Source of the DNA: Deuterostichococcus epilithicus
Taxonomy: Eukaryota; Chlorophyta; Trebouxiophyceae; Prasiolales; Stichococcaceae
Direction of reading: 5' to 3'
NCBI GenBank assembly: GCA_033439295.1
Contig: JAVTLE010000004.1
Coordinates: forward strand, 682,012-746,011
Length of the DNA stretch: 64,000 nt
Positions 1 through 64,000 of the stretch are shown one piece after another. Every line of letters starts with the position of its first letter. Positions within the stretch are counted from its first letter, which is position 1. The notes beneath the pieces were generated by a model. That model was not told the origin of the DNA and did not search any database. It saw only the letters and a program-made list of their open reading frames with translations. Both the position numbers and the translations under genes were made by a program.

Positions 1-146
1 CCGGCGCAGCCGCTCGCGCTGCCAGGGGCTGTCGCAGCAAGCCACTGGGCTGAGAAGGCCGCAAGCTGCCCGACAGTGCGGCCGAAGTGTGCGGCTCAGA
101 AAAGCTGCTGCTGCCTCAGTGCCGCGGCCCCCCAAAGGCTTCCGCC

Positions 147-1339
147 TCACCGGAGGCGGCGCGCCTCACGCTCGGACTCCATGAGCGTCAGGATGTCACC
201 TGCGCCCCAGCAGGAGGGTTCGACAAGCCTCCATACTCATTCCCAGGAAGCTGCCGACGAGAAACGAGTTTGCGAGCGTGCAATTTGAAAAGATGCATGC
301 TCGGGATGAGCCGGCGGAGATGCAGTCGTGAGTGCAGGCTCCAGGACAGGGCAGCCGCCTTCCAAAGAGACCCAAGGACGCACCCTCGCGGACGGGGCCC
401 TTGACGTTGCGCATGATGAGCCGGTTCTGGTCGTCCAGGAACTTGACGCGCACCTGCGTGACCTGCATATCGAAGAGCGGCGCTCGTCAGACAAGGGATA
501 TCACAGCTGTGGACTGTGTTGCGATTTTGCGCCGGTGCAGCATGATGATGTGGCAAAGCATGACGTACGGCGTCGAGAACCAGTACAGCCATGAACACAT
601 GGGCGCAGAGTCATGGGGCCCTAGAATGCCATGAATGCAATGCCGGCAGCTCTAAAGCTGTCACGAAGAGTCTGCCGCCAGGGAAGCAGTCGGAGTCAAT
701 GCCGTCATAATCGAGAGGTAGCCAGCTCTGCCCACCTGGCCACGAGAGCCAGTGCGGCCGATGACCTTCATGACGATGGCAAGCTTCACGGGGGTATCCT
801 GCACATTTGCACAGTACCACCATGTCATTCGCAGCGGTGACACGTCGGCGTGTTGGCGCCGGCTTGCTGACTGCTAGCTCGATGAATTACAGCTCGAGCT
901 GGGTATGGTACTCCGAGGGCGTTCTCAGGCTCTCGTAGCCGCAACTGGAACCTCAGCTCCAAGCAAGCTGCCCTCAAGATGCTGGTGCACCATGCTGCCC
1001 CAAACGCGTATATGTGCCGCTATTGTCAAGTTGCTGCAGCGCGACGCCAGTTTGTTCATGATGCAGGCGACTGCACTGCTGCTGCAGCATGCCGTGCCGC
1101 TGAACCTCCAGCCAGCCAGACATCTACTGTTGACACTCGACCCCAACTGCCGCGCGAGCACAGCTTGGCTGCTCTTGCAGCTGGTGCGCTCTTTCCAAAG
1201 GCACGTGTCTCGAGCAGCTCGCTGCCCGTCGGTTCCTTAAAGCCCACTTCCCGAGACCGTGCTGCTTCTCGCCCATCCTAACAAACCACAGGCGCCGCTG
1301 CCAGCTGCAGGGGCCAGCAAAGCAGCAACAACTCACCAT
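147..1339 (-). CDS. RPS28: 40S ribosomal protein S28 (eS28)
   Basis: Small-subunit cytosolic ribosomal protein at the mRNA exit side of the 40S subunit. Inferred exons, 5' to 3' on the minus strand: 1339-1337 (ATG only, followed by a GTGAGT donor), 798-736, 462-384 and 199-147 (TGA). Together they give 65 residues, the normal eS28 length. Diagnostic stretches are [10 protein letters not shown] in exon 2, [14 protein letters not shown] in exon 3, and the C-terminal [16 protein letters not shown] in exon 4. Phases join cleanly: CAG|GTC, then G|GT. The three body exons are certain. The single-codon first exon is inferred from its consensus donor and phase. An ATG at 823 would need a 24-nt intron and was not chosen. 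The 538-nt first intron could carry regulatory sequence. The gene is divergent from BRX1, with about 670 bp between the two starts. Confidence 0.93.
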
Positions 1340-2012
1340 GATGGCTCGACACCTGAGGACGTCGGCAACAGGCGTCCCTGCGCAAGCTGCAAAGGGCCAG
1401 GCGCTGGGCGGGCACAGTGGCAAAATGCCGTCGGCGCTGCTAAACCCGCCTCGGGTCAAGGCCTTCAGCACTTAGCCGATTTCGCGTTACGGTGCAGCGG
1501 TGCAGGCAATTTGCAGCAGCCGTGCTCACTCTGCAGAAAGGCTGCGCAGCCTCGTCATCTCAGAGTCTGATCGTGTTGCAGAATCGCAGGAAAGTGGCCG
1601 GTCGAGCCTGTCGCACCCCTGGTCTCGCCCACTCGGTTGCATTCGGTGCTGCTTTCGGAACTTTCGGCGCTGCGACAAGGAGTTGCTGGCGGCATAAGAA
1701 ACTGTTGGATTGAACGTCACCTTGCAGAAGGCTCCAGGCGCCATGGCCCGACAGGTGCACGATCTCGACGTTTGCCTACTGCACATGACTTGCATGCCGC
1801 CTCGAGAGCCGGTGCTACGATCATCGCTGACATGCCGCTTTCTGTTATTCATGTCGTCAACATCTACAGCTCAGACGTCTGACAACCTGCAGGGTGCTGA
1901 GGCTAAGCGATACAAGGCAGCCGGCGCGGCCGCTGCCTGCGGCAGCCCGGCAGGCCGTGCTGCAGCACAAGCCATATTTTCTGCCGGCGCGCCAGCGAGT
2001 AGCGGCGGCAAA
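1340..2012. promoter_or_regulatory. Divergent intergenic region between RPS28 and BRX1
   Basis: This stretch lies between two divergent ribosome-related genes and must hold both promoters and 5' UTRs. An open frame runs from 1710 into the BRX1 first exon, but it reads without protein-like character before 2013. No other feature was recognised. Confidence 0.5.
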
Positions 2013-5000
2013 ATGAAGAAGCCGCAGCAGCAGCTGGCAACTGCCACGCCTCAGACACAGCGCAAAAAGCAACAGAAGCGCAGCGCCGGTGAGGCGGCGG
2101 CGGCGCGGCAGCGGGCGGCGGCAGAGCCGGCGTCATCAGATGACGAGCTCGGCGATGACAACGGCGGTGAGGCGCTGGACAGTGTATCCGAGCGCCAGCC
2201 CACGGCTGCCGCAGCAGCCGAAGACGGCGCTCCTGGAAAGGCGGCTAAGCGGAAGCGCAAGTCGGCTGCCGCCCCGGATGCTACCGACGCCGATGCCGCG
2301 GCACCAAATGCCCTGGCGTCCGCAGGTCTGGAGACGGTGCCGCTGTCTGCGCTGCGCGCAGCACATGCGGCCGGCAACGGCGGCGCGGCGGGTAGCGAGC
2401 CGCCATTTCGGAACAAGGAGAAAGTGTTGATGCTCACCTCACGCGGCATCCCGCCCCGGTGAGCAAGCTGTCGTGTACAGGCATTGGGCAGCAGTGACTG
2501 CCGGATCCATCAGCAGCAGGAAGCACAGCAGCTGGTGGATGTCATGCGTGCTTCGTTCATCGTCTGCACTCTCCAGCTTGAGACGGCACAAGCAGAAGTG
2601 CATGCGTCCAAGCCCTGAGCAAACCTACGCGGCAAGATAACAGTGTGCCGTACAGCCGGCTCCTGATGCTTGATCTGGGGCAGCTGTTGCAATCAAATTG
2701 TGCCACGAAGCCGTGCATTCTCAGTCGTTCCTGATTTCGGACGCTCGTGCTTCCAGGCACCGCCACCTGATGCTGGACCTGGGGCAGCTGCTGCCCAACG
2801 CGAAGCGCGACGCCAAACTGGACACAAAGTCCGACCGCGCCGTCATCAACGAAGCCGCCGAGCTCAAGGTGTAACTCTGATTTCGATTCCTCTGTTTCGT
2901 TTATTTTGTGTCGCATCGGACTGCCGCGCCTGCCGCCGACCCGCCAGCCTGCCTGCTGGCCGCCGCTCACCACTGCCGGTGGTCGAAACGCCGTTTTTCC
3001 GGCCGCTCTGCCGCTCTGATACAGCCCCTGCAGCTGATGCAGTAGCTGCCGACCGAGACTCCAGGCCTCGGGCAGGCAAACAACGCGAGACATGCGCATC
3101 ATGCTGCAGGGCTGCACGTCGGCAATGTTCTTCGAGGCGCGTAAGCGGCAGGACTGCTACCTGTGGCTGGCCAAGGTGCCCGCCGGCCCCACCGCCAAGT
3201 TCCTCATCGTCAACGGTGCGTCATTGCAACAAGCTCAACCGCTCCCTCCCTCCCTGCGAAACCCTCAGCTTCAGGGTTCTGCTGCTCTCCCCACTGCCGA
3301 GTTCCTCATCGTCAGTGGTGTGTCTTGGTCATCGCTCCCCCGCAGACCCTACACTTCACGTTTATCTTGCCCTCCCCACCATGAAAATCGTCGACGACAC
3401 GTCAGGGAAACTTTCTTCCTTCCTTCCTGCCGTCCTCCCGCCCGCAGCGGGTGCAGCCGCAGAAATGTAGCAGTGCGCGCCATTGCTTCTGGTCGGTCCA
3501 CGTGAACGACGGCTCCTCTGTTGCCATGCCCTGCTCGCTTGCCCTCGTCAACATGAACCTTGTCCCGTGCATCGCGCAGTGCACACGATGGCGGAGCTGA
3601 AGTTGAGCGGCAACCACCTCAAGGGGTCCCGTCCCGTGCTCAGCTTCGACCAGGCACGCCCTACCTGCCTTGAGGCCTCCGCTTCCTGCATCTGCCCCAG
3701 GCTGCGCCAGCAGCGCATGCCGCGCAACGGTTTTTGGTGCCTGCCGGGCCAGCCGTCCACACGACCATGCAGCGCACAGAGGTGTTGATCAACCTCTGAC
3801 ACTGTCCTGCCGGGCTCAGAGCAGCAGCCCCTCGTCGCACCATTCAACTGCCACACGTTTTCACAGCACTGCAGGAGTTTTACAGCCGCCGAACTGGCGC
3901 TTACACGCGTGCGGTGCGGGACTGACGCACCACAGCTCCGCACTGAACCGCCGTAATCCCGCGCACAGGAGTTCGACAGCGCGCCGCACTGGCTGGTCCT
4001 CAAAGAGGTGCTGACGCACGTGTTCGCGACGCCCAAGCGGCACCACAAGGCTAAGCCCTTCGTCGACCGGGTGCTGTCCTTTTCCGTTGCCGACGGCCGC
4101 ATCTGGCTACGCAACTACCAGGTAGCTTCTCGAGGAAGTGCTGAGAAACCCGTCCTCCCCACAACGAGGCAGCAGGCATGGTCCGACCGCAGAACCTGCA
4201 GCCCTCTCCGAAGAAGCCCTGTCCGAGGCAGGCGCTTCCCACCTAGCGCAGCTGTGCCCAGCGGAGGAGGAGCCACGGGCAGTCGTCCGAGCGTGTCGAA
4301 CCCTGAGCAGCGTGTCCCAAACCCTGTGGCGCAGGTGTGTCAGGCGGCGGAGAAGCCGCGTGTGGGCGTCGACGCCACCAGCCTGGTGGAGGTCGGCCCC
4401 AGAGCCTGCCTCAACCCCATCCTCATCTTCTCCGGCGCCTTTGGCGGTGCGTCTCTGCTCCGCTGCTGGCAAATTGCTCCCCAGCCAGTTGCCCCGACGT
4501 GCGTTGAAATGACCGGGCTGCTGCGCTCTGGCGACTCCTGGGGGTGCAAAGCCCAACACAAAGCTGAGAGTGGCCTGTCGACCGGGCAGGCGGGAGCAGG
4601 GCATTGTGGTGGATCGTGCTTGGCGGCCCGGCATGTCTCGCCTCTAACTCCATTCCTGCTGAGTCCCTGCAGGCCCGGTGATCTGGGATAGCCGGGCTGT
4701 GTGTCGTGCAGTGACCTGCTTGCATGTCCCTCCGCAATTCTCAACCCTTATGTTTTGTGCCCGGCTGCGCAGGCCCGGTGATCTGGGAGAACCCCGGCTA
4801 CGTGTCGCCTAACGACCTGCGGGCGGCGGAGAAGCGCAAGGCTGCTGGGAAGTACACCGGCAAGGTGCGAATGAGAGGAACCTTGCAGAAGCATAATGGT
4901 AGAGGCACATACACGACTGCTGGATGTGTTCAACTGAGATTCTGACCAAGCTTGAACGAAATCCAACTCCAGCAACCGAAACATGTTTCGTTTCAAACAC

Positions 5001-5207
5001 TTGTGGTGCAGGGTGCTTGATTCAAGGGTTTTGATGCTCCAGATACAGGACAGATGATGCACTGCTGTCAGCAGACTCGAGTGTGAGCATGCTGACTGAG
5101 TCTCTGTGCGCAAATCGCAGGTGGCAAAGCGGCAGGCGCGACGCGTGCATGTGGCGGAGAACCGCATCCCCAGAGGCGAGCTGGACGATGTGTTCCAGGA
5201 TCGATGA
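2013..5207 (+). CDS. BRX1: Ribosome biogenesis protein BRX1 (Brix domain)
   Basis: Nucleolar factor for 60S subunit assembly, with the RNA-binding Brix fold. Exons: 2013-2458, 2757-2868, 3110-3215, 3580-3653, 3969-4121, 4335-4446, 4773-4864 and 5121-5207. The product is 393 aa. A charged Ala/Lys-rich N-terminus (about residues 1-125) precedes the Brix domain. Family landmarks are KEKVLMLTSRGI, the RHLMLDL block, FFEARKRQD, ELKLSGNHLKGSRP, LVEVGPRACLNPI and a C-terminal LDDVFQ. All phases match. Intron 4 uses a GC donor (CAG|GCACGC at 3654). The start at 2013 was chosen because upstream in-frame ATGs (1710, 1743) precede sequence with no family similarity. Introns 3 and 6 contain decayed copies of exon 3's end and of exon 7's beginning. 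Confidence 0.95.
3294..3325 (+). repeat. Relic of the end of BRX1 exon 3
   Basis: A diverged copy of the last ~25 nt of exon 3, including a degenerate copy of its GTGCGT donor (here GTGTGT). It sits about 85 nt downstream inside intron 3. Confidence 0.65.
4671..4711 (+). repeat. Relic of the start of BRX1 exon 7
   Basis: The copy begins with the acceptor AG, followed by the first ~20 nt of exon 7 unchanged (CCCGGTGATCTGGGA), then a decaying match. It lies exactly 100 nt upstream of the real exon 7 acceptor. Confidence 0.8.
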
Positions 5208-7233
5208 TGTTTTCAGTCATTGGACGTGGGCAGCTCCAACTTCTGCGGCTGCTGAGGCTAAAGCACGAGTGGGGAGGAGGTGCATCTCTGCTTGCGAAGC
5301 AAAGCCCAGCTGCCCGGCTTGCATAGCGTCTAACGTGTCACCGGTGCTGGAAACATATTGCACAAACAAGGCCAGCAGATGTTGAAGTGTGCCGTTCTGC
5401 AGCTTGTGAGGGATGATGCTTAGACAGGTGGACCGGACTGATTCAAGCGATGCAAACGAGATGTCGGCAGTAAATAGTATTCAAGTGTCAGCACAGACAA
5501 ACTATTTATGTTATTTAAGCGAGCCATGGTGCAGTTGAAGGAAGTGCAAGCAAGCGCCACCTGGAGAGCACACCCATAGGTCCGGACTTGGTTACGAAGC
5601 TGCGGTAAAGGCCCCTCTCTTCCGTCCCATTCCATCGTATGCACACTACCCTCCAACCGCCATGCAAATGGTCAGGTGCATGGGAAACTTATCAAGGCCG
5701 TATGGTGGGCAGTTGTCATACTGCGATGGAAGAGTCTGGGGCATGGCACCTGAAATGCATACATTTACCGTTGTGTGTAGAGGGCGCACAGAACTGCGCT
5801 CTCAAAGCTGCTCAGCTTCGTCGTGCTGTCCCTTTGAAGAAACCCATTTCACATTGGGCCACACCCCCGTTGGCGCGCTAGGTGCCCTGATAAAACCACT
5901 GACCAACACTGCTGCCGAGTCCGCCACTGGACGATGGCGTTGCCTTGCACAATGCCCAGAAACAACGAATGCTCGACTCCGTCTGTTGACTGCTGCCCGG
6001 GGCCAGGTAGCACCTGTGCACATGTGCAAAGGAAATACACACACGTGCCCCATAAGGCACCATCAAACTTGCAGCTGCACCGCAGCTGATGTGTGCGAAC
6101 GCTGCGCGAGATCGATCTCGAAGTGTGGAAGGGGAAAGCCTGTTCTGCTGTTCCTTGCCCCACCTGAACGCAGACCAGCTGCACCCAGCCCCACAGACAG
6201 AGCCTACTGTACATTCACAACACGTCTACAGCGCGCAACGCGAGCGCGGGGCTCTGTCTGCTCGTCGGGACCGGCACATGCGGTCGTCGTTCAAGGGGGG
6301 CAGTCTGTTTACCAAACCCGGCGAAAACCAGATGCCGCCTCTCGCTGTCGGCGGTCTCTGCAGCTTTTGTTGCTGCTGCGCTGCCTGGAACACACCCCGC
6401 CTGGCGCTGGGATGATTGCCGTTTCTGCCTGCTCCGCACGCTGCCGCCAGCCACAGCCGCCCTGCTCCGGGCTAGCAGCCCGGCTGCAAGTGGCGCCTCG
6501 CGGCTGGGGGCGGCGGCGGCTGCTGCTGGCTGGGGGAAGGGCGCTGCCGGACGTGCCGTCGGCACACCGCCGGCCCAACCCCCGCTGTTCTGCCGTAGAT
6601 ACGAAGCTCTTGCCGCCGCTGCACCGGGGGCGCTAGTGCACCTTCCCAAACGCTTTGGCGGCAGGCGCTCCTTCAAGATTCGATCGTGCTGGCTGGGCCG
6701 CTCGACTGCGGGCCACGACGCCTGAGCGCAGGAGGGCTTGATGGCGGCGCTGCTGATGCTGCTGCTCGCCTGGCTGAGTTGTTCATGCAGATACTTCCCA
6801 ATGCTTCCTGCGTCCAAGCCAAAGGGTGGCGGCGCTGCTGACGCTGCTGCTCGCCTTGCTGGAGGCTGCCGATCTTCTTCTGCCAGCGGAGGGCGCCGCG
6901 CTGGCGGCCGCATAATTCCCAGACGTACCACTGCCCGCGCCTCTGGCTGCTGGGCGGTACCATGCTACTGTCATTCACTGCTGCTGCACAGGCGGCGCTG
7001 AAGTGAGCTGCTCGAGCCTGGCGCTAGTGTTGTCAATTGCGGTCGCAGCCGGCACCGTGACATGTTCCATCGCTGGAGGATTGCTGCCCGCTGGTGCCGC
7101 CAGCCGAGGCTGCTGTTTCAGCCTGTTCGCCCGGTTGGGGAGCCGCTCTGGCCGGTGCCGCCGCGCTTGTCACCGCAACCGTGGTGCAGCCGGCGCATGC
7201 CAGGAGCAACCTCCGAGCAGGGGGACGCAGGGC
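5208..7233. other. 2.0-kb convergent intergenic region, BRX1 to GUCD1-like gene
   Basis: This region lies downstream of both flanking genes. It has no recognisable gene. A 238-aa minus-strand open frame (6931-6215) is Ala/Pro/Arg/Ser-rich, has no family signature and probably reflects GC content. A diverged tandem repeat of about 45 bp, rich in CTG/CTC, occurs at 6738-6786 and 6828-6872. Nothing else was seen. Confidence 0.4.
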
Positions 7234-10200
7234 CTAGAAGCTGGCGGCGAGCGCCACGGCGCGGGCAAAGTCAACGCCGGGCGGCGCGATGCCGCCGTTG
7301 GGTGCCGGGTTGCCCACCTGCACAGTGCAGGGTTGAGATTTAGGGTAGGAGGGACGCTGTCAGCAGGCGTTGTGTGCAGGCAGCAAGGAGGACCAAGTCA
7401 CGTCTGACAACGGCTGCGAGGGCCGCCGCGAGAGCAACTCACATGGCCCAGCGCAGGAGCACCTCGACAGGCACAGTATTGCGGCGCGCAGCATCCCATG
7501 GCTTCCAGCTGCTTCAGCAACAGCCCAGAGCGCCACCCAGCTGCAGCACCACTGCTCCGCAACTTTCGGGGTGCCAGCGTCTGGCGAGGCGATGGTGTCT
7601 TCGTACACTACATCCTAAACCCTGACGCACCAGGATAATGTCTTCATCGGTGCCAAAGGAGCGGCGGGCGGCCTCGAAGGTGTCGGCGGCAATGGTCAGG
7701 TGCCCGGTCTCGGCCGCAGGGTCGCGGATGGCGTAGCAGTCCGTGTCCGGGCAGTAGCCCACCACCACGATGTAGTGGCCTGCAGCGCACGGGAGGAGCA
7801 TTGAACAAGAAGAACTCCTGTCTCAGAGGATCTTCCGGCGTTGATGACAAAAGCGACAGGCTGTGCATCAGCCGCATGTCATGGTGTGTGCACATGATGA
7901 CAGGAGTGGCAGGGTGGAAAGGACTGAGAAGTGGGAAGCGCTGACAATTGAAAGGATGGCGAGATGCAACTGGCGTGATGGTGGGCTGCGCAGGAGCGCG
8001 CCGGTGTGATCGCAACAACAGCCAAAGAAGCAGCTGCGGTGCGCACCCACGTACGCCGGCTCGCCGCAGCCGTAGGCGCCCGCGGCATCGGGGCCCCACA
8101 ACGCGGCGCCGGCGCCGCCCAGGCGGACCTTGTCCACGAGCGCGACCGCCAGGTAGCGCCCAGAGGCCAGCGCCTCTCGGACCTCCCACCCCCCCAGCGA
8201 CCGCTTGTGCACTGCGATGCCCGCCAGCGGGGCGTCCTGTGCGGCCCCCAGACAACGAGACTCGACACAGAGCTCCTCGCTCCTCAAACTGCGAGGTGGG
8301 TTCGTCCGTGGGCGGACCAGGGAGCCCGGCTCCTGCCACCCAGCTGTCCCGGCGACCGGCTGTGCGCCGGGATGCTTGCTGACACGCCGTCTCGTCTCGG
8401 CGCAGACGCTGGGCACTCAGCGGCGTGCATGGGGGCGTGGGTGCTCGCAGCTGTTCAGGGTCTGGAGGCAGTGCACAGGAAGCCAGGCAGCTGGCACCTG
8501 GTCCTGCTGCGCACACTGCACGGCGACGGCATGCGCGCAGGGCACTGACAACCAAGTACAGACAGCAGGTTTCCGGCTTGCAGCGTTTCAGATACTAAGC
8601 TCGCATGTAACGGCCGCTGCACGCGCGCCTCGTGCTCCAGGGTGCCAGAAAACAGGGTCTGAAAAGCAGGGCGTAGGGTTCTGACAGTCGGCATTTCGGG
8701 TCCTTTGCTCACATTAAATAGCTGCTGCACGCGCGCCTCGTCCTCCGGCATGTTCTCCGCGTAAAAGGCCTCCGAGGAGAAGGCGGGGTTGGCGCCCAGG
8801 GTGATGGTGCAGAAGACCACCTCCATACCGAAGCGTCGCAGCAGGTGCGCCAGGTCGATCGTCCAGATGCTGCGGGGACAGAAAGGGCACAACAGTGTGA
8901 GTGAAAGGGCGCACAGTGTGGGTGAGGAGTCTGGAGGAGAATGGGAGCCGAGTCGAGCGATTGCGGGTTCTGAGCTGGAGGGCGGCTGGCAACAGCAAAT
9001 GGCTCCCCTGCAGAGTCGAGTTTTGTTTTTCGTATGATGACAGCTGCTGGCGGGCTATGGACCAGTTGTTTAAGGGCAGCTTCTGCATGTTTATGAGCTA
9101 TCAGGTTTTCAGGGGTATGACCACCACATGTCGTCGTGAGTCAGTGGAAAGTTACGGTGTGAAAAGTCATGACGCCATATCGCCCAGCTGTGGCCCGCTC
9201 CACGCCACTCCTGCACGCCATTCTTGAGCTTCAGGGTACATAATAGAAATGAAAGATGCATGTGCCGCTGGCACTGCAGCGAAGTGCTTGTCAATGCCAC
9301 TGCAGATCCAACAGCAAGCGCTCATCCATGGCCGAGGATATGGTTGCGAGCCAGGCATAGGCCACGCAAGCAATGGGCCTTCCTCATGCGGCAGGCGCCA
9401 GCAAAGGCGTGCCCTCGAGAGGAGATGCGCTCGAGACGGGGCGCGGCGGTCGGCACAGCGGCCACTCTGGTGCTGCCCAGCGGCAGGACTGCAGCCAGGC
9501 AGAGGCGGTGAGCGCGCTGCCTGACGCCGATTTGCCATGATGCACAGTGGGCACACACGACATCCCTGCCACAATGCTATCAGCACAGCATTGCTGCGCA
9601 GCTCTGTGGCCGACGAAGCTATCAAATGTCTTTAAGCTGGCGCACAGAAAAATCTAGAGGACTGTGCAAAAGCTGACCCCCCACCTCTCACCTGGGTTGT
9701 TGCCGCAGGTGTGGTTCCAGCAGGTGTTCATAGGCGATTCGGGCTCCAGGCAGGTAGCAGATGTGCTTGTCAGCACAGCTGGTGCACCCCGGACAGCCCG
9801 ACAGCAAGCAGTTTGGGGTACAGCGCTCATGGTTGTGGGTGTTTGTGCACACCTGGTGGTTGGGCAGTACTGGCGCAGGGTAGCTAGGTCCATGCAGGCG
9901 GCTTTGGGCGCTGCGGCGCGCAGCACCATCAGCACGCACGCCAGGCCGCAGTCCCAGTTGAACTGCTGCCGCACGTGGGGCACGCGCGCCGCCTTGGCGC
10001 CGCCGCCGCGGGCGGGGCCGGGCGGCGGGCGCGCGGTGAGCGCCGCCGCCGCGGGCTGCTGCAGGGCCTTCTGCGGCGGCCCGCCGGCGAGGCCCGGCAG
10101 GAAGAGGCTGAGGCCGCCGGCTGCGGCGCTGCAGCTGCTGCTGTGGACGCAGCCGGGCACCACCAAACGCCTCAGTACTGGGTCTGGAACCCGGCCGGCA

Positions 10201-10280
10201 GCGACCGGTGGACAGCTGCCTTGCGCCGGAGGACATTGAGCTGTCCCCAAGACGCAGAGCTGCATAATGCTATCCCACAT
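7234..10280 (-). CDS. GUCD1-like protein (Guanylate_cyc_2 family)
   Basis: Homolog of plant 'guanylyl cyclase 1' and animal GUCD1. The catalytic assignment of the family is debated; its fold is thought to resemble papain-like cysteine peptidases. Exons, 5' to 3': 10280-9853, 8869-8713, 8236-8047, 7779-7631 and 7317-7234 (TAG). They total 335 aa with consistent phases. Landmarks: VPHVRQQFNWDCGLACVLM in exon 1, the join TTS-IWTIDL across exons 1-2, TITLGANP, VALVDK, GHYIVVVGY, and FGTDEDIIL in exon 4. The Cys in WDCGLAC and the His in GHY are the conserved pair. The N-terminal ~90 residues are low-complexity. The 10280 ATG is only the most upstream in-frame one, so a further 5' exon is possible. 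C-terminal exon 5 is Gly/Pro/Ala-rich. Confidence 0.88.
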
Positions 10281-10289
10281 GTCGACTCA

Positions 10290-12021
10290 CCCCCCAATGG
10301 ACAATGTGCTGCAACATAGCTGCGCTGTTGCTGTGCTGTCCCACCATCGTGAGACACAAACTTCAGCATCACGAGATGCAGCTTCAGCGTCGTGTGCAGC
10401 TGCCAGCCGCTCGCCCCCTGGACAGCTGACGCCCCGATGACTCACCATGGACATGACGACATTGACCACAACACATTGCTGCAACAACACATCAGCCACC
10501 CATGCGACTAGCTCTGGGCAGCTCCACCAGGCATGGGGTGTGTACCTTGTGTCTTTGCTGCAGAGGAGGGCCTGGCGAATGAGGTCCTGTGTCTTGAAGG
10601 CGCCACCGACCCGCGGCGGCAGGTCTTGAAGCAGGGCGCCATGGCGCTGCTGTACGAGCGCAAGGGTCTGGCTGGCAGTGACCATCGCTGCCCGGAGGCG
10701 GCGAGGCGACGGCAGAGCCGCCGCCTTCTAGGCCTGCGCCCAATTTGTGTGGCGCCCATCGCGTCAGGCCACTACCAGCCATTTGGGAGCGACTCGAAAA
10801 TTACAATTGCCCGGCCGGGCGCCTGGCAGCCCAGCCCCTACCTGTGCTCACCCCTTCCCGCCCGTCGCTCTCTCTTCATGCGGTGTGCCGACTGACTGGC
10901 AGGCCGGCAATGCCTCGCACAACAACTGGCTGCTCCCCATGCACGGCCAGGCATGGATCCTGACAGCACAGGGTGGCAGGTTTGCACAGCAGCTGGCTGC
11001 TCCCCATGCACGGCGAGGCATGGATCCTGACAGCACGGAGCGGCAGCCTGCGGGCAATGGCGGACCTGCATTGCGTAGCGGCCGCCTTTCGCGGCCAGCG
11101 CGGCATACGATGGGGGTGGGCCGACATTCTGTACCACGTCTGAATCCTCGACTAGGTTCAGCAGCGGCGAGGGGCGCAGCAGATTCAGCAGGGGAATGTG
11201 CTGCCACCTGCGAGCCAGCACCCACGAGGTTGAGGCTCCCAGAGCTCATCCCGAAGTGAGCAGCAGCCGCAGAGGCGAAGAGGGCAAATCAGCAGTGCAG
11301 CATGCTGCAACGAACGCCGTCAACAGCAGCAGAGCAGCGCGGCTGCAGGCACCTGATGCTCTCGCGGTGAATGCTGGCGCCGGTAGTAGTCATGAAGGCG
11401 GTGCGTGTACTCGCGTTGCATTTCGAAAAGGGATGGAACACGGGAGCGGGATGCTGGCAGGCGAAAAACATCTTGGCTGTTGATGGCGGCGAGAGCGAGC
11501 AGGCTAGCGTTGCAGGGAATGGTTGCTGGTCGTGGACCTGCACGGCAGCAGCAGGCAAACAGGTGAATGCTCTGTGTGACGCAGCAAGGGCAGGGATATG
11601 ATGTGTAAGCTGCTAGCCTGCTGTATGGGCTGCTGGACAGAACCACCAACCCCTGCAGACCTAGGTGGCCTCTCAACCTGAGCTCAGTCGCAGCAGCACA
11701 CCGGCCGCACCACAGCACCGAGAGTCAAGGCAGGCCTTTACTAGCGCAGCGACGTCAGGAGCGCCGTGCTGAACGTCAAACCCAATAATTTGGTTTACGC
11801 GGCAGCAAGGCGGCTTTCGCGGCTGCGTTGGAGGGGCGCTCAACGCGCAAATAGCGGACAGGCACCACAGCCAGGCCGCAAGATGACAGCGGTGACGCGG
11901 GCGGCAGCTGCCACCCGGCCAGTCGCTGCCTTGCGTCAGGCTCCCCGTGACTGAGTCCCCGTGCGTGTGTGACGCGAGTTTGGCGTCTGCTGTGGCCCCG
12001 AAACCGCGGCGCATGCCCCAA
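10290..12021 (-). other. Unassigned candidate coding exons upstream of GUCD1-like gene
   Basis: Three minus-strand stretches look protein-like but belong to no family I recognise. One is near 10680-10550 (contains FKTQDLIRQALL, ending at a GTACAC donor). One is near 11201-11075 (LLNLVEDSDVV, ending CAG|GTCCGC). One is near 11500-11375 (open in two frames). They could be 5' exons of the GUCD1-like gene, a separate gene, or chance open frames; phases to the GUCD1 exon do not join. The 65-bp tandem duplication at 10924-11036 lies within this region. Confidence 0.2.
10924..11036. repeat. 65-bp tandem duplication
   Basis: About 48 nt containing GGCTGCTCCCCATGCACGG and GCATGGATCCTGACAGCAC occurs twice, with starts 65 nt apart and only a few differences. 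It is therefore recent compared with the other repeats in this window. Confidence 0.8.
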
Positions 12022-12596
12022 GCGTTCTAGCCATCCATAAAGGCGCCTTGAGGCCCTGGCCGCGTCCCGAAGCGCGGCTGCACCGCGACCCCAGCTGGAG
12101 AGGGATCAGGAGGCGGATGTGAAGAACGCACCCGCCGTCGTAACCGTCAGGGAGCCGGAAGACACCGCCGCGTGGAGCAGCAAGCGCTTGCCAGGAGAGC
12201 CAGAGTGCCGATTAGGCAGCGTGCAGGTTTCGATTGGCCTCCCGGGCTCACAGCTTCGCCAGCTTCGCGTGGCCGGGAATACGTCCGCCTGCGTTGACTC
12301 GATTCTTGTCGAGGGTTTAGCTCGCCAGGGGCGAACATAATGCAAAACACAGGACACTTAGCAAGGGAACCAAGCATGGCGCGCGCTGCCTCCCCCCGCG
12401 AGGCACATTTCCAAGTGGACAGCGCCGCTGTCCACTGTAGCATCGTCTGGTTGCATCACATCCTAGGATCACAGGCCTGTCCTGAGCTGGATCTACTGCG
12501 TCGCTCATTCGGTATTACTTGACACGAAGGGTCGGAAGCACCTCGGCCCTTGCAAAGTTCGACATGTATCGCAGTTGACTCAGCCAAGCATCCAGA
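12022..12596. promoter_or_regulatory. Region upstream of the KEA antiporter gene
   Basis: No gene or RNA was recognised here. It is presumed to contain the KEA promoter and 5' UTR. Short open frames on both strands lack family features. Confidence 0.4.
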
Positions 12597-15500
12597 ATGC
12601 CGCCGATGGCAATGATTCAGCGGTCGACACTGCGGCCGCCGGTTGCCGCACATGCGTCAGAGCACATAGCGGCGCGGCTGAGTGCCGGCAGTGCTTTTCG
12701 CTGCCTGCCCTTGGTGCAGCGAGCGCATCATGGTCCGCAACAACACACAGCCGGCCAGCGCAGGTTGGCACCACCATCCGTGACAACGGTCGTGCTTTTG
12801 ATAGATAACTTCGGAACCCTGGATCACTGCCAGCCATCACTCCGTGCAACCGTGCCCTGCTGCCGGCACGTTGTACGGTGTCTGTTTCAAATGGTACATG
12901 CGGCTTCAAGGGATCAATTTAGTCCCGCGGAGACCGTCTGTGCTGCACGACATTCTGGCACGCCACTCCGCCCTGCCGCGCAGGCGGTTGCGTGCGACAC
13001 TCAGCATGGACGAGTCGGGGCCCAACACGACGCTGGCGACGCTCGACGAGGTGCGCGAAAAGGCTTGCAAACACCGCGCGTTGTGACGCACGCTCCCATC
13101 CTGGACCCCCTTTTGTGTCCCACTTCAGTGTCCCGTGCCCCCATGCCAGACAAGGGCGTGCTAACACCTCTCTGACGCTGCTGTGGCCCGACCAGGAGGA
13201 CATGTTCACAGAGGACGAGCACCTTCTGGAGGAGCTAGCGCCCCTGAAGGAGGCCCTGGAGCGGGCGGTACACCGCAAAAACGAGGCCATCAGCCTCAAG
13301 GAGCAGTTTGAGGATGAGGTGCGATTGGGACTGCTAGGCGTCTTTGAGCGACATGCTCGCAGTCCCGGCTCGTGACCCACAACTGCCTGCTCTCTGCATG
13401 CCGCTGCCGCCGCTTCCACTGCATCTGGAGGCATGGTCCACAGCGCTGTGGCACGGCGGCTCATGGGCGACCGTGACTCCGCAAGCGCCGGGAAATGTGG
13501 TGCCCCAACGGGTTGCACTCGACAGCCGCCCGATATTCTGCCGAGCAGGCGCAGCACGTGGCAGAGGCCGCCATCTCGGCGCGGGAGGCAGCGAAGAAGG
13601 CGCGGCGGCGCGCGGAGGAGGCAGTCACGGAGTCCGAATCGGCGGTGTACAAGCGCGAGCATCTCATCGCGGCGGTCGCGGACCTGCGCCGCGCGATCTC
13701 AGAGGACTCCGTCGCCTCCAGTGCGCGCTGCCTAGCAGCAGGCATCGTTGGGGTTTAGAATACTGAGTGGCGCCGCCCGGCAGCATGCCGCTGCTGAGGG
13801 TCCCCCATGACAGCCTCGCCGTCACACCGTTGCCACGGTGCAGGGATGGGTCTGCGCGGGCGTCACGCGGGCTGATGGCTGCATGGCCGCGGTTCACGCC
13901 GCAGCCGGCACCGGCCAGGACTACAATGTATCGGCTTGCCTCGGTGCTTGTTCAGGCGTGGTAGCCCCGAAGGGCCTTGAACAGGCGCCAGGCACGGGCA
14001 TTGGCGCAAGCGGCAGTGATGGCGACCTGGGAACTGCGGTTGTCCTGCCTCTTATTCTCCATCCCGATCGTGCTTTCCCGCAGGCTTAGAAAGGGCAACG
14101 GGCTCGACCACAGGCGATGACGACCTGGAGGGCCAACTGTGGGAGAAGCAGCAGCAGCTGGAGGAGGCGTCGCTCTTTGCAGACAACCTGCAGGAGAAGG
14201 TGGGTACCTCTGCGCAAGTGTGACCTCGTCTCAGGTCCTGCCAGCCTGCATGGAGTGAGCCAGCTGTGGGAGAAGAAGGAGCGGCAGCTGAAGTAGGCGT
14301 TCTTGCAAGCAGACAACCCACACAAGAGATTGCATTTCCGTACTGATAAGCCCTTGCGCGCATGATGTGCTGGATCGCAGCTGCGGCCGTCCATAGGCAC
14401 ATGAGCTGTCAGGGACAGCTGAGGGGAATGAGCACTAGCCGTGCAGGAATGCCCATCTGTTTTAAACCGGTCCTGCGGGGCGGGGAGCCACAGGCAGCAC
14501 AGCCTGTGCACTGCCGCACAGCCGCCACACGTCTGCAGCTATTTGTGCAGAAACCGCTGGAGGAGGGGAAAAGGCGGCTTGGTCGGCAGGCAGAGGCGCA
14601 GGCGGCTCGCACGAACAGCAGGCGATGGCCAAAGCCGGAGCTCTCAGCTGGCGCCGGCTGCAGCCCTTCAGGCGGGCATTCGCCAGCCAATACAAACGTG
14701 CAACTTCTCATCCTGAACCCTGAGCATGAACCCTTGCCCAAAACAGGTGGGCGCGCTGGAAGAGCGCGCCAGGGCGGCCGAGGCGACCGCCGCTGCCGCG
14801 GAGGAGACAGCGGCGGCGGCGATGCAGCGCGCCGGCGGCGCGGTGCGCGATGAGATGGAGGCGGCGGCGGTGGTGAAGGAGACGCAGCACGCGCTGGCCA
14901 AGGCGCTGCAGGGGCTGCGGGACCTGGGGCCCACTGAGGACCAGGTCGCACAGGAGGCCGCCAGGTTCGTTTAGGGGCTAAACCCTGAAACAACATTTCG
15001 GACACAGACATTGCTGGGACACCCTGGGATACCGCCGAACCTCAGCCCAGGGCGGCCGAGCGAACAGAGTTTAGATTTTTAGGGTATCGAATCTTGACGC
15101 AGCAGGTGGAGCAGGCGCCATGCCTGGAAGCTGCAGAAAGGCTGATCACCCACCAACAGAGGGCCTTTTTCTGACGCGAACGCAGGAAGGCAGAGCGGAT
15201 AGCGGCGCACGTCGAGCAGGCGCTCGACTTGGAGCCGCAGGCGCTCGCGGCGCCGTCGCCGCCCAAGTCCCCCAAGAAGGCCGGCCTGGCGCTGCCGACG
15301 GCGTCGGCTGACGAGGACCTGCTCACGACGCTGCGGCCGCCGCCCGGCGGCGTCATCTCGGCCCCAGCCATATCACCCACGTCGGTGGGGCCCAGCAGCG
15401 GCAGCATGTGTCGCACGAGGCATCCTGTGGTCAGCTGATGTGGCGCGATCGCGCGCCGGCGGCGCAGCCCTGATGAAGATGCACGCCCCTTGCTCGGGGC

Positions 15501-18500
15501 ACCAGGCCTGGGCCATGGGAGCCCTGGCCGGACCATGGCGCCGGCTCGCAATGACAGTGGGCCTGTCTGCTTCTCGGCTGTCAGCGTCTCTGAGGTCGTG
15601 TGCCCTTGATGCGCCGCAGCCAGTCGTGGCCACACTGGCGCAAAAGGGGGAGGATGCTCCTGGATTTGTCCCGGCAAGGCTCATCTTCGAGATGCAGGCT
15701 GGCCTAGGTCACTGAGGCTGTTCTCTTCTGGGCCGCAGGTCGACCTGCTGGCGCAAAAGGGGAAGGATGCGGCACAGAAGGGCAAGGAGTCCACGCCTTC
15801 CATGAAGTCCTTCGATGAGTGGGAGGCGGCGTCGGCAAAGCTGCCCTTTTGGAAAAAGTGCGCCCCCTGGAACGCCGAGCCTGCTCGGCCGTCGGGGCAT
15901 GCTGGACGTGCACTGTTCATGCAGTGGCCGCCTGCCACTGCCAGCAGCATCCACTTGGGAGTCTGCAGCAGCAGTGCCTGCCGGCCTGCTGCCTGTGTGC
16001 GTCTGCTGCCATGTGCCGGCCTGCCGCTGTATGGTCAGGTGCAGCACCGCTGCAAGCGGGCGCCGTGATTACATGCTGGACTCTGCTCTCCCACACCCCC
16101 GCGGCTCGTGACCGCTCGTCCAGAGCATGCCTGAGCGGCATTGCTCGTCGCTGCTGGTTTTGCTCTGTGCTTCCCACCGGAACAATCAACCCCCTACGCC
16201 CTACACCCCACACCAGGCACCAGAAGGCGCTGGCGGCGGGGCTGGTGGTGGCGTGCCTCGCCGGGTACGGCTTCCTGCAGACGCCCTGGGGTTTGCCCGC
16301 AAAGACCTCCATCCTGGCACTGGGCCAGTACCTCGCAAAGGTCAGTCTGACATGAGGACGACATTCCAGACGCGGCGTCAAAGCATTTTGACTGAACGAT
16401 TCACAGCAGCATCCTGGTGTTGTCCTGGGGAATCACCGCTGCCTGAACGGTGCCGAGCGATGGCACTGCCATTCCTCTGCTGCTCGGCTCTGTAATCAGT
16501 CGAGTCTCCGCAGGTTCCCGCGCGCAGACAGGTCGCCGACCGAGGTGCCTGTCAGACGCTGCTGGGCAGGTCGCTGCTCACCCGTGACGCTGAAACGAGT
16601 CCCTCTGTGACACGCCCTTGCTTTCCCGCCCCGCAGCTGCAGCTTATGGCGAAGACGATGCTGGGCAAGATCCCGCTGCCGGAGACGCTGCGCCACGAGG
16701 AGGGCCTGCTGGAGACCATCTGGCTGCTGTTCACCTCCGTGCTGGTGGTGCCCGTCGTGTGCAAGATCCCGGGGGGCAGCCCAGTGCTCGGCTTCCTGGC
16801 CGGCGGCGCGCTCATCGGCCCGCACGCCCTGGGTGCGCCCTCCATCGTGTTTTCGACCCCGCAACCGCAGCCCTGGCAGCGTGAGGTTCCCAGCGGCAGC
16901 CCCGCGCTCGATCAGAAAGCCGAGCCGAGTCTGCTGGGCTGTCACTGCCGTCCATGCACGTGGTGCAGCCAAGCCAAGACCGCCTCCAGGTGCACATCAC
17001 ATTGTTGTCACAGCCATCCAAGCGTGAGCCGCGCTCATCACCGTGCCGGGGCTCCGACTTCGCCTTCTCTGATGCAACCATGCCAAATCAGCATGCGCGA
17101 CTGTGTGTGACGCAGCAGATCCACGGCATGGGTCCGCCACCAACGACTCCCTGAACATCACGCGCGCAGGCATCCTGCGGAGAGTGAAAGGCGTGCGCCG
17201 CCTGGCAGAGCTGGGCGTCGCGTTCCTGCACTGCTCGACGTCACGCCACAGCAGTAACAGCTGATATGACTGTCTGCTGCTTTGTGATCTCGACTCCCTG
17301 CTCCACCAGGCATTGTGCGGGACGTGGAAGGCGTGCGCCACCTGGCGGAGCTCGGCGTCGTGTTCCTGCTGTTCAACATCGGCCTGGAGCTGTCGCTGGA
17401 GCGCCTGCGCTCCATGCAGAAGTTCGTCTTCGGGCTCGGCGGCCTGCAGGCGCGCTCGTTACGCAGCGTTCCCCTGTGCCTGTGCGGCCCCAGCCCCCTT
17501 GCCGCGCAATGTGTGTTGGACCGCACACAGGGAGGGTTGCTGTGCGTCGCCAGTCTCAGGCCAGGTTGCGTCAGTCGAGCCTGTCCGGCACACGAGCCCC
17601 GCAGCGCCGTGCACGTGGCGAAGGTTGCACCGAAGTCTGATGCACGCCTGACGACTGTGATGATGCCGCGCAGGTGCTGGTGTCCACGGCCGCCATTGCG
17701 GCGACGGTGACGGCGCTCGCGGCGGTGCACGGCCCCGGCGCCATCATCCTCGGCGGCGGGCTTGCGCTGTCCTCGACCGCTGTCGCCATGCAGGTGCTGG
17801 CGGACAGGGGGGAGACCGGCTCGCGGCACGGCCGCGCCGCCTTTTCCATCCTGCTGTTCCAGGTGCGCCCTAAACCTAGGCCCTGAAACCAGCACACTAG
17901 ACCCGGCCATGCAGCATGCACACTAGGCAACCGAAACACCAGCCACAGCTTGCACGACTGTGGGCGCGCGCTGTAGACCTCCCGCCTCTGCCGGCGCGGA
18001 GCCACGCCGCCGGCGTGCTGCGGCCGCTGTGAACCAGCGCCGCATGAGTGCCCGTCCCGGCACCGCGCGCAGGACCTGGCGGTGGTCGTGCTGCTGATGC
18101 TCATCCCGCTGCTGGCGCCGCAAGAGGGCGCCGCCGTCGGCTTCGCTACCATCTCGAAGGCCCTCGGGTGCGGTGCTCGTGCTGCCACGCCCGCCTGCCC
18201 CACACTGCAGAGTCTGCATATGGGTGGGTTGCAGCCGCCGGCATAGCCAGAGACTTCGCCACAAGCCTCCCAGCGCCTGTCATCGGCAGGCTGGCTGCTG
18301 CGTCTTACAGGGACGCCTTGCATATCGGGGCGTCGCCGCTTCCACTGGCACAGGCGCTGGGCGCGGTGCGCAGCCGGGACAGTGTGCAGCGCCCCACAAA
18401 TCCTTCCCAACCCCTGCTCACCCTCTGCGCCGCAGGCTGGCGGGCCTGAAGGCAATCTGCTGCATCGTGGGCATCATCGCCGGCGGCCGGCTGGTGGTGC

Positions 18501-21500
18501 GGCCGCTGTACCGGCGCATCAGCAACCTGCAGAACAGCGACGTGTTTGCCGCCACCACGCTGCTGGTGGTGCTGGGCACCTCCGTCCTCACGCAGGCGGC
18601 CGGCCTGTCGCTCGCCCTGGGCGCCTTCCTGGTGAGGGCCTGGCATCCCGGACTCGAGCTGGAGTTGTGAACAGATCAGGCCTGCATAACTGCTATACTG
18701 GCTAAAGTGGCTAGAATGAGGCTCTTCTGCGGCAAGGGGTTCCTTGGGCGGGAGCCACCTCAGCCTTTCCCGTGCGAAAATGCACGTCTCTCAGGTTGCT
18801 GTGCATCTACCCGGTGTCTCCACAGCTGTCAGCAGGCGTGCAGGGCGCGTGCTGCTGCACGAGTGCAGTGCATGCTCACCCAGTGTCGCGAGGCTGCCGT
18901 GGCACCTGCTCCCGCAAGAGTGCAGGTTGCTGCCGCTGCCGGCTGCGACGGAGCATGTCAAGCAAGTGGAGGTCTCGCCCATCAGGTGTCATGACGAGGT
19001 GTCATCTCGACTGACGAACGTATATGTGTGTTCATGCCTGTGTTGATGGTTTTGTCGCTCCGCTATTGGCAGGCGGGCTTGCTGCTGGCGGAAACCGAGT
19101 ATGTCAAGCAGGTGGAGTCCGACATCGCCAGCTACAAGGGGCTGCTGATGGGCCTCTTCTTCATGACCGTCGGCATGGAGATTTCTGTCGGGCTGTTCTT
19201 CTCGCGCTACAAGACCGTGATCTCCGCCATCGCGCTGCTCATCGCCGGCAAGGCGCGCTTTCGAACTTTGTCAGCCAACACAAAGTCGATGCACTCAGGG
19301 GCTGTGCCTGCAATGTTGCCAGCTCGTATTGCGCTACAGCACCACAATCTCGAGATCGAGCAAGCTCATTGCCGGCAAACCGTGATCGTGCATCCTGCTC
19401 GCCATTGACCATGTTGTCTGCCTGCATTGAAGTCGGACAGCCGCCTGATCTCGGTCAGTTTCAGAGGATGGGTGTGTGTGACCACAAGCTGCGCGTCCAC
19501 CTTGTGAAGCGACTCTACGTCCGCCGCAGCTGCACATGAGCTGTATTCTGAGTCAGCTTTTCGCCTTCGCCCCCTGTGCAGGTGGGAGTGATGGCCGCAG
19601 TGGGCCCGATGTTTGGCATATCGCGAATGCAGTCCATCCGCGCCGGCATGCTGCTGGCTGCCGGCGGCGAGTTCGCCTTTGTTGCCTTTGGTAAGCACCC
19701 GCCGTCAACTCTTTGTCGCTATCTGCGTTTTCGGTCAAAACAGGATGGCCCCATGCGGCGCAGTCAATGCGGCACGGTCAGCGGGGGCGCCCTGCAAACC
19801 CTACACTCATGTTAGCGAGGCTTTCGACCTGCCGCCCTTGGTCCAGTGCCGGCTGCCTCACGGAGCGTGAACCTGCACTCCACGCATGGCCCTGTCCCTG
19901 ATGTTGCATCAGTTATTATCTTGAAGCAGAGCGCCGCCAAGACCGCGCGCAAGGCACCACGTCTGGCGTCCAGGCACTCCACGCAGATTAGGAATCTTGG
20001 CAGCCAACTAACAACCTTCAGCTGCCGCACTCGTGCTTTGAAGGATTGTTCGGACGAACTCCTGTCCCTGCTGTTGGTAGGCGAGGCGATCACGCACAAC
20101 ATCCTGCAGCCGGAGCTGGTGCGCATCCTGTTCCTGGTGGTCGCGCTGTCCATGGCGCTGACGCCCTTCCTGGCGGAAGCCGGCCAGAAGCTGGGCAAGG
20201 CGTTCGACAAGGGCGACATGAAGGTGCGATCGTGATTTGTTTGTTAGAAACGTCGAGCCCTCTGGTGGTCCAGGCTGCCGTCTCGCTGCTGCAATCTCGC
20301 TGTTCCATGCAAGCTCAGTCCGCTGATGCCGATCGCAGCAGCGATGCAATCCGATGACCCTCGAATCCTGCCAGCTGTGCGTTCGGTAGCACACCGCTGC
20401 AGTGGTGTCATGTGCACACCCATTGCGCGTGTGGATTGAGCATCCCCGTTGGCCGCTGCGTGATCAGCGGCACCGCCCCCTGGCGAGGCTTGAAACAGAG
20501 TGGATGTGTGGATGCCCAGCACTGTTGAGCTTGCCTGACCGCGGCTCCTGTCGCACCCTTACCGCAGGCGCTGCAGCCGACGGAGCAGGACGCGGGCGAG
20601 CTGCGCGACCATGTCATCATCGCCGGGTTTGGGCGTGTCGGCCAGATCATCGCGCAGCTGCTGTCCGAGCGGCTCATCCCCTTTGTTGCCCTGGACGTCT
20701 CCGCCGAGCGCGTGCAGGCGTGTTGTTGAAACACTAATTTCTAGACCCTGAGACTCCGCCTGGCGCCCTGGCAACTCCTGGGCCCCCATCCTGCCGGCTG
20801 CCTCGTGCACATGTCGACTCGAGTGCATCGCTGCAAAATCATTGTCGGGTTGCAGCTGCCTTTCAGTGCACCTGGCCCAGGTGCAGCCGTCTGCCCGCTG
20901 TGTGTCTGACAGGGTCCCGCAATTTGTCATGGCTCGGCCAGCTCACCTGCCGGCGCAGCCGGCGACCGGGTGCTGCAACTCGCACAAACCCCAGGCTGCT
21001 GTTGTCGCTCGCAGCGGTCCAGGGCAAGCCGGTGTGCTTTGGAAGCTGCTGCCTCATATTGCTGCTGTGTCCGTGCTCGGATCTGAACTTGGATTCAACC
21101 CGCTGCTCACCCTGGCCTGCGCAGATGGGCAAGGCGCAGGACCTGCCGGTCTACTTTGGCGACGCCGGCAGCCCGGGCGTGCTGCACTCCATTGGCGCCC
21201 ACCGCGCCGCCTGCGCCGTCATCACGCTCGACACCCCGGGTGCGCTAATCGTTTACTCGACTAGGTCAACAGAAAGAAATCCTAATTTACTTGTAATTCA
21301 AACTGAATCTGTAGTTCCCGCTGCCGGCCAGAAGCCTCGAGTGCGAGATGTGCCCTGTGCACTGCGCGAATGCTGAAGTGGCGACTGCCACATCAACAGT
21401 GGCGGGGAAGAAACCCCTCAACACTGCCACTATTGGTGGGGATGTCGCAACTTCAGCTTCGGCAGGCATTGATCGTCTGCTCCGCTTGCGGCGTGACCAG

Positions 21501-23171
21501 ACTCAGCGCCGCGCACTGGCCCAGCCTTGGCTGTTCTGCGCTGTTGCCTCGTCACACGACTGGAAGCAACCGCCGAAGCACATGCCGCATGCTCTGCTGC
21601 CGCAACAGCTTTGCTGCAATGCGAGCCGCAGGATTCCAGCAATTCAGGCCCACCACACGACCTGAGACTCTCAACCTAAACCCGCAGGCGCCAAATACCA
21701 CACTTTGTGGGCGCCAAGGGCAGGCAACCCTGAACGCTGAGCCCTAAACCCTAAAATAGGTCCCCGAGGTCGATTCCACCTAGCGGGCGCCGCACGCGTG
21801 CGCGCGTCCACAGTCACGGAGAAGTTCAAACTCCTTCAAACTCCTCGCAAATAATGCCTGCGAGCAGGCGCCAACTACCGCACGGTCTGGGCGCTGAACA
21901 AGCACTTCCCCAAAGTCAAGTCGTACGTGCGCGCGCACGACGTCAGCCACGGCCTCAACCTGGAGCGCGCTGGCGCCACCGCCGTCGTGCCCGAGACCCT
22001 GGAACCATCCCTGCAGGTGCACACCCTACGCCCTCAATTCTAGCCCCTGGATTCGAAACCCTAAACCAAAGTCTGCAAGGAGAAGCCGCTCCAGTGTTGC
22101 CTGCTGCAATGAGCATCCGGCAGCGAGCAAGCTGGCCGTGGCCCCTCGAGCTCACCTGGAGAATGTGACACCAGCTCTGTTCGCAGCCCAAGCTTGTCAG
22201 TGGGCTGCCCAGGGCGCGGTATTCACAGGTCAGCTGCTTTCTGCATGAGAGAAGCTGCACGTGGACTCTGGATCCATACTCTGGTGCTGACTCCCAGTGC
22301 GCTGCCCCACTGCCGCCCAGCTGGCGGCGGCCATCCTGAGCCAGCTGAAGATGCCGCCGGCGGAGGTGGCGTCCACGGTGGAGACCTTCCGCCGCAACCA
22401 CATCCAGGAGCTGCAGGTAGGTATTAGGGTTTAGGGCAGCCTCCTTGTCGTCATGCGGCTCCGGCTTGGCTTCCCTCCCCGCTGCTCACGGGCTGGCGTG
22501 GGTGCCAGCTTCTGTGGGTGCCGCAACCGCACCCAGGAGCTGCATGTGCGCCTTCGACGCTTACCGCTGTCTCGCGGTGTACAAAAGACCTGGACACAGT
22601 GCAAACTCTTCTCGGAGGAGCGGCCACACACAGTCTCGTGCCTATGAGAGACTGGGCGTGCGTGCTGCACGTGATAGGGTGCCACTGTGATTGGGTGCAG
22701 CCAAACCCCTTCACATCGCCCTGCTGTGCCACCTTCCCGCTGTACGCCATGCCCTCAGCATCAAGAGGCCTGGCACTTCCCACTCATGGGGCGCTCCGCC
22801 CCCCGCTGCCAATCCACGTCTGTGCTGCCCCTCCGCGCAGCAACTGACGAGCACCAGCCACTCCAGCCTGGGCTACGGCTTCAAGACCAGGGAGCTGGAC
22901 GACTTCGGCGAGCCCAACAGCGACAGCGAGGTGCGCTGTCCGGCTGCAGCTCGTGGCGGGCACTGCAGCAGCGCGCGCACGTCCGCATGGGAAGTCTGCT
23001 GCGCGGGCACCGCACCATGCCGCTGGCGGACCACCACAAACTTCTGCCTCGTCAAACGTCCCATCTGACCGTGAAGAGGACTCGCTCTTTCCCTCGCAGG
23101 AGGAGTACCTGGAGGCGCGCAGCCTAGCGGCCGGTGTGAACGAGACCATGAGCACGCTGGGCAATGCCTGA
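12597..23171 (+). CDS. KEA: Chloroplast K+ efflux antiporter, KEA1/KEA2 type (CPA2 + RCK)
   Basis: K+/H+ exchanger of the plastid inner envelope. Exons: 12597-12763, 12984-13050, 13196-13318, 13549-13720, 14084-14199, 14747-14964, 15186-15384, 15739-15857, 16217-16340, 16637-16832, 17310-17449, 17674-17862, 18073-18167, 18436-18631, 19073-19252, 19582-19690, 20081-20223, 20568-20717, 21125-21239, 21868-22016, 22321-22416, 22841-22930 and 23100-23171; 1074 aa. The order is a transit-like N-terminus (1-55), a Glu/Ala coiled-coil region (~65-310), a linker, a multi-helix exchanger domain (~395-850; e.g. [28 protein letters not shown]), then the RCK/TrkA-N domain with Rossmann motif GFGRVG (~865) and a short tail. 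All phases agree. Introns after exons 11, 15 and 18 have GC donors. The start and the exon 4 and 7 boundaries are least certain. Many introns contain exon relics. Confidence 0.93.
14257..14328 (+). repeat. Relic of KEA exon 5
   Basis: Diverged copy of the core of exon 5 (CAGCTGTGGGAGAAG, CGGCAGCTG, GCAGACAAC), placed just downstream of it. A TAG interrupts its frame. Confidence 0.85.
15612..15662 (+). repeat. Relic of KEA exon 8 start
   Basis: Copy of the exon 8 acceptor and first ~40 nt (CTGGCGCAAAAGGGG, AGGATGC), 120 nt upstream of the real exon. Confidence 0.8.
17162..17232 (+). repeat. Relic of KEA exon 11 with its acceptor
   Basis: GCAG plus ~65 nt strongly matching exon 11, about 140 nt upstream of it. 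It translates as [20 protein letters not shown] where the real exon gives [20 protein letters not shown]. The frame is open, but no convincing donor follows. Confidence 0.9.
18921..18985 (+). repeat. Relic of KEA exon 15 start
   Basis: Copy of the exon 15 acceptor and first ~50 nt (GAGCATGTCAAGCAAGTGGA against GAGTATGTCAAGCAGGTGGA). It lies in the preceding intron. Confidence 0.8.
21684..21719 (+). repeat. Relic of KEA exon 20 start
   Basis: Copy of the exon 20 acceptor and ~32 nt (GCAGGCGCCAAATACC against GCAGGCGCCAACTACC), about 180 nt upstream of the real exon. A weaker match follows near 21782. Confidence 0.7.
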
Positions 23172-23801
23172 TGAGCGGCGGCGATCCAGTCGCAGAGCAC
23201 ACAGGCGCCGCAGCCTACCCAACGCCGGATGCGGATGGCGAGGCTGTTACAGAGGATCGTAATACTTTTATAGGTAGCTGTAGCGCTGTCCAACGATGAA
23301 GTGAGGCGCTAGGCAGGCGTAGTGTCACACGTTGTGTGGTGTGCGCACCCAAGATATCTGTGTTGAGGTTTTATTATGGTTGGCAATAAGAGTTGTAGTT
23401 CCCTGGAAGAGAACCGTACACTGTAGCGAGCCACACCGAGCCGCACAAGGCAGAACAGCCGACGCAGTGCTCTCGTGCTTGGATCCTTTCAGGAAGGGTC
23501 AAGATTCATTCCTGCGTCCTCATATCCAACGAATTGGCTGGCATCGCAAACTACAAGTAATTGCCCGCACAGGCCTGCAACTGGAGATTTGACATGACAG
23601 TACCAGCCTGCAACGACACCTGCCGAGGCGGCCAGCGCAATATGTAACGTCGTAGGCCCGCAGACGCCAGGTTCTTGCCGTGCCGCTACACGAGCAGATG
23701 TCTCAGCTGCCCTTAAGATCCGCCCATTCGAATGCTGAGACAAATCCGCCAACAGCGTTAAGCCACTGCAGGCAAGCCGTCTGTCCATCCAATCCCAACA
23801 T
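23172..23801. other. Convergent intergenic region, KEA / thioredoxin m
   Basis: 3' flanks of two convergent genes. A TGTAA motif, the usual green-algal polyadenylation signal, occurs at 23643-23647 on the plus strand but is far from the KEA stop. No gene was seen. Confidence 0.4.
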
Positions 23802-25342
23802 CTAATCGATGTACTTGTCGATGGTCTGCTGCAGCGTCGTCTTGGGCACGGCGCCAATCACAGTCTCCTGCTTGGCGCCATCCTACAGGCAGGGAACGCA
23901 CAGCGCATCACCAAACTGCAGGTTCACCATGAAGCCCGTGCAGTGGCAGGTGGGACGGCGCACATAGGTTCAAGATGAGCCCAAGGAGCTGGCTGCAGCC
24001 CCTCACACATCCAAACAACGGGGCCAGGCAGTGGAGGAATGTGGCTCGCAATCGGGCAGGGGCTGTGGGGGAAAATGCGTGCCTTGAACAGCATGACGGT
24101 GGGGATGGAGCGGATGCCATACTCTGTCGCGACGCCAGGGCTCTCGTCCGTGTTCAGCTTGAGCTGTGGACGCAAACCAGAAAACCCAGTTAGGGCTTCA
24201 GCTGCGCGCGCACCAAAAGTCAGGGGCGAGGCAAAACCAGGCACTGCCAACATCTGTCCGACTGACGTTCGTTCGGAGACCGCACAAGCCGACGGCACGA
24301 TGAGGTTGCAGCAGAAACAAGCACCGCACTGCATGGGAAACATCCCTCCAGCAGGTCGCTTCCGCACAAGGAGCCGCTCTCAGACGAGCAGAGCATTTGT
24401 GTAAGGCTGCCCCCGTTCCACATGCATGCAGGCATCCCTTTCAGGATCGTCGGAGAGGGACTGCTGGGGAGGTCCTGCGAGCTCACCGCCAGCAGCTTGT
24501 CGCCGTAGTCGGCGGCCAGCTCGTCGATGAGCGGCGCGATCATGCGGCAGGGGCCGCACCAAGGGGCCCAGAAATCCACCAGCACAGGGACCTTGGACTG
24601 CAGTACCAGCTCGTCAAAGGTGTCGTCCGTCACCGTGCCCGCGTTCTGGGGACCTGCGATGTGGACAGTGGAAACGAAGCTTGGGTGAAGGGTTGGGTGT
24701 CGCCCCAGCATGTCTGCAGCGCCAAGGCGGCGCAGCAGTTGGCGTGCGCCCATGCGAGTGCCTGTTCCTCTGCGCTGGCGGGCTGCCGACCCGGTGCCGA
24801 TTGTACAAGGCTGCAAAATTTATTTATAGTGAGGCTGCCGTCGCTTGTACTTGCATGGGTCCTGAGCGCCATGTGCATGCGCACGGACCGCAGCTATGAG
24901 ATGAGACGACATGTGCCATTGCGCCATGCGCGAGCTTCAATAGTGGCGCTGCGATGCAATAGCCTGTCCTTTCGAGCCGCAGGAAGCCCCAGACGACGCG
25001 CAGTGTCGGCGTGTTCAACATCCGGCGTGAGTTGAACGTGGATCGCACGAGTGCCGGAGAACGAGTCCGGAAGCCCCTCGACCGCCAGCAGGACAGAGCG
25101 CCTGATCCGAAGCAGGCTGCGCAGCTAGCGGATCAAACCTCACCTGCTGACTGCGAGGCCGTTGCCTTTGCCACAACATTTCTCCTCTGTGCAGTGTGGG
25201 CACCCCCAAAGGTGCGCTGTGACAGCAGCGCCGGGCCTGCGTTAGAAGCCCTCGCGGCGACGTGAGCTGGCCTCCGTGCGGAGCTGGCCGATGTCGTCAG
25301 ACTTGCAACGACCACGCTGCTGGAAGCCTGGAGAAGGGCCAT
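23802..25342 (-). CDS. TRXM: Thioredoxin m, chloroplast precursor
   Basis: Stromal disulfide reductase driven by ferredoxin-thioredoxin reductase. Exons, 5' to 3': 25342-25144, 24653-24487, 24163-24083 and 23882-23802 (TAG); 175 aa. Exon 1 encodes an Ala/Ser/Arg-rich transit peptide beginning [12 protein letters not shown]. Exon 2 carries the active site WAPWCGPC and [10 protein letters not shown]. Exon 3 has [19 protein letters not shown] with the cis-Pro loop. Exon 4 gives [18 protein letters not shown]. Phases join exactly. Intron 3 has a GC donor (AAG|GCACGC, plus-strand position 24082). The m-type call rests on the [17 protein letters not shown] block and the VIGAVPK ending. It is transcribed divergently from the FKBP gene. 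Confidence 0.95.
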
Positions 25343-26155
25343 GCTTGGTGACAACGACTGGCAGCCTCCACAAACGCTGGCGACCGCCTCGCAACCTCAG
25401 CAGCAGTGCTAGCAGGCTTTGAACCTTGTCGCGGATGATGGACTATCAGGCTTGCCTCGCACTGCCTGCACTCGGCCCTGCTCCACTTGATAAGCTAAAG
25501 GGATCTGAGGTGAGGAAAGTGAAAAGGGGGCAGAATGCCCATAGCTGCTTTCCCCCAGCAGCCCAGATTATGGCACACTGCGACACTGCGTGCACATTTG
25601 CGTCTGCAAATTCTTCGTTCATGGTCTCACATACCACCCTTGGGACACATCGCAAAGGCTGTCTTGCAGTTGCGCAACGCTCGAATTCTTTCGCATCCCG
25701 CTGTCGCTCCCGCAGGTGCACAGCCTGAGCGACACTGCTGTGCAACAGCAAGTGCTTCGAAATGGCATTGGTAAATGTTCTGAAGGCAGCTGCATGTTTC
25801 CCCGCGCGTTGTGGCCACGCATGCGCCAGGCTCGCCAGCGGGCCTGCGACGCATGATGCCACAGGCCGCAGCATGCTCAGGTGCTCAATTTCCTTTACAA
25901 CCAATGCGGGGTCTTTCCTTTTACCGTCAAGTACTGCATCTTCAGACCTGCATATCGACTTCCTCTACATTTGCGCCTTCACGGCCGCTTCTGCACCCCG
26001 CCTGATGGCACGTTGCACCGCGTCACGGCATCACGTGTATCTCCCGTCAAGGCACCTATCGTCGCATGGCCTGTCAACAGATCTGGTATGACAGGCCCGA
26101 GGGGAGGTGTGGTTTTGTGCTCTGGGCGTCCAGCAGGCAGCTTAGCAGCTGGAAC
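25343..26155. promoter_or_regulatory. Divergent region between thioredoxin m and FKBP genes
   Basis: It contains both promoters. Several short open frames exist on both strands, but none resembles a protein family. A 5' exon of the FKBP gene may lie here, since its start is not well defined. Confidence 0.4.
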
Positions 26156-27856
26156 ATGACGCAATCATGCACGACGCAGACACATGTCTCCCATCGCAGG
26201 TCGCATTGGGTGCCGGCCGCACGGTCGGCGCAGCCGCTGCAAACCAACCGCCGCTCCGGAGTCCGCCAGCTGCACAACAGCCCGCTGTGCAACGCCGCTG
26301 CCGCCACTGCGCAGACTGCCAGCCCCGGCGACTTTGTTGAGGCACGTGCCCTTCTGCAGCTATCTGTAGTTGATACAATCAATCTGAGGGAAGCTATGCA
26401 TCGCTTCGCACGACACCTAGCACACGTCAGCTGGAAGATGGGATGTCGGCACGCTGCCGCAAGAAAGTCTGCTTGGCGGAGAATTGTGTAAAACCACATG
26501 CTCCACCTGGAGCGCAGGTGCACTACACGGGAACGCTGGACAGCGGTGAGGTGTTCGACTCCTCCCGCGAGCGTGAGCCGCTGTCGTTTCAGGTGGGCGG
26601 CTCCCGAACACAAAAGTGCTGTGCCGCTTGTGTCGACAGGCCTGGGTCCCCTACATCCGAGAAAGCTATTGGTGCATCATGCACACGGCAGCTCAACTTC
26701 ACATCATCCAGTGTCTCCCTGCACAATGCGCCGTCCAAACACCACTGGCATCGCCAAGTCGTTGGCAGCTGGCACAAACCTCCAAGTCGCATGTCAGGCC
26801 ATGTGCGTGGACTCAGGTGGGCGGCGGCAAAGTCATCCCGGGCTTTGACGCTGCGGTCACGGGACTGGAAGTCGGCGGCACCCGCACGCAGCGGGTCCCA
26901 CCCGACCAGGGCTACGGTGTGCCTACGCCTGTCTGTATGCCTGGGCCCCTCACTGGCGAGCACAGACACTGCGCCGCAGACAGCCGAGCTGCACTGCGTC
27001 ACGAGCCGCGGCTGCCGTGAGAGGCCGCTCACGGCCTGGTGCACGCTGTCATACGCCATCCCGGCTGATTCAACGCCCAAGGCCGCCCTCTGAGCTCTGC
27101 AGCACCTTGTCAGAGGCAGCGATTGAAGCCACTCCTTGCATTGCTGCAGGGGAGCGGAGCTCGGAGGCTGTGCTGGTGGTGCCACGGGAGGGCACCCCCG
27201 AGGGTCTGCAGGCAGGCGTGAAGGTGAGAGCCCACCTCGTGCACATTCCAGCATCCAAGCTGCAGGGCCTGTCGTCGTTGCAGCTTGCCCTCTCGGCCAT
27301 GCGGGTGAAGTGTGTGACTGGGTATGCACGATGCACTGCGTGCCACGCATGGCAGCAGCTTGTCGAGGAGGAATCGAGCCTTTGGCCGGCGGACAGGGGT
27401 GTCCCTTGCCTCACTGAACCCTTACCGCTGCGCCTCCTGCAGGTGCAGCTCAGCAATGGGCAGCCTGCACGCATTGAGAAGGTTACCGACACCGAGGTGG
27501 GTAGGGTTTGAAGAGNGAGGCGATGTATAGCAGCCAACGGCATGGGAGGATGTGCACATGTGGCACAGACGCACATGAGCTGCCAAATCGCAGCATATGG
27601 CGTCATCGACCGTACCGCAGTCTGCATCGTCAAGAACCTGCGGTTACTGCGGTCACTGCTGTCACTGCCAACAGAGCAGCCCAGCGGCCCAAATCCTCAA
27701 CAGGTCGTAGCGGCGGAGAGCCCTTTCTGTGACCGAAACAAAGACGATTGGACTGTCTCACAGGTGCACGTGGACATGAACCACGAGCTGGCGGGGCAGA
27801 CGCTCAACTTTGACGTCGAACTCATGGCGCTCACCAAGGTGTGGGCTGGGGCTTGA
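26156..27856 (+). CDS. SlyD-like FKBP-type peptidyl-prolyl cis-trans isomerase
   Basis: Prolyl isomerase and chaperone of the SlyD subgroup. Exons: 26156(?)-26341, 26518-26592, 26817-26916, 27150-27223, 27443-27496 and 27764-27856. This gives about 193 aa if the last exon runs to its own TGA. Landmarks: VHYTGTLDSGEVFDSSR, KVIPGFDAAV, VPPDQGYG, and NHELAGQTLNFDVELMAL, the block that typifies SlyD. Intron 1 uses a GC donor (GAG|GCACGT at 26342). The first ~60 residues are Arg/Ala/Gln-rich and could be a transit peptide, but the start is uncertain. A single N is present at 27516 in intron 5. A possible donor, AAG|GTGTGG at 27839, would instead splice the frame into the following MsrA exon (see findings). 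Confidence 0.88.
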
Positions 27857-28123
27857 GGGTTTACAGGCGGTTGACAGGCATCAGGGTCACAAGTGCAGGG
27901 GTCTGATCATGGCCCCTGCAGCGTCCCAGGCGTGCACGCCGCCAGCGTGTGCTGGCCGCGGCGGTCAGGCGCCTGCTGGACAGGGAGGCGCCCCGCTGCG
28001 GCGACGCAGCGGTCCAGGGCGGTTGGCCATTCGAGCTGCGCTGTAGATGCCCTCCGCAGCCTCGTGCCTTGCTTTGCTGTGCCTCGTAACTTGACGCTTA
28101 TTCCTTGATACCCTTTCTTTGAC

Positions 28124-29878
28124 ATGGCTGCCGCGCAGGGGAACTCGCTGAAGAAGGCGACCTTTGGAGCTGGCTGCTTCTGGGGACCAGAGTTGCACTT
28201 CCAGCGCATCCCCGGCGTGGTGCGCCCCCTCTGAGAGGCTGAACAGCTGCAGCCCGCAGCTACATCACTCCCTGCCGTGCTTTGCCAGGGTCAAAGTCCC
28301 TTCAGCGGACATGCACATGGTCCCCAGCCGCCCACCACAGCGCCCACCCGCGGGCGGCCCGCGATACGCAGCTGTGCCCCTTCTCGCGCAGGCGCGCTGA
28401 GCAGCTGCTGGCACCCTGGGCTGAGGTGGAGTGGTTGGCCTGAGCAGGTGGCCACGGCGACGGGGTACTGCCAGGGCGACTCCCAGGAGACGACCTACGA
28501 GGCTGTGTGCGGCGGCGGCACCGGCCACGCGGAGGTGGTGCAGGTGATGTCTGGGCAGCCAGCCACTGGTGGGACGCCGGAAACCCTCCCTTTTATGATG
28601 TGCGCGGAAACTCACTCTGCAGCTGGGAGATCGACGAGCCTGTCATACTCTTTAGGGCGCCTCCCCTGAGGCACCGCTGGTGTCCCTTCTTACCTGCGCA
28701 GGTGCAGTATGACCCGGAGCAGGTGACGTACGAGCAGCTGCTGGAGACCTTCTCCTCCATCCACAACCCCACGCAGCTCAACCGGCAGGTACGCGGCATT
28801 CGGGACAACAGCGGCAGCGGCGGCAGCGCCAGCGGAAGCGGCAGCGCCAGCAGCAGCGGATGCGACAGCAGCAGCAGCAGCAGCCCACTGCCGTGCACGT
28901 TGCCAATGCATGCCCGCTGCAAGGGCTGCCTCCTGTTCGGTGCCTGTCTACAGCATGGCGGTGGCTGGCTGCAACATGCGTAGCCAGAGCAAACATGCCG
29001 AAATGTCACCTGCGCCAGCCCAGCATCGCGCTTTCTTGCAAAAATTCCGAAACCCAGCAGCAGTCCGCAGCTCAGCTGCAACCCAGCCTGGCGCTCTGAA
29101 CTGTGTGTGGGAACTCTACCGCCGCAGGGCGGCGACGTGGGGACGCAGTACCGCTCGGGCATTTACACGCACGACGAGGAACAGGCTGCTGCAGCGGCCG
29201 CCCACATCAAGCAGCTGAACGAGAAGCTCGGGGTGAGAGCGCTGCGCAGCCGGCCGGCGCATTACCTGATCCTGATCCAGCGCCTGTGTCTTGAAGCAGT
29301 GCAGTTGCCGCAGGCCGCCGCACTGCTCGTGCGGAGCTACCGCCGCTATTCTGCTGACGAGGCGGTTTCGCGAGAACAGTGGCATATGCCCCACTCGTCT
29401 TCAGGGTCTCTTCCTCGCTTCCTTGCGCTGATATACACGCGATTTCACCTGCTTCACGAGGCGACTTGGCTGTGACACAAGCTCCGCCGTCCTGTGTCCA
29501 TGCGATTCTTAGAGCAGGGTGCGGTGATTATAGATAGAGCCGGTGCACAACCTCAGCATCGAGGCCAAGTCTGGTCGTGTGTGAGGCAGTGCAGAAGGAC
29601 ATGTTGACGGTTTGAGCGCAGGGCAGGGTTGTCAGGTGGTGGAGCCGGGCGCGCAACTTCAGAACAGCCAACCCAGAGTGCGTCAGTGGTATTTCTGGCG
29701 ACAGCGGAATGACTGGAAGTTTTGACCGCAGGGCACGGTGGTCTCGGAGGTGGAGCCGGTGCGCAACTTCAGCACGGCAGAAGAGTACCACCAGCAGTAC
29801 CTGTCACGCGGCGGGCGGTTTGGGCAGCCGCAGTCCGCGCGCAAGGGGTGCGACGACCCGGTCAGGTGCTACGGCTGA
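28124..29878 (+). CDS. MSRA: Peptide methionine-S-sulfoxide reductase
   Basis: Repairs oxidised methionine, reducing the S-sulfoxide epimer. Exons: 28124-28219, 28448-28543, 28702-28788, 29128-29232 and 29732-29878 (TGA); 176 aa, the usual MsrA size. Catalytic motif GAGCFWGPE in exon 1; then TGHAEVVQVQYDP across exons 2-3, HNPTQLNRQ, GGDVGTQYRSGIY, and EEYHQQYL in exon 5. An ATG at 28124 just before the first exon gives a natural MAAAQGNSLKKATFG start. However, GCGCAG within it could equally be an acceptor continuing the FKBP frame in phase 0. C-terminal Cys residues in the tail (KGCDDPVRCYG) may be the resolving cysteines. The last intron holds two relics of exon 5. Confidence 0.95.
28800..28888 (+). 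repeat. AGC/GGC-rich simple sequence in MsrA intron 3
   Basis: Interrupted trinucleotide tract (GGC, AGC, GCC units) ending in a run of AGC repeats. It lies in the intron and is not part of the protein. Confidence 0.75.
29514..29565 (+). repeat. First relic of MsrA exon 5
   Basis: Copy of the exon 5 acceptor and ~45 nt (GAGCCGGTGCACAAC, CTCAGCA), about 216 nt upstream of the real exon. Confidence 0.75.
29617..29670 (+). repeat. Second relic of MsrA exon 5
   Basis: GCGCAGGGCA followed by a close match through GGTGGAGCCGG and GCGCAACTTCAG. It lies between the first relic and the real exon. Confidence 0.85.
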
Positions 29879-29979
29879 AGCTGACGGGCGATGGTGGGGC
29901 TGGTGGCACACGGAATTAGATGGTGTGGTCGAGGGTGGACCGAGATGGCAGGCGCTGTGAATGGAGCCGTCACCCAAGG

Positions 29980-29984
29980 TGTAA
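29980..29984 (+). terminator. TGTAA polyadenylation signal for MsrA
   Basis: TGTAA, the canonical green-algal poly(A) signal, lies about 100 nt after the MsrA stop codon. It fits the end of that transcript. Confidence 0.55.
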
Positions 29985-30530
29985 TATCGTTATAAATCCA
30001 CTAAGTGTGCCAAGAATTATTTATTGTGAGACGTACATTGCAGTCTGCAGTCGGGGTTTGCGCAATGAAGGTAGGAATGAGAGAGAGGAAGGACAAGCAA
30101 ACAGACAGGGAACGCTTTGAGAGATATTACATATCGGGAAAGTACATCTGGCGCCGAACAAGCTCGCTCGAGAAATTTTGTCGATGCAGTTTGCAGTTGG
30201 TGTACGACAGTTGGTGTACTAGTAATGTATGGATGCAAAGATATTTCACAGAGCGAGTGCAGGCAAACAAACAGGCAACAACTCTGAGATACTTCAGTCT
30301 TCGGCAAGGGACGTCTGGCGCTGAGTCTGAACTCAAAACTGCTGATCTGCACACGGCGAGCACATGTGCACTGCTGGTGCGCATGCAAACAAACGTGTCG
30401 TGGCGGCGACCTTGCCGACAAGCAAACTGACAGGAAAGTGCGCATTGCAAGTGCATCACAGGGCGGCCGGGACAATGCCGTCGCCGCCCTGCGGCGTGTG
30501 CATGCGACTGTCTCACATGCGGATGTCAGC
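29985..30530. repeat. Convergent intergenic region with diverged tandem repeats
   Basis: The stretch 30090-30190 recurs in diverged form at about 30260-30345, and a shorter piece recurs near 30385-30440. Shared words include AGCAAACA/GGCAAACA, AGACAGG, GAGATA and ATCTGGCG/GTCTGGCG. No coding signature was found. It is AT-richer than the surroundings. Confidence 0.5.
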
Positions 30531-32642
30531 TTAGATCTTCTGCACGGGCGGGGCCTCCGTGGACGCAGGGGGCGCCATGGCCGGGCCGCCGGCAGCGGCC
30601 GCCGGCTTCGCCATGCCGCCGCCGTTCTTCTTCTGGAAGTCGATTTCGGCAGACTCCTGCGCAACACAGGGCACTGCACAGTCAGTCAGTGTGAATGCGA
30701 GGCGCCTTCACACTGGGGCCGATCGAGAGCACTAAGGAGAAGTTGCTACTGCAGTATTGCGGATCAGCACGCACCTGGCAGATGGCGAAGCAGCACAGGC
30801 CGGTGTGGGTGATGCAGTCGCTGTAGGGCGCCTGCGGAGGAACCAGGGTGGCCTGTTCATCGGCTTTGCGCATGCAGCAGAATCGCTGTTGTGCATTCAA
30901 CACGCGGGTGGCCATGTCCTGTGTAGCGCTCGGCACATGCGCCGCTGCAGCACGGTGCACACGATAGGGTGCGCACCTCCTCCAGGCCGTACTTCTGGCG
31001 GATCTTGGAGCGCAGCGGCTGGCCAACATACCTGTGCAAATGAAAGACAGCCGCCGTCAACCGCAGGACTGGCTCCAGTCTCGGGGGGACCATCATGTCA
31101 TGAGGCCGTGCAGATGCAAGCGTAGCAGCGCCACGTTGTGTGACGATGCGCATGTTACATAGAGCAAGGTGCACCCAAAAATATGCCGAAGTAACCATCA
31201 CTTTGTGGAATTATCATCCAGGAGCTGCAGCAGCACATTGCACCGCCGCTCGCACGCAAGCATTGCGCTGTGCGCGACGAGTTAGTGCCGCGAGAAGCGC
31301 CGACGACAGTGAGAGCTGACTGTGTCAGTTGCATGTACGGCGAGATGGCAGCCCGGTCCAGCTTGCACAGGTGCAGGAACAGCCGACGGCATCTTGTGTA
31401 CATCTGCAAGGATCTTGGGCAGAACGGAGAACGCACCACTGCAGGCAGAAGCAGGAGGCCAGGTAGTAGACCAGGGCCGGCACGATCCAGTCATCGTTCC
31501 CCTCCACGGCAGCGTGGTTGAAGCCGTAGACGCAGATCCCGCAGCAGTAGCCCAGAAGCTGTTTGACGCAAGAGGACGCGGCGTCAGAGGGGTTTTGCAC
31601 AAACAAAAGTCGTGGAGGACCCCGCCAGACTCCGTCAACCGCCTTGTGCAGTAAACTCGTGGAAATCCTAGGCAATCAGAGTCGTTGGGCTGCCCTCGCC
31701 TCAGAAGACTCCACTCTGACAACCCCTGTTCCGATTGCGACTAAACAGGCCTGTAACTCAGCCTGACGACTCCCTGATGCCCTGCACCTTGTGCTGGTAC
31801 CGTGGCGATGGGCTGTCACAGTAAGTACGCTCCGTCACAAGGGCGATTCAATCGCCCTCGTTGAAACCAGCCCACAAACGGCAGGCAGGCGAAATGATGT
31901 GCCCAGGATGCCGCGGCCCGGCTTCCAAGGTGGCTCCAGGGTGAGTCACATAAGAAAGATAGCCAAAGTGTCGAAGCAAACCCGACACGCGACGCTGCAG
32001 GCGGCTGTCGGAAGAGGCGTCCGACGCGCAATTGCCAAATGAGTTCACAGCTATTGTTTGAGCCGCAGGTCGAAGAGCGCCGAACCCCAGGCATCACGCG
32101 AAGCCTCTGCATGAGCCGCAGTACTACCGATGGTCCCCCCCGACAGAAACCCCTGATCGCACTGTCGACTATAGCAGCCGAACGAGAAGTTGCAATGCTC
32201 GTAACGCGCGCTCTATCCGCACTGAGGCCCATCGGCCGACGAGCGGCGGCCCGTCGACCTCTAGTCTGCGACTCAAGCATTTTGAGCACATACACGCAGT
32301 GGAGAAGGCGACTCACGCAGCGGACTGGATCCTGGAACGGATTGAAGAGAGGCTGGTGCCTGCGGGCAAGCGACAAGCAGAATCAGCCGTTGCAGCCAAT
32401 TGCTGGCCCTCACATTCTCGACCCAAGCAGCAGGATTTCTTTTGGGCTGCGCCAGGCAAGTAGCCGCTGAGACGCCAGTCACAGGTATCGTAAGAGCTGA
32501 AGCTCCGATCGAGCGCCCGTCGCTCGCACCATGGCTTGCCGGGCTGCTTGGAGCTTATCCTGGCCTTCAACTCCTCCACGTTCTTGACAGGCTGGGTAGG
32601 GTCCCCCGGGTGGCCGACCTGAGGTGCGCCAGCTGACGCCAT
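30531..32642 (-). CDS. PLAC8 family Cys-rich protein, paralog 1 (partial model)
   Basis: Small Cys-rich protein of the PLAC8/cell-number-regulator family, usually membrane-associated. Clear exons, 5' to 3': 32642-32530 (MASAGAPQVG start, ending KPW), 31558-31437 (GYCCGICVYGFN; ALVYYLASCFCLQ), 31031-30977 (LRSKIRQKYGLEE), 30831-30775 (DCITHTGLCCFAICQ) and 30656-30531 (TAA). The R..LR.KYGLEE / C...CCFAICQ order is the PLAC8 C-terminal half. At least one short exon between 32530 and 31558 is missing: the first exon ends in phase 2 while the next clear one starts in phase 0. A SALFDL-like stretch near 32083 may be part of it. The tail is Ala/Pro-rich with no Cys. The middle of this model is incomplete. 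Confidence 0.75.
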
Positions 32643-33177
32643 GGCAGCAGGGCTTTGTCTGTGAGCGGCCTGTGCGACGGTGCGGGGGTGGCGGCTGCGA
32701 AAAGTGCAAGCTGCCGATGTGCCGGCTGTTGTCAGACGTGGCTGCTTTTCTTCCCGCGAAAATGTAGGTTATAAATCTCAGATTGATCGTGATCGCTCTG
32801 CTGAACTGGCGGTAGGGCTGGCGGACGTGTTGGGGCATTCATGTGCCTGCTAGGTGTTCATTTGCTGTGGGATATAACGCCAAGCGAAGGTGTTGAACTC
32901 AGTGGCAAGTGCGCCAGCGCTGTCAACGCGGAGAACACCGCCCAGAAGACCCTCAAGAGTCAGGCACGTTTCATCACTTTGATGAATGAGGTGACGGCGT
33001 CTGCTACCTTTACAGGTAGGCATGCGGCAAATACACCCTGAAGACATCCAGTACAACTCCCAGCTGCAAGACGGCCGAGCCGGTGATCGCTAGTTGGCGC
33101 CTGTGCTGCTACACCGCAGAATGAGCAAACAGTGCTGCCACATGTGCAGCACCAGACTCAAGCTCGCCACCGGCCGC
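32643..33177. other. Spacer between the two PLAC8 genes
   Basis: It holds the promoter of paralog 1 and the 3' end of paralog 2. A minus-strand TGTAA (plus TTACA at 33010-33014) lies about 165 nt past the paralog 2 stop and is a plausible poly(A) signal. No gene was seen. Confidence 0.45.
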
Positions 33178-34789
33178 TCAGTACTGCGGCTTGTAGGCCT
33201 GAGGCGGCACGCCAGAGGGTGGTGGGTATTGCTGCTGTGGCCCCCCAAACTGCTGTGGCGGCGGCGCTGTCGTTTGGGTTCCAGGGTAGACACCTCCATG
33301 CGGCGCCGTTGCCTGGTACTGCAGTTTGCACGCATGAGACAGTGAATCAGCATGCAAAGAAACCAGCTGACTCCGCTCCCGCTGCAGGATCCCAGCGCAA
33401 TTCAATTTGCATCGCACCGGGATTGCCCATTAAGCTGCACAGGCCGCGCTGGATGCACTTCCAAAAGAGCCTGTTCTACATTTAGCAGGGTTTTGCACCT
33501 TGAGCTCGTTGGCCTCTTGGCAGATGGCGCACGGGCAGCTGTGCGGCAGCAGCACGAGGAGAACTGGTGAAAAATTTGATACCAAACTGGTGCGCAGCCT
33601 GGCGTTTGAATGCCCGTGCACGGTCAGTGCCATGCTTCGGCACCGCCAGCCTGCTCCAGTTTGCAAAGTTATGCGTGTGGCACAAACATGGCATCGTGAG
33701 ATTGCAGAAGCTCAGCGCACCAGAAGGTGGTGACGCAGCAGTCGCCGCAGGGCGACTCCTCCAGATTGTACTTGCTGCGCAGCCGCTTACGCGTCTGCAT
33801 GTGCACCACTGCACGGAAGAGCCGGAGAATTCGTCCCACGGAGGTGGCAACGTGTGCGCCACCATGCGTGTATGCAGGAGATACCATGGGATGATGCCTT
33901 GCATGCATTGACGTGTCGTCTCAGTCACCACAACAGCAGTCCGAAACCGGACATGGCACAGGGAGGCAGCGAGCTCACGGCAGCAGCAGCTGAACCCGGC
34001 GAGGCAGTAGTAGATCAGACAGTTTGTGAAGCAGCCGCCCTCCCCCATGTCTTCGACGTTCTGCGGAGGACACGAAGGCCAGTCAGGCAATTCACACAAA
34101 GGCAGGATGTACACCTCCCACGGCAGCAGAGCATTTACTGGGCGCATCCAATCACGACTCGTACCTGGCCATACAGGCAGCATGGACACCTATAAAGAAG
34201 TAGCAATCCGTATCAGCTATGGCTCTCTTGTGATGGTTGCCGTAAACGGACGAACGATGATGCACGAGCAGGTGAAGGCAGTCACGCAGTACGGCCGCGC
34301 ACCAGTAGCCATAGCAGCCTGTTACAGCAGTCCAGCATGACGCTCTTCAGTCAGGTACGTGTGAACGATTCCTATGCTCCAGCGTGTCATGCAGCGATGG
34401 AAACGCTGTGCTGGCGACGGCCACAGATCTGAAACGAGAGTAATCTGGACCAACTGGAACAGCTTAGCATCTTATGGCTGTGGCGTGTCGGTGCAGCGTG
34501 GATACAGAGAGAGGGGAGTCAGGGGCTGCAAAGAGACGCACAAATGCCGCAGTTGCTGAAGCAGCCTGCGCACACAGCAGCAAGGGGGTCATACGTTTGT
34601 TACTCGAGACTCGACCCTGTGATCAGGATGTCCCATTCTTGCTGCTTTGGATTGAAACATGATGCTATCCCCACAGGAAAAGGACTGGAAGTGTCCGAGC
34701 ATCCAAGTTGAGTGGCTGCTGCTCGTACCGAAAATGCCGGACTTCCACTTGTTGCCTTGCCCCTTGCCGGGCGCGTTCATGGCGGCCAT
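33178..34789 (-). CDS. PLAC8 family Cys-rich protein, paralog 2
   Basis: Exons, 5' to 3': 34789-34729, 34342-34303, 34189-34165 (a 25-nt micro-exon), 34060-33979, 33808-33721, 33538-33499 and 33318-33178 (TGA); 158 aa, all phases matching. The N-terminus MAAMNAPGKG leads to KWKSGIF. The assembled core reads CYGYW-CPCCLYGQ-NVEDMGEGGC, the classic PLAC8 motif built from three exons. Then come RKRLRSKYNLEESPCGDCC and CPCAICQEANELK. The tail is Pro/Gln/Tyr-rich (PPPQQFGGPQQQYPPP), unlike paralog 1. PLAC8 proteins act in metal (Cd, Zn) resistance, organ-size control or Ca2+ transport; the role here is not shown by sequence. Confidence 0.9.
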
Positions 34790-35856
34790 CCGCACACACA
34801 AAACACTGCTTCTACCTTCACACTGGCTCCCGGACGCCAGATCACCTTGCGTGTCTTGTGAGGGATGGTCACAGGTCTTTCTTGTCAGATCTTGCCGACC
34901 GTACAGATGTCTACTCAGCAAGGCCGGGGGGACTATGCATAGAGTCCGTTTGTTGATCACACTCGATCTGCACACAACAAACGTGGGCCGCCGGCGGCCC
35001 CTGGCGGCCCAATTCCAATCAGCAATTGTGGTTCTGCCATGCAGGTTCCACCACGCCATTGGCCTCAACACCTATTACCACAGTTGACGCCATTCCACCT
35101 CTATGCTATGTCAACTCGAGCTGATGAATTCCGCCCGGCTGGCGGCCACGCATATGTATGTACGTTGCTTTGCCCTCACGTCGCGCGGCGGTCGCGATAT
35201 AGCGGGCGTCGATGGTGCAGCATCAGCGGATTCGTGTCTGCCAGGCTGTTTGTAGTGATGTTCAGTGGGTCCTTGCCGCCGTGCCGAAATATGAAGCGGA
35301 CGGCCAGCACCTGCAGGACCGAGCAGCGAAGCGTCATCATCAACCACAGCCTAAAATGAGGGGCATCGACACACGCAATGACTACGTATGTTAAGGCTCT
35401 TTGGGCTCGCCTACCGTCGCTGCATCTGCATGCAGCCCGCGCGTGCACGACTGCCCCGGACGGGACTACCCCCAGGGTTCGGCCAAACGCGCAGTTGGAC
35501 ACTTTTGGTAGCCGTCTAACGCGTTTGAAACGGCTGTGCAAACGGCAAGCCTTAGTCAGCATAGAGCTGCTGATATAATTCTGACAGGGGCAGTGCTGCA
35601 AGCACTCATGGCTAATGAGACAAGCTAGAACGATGTCTGGGAGGATCAACGAAGCTTTCCAAGCATGCTTGCGGTCGAATTTGCATCAAGAGACGCCTTT
35701 GCCTGTCCGACTGACTGACTGACTGACAGTCAGATACATTACGTGTGCCGTTTGCTGCATGGTGTGCGCGGAGACAGAAACGTTCAAACGCGTTCCAAAT
35801 GCGTTCACTTTCAGACACGTTTGCCGTTTGGCCGAACCCTAACTACCCCTGCAATG
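34790..35856. other. Intergenic region between PLAC8 paralog 2 and the p24 gene
   Basis: It contains the promoter of paralog 2 and the 3' end of the p24 gene. A GACT tetranucleotide microsatellite occurs at about 35707-35728. No gene was seen. Confidence 0.4.
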
Positions 35857-38801
35857 TCATGAACCCAGATGACCACCAAGGGATCGTACCTGAAGCACGC
35901 AGATGCCGATGACGGCGAAATTGATGGCCGCCATCCAGCGCAGCAGGTGCGTTGCCTGCCGCTTGGAGCCCTGCGTACGGCTTGGATGAAACTAAGCGTC
36001 CGATCGGCTGATGGACAACAGCAGCACGCTGGCAGGACCCCCAGCAGCCGCAGCCATGCTTGTCGCGCCTGGTGGCGCATAAGACAGCGAGCAGCAGGCA
36101 CTGCGTTGGAGTCAGCCGCAGGTAGTGGGTCCAGCAAGCTGACCAAGCTGCAAGGCGGCAAAAGATGAGGCCGACCCATGATGACCGCCTCACCTGCAGC
36201 TGCGACTCGACGACCGTCTTGCGGTGGCGTGTCTCGAAGCCTGCGCCCGCAATGTACACGCCGACAGTCTCCAGTGCTATGCGCAGCTCATTGACGTGCT
36301 GCTGCTGCGCCACGCCCGGCGCCATGGCTGCAAGCGGCACATGGTGCGACAAAGTCAGCAGCTGCGATGTGCGGGCCAACAGTCTGCAGTGCGATGCACA
36401 GCCTGGCGATGTGCTGCTGGTGCGCCATTGCAGCGCCGCGGCTGCAAGCTGCAAAAGTTCAAACAGGCTTCACTGCGCTCTACGGCACGATGTACACGCC
36501 AACAGTCTACAGCGCGACACACAGCGCGGCCTGCTGCTGCTGCATGCCCGGCGCCGTGCGTGGCTGTGCGTGGCACGCTGGCACCAACGTGCGTGTGAAC
36601 AGTATCTTATGCGCTACGTCATATTGTATTGGCGTCAATGCGGCAGCCAGGCTAACGAAGAGTTTCGGTGGGTTCAGTGTCATCCGCATTGCGACATGCA
36701 TGTCACCATACAGCGATGTGTCGGATCTGCGGTCACTGCGCTCACCGACTGACTACAGGTACTCTGCTCATGCTCATGTCATGTTGTGGGAAGTGGCACC
36801 TAAGCCAGGGGTTGCCTTTTGGTCGTTTCGTTAATTCGGAAGTAGCACCTCCTCAAAGTAGAGATGGTGGCCTCCCCGCCTCCGTCCACTACGGTAGCTT
36901 GCGCCAAGGTTGTACTGAGCAGGGGTTTTGCCGCCAGGCGAGGCAGATAGACGCACCAACGGTTGTGACGTTGGAGCCCGCGGCGATGAGGTTGGGCATC
37001 GTCGTCTTGGCCGCCTCAAGGTGTGTCCCCATGAGCTGCCTGCGCCAGCACAAAGGCAACAAATGGGTCCAGTCGGCTGCAGCCTTGGCACCAGCATAGC
37101 TCGATCAGATGGCCAAGGCGCCCATGCTGGCACGTGATGAGCAGCTGCAATGAGTGAGCAGAACCACATTGCCGGCCAGCAACCGCTCTAGAACGGCAGA
37201 AAAATGGTTCCCGAGCTCCGGCTACCTGCAGGGAGCCTAGCAACCACATGGCGACAGCAAGCAGCCATCAACAACAGTACAGAGCACACCATCGCGGAGT
37301 GCATAACAAGACGAAGACGCACCTGTGGTTGACGTTGAAGTGGGTGATCTGCGCCAGCAGCACTTTGTACCACTTGCCAGTCTTCGAGATGCACATGCAG
37401 AGCTGCCAGGGCCCCTGCGTGTTGCACCTGAAGAGTATACTGCACTCGTTCACCATCCAACGTGCGGCCGGCTGCAGCGCATTGCCAGAAGGAAGCGTCT
37501 GAATGAACCAGGCTACAATGAAGTTGAAAACGGTTTATCGGTTGCAGCACCATCACGAGTGCGGCACAAGACCACAGGCATCCCAGCCACTGCTGCTAGT
37601 GGTCTTGCGCAATGGCCTTGATATGAGGCATGAACAGCGTGATAACCAGCACAATAACAAAGCACCTCACCCGCGTGCCATGCGCAGTGATGGAGGCCTC
37701 GTCCTCGCTGGTGTGATATTTCGAGTACAGAACGTTTCCGACGGGGTCCTTGACCGTGAGGTCCAGCGCCGCTGTGGGATCCTGCAGCCGCTTGGGCGTG
37801 TACACCTGACAAATCAACAGCCACAAGTTTCTGAGTAATGAACAACAAGTTGTCAATCTGGTTTGAGCAGCAGATCACGGTGCTGTCGCACCCTAAGATA
37901 TCATGTATGGCACCTGATGCCCGTGGGTGGTACGCAGCAGGTCTGGTCCAAATGTTAAGGTGGCAGGACACCTACTGCTCAGGTAATGCTCGGCCAACTC
38001 TTGAGCATGGCTGACGCAGCACTAGCTGGCAGCAGCAGTAGTAACAAGCGCTAATGTACCACGAATGAACCGCGGGGCGTCCGGCGCCATGCTGCTGGTC
38101 AGCACACTCACGCGTGCCTGCCAGCCACCCATCAAGAGAGACTGGCCGGCGTCAACTGCGATGCCGATCTCGTTTGCTGCATCCTGACTGCGAAATTGTA
38201 GTGCGAGGTGCAAGCATCTATCTGCAACAGCTGTCAAACGAGGAAACCTTTGGTCCTTCAGTGCTGCAATACATGTGGCTCACCAGCACGCCAACTTCCA
38301 GCTGCACCTCCATCTCCGCAGTCTTCACATCGGTGGTCGGCAGCTCGCCGGCGGCGGCAACCGACTGCATGATGAGGTCCCACTGTTCCTTGGGCACCCA
38401 GGCGCTAATGCATTCCTCCCTGCCATGACAGGACAAAGCCGGCATTCAGCTGCGGCCTCCTGGCCAGCCGCAACTGCTTCCCAGGAGCCACTAATCAATA
38501 TTTTGCACCCAGTCCGTCTGTTACTGCTGTACTACAGATACAGGTGGTGCCGCCTGTCGCCACCAGGGCAGGCAACACCACCCGACACGATCGTTCATCT
38601 TCATGCACACATACAACGATCGCCGTCGCTGTACGCCCAAATATGTTGCGCGGTGTGGAGCTGGGAGACATGCTACCATGAGCGCACCTGCCGTAGTCCA
38701 TGTACCAGTGCACAGCGACAGCTGGACCTGGCAGCACCGTCAGCAGAGCTACCGCCAAAAACAGTGCAATTGCTGTGGCGCCTGTCGCTATCCCGCGCAG
38801 C
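35857..38801 (-). CDS. p24/TMED family cargo receptor (emp24/gp25L), 5' exon missing
   Basis: Type I membrane protein of COPI/COPII vesicles cycling between ER and Golgi. Exons, 5' to 3': 38801-38688, 38419-38284, 38183-38112, 37805-37671, 37414-37323, 37039-36957, 36327-36194 and 35970-35857. The order is a signal peptide (ALFLAVALLTVLPGPAVAV), a GOLD-type lumenal domain with Cys in EECISAW and LCMCIS and the signature VKDPVGNVLYSK, then a coiled stretch (QQQHVNELRIALETVG). A final hydr. segment WMAAINFAVIGICVLQ and a short tail follow. The first exon here opens with one leftover base, so a start-codon exon lies upstream and was not placed. A GTACGA donor after LQ means the tail could also continue elsewhere. 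It is somewhat longer than typical p24 proteins (~290 aa from this exon on). Confidence 0.82.
36370..36452 (-). repeat. First relic of p24 exon 7
   Basis: On the minus strand this copies the exon 7 acceptor (CTTGCAG|CC) and about 75 nt of the exon. It sits just upstream of the real exon. Coding is degraded. Confidence 0.8.
36491..36570 (-). repeat. Second relic of p24 exon 7
   Basis: A further copy about 120 nt away, retaining the segment matching GTACACGCCAACAGTCT of the plus strand. The real exon and two relics form a three-unit array. Confidence 0.8.
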
Positions 38802-39524
38802 CTGCGAGGCGCACCGCCATGTTGATGTCAGAACGCAGGCCGCAGGCCGCTGCTCCAGTGAGAAGCTGTTATGTTAGACGAATAAATGTTCTTGCTTCAC
38901 AGGCAAAGTTTCTCAATGGACTTAGCCGCGTAGACAGACGAACCCCGAGGGTTGGAGCTGGCGCGTCATTGAGCTCTCAAACCTCTCGTGTCCCGGCTGC
39001 ACACAGTCAGCAGTCAGCAGAATCAGCATCTGCATGTCGAAACCTGCCAAGCTGCTTGCAGCAGCGCCTCGAACGCCCACCGCACAGAGATTGTCAGACG
39101 GGACGAGGATCTCGAGGCACGTCCCAGGGTGTTAGGGTATATTCAAAGGCCATCAAAGTCAGGTGCGAGACGACTTGCGCTACCAGTTGATGCACTTGCA
39201 GCTCGGGTGCAGCGCTCGCGGCCTGTGCACGGCGCCCGCTCGCCAGCAGGCTGGCACAGGCCGCTCGTTAATCCGCCACGATGTGCAGCTGATCTTTGGA
39301 CCCTGCTGTTCCTTGCCTCAAGTTGGTGCACTGCAGCCGATCGCGACACTCTTGTGCGCAATTCACCACTTCCAGCTCTTGCTGGTGCCCTTTGCGCCAG
39401 CTGCACGCCTGACACGTTTTCTCGGCACCCAATCCAGCACTCGATAGTGGTGCAGTCGCAGGCTGCGACACGAAGTCCTACTGAGCCACCGCCCGCCTTG
39501 TCTTGCAGCACTACTCAGACCAAC
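38802..39524. promoter_or_regulatory. Divergent region, p24 gene / uncharacterised gene
   Basis: It should contain the p24 start-codon exon and both promoters. An open frame runs from 38988 into the gene at 39525 without recognisable coding character. Confidence 0.4.
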
Positions 39525-41344
39525 ATGTCCTTCTGGAAGTTAGACTGCAGCAAGCTGCGGGCCGTGGGACAGAGCGACGATGAGAGTGCCGACCTGGTCA
39601 GCAGCCGCTGGGCACCCTCAGGTCCAAGCTTCACCAGCGGCCAGGCACCTCGCCGCAGCCAGCAGGGTCACCACGAGCAGAGCCGCCTGCAGCAGCACAG
39701 TTTCCTACAGGGCGCCACGCAGTCTCTGGACGACCAGTCGGTCGGATTCGTCTCGCAGCGCCAGCCAACACCGGGCGGCAGCTCTTGCGGCATGGCCAGC
39801 AAATTGGCGTCACTGGAGCAGCAGCCTGGCCCGCCGGCGGCGCATGCCCTGCTGCCTCAGCTGTCATCCTTAGCGCCCTACTCTACAGCCGCCGGCAGCC
39901 ACACAGCCGTCAGGAGCGGCGGCTATGGCAACGGCCATGGCAACGGGCCTCAGCACTCCGTGCAGTGCAGCCACGATGGCATCAGCTACTACTACGCCAT
40001 GGAGCAGCAGGTCGTGTGTGTGTGGCTCTGCATGCATGCATCGCCTGCTTACCTGCCCGCTTTCTGCTGTTTCTGGAGAAGGCAGCCACAAATACCAAAG
40101 TAAGGGGCACGGCCACCGCCACCCTAGTCCTGGTGCTCGCACGAAGGGATGCATCCTGCTTGAAGGCATCAGAGAAGCAAGCCACACAGAAGGCTGTGCA
40201 GTACTAAAACGAACCTGGCGTGCTATGCAGGCGCGCATGCCAGCCATCAAACCGCCAGCGTCACCAGCACACTCCGAGGAGACAGTCGGCTTTGTGCCTG
40301 CTGCGCACGCAACTGCTGCCGAAGCGGCGGCAGCGGCTCCCGCTGCTTCGGGCGACCCCACCGACATCACCAGCCACTATCGTGCCACCAAGAGGCGCAG
40401 GCATGACTCCGTGATGGCCACTATTTCGGCAGGCTGTGATGGTGGTGCTGCAGAGCTGTTTGGTTCGTAACCTTGGCAAGTCTCCTACGGCTGGTTGTCA
40501 CCTGGGCCGCGCGCTTCTGATCTCTTAAATTATAGGTTAACATTCAAGTCTACAGGCGGGCATCCTCTGAAGATGCATGTACGATAGACTGTCCAACTAT
40601 GCCGTCGCTCAGCAGCCGCGAGCTCTGCATGAACTGCAGGTCCTGATCAGGCTGCGTAATGGCGGCGCCAACGATGCTGGCGACAGCACTCTGCTGGCCC
40701 TTTCTCGTAGTGACGACTGGCGTGCACGTCTAGCTTGACTTTCGTTCGAGGTCGGTCTTTGGCGCTGCAGGCTGGCCAGCGCGAGCGGCGTGAGCGAGCA
40801 GCGGCCGGCTCGGCGCTCCCTGGACCTGGCCGATGACGCTGAGTCCAACATGCCGCCGCCGCCGCCGCCGCCGCAGCGCCTGCAGCACCAGCAGCCATGG
40901 AGCCGCCATGAGGCGCGCCTCTCGTGTCTGCTCTGAATGCGCATGCTAGGGCCAGGGTGCTGAAAATGTGGAAACTGCCTGAGCGCTGATAGGTATTGAG
41001 CGTTTAGAACCGCATGAATGCGGCAGCTGCATTTCGTGCCATCAGGAGGCAGAGACTGCGACTGCGGCGGCAGGACAGCCAGGTCCCTGGTCTTGACAGA
41101 GAGGATGGTATCATTGAGCCAGGCCATCAAACGCTGTGAGCAACACATCTGCATGCCAGCAGTTGTGAATGGGCTCCGTACTTGCATGCAGGCCATCGTG
41201 AGTGACCCCAACGGGCGGCTGATGGACTGGATTGCACAGCGCTTCGATGCCTCGCGGCCGCCGCCGCTGCAGCACTGGGATGAGTCACCGAACCCGCTGT
41301 TCGAGCCTCACCCACTGCCGCACGTACTTGACGTGGAGGAGTGA
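39525..41344 (+). CDS. Uncharacterised Ser/Gln/Pro-rich protein
   Basis: I do not recognise a family. Inferred exons: 39525-40010, 40231-40466, 40771-40912 and 41192-41344 (TGA); 338 aa with matching phases. The start context is ACCAACATG. The N-terminal region is rich in Ser/Gln/Gly with HDGISYYYAME near residue 150. Exon 2 is Ala/Thr-rich with a basic YRATKRRRHDS that could be a nuclear signal. Exon 3 carries a seven-proline run. The C-terminus is more ordered (DPNGRLMDWIAQRF; HVLDVEE). Exon 3 would end at a GC donor (GAG|GCGCGC at 40913). An alternative is that the gene ends at the TAA at 40468-40470, leaving the last two exons as a separate or false piece. The composition suggests a disordered regulatory protein. 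Confidence 0.55.
40853..40873 (+). repeat. CCG trinucleotide run (polyproline)
   Basis: Seven CCG units inside the predicted third exon of the uncharacterised gene, encoding consecutive prolines. Confidence 0.85.
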
Positions 41345-42003
41345 GCATGGGCTCTCAGCAGACAGCAGTAGCGGGGCGCGACCTTCCAGGCGCTGCCAAG
41401 AATAAGGCAGGGCGGCATCGGCAGGTGTGTCAGCACATACGCTCTTACTTACCCAACAGCACGGCAAAGGCGGCAGGGTGCAGCGCGAACTTCATCAATG
41501 CTGACGGATCAGAGCTCCAGCGGCATCACAGCACTCACCACTCAGTGGAAGCCCAATCGTAATTCATAGTGAGGGAACAGACGGCATGATGCTGTTGCAA
41601 TAGCGGGATTGTCTAGAAGGGTCGAGCTGGAGCTGAACAAGCTTATGGGCCGAACACCATCTGAGTTTTGCAAAATGTATTCGTGAAGGCAGCAATTGTT
41701 CGAACCAATCAACACAGCTTCCAGCATTAGAGTTTTGATGCTGCCACATGCGATACCGTCCTGATGCGCTCTTCGTGGCTCTTCATCTCCAACCATCACA
41801 CTGACAATGGCCTTGCCTAGTGGTTCCTCCGCTACCTGGAGGCGGTGGTGCTGCTGTCATTGTACTTAAGGTGTCGCGATGGCGTGCAGAAGGGCCGAGA
41901 GGTGCACCTGCAGCGCCGCAAATCCAGTCTAGCGACACAACCTTGTGACTTGCCATGAGGAGCAAACACACCTTCACAACAACTGCGGGCTTTCCAAGGC
42001 TTG
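41345..42003. other. Convergent intergenic region
   Basis: 3' flanks of the 39525-41344 gene and the minus-strand coiled-coil gene. No gene or strong signal was seen. Confidence 0.4.
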
Positions 42004-45000
42004 CTAACTGGTTGATACACCTGGTCGGGCGAACCCGTTGAGCTTGTGCGGCAGCCCACCAATGGCCTGTATGGCGCCGTCAGGTACGGCAGGCGCATTT
42101 GAAACTGCCAGCTTGCGCATGGCTGCCAGATCCATGAGCAGCCTCGCATTCGACGTCAGCCACGATGCTAAATCCACAACCTACATTCGACCACGAGGTC
42201 AACACAAACATAACATTCGAACGGCAGGGAAGGTTGCTTCGCTGATCCTCGAGCCACCATGCCAAGCAGTCAAGCTCATGCCGCCACATCGGGCAGTACT
42301 GTGCAGTTCACAGTTGGGCTGGACCGCGGCACCTGTGACTGCGTTGCACGCAGCTCGCCCTGCAGCAGGGCAATTTGCAGCTCCTGTCGCTGTCGCGCCT
42401 CCGTGTCTTGTGCGCCGCCATTCCCATCGCCGCCAGGTTCGAATGCTGGCCTGCCGATTTGCTGTTCCACAGCGCTGCCGTCACCAACCAGGCGTGCGTT
42501 GCGTGCCTCCTCGGGCTCAGGGGAGCTTGTGCCAACGCCGTGGAGTGCCGCGGCCAGCTGCTGCTGCAGCTGCCGATTTGCAGTCGCCGCTTTTTGCAGC
42601 TACACCTGCAGCCGGATCGCCTCCTTCTGCATTGTGGCTGCCTCAGAGCCAGTCGTCGCCTGTGCTGTGCTGTGTTCTGCGGCCTGTTGAGAGCCCAAAG
42701 CCTGGTCCACCTGCAACATGACAGCAAGTAGGTGGATTGTCATGGTTCGCGGGCCTGACTCAAGGCTTGCGCAGGCACCGGTTCACTTATATGGGGAACC
42801 TGCCAGAGTGTGAGACGACTGTCACATGTCCTACCCTCCCTTTATGCTGCCGGCAGCACACGCACAGCACTTCTGTCCAACAGGTGCCGTCCTGCGTCTG
42901 CAGCGCGGTCCTGTCACCTTCCGCCGCGGCCAGCCGTGCCTGCAGTTGCTGCAGCTGCCGCGCCCCCAGAGCGGCCTCCTGCGCCGCCTCCTGCCCCGCC
43001 GCCTGGGCCGCCGCCCGCGCCGATGCCAGCTCCCGCTGCGCGCCCTCCGCATCCTGAGCCGCCGCTGCCGCCGCAGCCTTGAGCTCCTTGGTCACCGTCG
43101 CTGCTGCCGCCGCACCCTGGTGTGCCGCCGCCGCCGCGGCGCTCTCTGACGTCGCCATCCGGGAGGCACTGGCGGCCCGTTCGCCGGATGGGTCCGCCGG
43201 CCCATGCAGCGGCGCATCCTCTGCGTCCGCCTGCTCGGCGAGCACCTCACGCAGGCGCGCCATGCCCTCGTCCCAGCGGTCCGCAGCGTACCTGCAGCAG
43301 GGTTTCATCTTATCACAGATTGTTCCTTTGAGGCACTGACTGTTGAGGAACCTGCATCTGAGGCACCTGACAAGCGAGGCGTGTCGACCTCGCGGAGCCG
43401 GTCGCGGAGCAACTGCCGCTGCTGCGGCCTGGCCATCAGCGCAGGCGCTCCATGCGCACCCACCCTGCAACACAGGGTCCAGGAGCAGAGCCCTGCAGCA
43501 CCTGCCCATGCCAGCCCCTGGGACCAACGTTCGTCCTGGCAAATGGCCTGCGACACCCAGCGCATGGCTCGGCATTGCACAGACTCACTTGCAGTCCTCC
43601 TGCATGCAACAAGTGCTGCTCCAGCTGTGCGACGCGGACGTCCACAGCCGCGCGGCTCAGCTGCTCCTGCTCGGCGCACTTCTGGGCGGCCGCCGCTGCC
43701 GCCGCTTGCTGCTCCGCAGCAGTCGCCCAGCCCCTGCAGGCTCTGCGGAGGAGAACCGACGCGGGGCATGTCAGGTCACTGCTGTCCTGCCATGGAGACT
43801 CCTACTGACAGCGCCTGGTCGAGAACAAGACGCGCAGCTTGGGCAAGTATCACCTCGACTTCCCATTGCAGGTGTTGCACGCTAGCCTCTTCTGGCGTGG
43901 AGCCGGCGCCAGCCTCAGAGCAGCCGGCGCCAGCCGCATACTTGGGCGCCCTGCCGACTGCAGCTGAGTTTGCTAGAGCCGCCGCTAGCTCCTGTGCAAT
44001 GGAAAAGTCAGCTTGAGATGTTGACGCACACTACTGCACACCATTGCTTTTGTGCTCATGTGGTGCTTTGTGCGCGCTGTCGCTCGTCATCTCCCTTGCG
44101 AGCTGCTCTTGTTGCGGCGGCCGGACCAGCATGGCTGCCAGCTGCCAGCGCGATACGATTCGGGTGGCCTTGGCATGCCAGCGCAACAGCCGACAGATGG
44201 CGTCCAGCCTTCTCCTCCCTACGACTGCCTCTGCAGGAGGCAGACGCTGTTGGTGGCACAGCAGGTGCCGCACCTGCTGCAGGTCACCAATCTGCTGCGA
44301 CGCAGCCTGCAACCAGGCTTTGGCGTCCTGCCACCCTGCGCCAGCACGAGGCGTGATGCACCAATGAGTGCAGACCGTGACGACAAGCTTGGCAGCAGGA
44401 CTGAGAGGCAGAGTGTCTCCAAGGCGGCGCACGCGGCCCCAGAGCTCGAGACGATTAGCTGCAGCGCAAAAAGCATAGCTGGGGGCCGCATCAAACCCTT
44501 TCATAAAACCATGCGACAGCCCTCTGCTGAGAGCGTGACCCCTGCAGAACCAAAGATGTCGGCAGCTGCCGCTGCCGCACCTGCACCGGCCTCCTGAGCC
44601 AGCTGCTGCTCGGACGCCAGCATCTGCTCCAGGGGCGCCACCTGGTGTCGCAGTGCTGCCAGCTCCTGCTCCGCCTCCTGCGCCGCTGCCCCCGCCTGCC
44701 CACAGAGTTTTGAGTGTGCGCGACACGTTCGAGTCGTCTGATCCTGCTGCTTGGAAGAACAGCTCATGCGGCAGCGTTGCCTTGCACACATGCGTGGCGA
44801 GCGTCGATGCATGCAGATCCCATGCACAGCACGTTCCTCCGCACGCGCAACGTGTAGACAATTTCATGCTGAGCTCCAACAGCTTGCCCTGGCTGCTGTG
44901 CCGCCGCGACTGATCGACAGTGGCGCTGACATCACGCCGCCGTGGCCTTCAACAGGCAGCCGCGTCACCTGCGAAGCTTGTGCTGCCTGTGCAGCAAGGC

Positions 45001-45870
45001 GCCGTGCCGCGGCTTCGGGCGAGACGCCGCGCCCAGTGGGGCGCAACGCCTCGGACAGCACTGCGGCCGTTGCCGCCAGCTGGCCGCGCAGCATGGAGGC
45101 CTCAAAGTCCGGCCCCTGTGCAGAGCGGTGGCGCATGATGTCACGGCGATTGCGCTGGGCACACGCGAGTGCTCCGATTCCGATTTCGGGCAAATTTGCC
45201 AAGCCTGCAATTGACTTTTACATACGAGACCTAAAGTCTGCACAGCAAGTGCACGATGATTTGGCAACTGCCATGATGTAAGGGAGAAAAATTTCTGTTG
45301 TTGCGCATCAGAATATGTCGCACAGTGACAGCTAGCAAAGCTCGCAGTGCAAGGGCATGTTGCGCGATGATACATGCGGTCGCTGCTGGCCTGCGCTCGG
45401 TGGCCCTACCACCAATGCGCCAGGCCGCGGGCGCTGTGGCGCGCCGGCACCGGTGGCGCTCGCCGCCTGCTGCTGTGGCATCACCGACCCCGGAGGCGTG
45501 CCGTGGATAAAACCGGCGCGGGCGCTTGCGGATCTGCGGTGTTCACACGGGCAGCTTTCGATGCAGGGCGCGGCGGCGGCGCCCGGGCGGCAAGGCCGGC
45601 AGCGGCAGGAATTTCACCACTCGAGATCCTTGAGGAGGTGCCGCACTAGTCTGAGCGCGTGTCGGGCTCAGCCGCAGGTCGGGCAGCTGCAGCAGCAGCG
45701 GCGGTGGCGGCGGCACCGGTGGTGCGTTTGGCTTGGACTTGCGGCGCAGCACGCCCACGGCCTCGATGAATGAGCGGCGCGGCAGTATCTCCTTAAACAG
45801 CTTTCCCGCTACCAACAGCCGGATGCCTCGAATGCACTACTGCTTATCCTGAGGGAAGTCCTGGCGAGTT
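42004..45870 (-). CDS. Long coiled-coil protein, uncharacterised (partial model)
   Basis: A multi-exon minus-strand gene with Ala/Glu/Gln/Arg-rich heptad-like segments. Clear pieces, 5' to 3': about 45845-45600 (KLFKEILPRRSFIEAVGVL, then a proline run), 45117-44960 (LRGQLAATAAVLSEAL), 44700-44535 (ELAALRHQVAPLEQML), 44335-44270 (WQDAKAWLQAASQQIGDL), 43995-43815, 43745-43590 (AQLEQHLLHAGGLQ), 43291-42888 (DRWDEGMARLREVLAEQAD through LQQLQARLAAAEGD), 42715-42605, 42595-42350 (RQLQQQLAAAL) and a last exon ending with TAG at 42006-42004. The join IFG-WQDAKAW is phase-exact. Others are approximate, and the start codon was not found. No motif identifies a family; golgin-, centrosome- or filament-like roles are all possible. 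Confidence is high that the region codes, low for exact ends. Confidence 0.6.
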
Positions 45871-46305
45871 GCTTCGAGTCGCAGGAAGCGTTGGCCACGT
45901 CGACGCCTTCCACGTTTCAGCCTCGTTCGAATTGTCCGTTCAATCAGCATATGTATGCAATGGTGCTGCCTAGAATTGATTCAACGACCGAAGAGCACGT
46001 GCCACAACTCACAAGTCGGACTACTCCTGGCGCAAAACAGCCGGGCGTGTGGCTCAAAATCAAGGCTCAAAATTTACATAAGCCACAACGCCTCTGCTGT
46101 CGCAGAAGGTGCGACCATGAGACATTCCGCTGGCCAATTTGGCGCTGTCCCTTTCCTGTTTCCGAGACTGCACGTGGAATGACGTCAAAACCCTGTGGGC
46201 TCTGCAGCTGGTCTCCGACATGCAGCAGCTCAGATCGCCACTCGCCGCGCACATCACAACCACTTGTAGACTTCGAACATCTGTCCAGGTTACTCGCTTC
46301 ACAAT
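45871..46305. promoter_or_regulatory. Divergent region upstream of TrpRS
   Basis: Presumed promoters of the coiled-coil gene and TrpRS. The first exon of the coiled-coil gene may also lie here. No other feature was seen. Confidence 0.4.
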
Positions 46306-49300
46306 ATGACCGACGAAACACCCAGCACGAGCGGTCAGGCCGGCGAAGCACAGGTACCTGCGGGCGAGCATTGCCTCTGCTGAGCCCTGTGCTCGTCAAA
46401 AGCATGTTTCTCACAACACCAGATGCGATCTGTGGCAGCTGCATTGCATACGTGCGAATTCCTGTGCTGTGCGCACCCAATTTGCCAAGGCGCGACTAGC
46501 CGACACTGCGTCGCTGCCGAGCTTAGGGAGTGAACCAGTGGTCACAGGTGGTGACGCCTTGGGACGTGGCGGGCGGCACTGACGGCAAGATCAACTATGG
46601 CAAGCTCATAGCAGACGTGCGCTCCCCTTGCCGCTGTGAAGCTCACTGCCATGCTGTGACGGCCGCCTGTCCACGGGATGACTACATCTCATATCGATGC
46701 TATACTGATCTCTCAGACCCACCTTCTGACCCTGCTGCGTGTCTGAAGATTTTGTTGCCGCCCGCAGTTTGGCGTCTCGGGCATTGACGACGCGCTCATA
46801 GCGAGGTGCGGCTGTTGCATTGCCGCGCACCGCGCTGCCGCCGTCACAGCCTGCCATACGGCGCCTGCAGGGCTATGCACATGTTCGGCCTTGATCCGTA
46901 TCGCCTCTGGCAGCACTTGCCGTCGCTGCTGCTGACGGCATGGCGGCGGCTGCCCGGGCGATGCAGGGTGGAGCGGGCGACTGGCGTGAAGGCGCACCCC
47001 TTTTTGCGGCGGGGCATCTTCTTCGCGCACCGGGAGCTGGAGGAGATTCTGGACGCGCACGAAAAGGGGAAGCCGTTTTACCTGTACACTGGTCGGGTGC
47101 GGCGCTTTGACTGCTGCACCTGTGCCGCAACCATCGAGTGCGACAGGAATGTGCTTCTAGAAGGGGTGTGTGGGGCGTGTGGCAGCTTCATCGCTCGCAG
47201 GTGGTGCAGCCACTGCTGCGTGCTGCGTCTGCGCTACACGTGCCTGGAGACGGCGCCTTCGCTGCTGTGGCTGTGCTGCTAATCTATACAACATTGTATC
47301 AGCAGAAAGGGCGGGGCGTGGTGGAACTCACTATCATTAGCTGTGCAACAACCGCCGTGTGCTGCGTCTGCCGGGACCTGGCGACCCGGCACCTCTGCCG
47401 CTGTGCGCTGTGCAGTGGTAGCCGTATGCAACATCTGCCGCCAAGGGATGCGGCAACACTGCGGCGTGCTGCGACCGCAGACTGCTCAGCTGAGGCTAGG
47501 ATCGCTGAGGTGCAGCCTGCTGCAGCTGCACTGTCGGGCAGAACTGCAGTCAGACAATCAGCACCCTGAAGCGGCCAAGCTGGCGGGCGTGGCACCTAGG
47601 GTTCCTAACAGTGCTGAAGGTCCGCCAGCGGGCGACGCTCATGCTGAGCCCCGCAGGATCTGTGGTTGGAAGCGCGGCACCTGGGCCGCAACCCTTGGCC
47701 CCCCGTCCTGCAGACGCGCCTGCTGCGGAGACACAAGCGCTCCGTTTCAGTCGCAACCGTCAACCTTGAAGCGCTAGAACGCCGGCGGAGTCCATTCGTG
47801 CAGCGATGTGATGGCTGCTTATGTGGCAGCGCAGGGGTCGTGGCCAGAGGCACTGCATCTGAGGCACCTGTCGTCCATCCCATCCCACCACATCATTTCG
47901 TCCTTGGGGCCCAGCAGGCTTCACCCCGAGCCTGCGGCTGCCGCAGGGGCCATGGCTGGAGGCGCTGCAGTCGGGCCACCTGGTGCCCTCCGTGTTTACA
48001 AAGAGACTGCAAGAACAAGCGAGATTTGCCGTTGCATCACCTGGCTGTACGCCTGCTTGCAGGGGCCGTCGTCAGAGGCGCTGCACCTGGGGCACCTGGT
48101 GCCCTTCGTGTTCACGAAGTGGCTGCAGGACGCATTCAAGGTGCCGCTCGTCATTCAGCTCACCGACGACGAGAAGTCGCTCTGGAGGCGAGAACTCTGC
48201 ACTCAACTATTCTCGGACCACCCAATGACATCAGCCCCCGCACCCGAGGCGCCTGCTGTATTTGAAAGCTTTCGAAAGCACTGCAGTTGGCAAGCGACAG
48301 ACCGCACGCTATGTGTTTTGTGCACACGCTATGTGCACAAAACACATAGCGTGTGCTCCTTCAGCCTTGCTATTGATATACAATGACCAGGTTGCAGACG
48401 TCTTGCCACGCGGCTCCCGTGAAGAAAGCAATCAACCCTGCAGGGGTCTGGACATCACAGAGGCACGGCGGTTGGCGCGGGAAAACGCAAAGGACATCAT
48501 CGCCTGCGGCTTCGACGTGCAGCGTACCTTCATCTTCAGCGACTTCGACTATGTGGGCGGCGAGTTCTACCGCAACATCGTGTCGATCCAGCGGTGCACC
48601 TTCTCTTGCACTTTGCACTGTCTGTGCACTTTCTGTCCACTTTCGCTGCCATCATCATGCTGAGCCACCGATGGTCATGCGCATCCGCCCTGCTCCTCCT
48701 TCGCGGGCTGTGCCCACAACATCCTGTTGGTGCAGCGACGTAGTGATGCTCGCGTCCACAATTGCACTGAGTGCTGTGCACTGACTGTCCACAGACTCCC
48801 TCTTGTACAGAAACTGCTGCCAGGGTGGCGCCGCCCGAGTGGCGCTTGGCAACGCTGGCTGGCGTGCCAGCCTGCCTGCAGCTTGCACGTGCAGACGGCC
48901 GCAAGGACTGGACTGGCACAGAGACACGACCTGGCGGCCTGGTTGCACTTCCGCTGAAGCCTCTGATGGCCCGCCGCGTCCGCAGGTGCACGACGATGAA
49001 CCAGGTGCGGGGTATTTTCGGCCTGACGCCGGAGGACAACATCGGCAAGATCGCCTTCCCGGCAGTGCAGGTGCGGCAGGGCTCCTGACTGGAGTCGTCG
49101 TTATACGTTGGCGGATTTTGCGGCAGAAAAGTCGGCAGCGGAGCCTTCACCGTTGCAGGCTGCCGTGCTGCGCTCCAGCTGGCGGGCTGCAAGCCGGCGG
49201 CCTTGTCACCGCACCTGGCAGCCCTGTCGGCGGCAGACTGGGCTGAATGGTGACCTGCAACGGCTCTCGCAAGCTTGAATTTATTTGCCGGTCGCAGGCA

Positions 49301-51199
49301 GCGCCCAGCTTCCCGACCAGCTTCCCGCACATGTTTGGCAAGCGGACAGACATCCGGTGTCTTATACCCTGCGCCATTGATCAGGACCCTTACTTCCGCA
49401 TGACCAGGTGAGCACAAACAGCAAAACGCCGCCGATTCTGGCATTCGTATGATCTGTTCCAATTCTTCAGTCTACATTTCCCACATGTGCACTGCAGCCT
49501 GTGCCAGCGGGTCGTTCGGAGCACCTCTCACACAGCCCGGCACAATATGCGTGTGCACATCGCAGGGACGTGGCGCCGCGAATAGGTTTCCTGAAGCCGG
49601 CACTCATCGAGTCGCGCTTCTTCCCAGCCCTGCAGGCGTGTCTCACTGATCGTTGCAGCAGCATGCTGTGCCGTGGGGCACCCCTGGCCGCTTGCATTTT
49701 GCAGCCTGGCGTAGTGACAGAAGTCCGACTAAAGACACACGCTCGCTTGCAGCAGCGGCAAGACAAGCTGGCACGGGGCGTTTGTGGCGGGGAGGTGTCA
49801 TGTCTGACCCACCGCCACCGACCCTTTGATGCAGGGTGACAGCGGCAAGATGTCAGCGAGCGTGCCGACGTCCTCCATCTTCGTCAGCGACAGCCCCAGG
49901 GACATCGCGTCCAAGGTCAACAAGCACGCCTTTTCCGGCGGCGGCCTGACGAAAGAGGAGCACCAGGCTAAGGGTGCGTCATTGATGCGTCGCATGGTCT
50001 GCAGCAAGGGGTGGCTTCACTGACGGCCAGTCGGAATGGCGCCGCCCATGGTCGGGTTTGACAGGTCACGCCTCCTCTGGCCAAGACAGGGGAGAAATAG
50101 GCTACAAACGCAGCCGCTTCTCTGTCGATGGTACTCACTGTGCAATCGAATTTGAATTGTCATAAACCCTGAACGTCCCTGTGACGCTTGAAAAGCCAGC
50201 CTGGAGGTGGACCTGCCGTGGGAGTGCCTCATTCGGGTGCCGAGAACCGCCCGCACATTCGCGTAACCTTATATATACAACCCAACATTTTCGAATGCGC
50301 AGGCGCCGACCTGAAGGTGGATGTGCCGAGCACCTGAATTATTTGGCAAGGCTAGAGGCTACACACGCAGCCCCTGCGGTCGAGATCCGTGAGGAATGTC
50401 GACACTGATGCATGCTTGCAGGCGCCAACCTGGAGGTGGATGTGCCGTGGAAGTATCTCAACTTCTTCCTGGAGGACGATGCCAAGCTGGCGGCCATTGG
50501 GCGGGAGTACGCTGCCGGCCGCATGTTCACCGGCGACGTCAAAAAGGAGCTCATCCAGGTGGGTTATGGGTGGTGATCCAGGGTCAAACTTTTCACTTTC
50601 ATCTCTGGCCGCTGCACGGAGTGTCATTTGGAGGGCGCTCACTGAGGTCAGCCCGGCCCACCGGCCTCAGCAGAGGCCTGCTGTCGTACGAGTCCCGCAT
50701 CTCCGGGGCCGTGCATCGGCATTCGATTCATGCGTTCCTGAGGGCCGCCCCTCCTCGAAAACCGATAATGCTGGTACTGCAAACACAGCCAAAACTCAAT
50801 CCAAGATACCCTTTGAAGGCAAATGCCTGCAACTGTGAGGAGACCACATCGAAGTCTCCAAGTCAATGCTGATGTGAACGCCGGCCCCTGCTGCTGCAAC
50901 GCATAAGTACTGGTGCATTTCAGGACACGTCAATCTGCCAACTGCATGAGACTTGGGAAACGTCAGGGAGTCAGTGGTAACCCTAGGGCATTCGCGCTCG
51001 GGTGCAGGGAAGGGGTCGCTGCCACATGTGCACGCTGATGGCGCAGCAATAGTGCTGGCAGTGACCCTGATGTCACGTGCCTTTGCCGCAGGTCGTGACA
51101 GACATCGTGCAGCGGCATCAGGCGGCGCGGGCGCGCGTGACGGACGACGTGGTGGATGCCTTCATGGCCGTGCGGCCAATGCCCAACCTGTTTGGATGA
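46306..51199 (+). CDS. WARS: Tryptophanyl-tRNA synthetase, eukaryotic cytosolic type
   Basis: Class I synthetase charging tRNA-Trp. Exons: 46306-46353, 46548-46616, 46768-46805, 46967-47096, 48063-48187, 48444-48593, 48986-49070, 49298-49407, 49566-49635, 49835-49973, 50422-50558 and 51092-51199; 402 aa, the usual plant length, all phases consistent. The start [10 protein letters not shown] is short and shows no transit peptide. Landmarks: [19 protein letters not shown]; the HIGH-type motif in [48 protein letters not shown]; the second signature GKMSAS; and KHAFSGGG. The residue after KMSAS is Val, where plant and animal enzymes usually have Asp. Introns 5 and 9 have GC donors (48188 and 49636). 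Introns before exons 5 and 11 each hold two exon relics. Confidence 0.96.
47831..47870 (+). repeat. First relic of TrpRS exon 5
   Basis: GCAG plus ~36 nt of the exon start. Translation gives [12 protein letters not shown], so the HLGH motif reads HLRH. Confidence 0.85.
47943..48025 (+). repeat. Second relic of TrpRS exon 5
   Basis: GCAG plus ~78 nt, open in frame: [20 protein letters not shown] against [20 protein letters not shown]. The first His of the catalytic motif is lost. Confidence 0.92.
48306..48352. repeat. Perfect 21-bp inverted repeat with 5-nt loop
   Basis: The arm ACGCTATGTGTTTTGTGCAC plus one A is followed by CGCTA and then the exact reverse complement. It lies in TrpRS intron 5 and could form a strong hairpin in RNA. 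Confidence 0.92.
50193..50236 (+). repeat. First relic of TrpRS exon 11
   Basis: Copy of the exon 11 start containing CTGGAGGTGG, CCTGCCGTGG and a degraded continuation. Confidence 0.8.
50302..50345 (+). repeat. Second relic of TrpRS exon 11
   Basis: GCAGGCGCCGACCTGAAGG continues to GGATGTGCCG and then a TGA. The real exon starts 120 nt further on with almost the same words. Confidence 0.85.
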
Positions 51200-52144
51200 G
51201 GCTGCCCGCGTGGTACGGCGGCGTCGGCACTGTATCCACTGGCGTTGCAATCCTATCCAGGACCTTGCAATCCTGTATCCATTGCACCATTGGCGTTGCA
51301 ATCCTTCATAATCTGGGAATTGGGAACCGGCGTCATGTCCAAGCAGTCTTTACCTCGCACAGCAGACAACATTACAACCGAATTACCGTCTTGTGCTGCT
51401 CACGGCATTACGTGCCAACCTCGGCGAAGCATGGGCAAACAGTAGTGGGTTAGCAACAGATACAACTGAAACAGCGAGGGTGCGGCGGCCAGCGGCGGAA
51501 CGCTGTAGCATAATCACGCCGCTCGGCTGAGTGTCCAAGCTGGGTCGCTGTGTGCGCAAGGGCTGGTATGCGGACCACTGACCATGAGCAATAGCCATAT
51601 TTGGCGTCAGGGGCAGCGGTGCTCGGCGGGGCGGCGGGACGTCCATGATAGCGAGCGCCGCCGCTGCCGCGAGGCGAGCGGCCGGCTGGGGCAACGCTTG
51701 CATTGGCGTAGCCCGCCTGCACGGCGAGGGTGTGTGGCCCTTTGAATCTGGGAGGAGGGACGACAAACCACACCGCATGCAATGGAACCAAACCCACGCC
51801 AGCTGCTAGGCGCCGCCTGCCCATCTTACAACTGCCCACTACTGCAGCAGGCTGCTGAAACTGATGAAGGGCACCAGGGCGGCGGCGGATGTCCGTCACC
51901 CCTCTGGGCTCGCTCCTACCGCACAAAACTGCAAAAAGTGCACTCCAGAAGCAGGCCGCGGCTGTGCGCTGCACCTGCAGGGCCAGCTGCGGCCCCGCCG
52001 CGCTGCACGCCGGTGCATGCTGTCCAGCCAGGATGCGGCGGGCTGCCAGCCTGCGCCCAACGCGAAGTCCACTGCAGGGCTGCTGGGCACACCAGGCGCC
52101 GAACCCCCCGCGCCACCCCTTGCTGACTGCGCATGAGCCAGACG
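51200..52144. other. Region 3' of TrpRS with short direct repeats
   Basis: GGCGTTGCAATCCT occurs twice (about 51240 and 51290), with a third partial CCTTGCAATCCTGTATCC between, giving a small direct-repeat cluster. A 300-aa minus-strand open frame (52352-51450) is Ser/Arg/Cys-rich and judged non-coding. No firm gene was found. Confidence 0.4.
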
Positions 52145-52616
52145 TCAATCGCCAGCAGGCGCAGCCTCTGCTGCGGTCGCTGCCGCTGCGGTAGCAGCAG
52201 CAGCTGCTGCTACTGCTGGCAGTGCTGCTGCTGCTGCGGCGCTGTCCGACAGAGTCTGCTGCCGACGGTCTGCCGCCAAGACTGCTGCCACTGTGGAAAA
52301 CGTGGCCGCTTGTGGCGCTGCCCCTGCGACGGCAGCTGCTGCGCCACATCAATGAAAGTCGCTGCTTGGCTGCGCGCTGTCACAAGGTTTCCGTGGCCTG
52401 CAGTATCTGCCGGACATCTGGCTAGCTCTGTCCATAGCCTGCGGCACTGCGGCACTGCGGCGCTGCGGCACTGTGTACCCTGCGAAGTTGGTTGATTGTC
52501 CGCAAGTTCCCGCTGGCGCCGGCGCATGTGCGCCTCTGCTTCTGCCAACCTGGCAGAGGGGATCCGTCCAGCACACGAACTTGCAGAACTGCAGAAGGTC
52601 AAATCCCATCGATTCA
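52145..52616 (-). CDS. Possible small Ala-rich protein (weak)
   Basis: The minus strand has an ATG at 52616 leading to a helical charged stretch (LAEAEAHMRRRQRELADNQ). A later frame (about 52275-52145, TGA) reads VAAVLAADRRQQTLSDS followed by an alanine run. The exon boundaries between the two were not established. It could be a short two- or three-exon gene or a by-product of CTG-rich DNA. No family was recognised. Confidence 0.25.
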
Positions 52617-52675
52617 TGTTGAATATAGCGCTTTGTTTGTTATATGTTTCAGATTTCCGGTGCAAACACCGAAGT

Positions 52676-52748
52676 GGGGACGTGGCTCAGTTGGTAGAGC
52701 GCCCGCTTAGCATGCGGGAGGTCCGGGGTTCGATTCCCCGCGTCTCCA
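52676..52748 (+). tRNA. tRNA-Ala (anticodon AGC)
   Basis: A 73-nt cloverleaf with no intron. The acceptor stem GGGGACG/CGTCTCC contains the G3:U70 pair that specifies alanine. The D arm is GCTC..GAGC, the anticodon stem CCCGC/GCGGG has loop TTAGCAT (AGC at 52709-52711), and the T arm is CGGGG-TTCGATT-CCCCG. The discriminator is A. CCA is not encoded. A and B boxes are intact. Confidence 0.97.
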
Positions 52749-52754
52749 CGGTCG

Positions 52755-52767
52755 TTTTACACTTTTT
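52755..52767 (+). terminator. Pol III T-run terminator after tRNA-Ala
   Basis: TTTT at 52755-52758 and TTTTT at 52763-52767 follow the tRNA within 20 nt, as expected for RNA polymerase III. Confidence 0.75.
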
Positions 52768-52805
52768 AGCGCTTTTGTTTGCACTTTACACCAGCCGGCG
52801 GCCTT

Positions 52806-52860
52806 CCCGGGTCTCCACGGTTACTTAGCTTTTATTCCCGCGTCTCCACGGTTTTACACT
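52806..52860 (+). repeat. Two partial copies of the tRNA-Ala 3' end
   Basis: GGTCTCCACGGTT (about 52810) and CCCGCGTCTCCACGG (about 52838) copy the last ~12 nt of the tRNA and its flank. The second also repeats the TTTTACACT that follows the gene. Confidence 0.7.
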
Positions 52861-53559
52861 GCTTTTTACCTTTTTGAGTGCAAATTCTCGGTTTCGAGCC
52901 GTTGTTGCTCCTACAGCAGTGTTTCGGCGACCAAATTTGCTGGAGCGGGGACATTCCTAAATCAACCCTGAGTGGTGTCTGCGCATGTTGCTTAGTCCTG
53001 GCAGGACTGTCCTGCAGAGGCTAGTTTGCGGTGGACGTTCGGTCCTGCTTCTTGCACTGCCTACGACTCTTGCATCTGGACACAAGCATAGTTTCAGCAG
53101 CAAAGCAGTGTATATGGAGTCACAGTAGGCGTGCTGCCGGAGCACGGAGATGATGTAATGTGCTACCTGCCCGCGCTGCCCAGTTACAGCCTCTTTCTGT
53201 CAGCTCGACCCTGCTTCCATTCCGCTGCTTTCGTTGATTGTGCATGCCTGGCCGACCGGGCTTGAGTGCATGCAAGCCTCCCGTGTCGCTGGCTCGCCGC
53301 CGCCGCACCCGCCGCCTTGCATGCTCACGCCCCCTCATTGCGTGATCAAGATGGCAGGTGCACCAATTGCAGTTTACAGCGGGCCCATCAGGCCGCTCGT
53401 GGAACATTGTGGCCACTGCGTATGCGTCGGGCGACCTGCTTTAGCTTCTAATAGGCCGTGTCCGGAACCTGCAGGCGTGCGTCCGATTGACTCAGCCGAC
53501 GGGCATCGACCATTGTCGTCACATGATCCGCGCACTCGGCTAGTGAGTTGTAGTCCTAG
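52861..53559. promoter_or_regulatory. Region between tRNA-Ala and LeuRS
   Basis: Presumed LeuRS promoter and 5' UTR. No other feature was seen. Confidence 0.4.
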
Positions 53560-56500
53560 ATGTGCAGCAAGGGTCTCGTGCCGAGCGTGGTGTCGCCACC
53601 CAGCATGCTGCAGCGGCTGCGCCCTGCGCTTGGGCATGCAAGGCTCAGCAGCGCATGGAGGTTCGACTCGTCCTGCCTGCTGCCGCGGGGCGTGGCGTCA
53701 GTGAGGCCAGCGGAAGCCACAAGCAGTCGCCTGATCAGTCGGTGCCGGCTGATGCGCCTGCGAGCTGTCAGCAGTGCCGCCGCCCCGGCGGCGCAGGCGT
53801 CGCCGACGGCGACGGAGGCCCGACAGCCGGCAGACGTGGGCGCCGCTGGCGAGGCCAGCACCAGCGGCAGGTCGACGGCGTATCCGTACCCGGAGATAGA
53901 GGCAAAGTGGCAGCGGTGGGCGCACACTGATCCCTGACAGAATGGACAGCACGCATGCCGCTACAGCACTGCACTGCAGCGCAGCGCAGCACAGTCAGTG
54001 TTGCCTTGTCCATCGATCATGTGCACTGGGCATCTTGAGTGGGGCATTTGGCTATTGTTCAGTCATTGGCTGGTGATCGTCCTGCATGCCCGCACTAGGT
54101 ATTGGGCGGAAAACAAGACCTTCAGGACGCCAGACTTCAAGGACCTCGACACTTCAAAGCCCAAGTTTTATGCCCTGGACATGTTTCCCTACCCAAGGTG
54201 CGGTGCAGTGCCTGTTTGCATTGCGGAAGTCCCCTCCTAGGCTGCACCGCCATGAAGCAGTTGCAACATCATTGACGACGGTGCAGCCTCCGATGATACT
54301 GACGGTGAGCCTGCCACCCCCCCGCAGCGGAGCCGGTCTTCATGTAGGGCACCCGGAAGGGTACACAGCAACAGGTGCGAGCTGTCGCAGTGTGCTGCAA
54401 TCCTCGAGCCTTCTCCGGACTGTCCCAGGATCGTGCCGCGCATGCCCTGCATGTAGCGAGTGCGTGCTCTGCTGCAGCGTCCGCCATGCCGCCCTCTGAC
54501 AGATGCCCGCCCCTGTGCATCGCCTCCCAGACATCATCGCGCGGCTGAAGCGGCACCAGGGCTACAACGTCCTGCACCCCATCGGCTTCGATGCCTTCGG
54601 CCTGCCGGCGGAGCAGTATGCCATCCAGACGGGGACACACCCGCGGGAGACGACAAAGCGGAACTGCGACCGCTTCCGGGAGCAGCTGCAGTCGCTGGGG
54701 TTCTCGTACGACTGGGACCGGGAGATCTCCACTACTGACCCCGGCTACTACAAGTGAGAATGGTCTTGAGTGGGTTGAAGCATGTCCTGCAATCGGAGAC
54801 TGTTCTGCGCCGGCATCATGCGAGCGGCTGGTGCGATGCGCGGCGCGTGCTGGCGGCGTCAGCGGTCCAGCGGCAGGAAACTTGGGGCCCGTGCTGACCT
54901 GCCGCCCCGGCCTGTGGCCGCTGTACAGGTGGACGCAATGGATTTTCCTGCAGCTGTTCAAGAAGGGTCTAGCGTACCAGGCGGAGGTGCCCGTCAACTG
55001 GTGCCCGGCGCTCGGGACCGTGCTCGCCAACGAGGAGGTCATCGGTGCGACTCGTCATTCCAGAGTCTCCAGGATATGACTTGGCCGTAAAGCAGCTCGC
55101 TCCAGACTGTGGCAGCTCCCGGCCTGGGGAGCCTCATGGTCCGTGTGATTCCTGCAAAGCATGGCTACTGCAACTTCCCCTGCAGTGCCCGCTCCTTGCA
55201 GTTTGCTGTCGCTGTCCTGCTGCCAAGTCAACCTTGGAGTCTGCCTGGCAGCCGCTGCAGGTCGCCATGACCCCTGCGCATGCTGAAACAGTCCCAGCAC
55301 CTGACCGAGCGCAAGTTCACTGCTTTCTGCCCTGACCGAGCGCAAGTTCACTGCTTTCTGCTTCACCGGTTCTCCTCCCGCTGGTGCAGACGGCAGATCA
55401 GATCGGTCTGCGTGTCCTGGCGATAGTCTCGACACCTGTGCACATGCTCACCTCACGGTGCCGTGCCTACAACAAACCTCAATAACGCTTCAAAATTTGC
55501 AGACGGCAAATCGGAGCGCGGAGACCACCCGGTGGTGCGAATGCCGCTGCGGCAGTGGATGCTGGCCATCACGCGCTATGCGGACCGGCTGCTGACGGAT
55601 CTGGACACCCTGGAGTGGGACGCCGGCATCAAGGCGCTGCAGCGCGCCTGGATCGGCCGGTCGGAGGTGAGCAAAGTGATGCGCTGTGCTCAGTATTCCA
55701 AAAAAGGATACAGAAGCCGGCTGGACGGAGAGTGCAATGCGCTGGCGGCGCCGTACTGCAGCGCGCCTGGTAGGGCAGCGTTATCGGAGATGAGCGATCC
55801 TGACTCATTCCTAAGGCTGAGCGGCTCACTGTGAAAAGTGGAAGCCAGCATTGCGGCGCTGCAGCACGCCTGCTTTAGGCGTTTGGAGGTGTGTTGACCA
55901 ATCGTCCTCCTCACGGTTGAAGGCGTCAGCATGCAGCTGGGAGACACGCGGGAGATGTGGGGGCTGCCTGTGGGACGCTGGCGCCAGGGCACTGCAGCAT
56001 GGCTCAACTGCGGGATCAGATGTGCGGTGGCGCTGCCTTTGGAGGGCTGTGCCCAGGGCTGGGGGCACCACGGCGGCACTGTTGAAGCCGCGGCGGTGTT
56101 GGCAGCATGAGGGCCCCAATGACTGGGAAACTGGGAGCGCCAGCGGCGCGCTCCTTACGGCGGAGACTCTCTCCTGCCATCACAGCATGGTCCTGTGCCC
56201 GTCCCTTCTGCCGCACCGCCCTGCCAGCTGTGATTTACAGCTGCGCACCTTCGTCTCTGCCGCAGGGCGCGGGCATCAGGTTCCCGCTGCAGGGTGGCCC
56301 CGGCAGCAGCCTGCCGCCAGACGCGCAGCTGGAGGTGTACACCACGCGCCCCGACACGGTGCGCTTTGTGCTCGAGGGACCAAACAACACTCTCTGGTTG
56401 GAGGCTTCTCCGACTGCTGTGTGAACCTACCTGCTGCGTGAACCGCGATGGGCAGCAATGCCACGCGCTGGGCGCATGTGGGCGGGCTTGTCGCAGGCGT

Positions 56501-59500
56501 GCCGCCACCGCAGCATGGCAGCGACCGGCTGCCGTGCGGGCTGCACAGGCAACCGCGCGGTCGTGCGCCGAGCGCGCTTTGTGCAGCAGCCTTCTCTACT
56601 CAAGCCGGCGTGCTTCAGGGGCGTCCCTCTTGTCAGGGCAGCACACTGGCCCTCCAGTTCAACGCTTGCGGCAACCATTGCAAGCTGTGCGATCCGGCTG
56701 CAGATCTTTGGGGCGACGTACATGGTAGTGGCGCCGGAGCACCAGCTACTGGGTTCGCTGGCGACCGACGGCCAGCGGGCGGAGGTCGAGGCCTATGCAG
56801 CGGCAGCCGGCGCAAAGTCCGACCTGGAGCGGACGGATCTCGCCAAGGGCAAGTCCGGCGTGGCCACAGGTGCGAGTTTGCATAGCTGCGCCGCATCTAC
56901 TATCTCTGTCATTCGTAATATCCAGGCCGGCGGCGCAACTATCAGACAGCATTGACACAGCTATCTTATCAGCGGCAAATCTGGTTCAGCCACAGGTTGC
57001 GTTTTGCTGTTGACCATGGCGGACAAATGATTTGGGGGAACACTACTTCCTTCCTGCATATAATCGTGAAGTAGCTGCACGCCCTGCTTGTCGCTGAACC
57101 GGCACTGAGCAAGGCTTGCACAGGGAGCCCCCCTGGCTGCGGCCAGGCAGGGGGGGCTGCTAAGGGCCAGCAGCGCCTGCTGCCATGGCGCATATCAAGT
57201 GTATCCACCCTGCAGTGCCTACACACTCGCGGGCGGGCAGCCACGTGAGCCAGGCTGTACTGGTTGTCAAGACAGATTGCTCCAAGTCGGAGCCTGCCTT
57301 GGGAACATGGCGGAGACTTCTTTATTGGCCATGCCACAGGCATCTGCGCGGTCAAGCCCCCAACCCGCGAGGTGATGCTAGTGTATGACGTCTGTTGCAG
57401 CCAAGACTAAGAGAAGGCATGATGCTGTGCTCAGGCAGCTTTGCGGTCAACCCGGCGACAGGCGAGGCGATGCCGGTGTGGGTGGCCGACTATGTGCTGG
57501 GCGGCTACGGCAGCGGCGCCATCATGGCGGTGCCAGGCCACGACTCGCGGGACTTCGAGTTTGCGCAGACCTTCGGGCTGTCGATCCGCCGTGTGGTGGC
57601 GGCGGCCGCGGAGGCGGCAGCGGGCGCCGACAGCAGCGGCGGCGAGTCGCCGGCGGCAGCAAACGAAGGGCTGCCCTTCACAGGTGCAGCACGCATCTTC
57701 TCTGGCCAATGATGCCGTCGCTTTATCGTGAGATGGACAGTGCGGGTGTCCTGAAATTTGCGCTGCCAATGGCAAGCTTGTGGCTCAACTGAGACGGACA
57801 GTTCAGGTGTTACAATATTGCTGTTTGTCGTGGTGGCAACTCTCTTTACGCCAGACGTCGGCCACTCGCAGCCAGTCAGACACCAAGACACAGTGAAAAT
57901 CTCACCAGCTTCTCGACTTGCCTGGAGTCGCCCTCGTCGTCTGATAACGGCTGCATTGCCCACCTGGCTGGCAGCTCCCACAGCTTGAGCAATGCGATGT
58001 TTCGTGACTCTTGGCGCTGCCCTGCAAAGTCGCCCAGGTGCAACCTTCTTGGTTCTGACAGTCTCCTTGTACCCGCACAGGGCACGGCACGGTGGTCAGC
58101 TCGTCCAACGCCGATGCCGGGCTGACTCTCGACGGCCTGGCAACAGCAGACGCGGCGGCAGAGGTCATCCGGTGGCTGGAGGCGGGCGGCGCCGGCGAGC
58201 GGCAGGTCAACTTCAAGCTGCGCGACTGGCTATTCGCGCGGCAGCGCTACTGGGGCGAGCCCTTCCCCATCGTCTTTCCAGAGGGCTCCGAGGTGTGTTT
58301 CGGATACCCGGATACCTGGGTGCCGTTCATATTGTCACATGATAAAATGTGCAAGCTGTGGCTGGGACTCTGTTGGCAGGCTTGCAGCCCAGCAGTGCAG
58401 CGTCCAGACGGTCCAGGTGGCGATGCTGGGGGCTTGTCGCTGGTGCCGGCTGCAGCCTACATTTCCTCGCAAGCCGACGGTGATGCATACTTCATCCACA
58501 TGACACCAGCGGCAGGCTGTCCTACAGCAGTGTGACAAAGTCCCTCATGTGTGATGTTGATAAAGGTGAGCATCAATGTCATATTGTAAGGTCTGATGCC
58601 ACCCAACACGGACAGCTTTCGGCCGCGCGGCACGCCTCAGCTGCCGGACTGTTTTCAACGAAGGCACCGCCGGCTGCATTTATGGTCCTATGCAGGAGGC
58701 GGCAGCATAGCCGGAGGGACAGCCTGCCGCTGGTGCTGCCGGCAACGATGACTTCCAGCCGCGCTCAAAGCAAGCTGCTGGACTTGCGTACTCACAACGG
58801 ATTCAAAATCACCTTCATCCATGATCCAATCTGCAGGACGCGGTGGCGGTGCCGGAGGACAGCCTGCCGCTGGTGCTGCCCGACACCGACAACTTCCGGC
58901 CGCGCGGCACGCCAGAGTCGCCGCTGTCCGTGATCGACGAGTGGGTCAACACCACCGACCCTGTGGGCGGCGGCCCCGCGCGGCGGGAGACCAGCACCAT
59001 GCCCCAGGTGCAGCGCCTGCAGCCTCCTCAGCTGGAGACCATCCGTTTGGGTTTGAAAATGAGGAGGGTCGTGCAGGCTCCTTTCCCAGTTCTGCCTGTG
59101 TGCAGCAGCCGTCAGGGGATGTTGGCCGCCTGTGCCGTCCCTGCCGCATCCCGCAGCCCGCGACTGGCTGCTCCCCCTGAACCTGCGCCTCCCGCCACCT
59201 GTGAATGAGTGCGCCCAGCAAGCATGAGCCCCACTTTGCCATCGACGACAGCGATGCTGATAGACTGGCCTGTCGATTTCTGGCGCAGCATTTACAACTG
59301 TCAATGATTCATTCATAAAGTCAACTCATCCCCACCCGCAGTGGGCAGGCAGCTGCTGGTACTATCTGCGCTTCATCGACCCCAAGAACGCACAAGCTCT
59401 GGTGGACCCGGCCGCGGAAAAGTACTGGATGCCGGTGGACCTGTACGTGGGCGGTGCCGAGCATGCGGTGCTGCACCTGCTGTACGCCCGCTTCTGGCAC

Positions 59501-62108
59501 AAGGTGTGGCGGGAGAGTCGCTGCTGAGGATGGTCGTGCATGCTGGTGTGCGCGCAGCCCGGCTCCGCCCTGGCATTGCGCGGCTCCGGCCCTGGGGAGC
59601 CACTGCTCGTGCTGCCTGTGGGGAGGGCCACTCGGGTGGGCAAGGTGCAAGGGCTGAAAAGGTGCGGCAGTCGTCATGAAGGGGATCAGGAAGGTCGGGT
59701 TCTGCAGCTGTGCTCGCTCGGCGCTGCCGTCTCCGCGGCGTGCCGCAGCCGCTGCGCGCACAGCCCGGCTGAAGGGCCGCCGCCGTTCTCCACAGACGCC
59801 CCTGCACCGCCGGCTGGACCTGCAGCCATCCATCTTCCATCTGACTGCAGCGCTCGCAAGCTGCAAGGCTTCCGCAGGGTTTGCAGTTGTGAGATGCATC
59901 GAATACCCGCAGGTGCTGTACGACATCGGGGCGGCCTCAGGGCCGGAGCCCTTCCAGCGCCTGGTCAGCCAGGGCATGATCCTGGGGGAAACGGAGTACA
60001 GCTTGTGGCAGGACGAGGCGGGCGCTTTTGTTGAGCCCGACGCCCCCGGCGCCATCCCTGTCAGGTGGGCTGCCTGGCCGGTGCAAGCTCTCGGCACTTC
60101 GCAATGCATTGCAAACACAATCTCCTGGGGGAAGAGTGTAGACTGTGGCAGGACGAGGCGGGCGGCATAGTCGAGCCTGATGGCGCCATCCGCGCAACCC
60201 CAAAATTCTGCCCGACAGTCTTTTTGCCAGACTTCCTGACAGTCTTTTTTATGAGCCATTTCTGAGCCTCGCTGCGAAGGAATATGCTCGCGTGCCGCTG
60301 CAGAGTGGACCCGGCGAACATCGAGAAGGTGGGCGACGCCTTCTGCCTCAAGGGGCAGCCGGCGGCGAAGGTGACGGCGCGGGCGCACAAGATGTCCAAG
60401 TCCCGCGGCAACGTGGTCAACCCGGACGAGGTGGTGGCCCGCTTCGGCGCGGACAGCCTGCGGCTGTACGAGATGTTCATGGGTCCGCTGCGCGACACCA
60501 AGGTGTGTGGCCAGGGATCACTCACTCCAATTCAGTCCTGCACTCTTCCGATGGCGGCAATGTGGCAGGCAGTCGGATCAGCCGATGGCCTGCGGCTGCG
60601 CCAGATGTTCGTGGGGCCGCTGTGCAATCACGTCTGGTCGTGCATGTTCGAGCGTCAATTGGGATTGTTCAGGGTTTGGCGCCGACAGCCTGCGGCTGTA
60701 TGAAATGTTTCACGAGGGACATGTATCGCACTGGCGTGAGCTGTTTCTCCTGGTGCTCTGCACTGCAGTCTCGGCTGTCCATTAACAGCAACTGGTTCTA
60801 ACATTTGAACCAGCTGTAGGCGGCAGTGCTGCTGGTGAAAGACGGTGGCCCCTCCAGCGCCATGCTCGAAACCATGCTGCCCCTAGCGCGGCAGGAGTGA
60901 AACACCAACGGGATGGAGGGAAAATCTGAACTACCATCTAAACACAACAAAAATATCCTGGCGCATTCGAGCCCGCATGCTGGGCGGCAGGCGATCCTTG
61001 CATCCTCAACATAGCAACGTCCCGCATTCAGCAACGCAGGCATGGACGCGCCCGACTCGAGATCCCAACAGCGCGGCGGGCGTGCACACCGCTTCCTGCA
61101 GCCGAATGTGCACTGCCTGCACACAAGTCCCGCTGCTCTCCGCGAGGCTTTGCTCGTTGAGCGCCGCGCAGGTGTGGAGCACCAATGGGGTGGAGGGCGT
61201 GCACCGCTTCCTGGCGCGGGCGTGGCGGCTGTTTGAGGGCGGCCTCTCCGACGAGGCGCCTGACCGGGAGCAGCTGCGCCTGCTGCACTCCACCATCAAG
61301 CGGGTGAGACACATACTCAGCAGTCTCTTATGTCAGCCGCTGCTCGTGTGCCACCGTTCACGGGGATGTGCATCGGCGCTGGAGGGCCTCTTGGAGCCCG
61401 ACTTTGTGCTCGCCGCGGCAGAAGCGCTGGGCACTGCGCAGCAGCTCGCACTAGGCAGGCAGCAGGCCGTCAGCGGTGCTGATGTGACCGGCGCCAAGCG
61501 CTCGCCCTGCCATGCCAGGGGAGCTGTGCAAGCCCAACATAGCCCGACGCTCAGGAAAGTCTGTGCCCCCGGTGTGGCCCTTCAATCCTTCATTCACTGC
61601 TCCCTCACTCTTCAAGGGAGTCGGAGATGAATGAAACACCAGTCGTCTCGGAGCACCCTCACAGCACGAGCTGCGGTCTGCATGATGCACGTCAAGAGCG
61701 GCTCGAAACATGTGTCGGAGCCCTTAAACCTCAAGTATCAGCACCCCCTGGACGTGCTCAGGTGACGGAGGAGACGGAGGCGATGCAGATCCAGCACCCT
61801 CAAAGCCCTATTCGAGAATTCGGCACCACTGTCCTGCAAGCAGGTGGCGGAGGAGACGGAGGCGATGCACCCTCAACGCCCTCAAACCCCTGTCCGAGTA
61901 TCCAGCACCACTGCCGTGCAAGCAGGTGACGGAGGAGACGGAGGCGATGCGCTTCAACACCGGCATCTCCGCGATGATGGAGTTCGTCAACGGCGCCACC
62001 AAGTGGTCCGCGCCGCGCCCTGCCGCCGGCCTGGCGCCCTTCGTGCTGCTGCTGTCGCCATACGCGCCGCACATCGCGGAGGAGCTGTGGCAGCGGCTGG
62101 GCGCCGCT

Positions 62109-62146
<38 letters not shown>

Positions 62147-62616
62147 AGCAGGCGGCACCTGCGCGTACGAGCCGTGGCCAGTCGCCGATGAAGCGCTGCT
62201 GGTGGAGACGACCGTCAAGCTGCCGGTGCAGGTGCGCACCTTTCAAGATGGTGCACACATACAAGGGCGTGCACACATACAAGGACGCACATTGTGCATA
62301 CGTCGTCTGGATCAGCAGCTGCAGGCAGCAAGCCGGCGGGATGTGAGGAACCGAAAGCTCTCACTGCGGGTTGCAGGTTGAGGGACAGAGCTTGAGCTGT
62401 CCTTCGATCCGTGTAAACCCGTTGCACTGTCCCAACCCGCAGGTGAACGGCAAGATGCGGGGCACGGTGGAGGTGGACAAGGACATCGGGCAGGATGCCG
62501 CGCTGGCGGCGGCGCTAGAGTCCCTAGAGAATGTGCGCAGCCAGGTGGACGGCAAGGCACTCAGGAAGGTCATCTTCGTGCCCGGCAAGATCCTGAACAT
62601 CATCGTCGGCAAGTAA
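53560..62616 (+). CDS. Leucyl-tRNA synthetase, bacterial/organellar type
   Basis: Class I synthetase, nuclear-encoded and probably imported into chloroplast and/or mitochondrion. Exons: 53560-53915, 54099-54197, 54328-54374, 54531-54753, 54929-55044, 55503-55666, 56266-56358, 56704-56869, 57435-57683, 58081-58292, 58837-59007, 59342-59503, 59913-60064, 60304-60502, 61172-61303, 61926-62231 and 62443-62616; 1006 aa (or start at 53605), every phase consistent. An Arg/Ser/Ala-rich transit-type leader is followed by [15 protein letters not shown] (exon 3), [19 protein letters not shown], editing-domain blocks ([20 protein letters not shown]), [16 protein letters not shown] in exon 14, and a C-terminal [19 protein letters not shown]. 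Exon 16 encodes a glycine run of about 11. The architecture (LeuS, not eukaryotic cytosolic) fits an organellar enzyme. Exon relics occur in at least six introns. Confidence 0.96.
55720..55796 (+). repeat. First relic of LeuRS exon 6 (3' part and donor)
   Basis: Matches the last ~72 nt of exon 6, from CTGGAC through GCGCTG..CAGCGCGCCTGG to an ATGAGC in place of the GTGAGC donor. It lies about 54 nt downstream of the exon. Confidence 0.85.
55828..55893 (+). repeat. Second relic of LeuRS exon 6
   Basis: Another copy (GCGGCGCTGCAGCACGCCTG, then a TAG and GGAGGTGTG at the former donor), following the first. Confidence 0.8.
58593..58641 (+). repeat. First relic of LeuRS exon 11
   Basis: Matches the middle of exon 11, including CGGCCGCGCGGCACGCC, about 240 nt upstream of the real exon. 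Confidence 0.85.
58695..58767 (+). repeat. Second relic of LeuRS exon 11 with acceptor
   Basis: GCAG, then a match through GACAGCCTGCCGCTGGTGCT and on to CTTCCAGCCGCGC. A frame shift relative to the real exon is evident. Confidence 0.9.
60123..60193 (+). repeat. Relic of LeuRS exon 13 (3' part)
   Basis: Close copy of the last ~70 nt of exon 13 (TGTGGCAGGACGAGGCGGGC, GAGCCTGA, GGCGCCATCC). It lies just downstream in intron 13. Confidence 0.92.
60574..60632 (+). repeat. First relic of LeuRS exon 14 (3' end)
   Basis: GCCTGCGGCTGCGCCAGATG and TTCGTGGGGCCGCTG mirror the end of exon 14. It is downstream of the real exon. Confidence 0.85.
60676..60720 (+). repeat. Second relic of LeuRS exon 14
   Basis: GGCGCCGACAGCCTGCGGCT then GTATGAAATGTT copies the same exon region again, about 100 nt after the first relic. 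Confidence 0.85.
61762..61843 (+). repeat. First 82-bp relic of LeuRS exon 16 start
   Basis: Begins GTGACGGAGGAGACGGAGGC like the real exon 16. Its start lies exactly 164 nt before the real exon start (two 82-nt periods). The preceding CAG is retained. Confidence 0.93.
61844..61925 (+). repeat. Second 82-bp relic of LeuRS exon 16 start
   Basis: Begins GTGGCGGAGGAGACGGAGGC after CAAGCAG. It is one 82-nt period before the real exon. The array and the true acceptor share the CTG..GCAAGCAG context. Confidence 0.95.
62112..62144 (+). repeat. GGC trinucleotide run in LeuRS exon 16
   Basis: About eleven consecutive GGC codons, in frame, encode a polyglycine insertion after QRLGAA in the anticodon-binding domain. 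Confidence 0.92.
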
Positions 62617-63091
62617 AGCGACACCTCTACGCTGGCCGTGTGCGGGCATGATCAGGCATGTGAGGTGCAGGGCGGACATAACTTGAGCATGCGGCAGCGG
62701 GGTACGGCAGCATTGAGAGGACATCAGAATCAAATCGGAATTCTGGTTGCCAATCCCAAACGTAAATCCACACAGCTGTCGAAGATCAATTCAATACACA
62801 CACACACACTGTCTGCGCTTGTTGATCGACTGCCAGTCTCAAAACGGGCAGATAGAGGTGCAGGTACGCCACATGGCTCAGAGATCGCCATCGCCTTCTG
62901 CCTTCCATAGCATGTCGGCAGCAACAAATAGGTGTACAAAGCGCGCAAACCCATCTTCACTTCTCTCCCCACAATTTGCGCGCCAACTCCTGCGGAACGC
63001 GGATCGATTGTCATCTCAAGGCGTGCAGTCTGCAGAACTCCGGCAACGATCTTTCCCCAAGTCAGCTCATATGAGTCATGCAACAAGGCAC
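62617..63091. other. Convergent intergenic region with short CA repeat
   Basis: 3' flanks of LeuRS and the minus-strand gene. A short CA run occurs at about 62796-62809. No gene was seen. Confidence 0.4.
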
Positions 63092-63898
63092 TCATGCATG
63101 GTAACAGGTCCCGTGCAAGTCGCGCACGTCTCGCTCCCGCTGCCGGATGTCCTGTGCCTCCTTCTCTTCCTTTATTTGCCGGTCACGCCGTTGCGCGCTG
63201 CACACGACATACGTGACAGCAATCAGCTTGTTGTCGTGAGCGCCATCGACGTTCCGTCTACAAATCTGTCCAGCAAAGGCATCTCTGTTCCGGGATGGCA
63301 GCGTACCTAAGCTCCACATAGCGCTGCACGTTCATGCACAATAAACCAGCACAGTGCGAAGTCGAATCGCACCAAACTACGCACCTTATGAAGATGCGGC
63401 CCCAGAAAATGATCGGAGGTGCCTAAGATCAGGCGAGAAGATGAGCCTCAGCGTCTAAGCAGTGTCCCTGCAGGGTCACTGGCACATCAAACAATGATCT
63501 CACGAGGAACGGGCGACAAGCACAGTCTCACTCACCGCTGCAAAGAGTGCCACAAAGAGCAGGCCTGGGTTGAGGCGCGGCTCGAACTGAGAGGCCGCCG
63601 CTGCAGCGCCTGCAGCAGCGCTGCCGGCGTCCAGTTCAGCTGCGTACATCGCCAGCGGGTGGAACATGACCCCTGCCACGACCGCGGCAGGCGCCAGCAG
63701 TCTGACGGCTGATCTGCGCAGCTGCTGTTGCTGTTGCGGCCGCAGCTGTGAAGCGCCGTCTGCGGCGCGATTCTGCTCCGCTGCACAGCAGACCCTATGC
63801 GCAGGGACGGTGCGGCCCCGGCGCGAAGCCGCTGGCTGCATGTTCAGCACGCTGTAGCTGGCGACCGTCTGTTGCATGCATGCGAGCCCGCAAGCCAT
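63092..63898 (-). CDS. Predicted plastid-targeted small membrane protein
   Basis: Family not recognised. Exons, 5' to 3': 63898-63536, 63422-63381, 63323-63307 (17 nt) and 63257-63092 (TGA); 195 aa with matching phases. The N-terminal ~60 residues have no acidic residue before AEQNRAADGAS and look like a plastid transit peptide. They are followed by a hydrophobic segment (LLAPAAVVAGVMFHPLAMYA) and a second one spanning the exon 1-2 join (NPGLLFVALFAA + APPIIFWGRIFI). Then come RYVELR, NVDGAHDNKLIAVTYVV and a strongly charged C-terminal helix (RQIKEEKEAQDIRQRERDV). The second exon could also end at GTGCGT (63384), but only the GTAGTT donor gives the right phase. The likely site is a chloroplast membrane; no biochemical role is suggested. 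Confidence 0.65.
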
Positions 63899-64000
63899 CC
63901 TGTGCTGCCACGCAAAAAAGGCTTTTTAAATGTGCTCTCTACGCTTTCAAGCCTGCTTGGGCGCCTCCACCGCTGGACGACCCTGCTTTTCAATCAACGG
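63899..64000. promoter_or_regulatory. Upstream flank of the plastid membrane-protein gene
   Basis: The last 100 bases of the window are 5' of that gene. No feature was recognised. Confidence 0.3.

Follow-up and report, generated by a model that had tools for sequence, protein, structure and literature searches.

Diverged copies of exon edges in introns of the green alga Deuterostichococcus epilithicus and their probable origin by head-to-tail duplication across splice junctions

The growth of introns is commonly attributed to transposons or to diffuse insertions. A gain of introns by tandem genomic duplication, the AGGT model, is known in several species (PMC3443670, PMC2891723, PMC4974935) and involves a short head-to-tail duplication whose surplus copy does no harm since it is spliced out, the product being a new intron, one unit long, inside an exon. 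Tandem exon duplication, including that of mutually exclusive exons, also places a copy of exon sequence in the adjacent intron (PMC9013439), and introners represent a mass change in eukaryotic intron content (PMC9860276). Minisatellite-like arrays are built of head-to-tail units with ladder spacing and occur in intergenic DNA too. An early Chlorella genome paper may have remarked on odd intron content. Among the matches listed in a limited open-access literature, none described widespread relics across splice junctions in an alga. The introns described below carry diverged copies of the edges of adjacent exons (hereafter referred to as relics), which share features with each of these systems and differ from all of them.

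The window, the whole stretch of 64,000 nucleotides analysed, belongs to a green-alga nuclear genome, as judged by the best protein matches. Five genes on the forward strand were built by hand as open multi-exon chains with a total of 69 exons and 64 introns (median intron length 302 nt). These are a BRX1-type gene of 8 exons (2013..5207; Pfam Brix; an open chain with GT/GC-AG junctions), an antiporter gene of 22 exons (13006..23171; Pfam Na_H_Exchanger and TrkA_N) which we take to be of the KEA type, an FKBP and MsrA coding chain of 10 exons with the 5' end left out (26518..29878; Pfam FKBP_C and PMSR), a TrpRS gene of 12 exons (46306..51199; tRNA-synt_1b; best matches to green-algal TrpRS at 76-80% identity) and a LeuRS gene of 17 exons (53605..62616; Pfam leucyl-tRNA synthetase editing and anticodon domains). 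For comparison, 19 other 10-kb stretches were used, a twentieth (L005) being left out as satellite-like, since its near repeats (25) did not exceed those of a far band (29 on average). Outside the window, genes were predicted automatically by a gene finder whose training set was restricted to the five hand-built genes, since self-training shrank the gene set; it recovered 58 of the 69 exons exactly, as measured on its own training genes, and predicted genes with a low score were set aside.

Direct repeats at lags of 30-400 nt numbered 45 in the window, against 2 inverted repeats and 0-1 per shuffle in ten shuffles, and the ratio of direct to inverted 9-mers was 5-7 at lags of 80-160 nt and 1.0-1.4 beyond 300 nt. 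In the five hand-built genes, 26 exon-intron repeat segments were identified in 18 of the 64 introns, a number close to the at least 22 relics claimed by a first-pass annotation of the same DNA. At p<1e-3 an own-exon copy was detected in 12 of 128 exon-intron comparisons, corresponding to 12 different introns of the 64, as against 1 of 128 when the introns were reverse-complemented and 3 of 622 sampled pairs in which exon and intron came from different genes; relaxing the threshold to p<1e-2 gave 18/128, 6/128 and 17/622. The similarity of exons to their own introns is thus higher than that to the introns of other genes, and, as judged from these sampled introns, the copies derive from the adjacent exon and not from a dispersed family as in introners. 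Chance, low complexity or assembly error might be suspected in a GC-rich sequence in which GCAG is frequent, and appears hardly credible as an explanation: the matches persist with low complexity masked (1.4% of intron bases and 3.5% of exon bases), and the shuffled, inverted, far-lag and other-gene controls in the window are near zero. In the other loci some far-lag matches occur, at 1.6 per band in L002, which has 9 near matches, and at 1.0 per band in L007, which has 2. That a single locus was falsely duplicated during assembly is unlikely because the copies, at 58-82% identity in gapped alignments and with indels of their own, are too diverged. Intronic copies of adjacent exon edges are therefore a real observation.

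The relics of the BRX1-type gene, all on the forward strand like those of the other four hand-built genes, comprise the acceptor and start of exon 2 (2645..2712, lag about 103), the end of exon 3 with its donor on the downstream side (3272..3327, lag about 101), the acceptor and start of exon 6 (4244..4326, lag 83), which abuts the aligned real copy, and the acceptor and start of exon 7 with an in-frame stop (4669..4723, lag 100); the adjoining exons lie at 2757-2868, 3110-3215, 4335-4446 and 4773-4864. The KEA-type gene carries copies of the acceptor together with exon 7 (15610..15731, lag about 113-119), exon 10 (17148..17303, lag 140-147), exon 14 (18912..19065, lag about 147) and exon 19 (21684..21837, lag 180), and on the downstream side a copy of exon 20 with its donor (22454..22547). 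Two further downstream relics of this gene, of nearly the whole of exon 4 (14249..14327, p 5e-6) and of the end of exon 14 (19318..19378, p 5e-4), come from the exon-intron comparison and are absent from the ungapped list. The last MsrA exon is preceded by a first relic with the acceptor (29607..29711, lag 110) and a second at about twice that distance (29532..29558, lag 216). Similar pairs are found in the TrpRS gene for exon 5 (acceptor and exon at 47933..48053, lag about 116; second relic at 47831..47879, lag 228) and for exon 11 (acceptor and exon at 50293..50385, lag about 118; second relic at 50195..50231, lag 229). The LeuRS gene holds relics of the end of exon 6 (with the donor at 55840..55891, lag 222; another at 55970-55998 with a lag of 355), the acceptor and exon 9 (57328..57430, lag 95), exon 11 (two within 58593..58813, lags 277 and 140), the end of exon 13 on the downstream side (60068..60201), the end of exon 14 (two within 60554..60709, lags 132 and 232) and the acceptor and start of exon 15 (60885..60920, lag 277), in addition to an array at exon 16 described below. 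All the genes for which the first-pass annotation had reported such copies were rebuilt with relics, except a putative p24 gene; its label found no support in a Pfam search of two exon pieces, in which no p24 domain was detected, though its predicted exon 36194-36327 has copies on the reverse strand at 36352..36427 (lag 115) and 36490-36543 (lag 238).

The geometry of the relics is regular. Those upstream of an exon carry its 5' part in 19 of 19 cases in the window and 24 of 24 in the other loci (43/43), and those downstream carry its 3' part in all 7 window cases and in 14 of the 16 elsewhere (21/23), in agreement with the earlier description of upstream copies as acceptor plus exon start and of downstream copies as exon end. 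Acceptor-side relics outnumber donor-side relics by 43 to 23 (binomial p 0.019), a surplus that counts against the duplication reading given below, since a symmetric process does not predict it. Second copies lie at 1.8-2.1 times the first lag in 10 of 17 cases (null mean 2.8, P 1e-4). None of 70 exon-intron lags falls below 80 nt, whereas 13 of the 32 lags within introns or intergenic DNA do (Fisher 4e-8; P 3e-4 for the deficit after opportunity weighting), intergenic DNA here being that left over by the gene finder. The features of short tandem duplication are found together, namely the same orientation, copies at multiples of the unit and presence outside genes.

The form of the unit is visible in two young cases. 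The array at 61759..61950 (forward strand), which looks the youngest of the junction arrays in the window, has 2.3 copies of an 82-nt unit, consisting of two relics of the acceptor and LeuRS exon 16 start followed by the real junction at 61926, and matches at 85% over the entire unit across intron and exon; that at 9178-9336 of L017 has a unit of 133 nt and matches at 92% over the same extent. The claim that exons are duplicated locally and in tandem holds as to the copying, and needs amendment as to the unit, which, where visible, is a junction segment of intron plus exon. For the older cases a tandem form would be consistent with the intron-flank similarity of acceptor-side relics, 13 of 43 of which reach a rank p<0.05 (combined p 1.2e-4), though 16 of the 43 lie in the lower half of the flank rank, which counts against it, as does the donor side, where flank similarity was found in 1 of 23 relics; the lag limit on donor-side pairs removed none.

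These flanks also bear on whether the introns themselves are copies of exons that arose when coding sequence containing an AGGT site was duplicated in tandem. A mutation of a like kind is described in other organisms (PMC3443670, PMC2891723). Reasoning from the model, such introns would have the start of the downstream exon immediately after the donor, the end of the upstream exon immediately before the acceptor and no older intron sequence, but the acceptor-side relics here bring a copied acceptor and, in part, its intron flank, so that exon-only copies with splice sites from a duplicated AGGT were not what was found (the flank evidence being confined to the acceptor side). This origin is accordingly considered extremely improbable; in contrast to AGGT-model gain, an existing junction appears to be doubled and the intron to grow.

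Head-to-tail duplications that straddle splice junctions and are absorbed into the intron provide the best explanation of the relics, and we hold this reading to be probable with good confidence. Short stretches of DNA, those at splice junctions mostly of about 80-150 nt, would have been duplicated head to tail at many places in the genome; at the DNA level, either slippage or staggered breaks closed by fill-in repair may be the cause. A unit straddling a junction would be tolerated if splicing keeps the outer copy (the distal acceptor or the proximal donor), in which case the inner junction copy and its exon fragment would pass into the intron, lengthening it by one unit; inner copies may sometimes multiply into a ladder and would decay without constraint. 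Junctions would act as a sieve, because units inside coding exons would mostly be purged by selection and so would units too short for a complete splice signal. No exon-exon repeat pairs were found in the five hand-built genes; ten occur in predicted genes elsewhere, more than would be left if selection strongly purged duplicated coding DNA, unless the gene finder took relics for exons.

The decay of the relics was analysed in 20 gapped alignments from the window (26 seeds, of which 5 had no gapped alignment overlapping them and 1 was merged). Differences amount to 25, 27 and 29% at codon positions 1, 2 and 3 in these, and to 18, 18 and 24% in the ungapped seeds of window and loci, so that the third-position-like drift described previously is weak at most. 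All 20 alignments contain an indel difference that shifts the reading frame, 5 of the 20 have an in-frame stop, and most relics represent part of an exon only; as read from the sequence, they look neutral. They could alternatively be exons kept for regulation, either mutually exclusive or poison exons, as the earlier suggestion of a reservoir of decoy or alternative exons would have it, and their position beside the exon they copy and the retention of the acceptor AG in 17 of 18 window relics (0.5-0.7 in neutral simulation) agree with this. Selection on the relic acceptors was rejected, as this retention, although striking, is 14 of 24 in the other loci, the neutral level (samples differing at p 0.012). 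Since the differences are nearly even by codon position and every alignment is frameshifted, alternative exons are unsupported and appear very improbable, and the relics differ from tandem exon duplications in being mostly exon edges, decayed and frameshifted.

The spread of the relics was assessed in the other stretches, 10 of 19 of which contain exon-intron relics (27 of 223 predicted introns hold 40 segments between them). Of the exonic bases, 5.2% in the window and 1.4% in the other loci are matched in an intron no more than 400 nt away at an identity of 80% or higher; the published shares with such homologs in the gene, obtained by different methods, are 0.08% in the fly, 0.06% in the worm and about 2% in human with its longer introns (PMC9013439). 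Relic-bearing introns in the window are longer than the others (median 462 nt against 248 nt), and local tandem duplication across the genome that lengthens introns, as proposed earlier, is thereby supported. Two stronger statements are not: introns are not generally built from copies, as relics occur in 18 of 64 alone (20 of 64 when two further introns from the p<1e-3 comparison are added), and the assertion that they mark almost every long gene exceeds what the sample allows, because relics are present in the above 27 of 223 predicted introns and 9 of the 19 stretches have none.

The repeat pairs comprised 70 exon-intron, 20 intron-intron and 12 intergenic ones. The ratio of exon-intron to intron-intron repeats, about 3:1 (26:8 in the window and 41:13 in the other loci), exceeds the 0.2-1.2 of constant-rate neutral simulations, and the excess of 8-mers at short over longer lags is largest for exon-intron pairs. 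Both could point to a duplication mechanism favouring exons or splice junctions, through transcription, R-loops or GC-rich exon DNA for example, as opposed to a general process whose visible record has been shaped by selection and age. Such a preference is considered unlikely: old duplications give ratios of 1.2-14 in simulation without any targeting, as intron-intron pairs decay on both sides, and intron-intron and intergenic repeats exist, with a weaker 8-mer excess of their own.

The surviving events are mostly old in appearance, which would fit a wave of duplication now largely over. The scarcity of young copies suggests such a past wave, with a score of at least 35 in only 3 of the 26 window segments. 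Constant-rate neutral duplication, which gave 41-58% high scores, was rejected as a misfit to both the ratio and the score distribution, while duplications given an age of about 0.2-0.5 substitutions per site in simulation resemble the observed ratios and scores. These simulations are simple, with assumed substitution, indel and duplication rates, and the best-fitting ones yield 0.04-0.30 pairs per intron, whereas the window has 0.41 and the other loci have 0.18, so that a higher rate would have to be assumed. Repeat-induced mutation as the cause of the scarcity was also rejected, there being no C-to-T excess (changes per base: C>T 0.094, G>A 0.081, A>G 0.179, T>C 0.202).

Unlike minisatellite-like arrays, the sequences described here occur at numerous unrelated sites, have two or three copies each, most of them old, and have passed the filter of splicing. 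A wider proposition, to which we would give an even chance, is that a genome-wide wave of short tandem duplication passed through a junction sieve admitting units of at least about 80 nt with a complete splice signal, so that coding DNA could be copied without harm, that repeated junction doubling became a main route of intron growth and that its fossils persist in about one-eighth to one-quarter of the sampled introns. As every pair includes a conserved exon, and hence a slowly drifting ruler, each mutation can be tallied individually, and the duplication rate, the size limit and the choice of splice site after duplication become measurable from sequence alone. The relics also offer a natural experiment on the choice that a spliceosome must make between two adjacent splice junctions of identical sequence.

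The window (bases 682012-746011 of contig C4, 62% GC, in an assembly of 46.8 Mb and 21 contigs) holds five genes rebuilt by hand as open chains, with a total of 69 exons and 64 introns, and the expected domains were confirmed in them (BRX1, a KEA-type antiporter, FKBP-MsrA, TrpRS and LeuRS). The top matches of the TrpRS protein read from the window are green-algal at 76-80% identity (including Chlorella, Micractinium, Monoraphidium and Edaphochlamys), with an identical entry absent among the 120 database matches listed, so the database seems to lack the proteins of this genome. FKBP-type isomerase and MsrA domains lie in a single continuous coding chain, possibly a fusion protein (window 26518-29878, 5' end left out). 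Six of the 64 introns are GC-AG, starting with GC instead of GT (window 3654, 17450, 19253, 20718, 48188 and 49636). A short, near-perfect inverted repeat was spotted by eye in a TrpRS intron (about 48310-48355).

The first-pass annotation had described diverged copies of exon edges and their splice sites (relics) in the adjacent introns. This is borne out, and the copies are a real feature reaching beyond the window. Each intron body was compared by alignment with its two flanking exons, as were 200 dinucleotide-shuffled versions of it, the kind of control that the annotation had proposed. With p<1e-3 as the cut-off, own introns exceeded the shuffles in 12 of 128 comparisons, against 1 of 128 for reverse-complemented own introns and 3 of 622 for introns sampled from other genes. 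When simple sequence was masked and the window scanned for ungapped repeats at lags (distances between copies) of 30-400, it yielded 45 direct and 2 inverted repeats versus 0-1 per locally shuffled window (ten shuffles). Far-lag bands of the window gave zero repeats at scores of at least 18 and 0.25 per band when widened, and the direct excess in the 9-mer spectrum lies mostly at lags below about 250, peaking at 80-160.

The scan placed 26 segments in 18 of the 64 introns, touching 19 of the 69 exons; the alignment test adds two further introns. Of twenty 10-kb stretches elsewhere, nineteen were retained; their 223 predicted introns include 27 with such segments (40 in total), and 10 of the nineteen stretches are represented. 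The excluded, satellite-like stretch (L005; contig C3, 900001-910000) has 72% GC and dense repeats at many lags, predicted too as long coding exons. Near repeats in the nineteen comprise 41 exon-intron, 13 intron-intron, 10 exon-exon, 6 intergenic and 3 exon-intergenic pairs, with 9 more inside or beside low-scoring predictions. Between predicted exons, in the window and loci alike, 8-mer identity is highest at lags of 120-150 (364 per million versus 91-122 beyond 300); relics wrongly predicted as exons, or repeats within coding sequence, may account for this peak and for the ten exon-exon pairs. Exonic bases with an intronic copy at least 80% identical amount to 5.2% in the window and 1.4% elsewhere. 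A published survey (PMC9013439), which used a different method, puts the share at 0.08% in fly, 0.06% in worm and about 2% in human.

Where a relic lies in the upstream intron, it corresponds to the 5' part of the exon (19/19 in the window, 24/24 elsewhere); where it lies in the downstream intron, it corresponds to the 3' part (7/7 and 14/16), the two exceptions being mid-exon at long lags (286 and 310). Such geometry is what would be left by a head-to-tail duplication straddling a splice junction, if the outer junction stayed in use. In the youngest-looking cases similarity spans the entire unit, intron and exon together (L017, a stretch elsewhere, 9178-9336, unit 133, 92%; window 61759-61950, unit 82, 85%). 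For older acceptor-side relics the intron flank is more similar than mismatched flanks (13/43 at rank p<0.05, Mann-Whitney 1.2e-4), with 16/43 ranking in the lower half; donor-side relics gave no signal in the same comparison (1/23, p 0.38). In 10 of 17 cases the lag of a second relic is 1.8-2.1 times that of the first (null 2.8, P 1e-4). Across window and loci, acceptor-side relics outnumber donor-side ones (43 versus 23, p 0.019). Downstream of a tRNA-Ala gene (window 52676-52749) lie short, degenerate partial copies of its 3' end (52801-52875; repeats 52737/52837, lag 100, and 52804/52835, lag 31), which would fit a duplication of this type at the edge of a tRNA gene.

Lags below 80 nt are absent among exon-intron pairs (0/70) and frequent among intron-intron and intergenic pairs (13/32). 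We infer selection: to survive, a copy has to carry the full splice signal, and units without one would be lost.

The annotation's suggestion that relics serve as alternative exons is unsupported, since relic-exon differences in the window are nearly even over codon positions 1, 2 and 3 (25.3, 26.6 and 28.5%, gapped alignments), length changes not a multiple of three occur in 20/20 gapped alignments (some gaps may be alignment noise) and in-frame stops in 5/20. The third-position-like drift it reported survives as a slight excess in ungapped seeds pooled over window and loci (18.2, 18.1 and 23.5%), as expected if the exon itself drifts at third positions. The copied acceptor AG is retained in 17/18 relics in the window versus 14/24 elsewhere (p 0.012; the samples differ); a neutral model retains about 0.5-0.7.

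Exon-intron pairs outnumber intron-intron pairs about 3:1 (26:8 in the window, 41:13 elsewhere). Constant-rate neutral simulations gave ratios of 0.2-1.2, with 41-58% of pairs scoring at least 35 versus 3/26 observed. Preferential targeting of exons by duplication would be one explanation of the ratio, which we consider improbable. When simulated duplications ended 0.2-0.3 substitutions per site ago, the ratio was 1.2-14 and 0-20% of scores were high; those ending at 0.1 gave 0.6-0.7 with 28-35%. In these simple simulations, with duplication density unfitted, a past wave of duplications would therefore explain both the ratio and the shortage of high scores even if exons are not targeted.

Introns with a relic have a median of 462 nt (18 introns) versus 248 nt without (46; p 7e-6) in the five genes. 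The proposal that local duplication feeds intron growth is thus supported but short of proven, since longer introns offer relics more room.

Overall, the relics are a real feature, present also outside the window, and are most probably fossil splice-junction duplications. Among the papers listed by searches of a limited open-access library, no report was found of the junction-spanning form at such density, or of the apparent size limit. The mutation type and its tolerance through splicing are already known and are shared with known intron gain.
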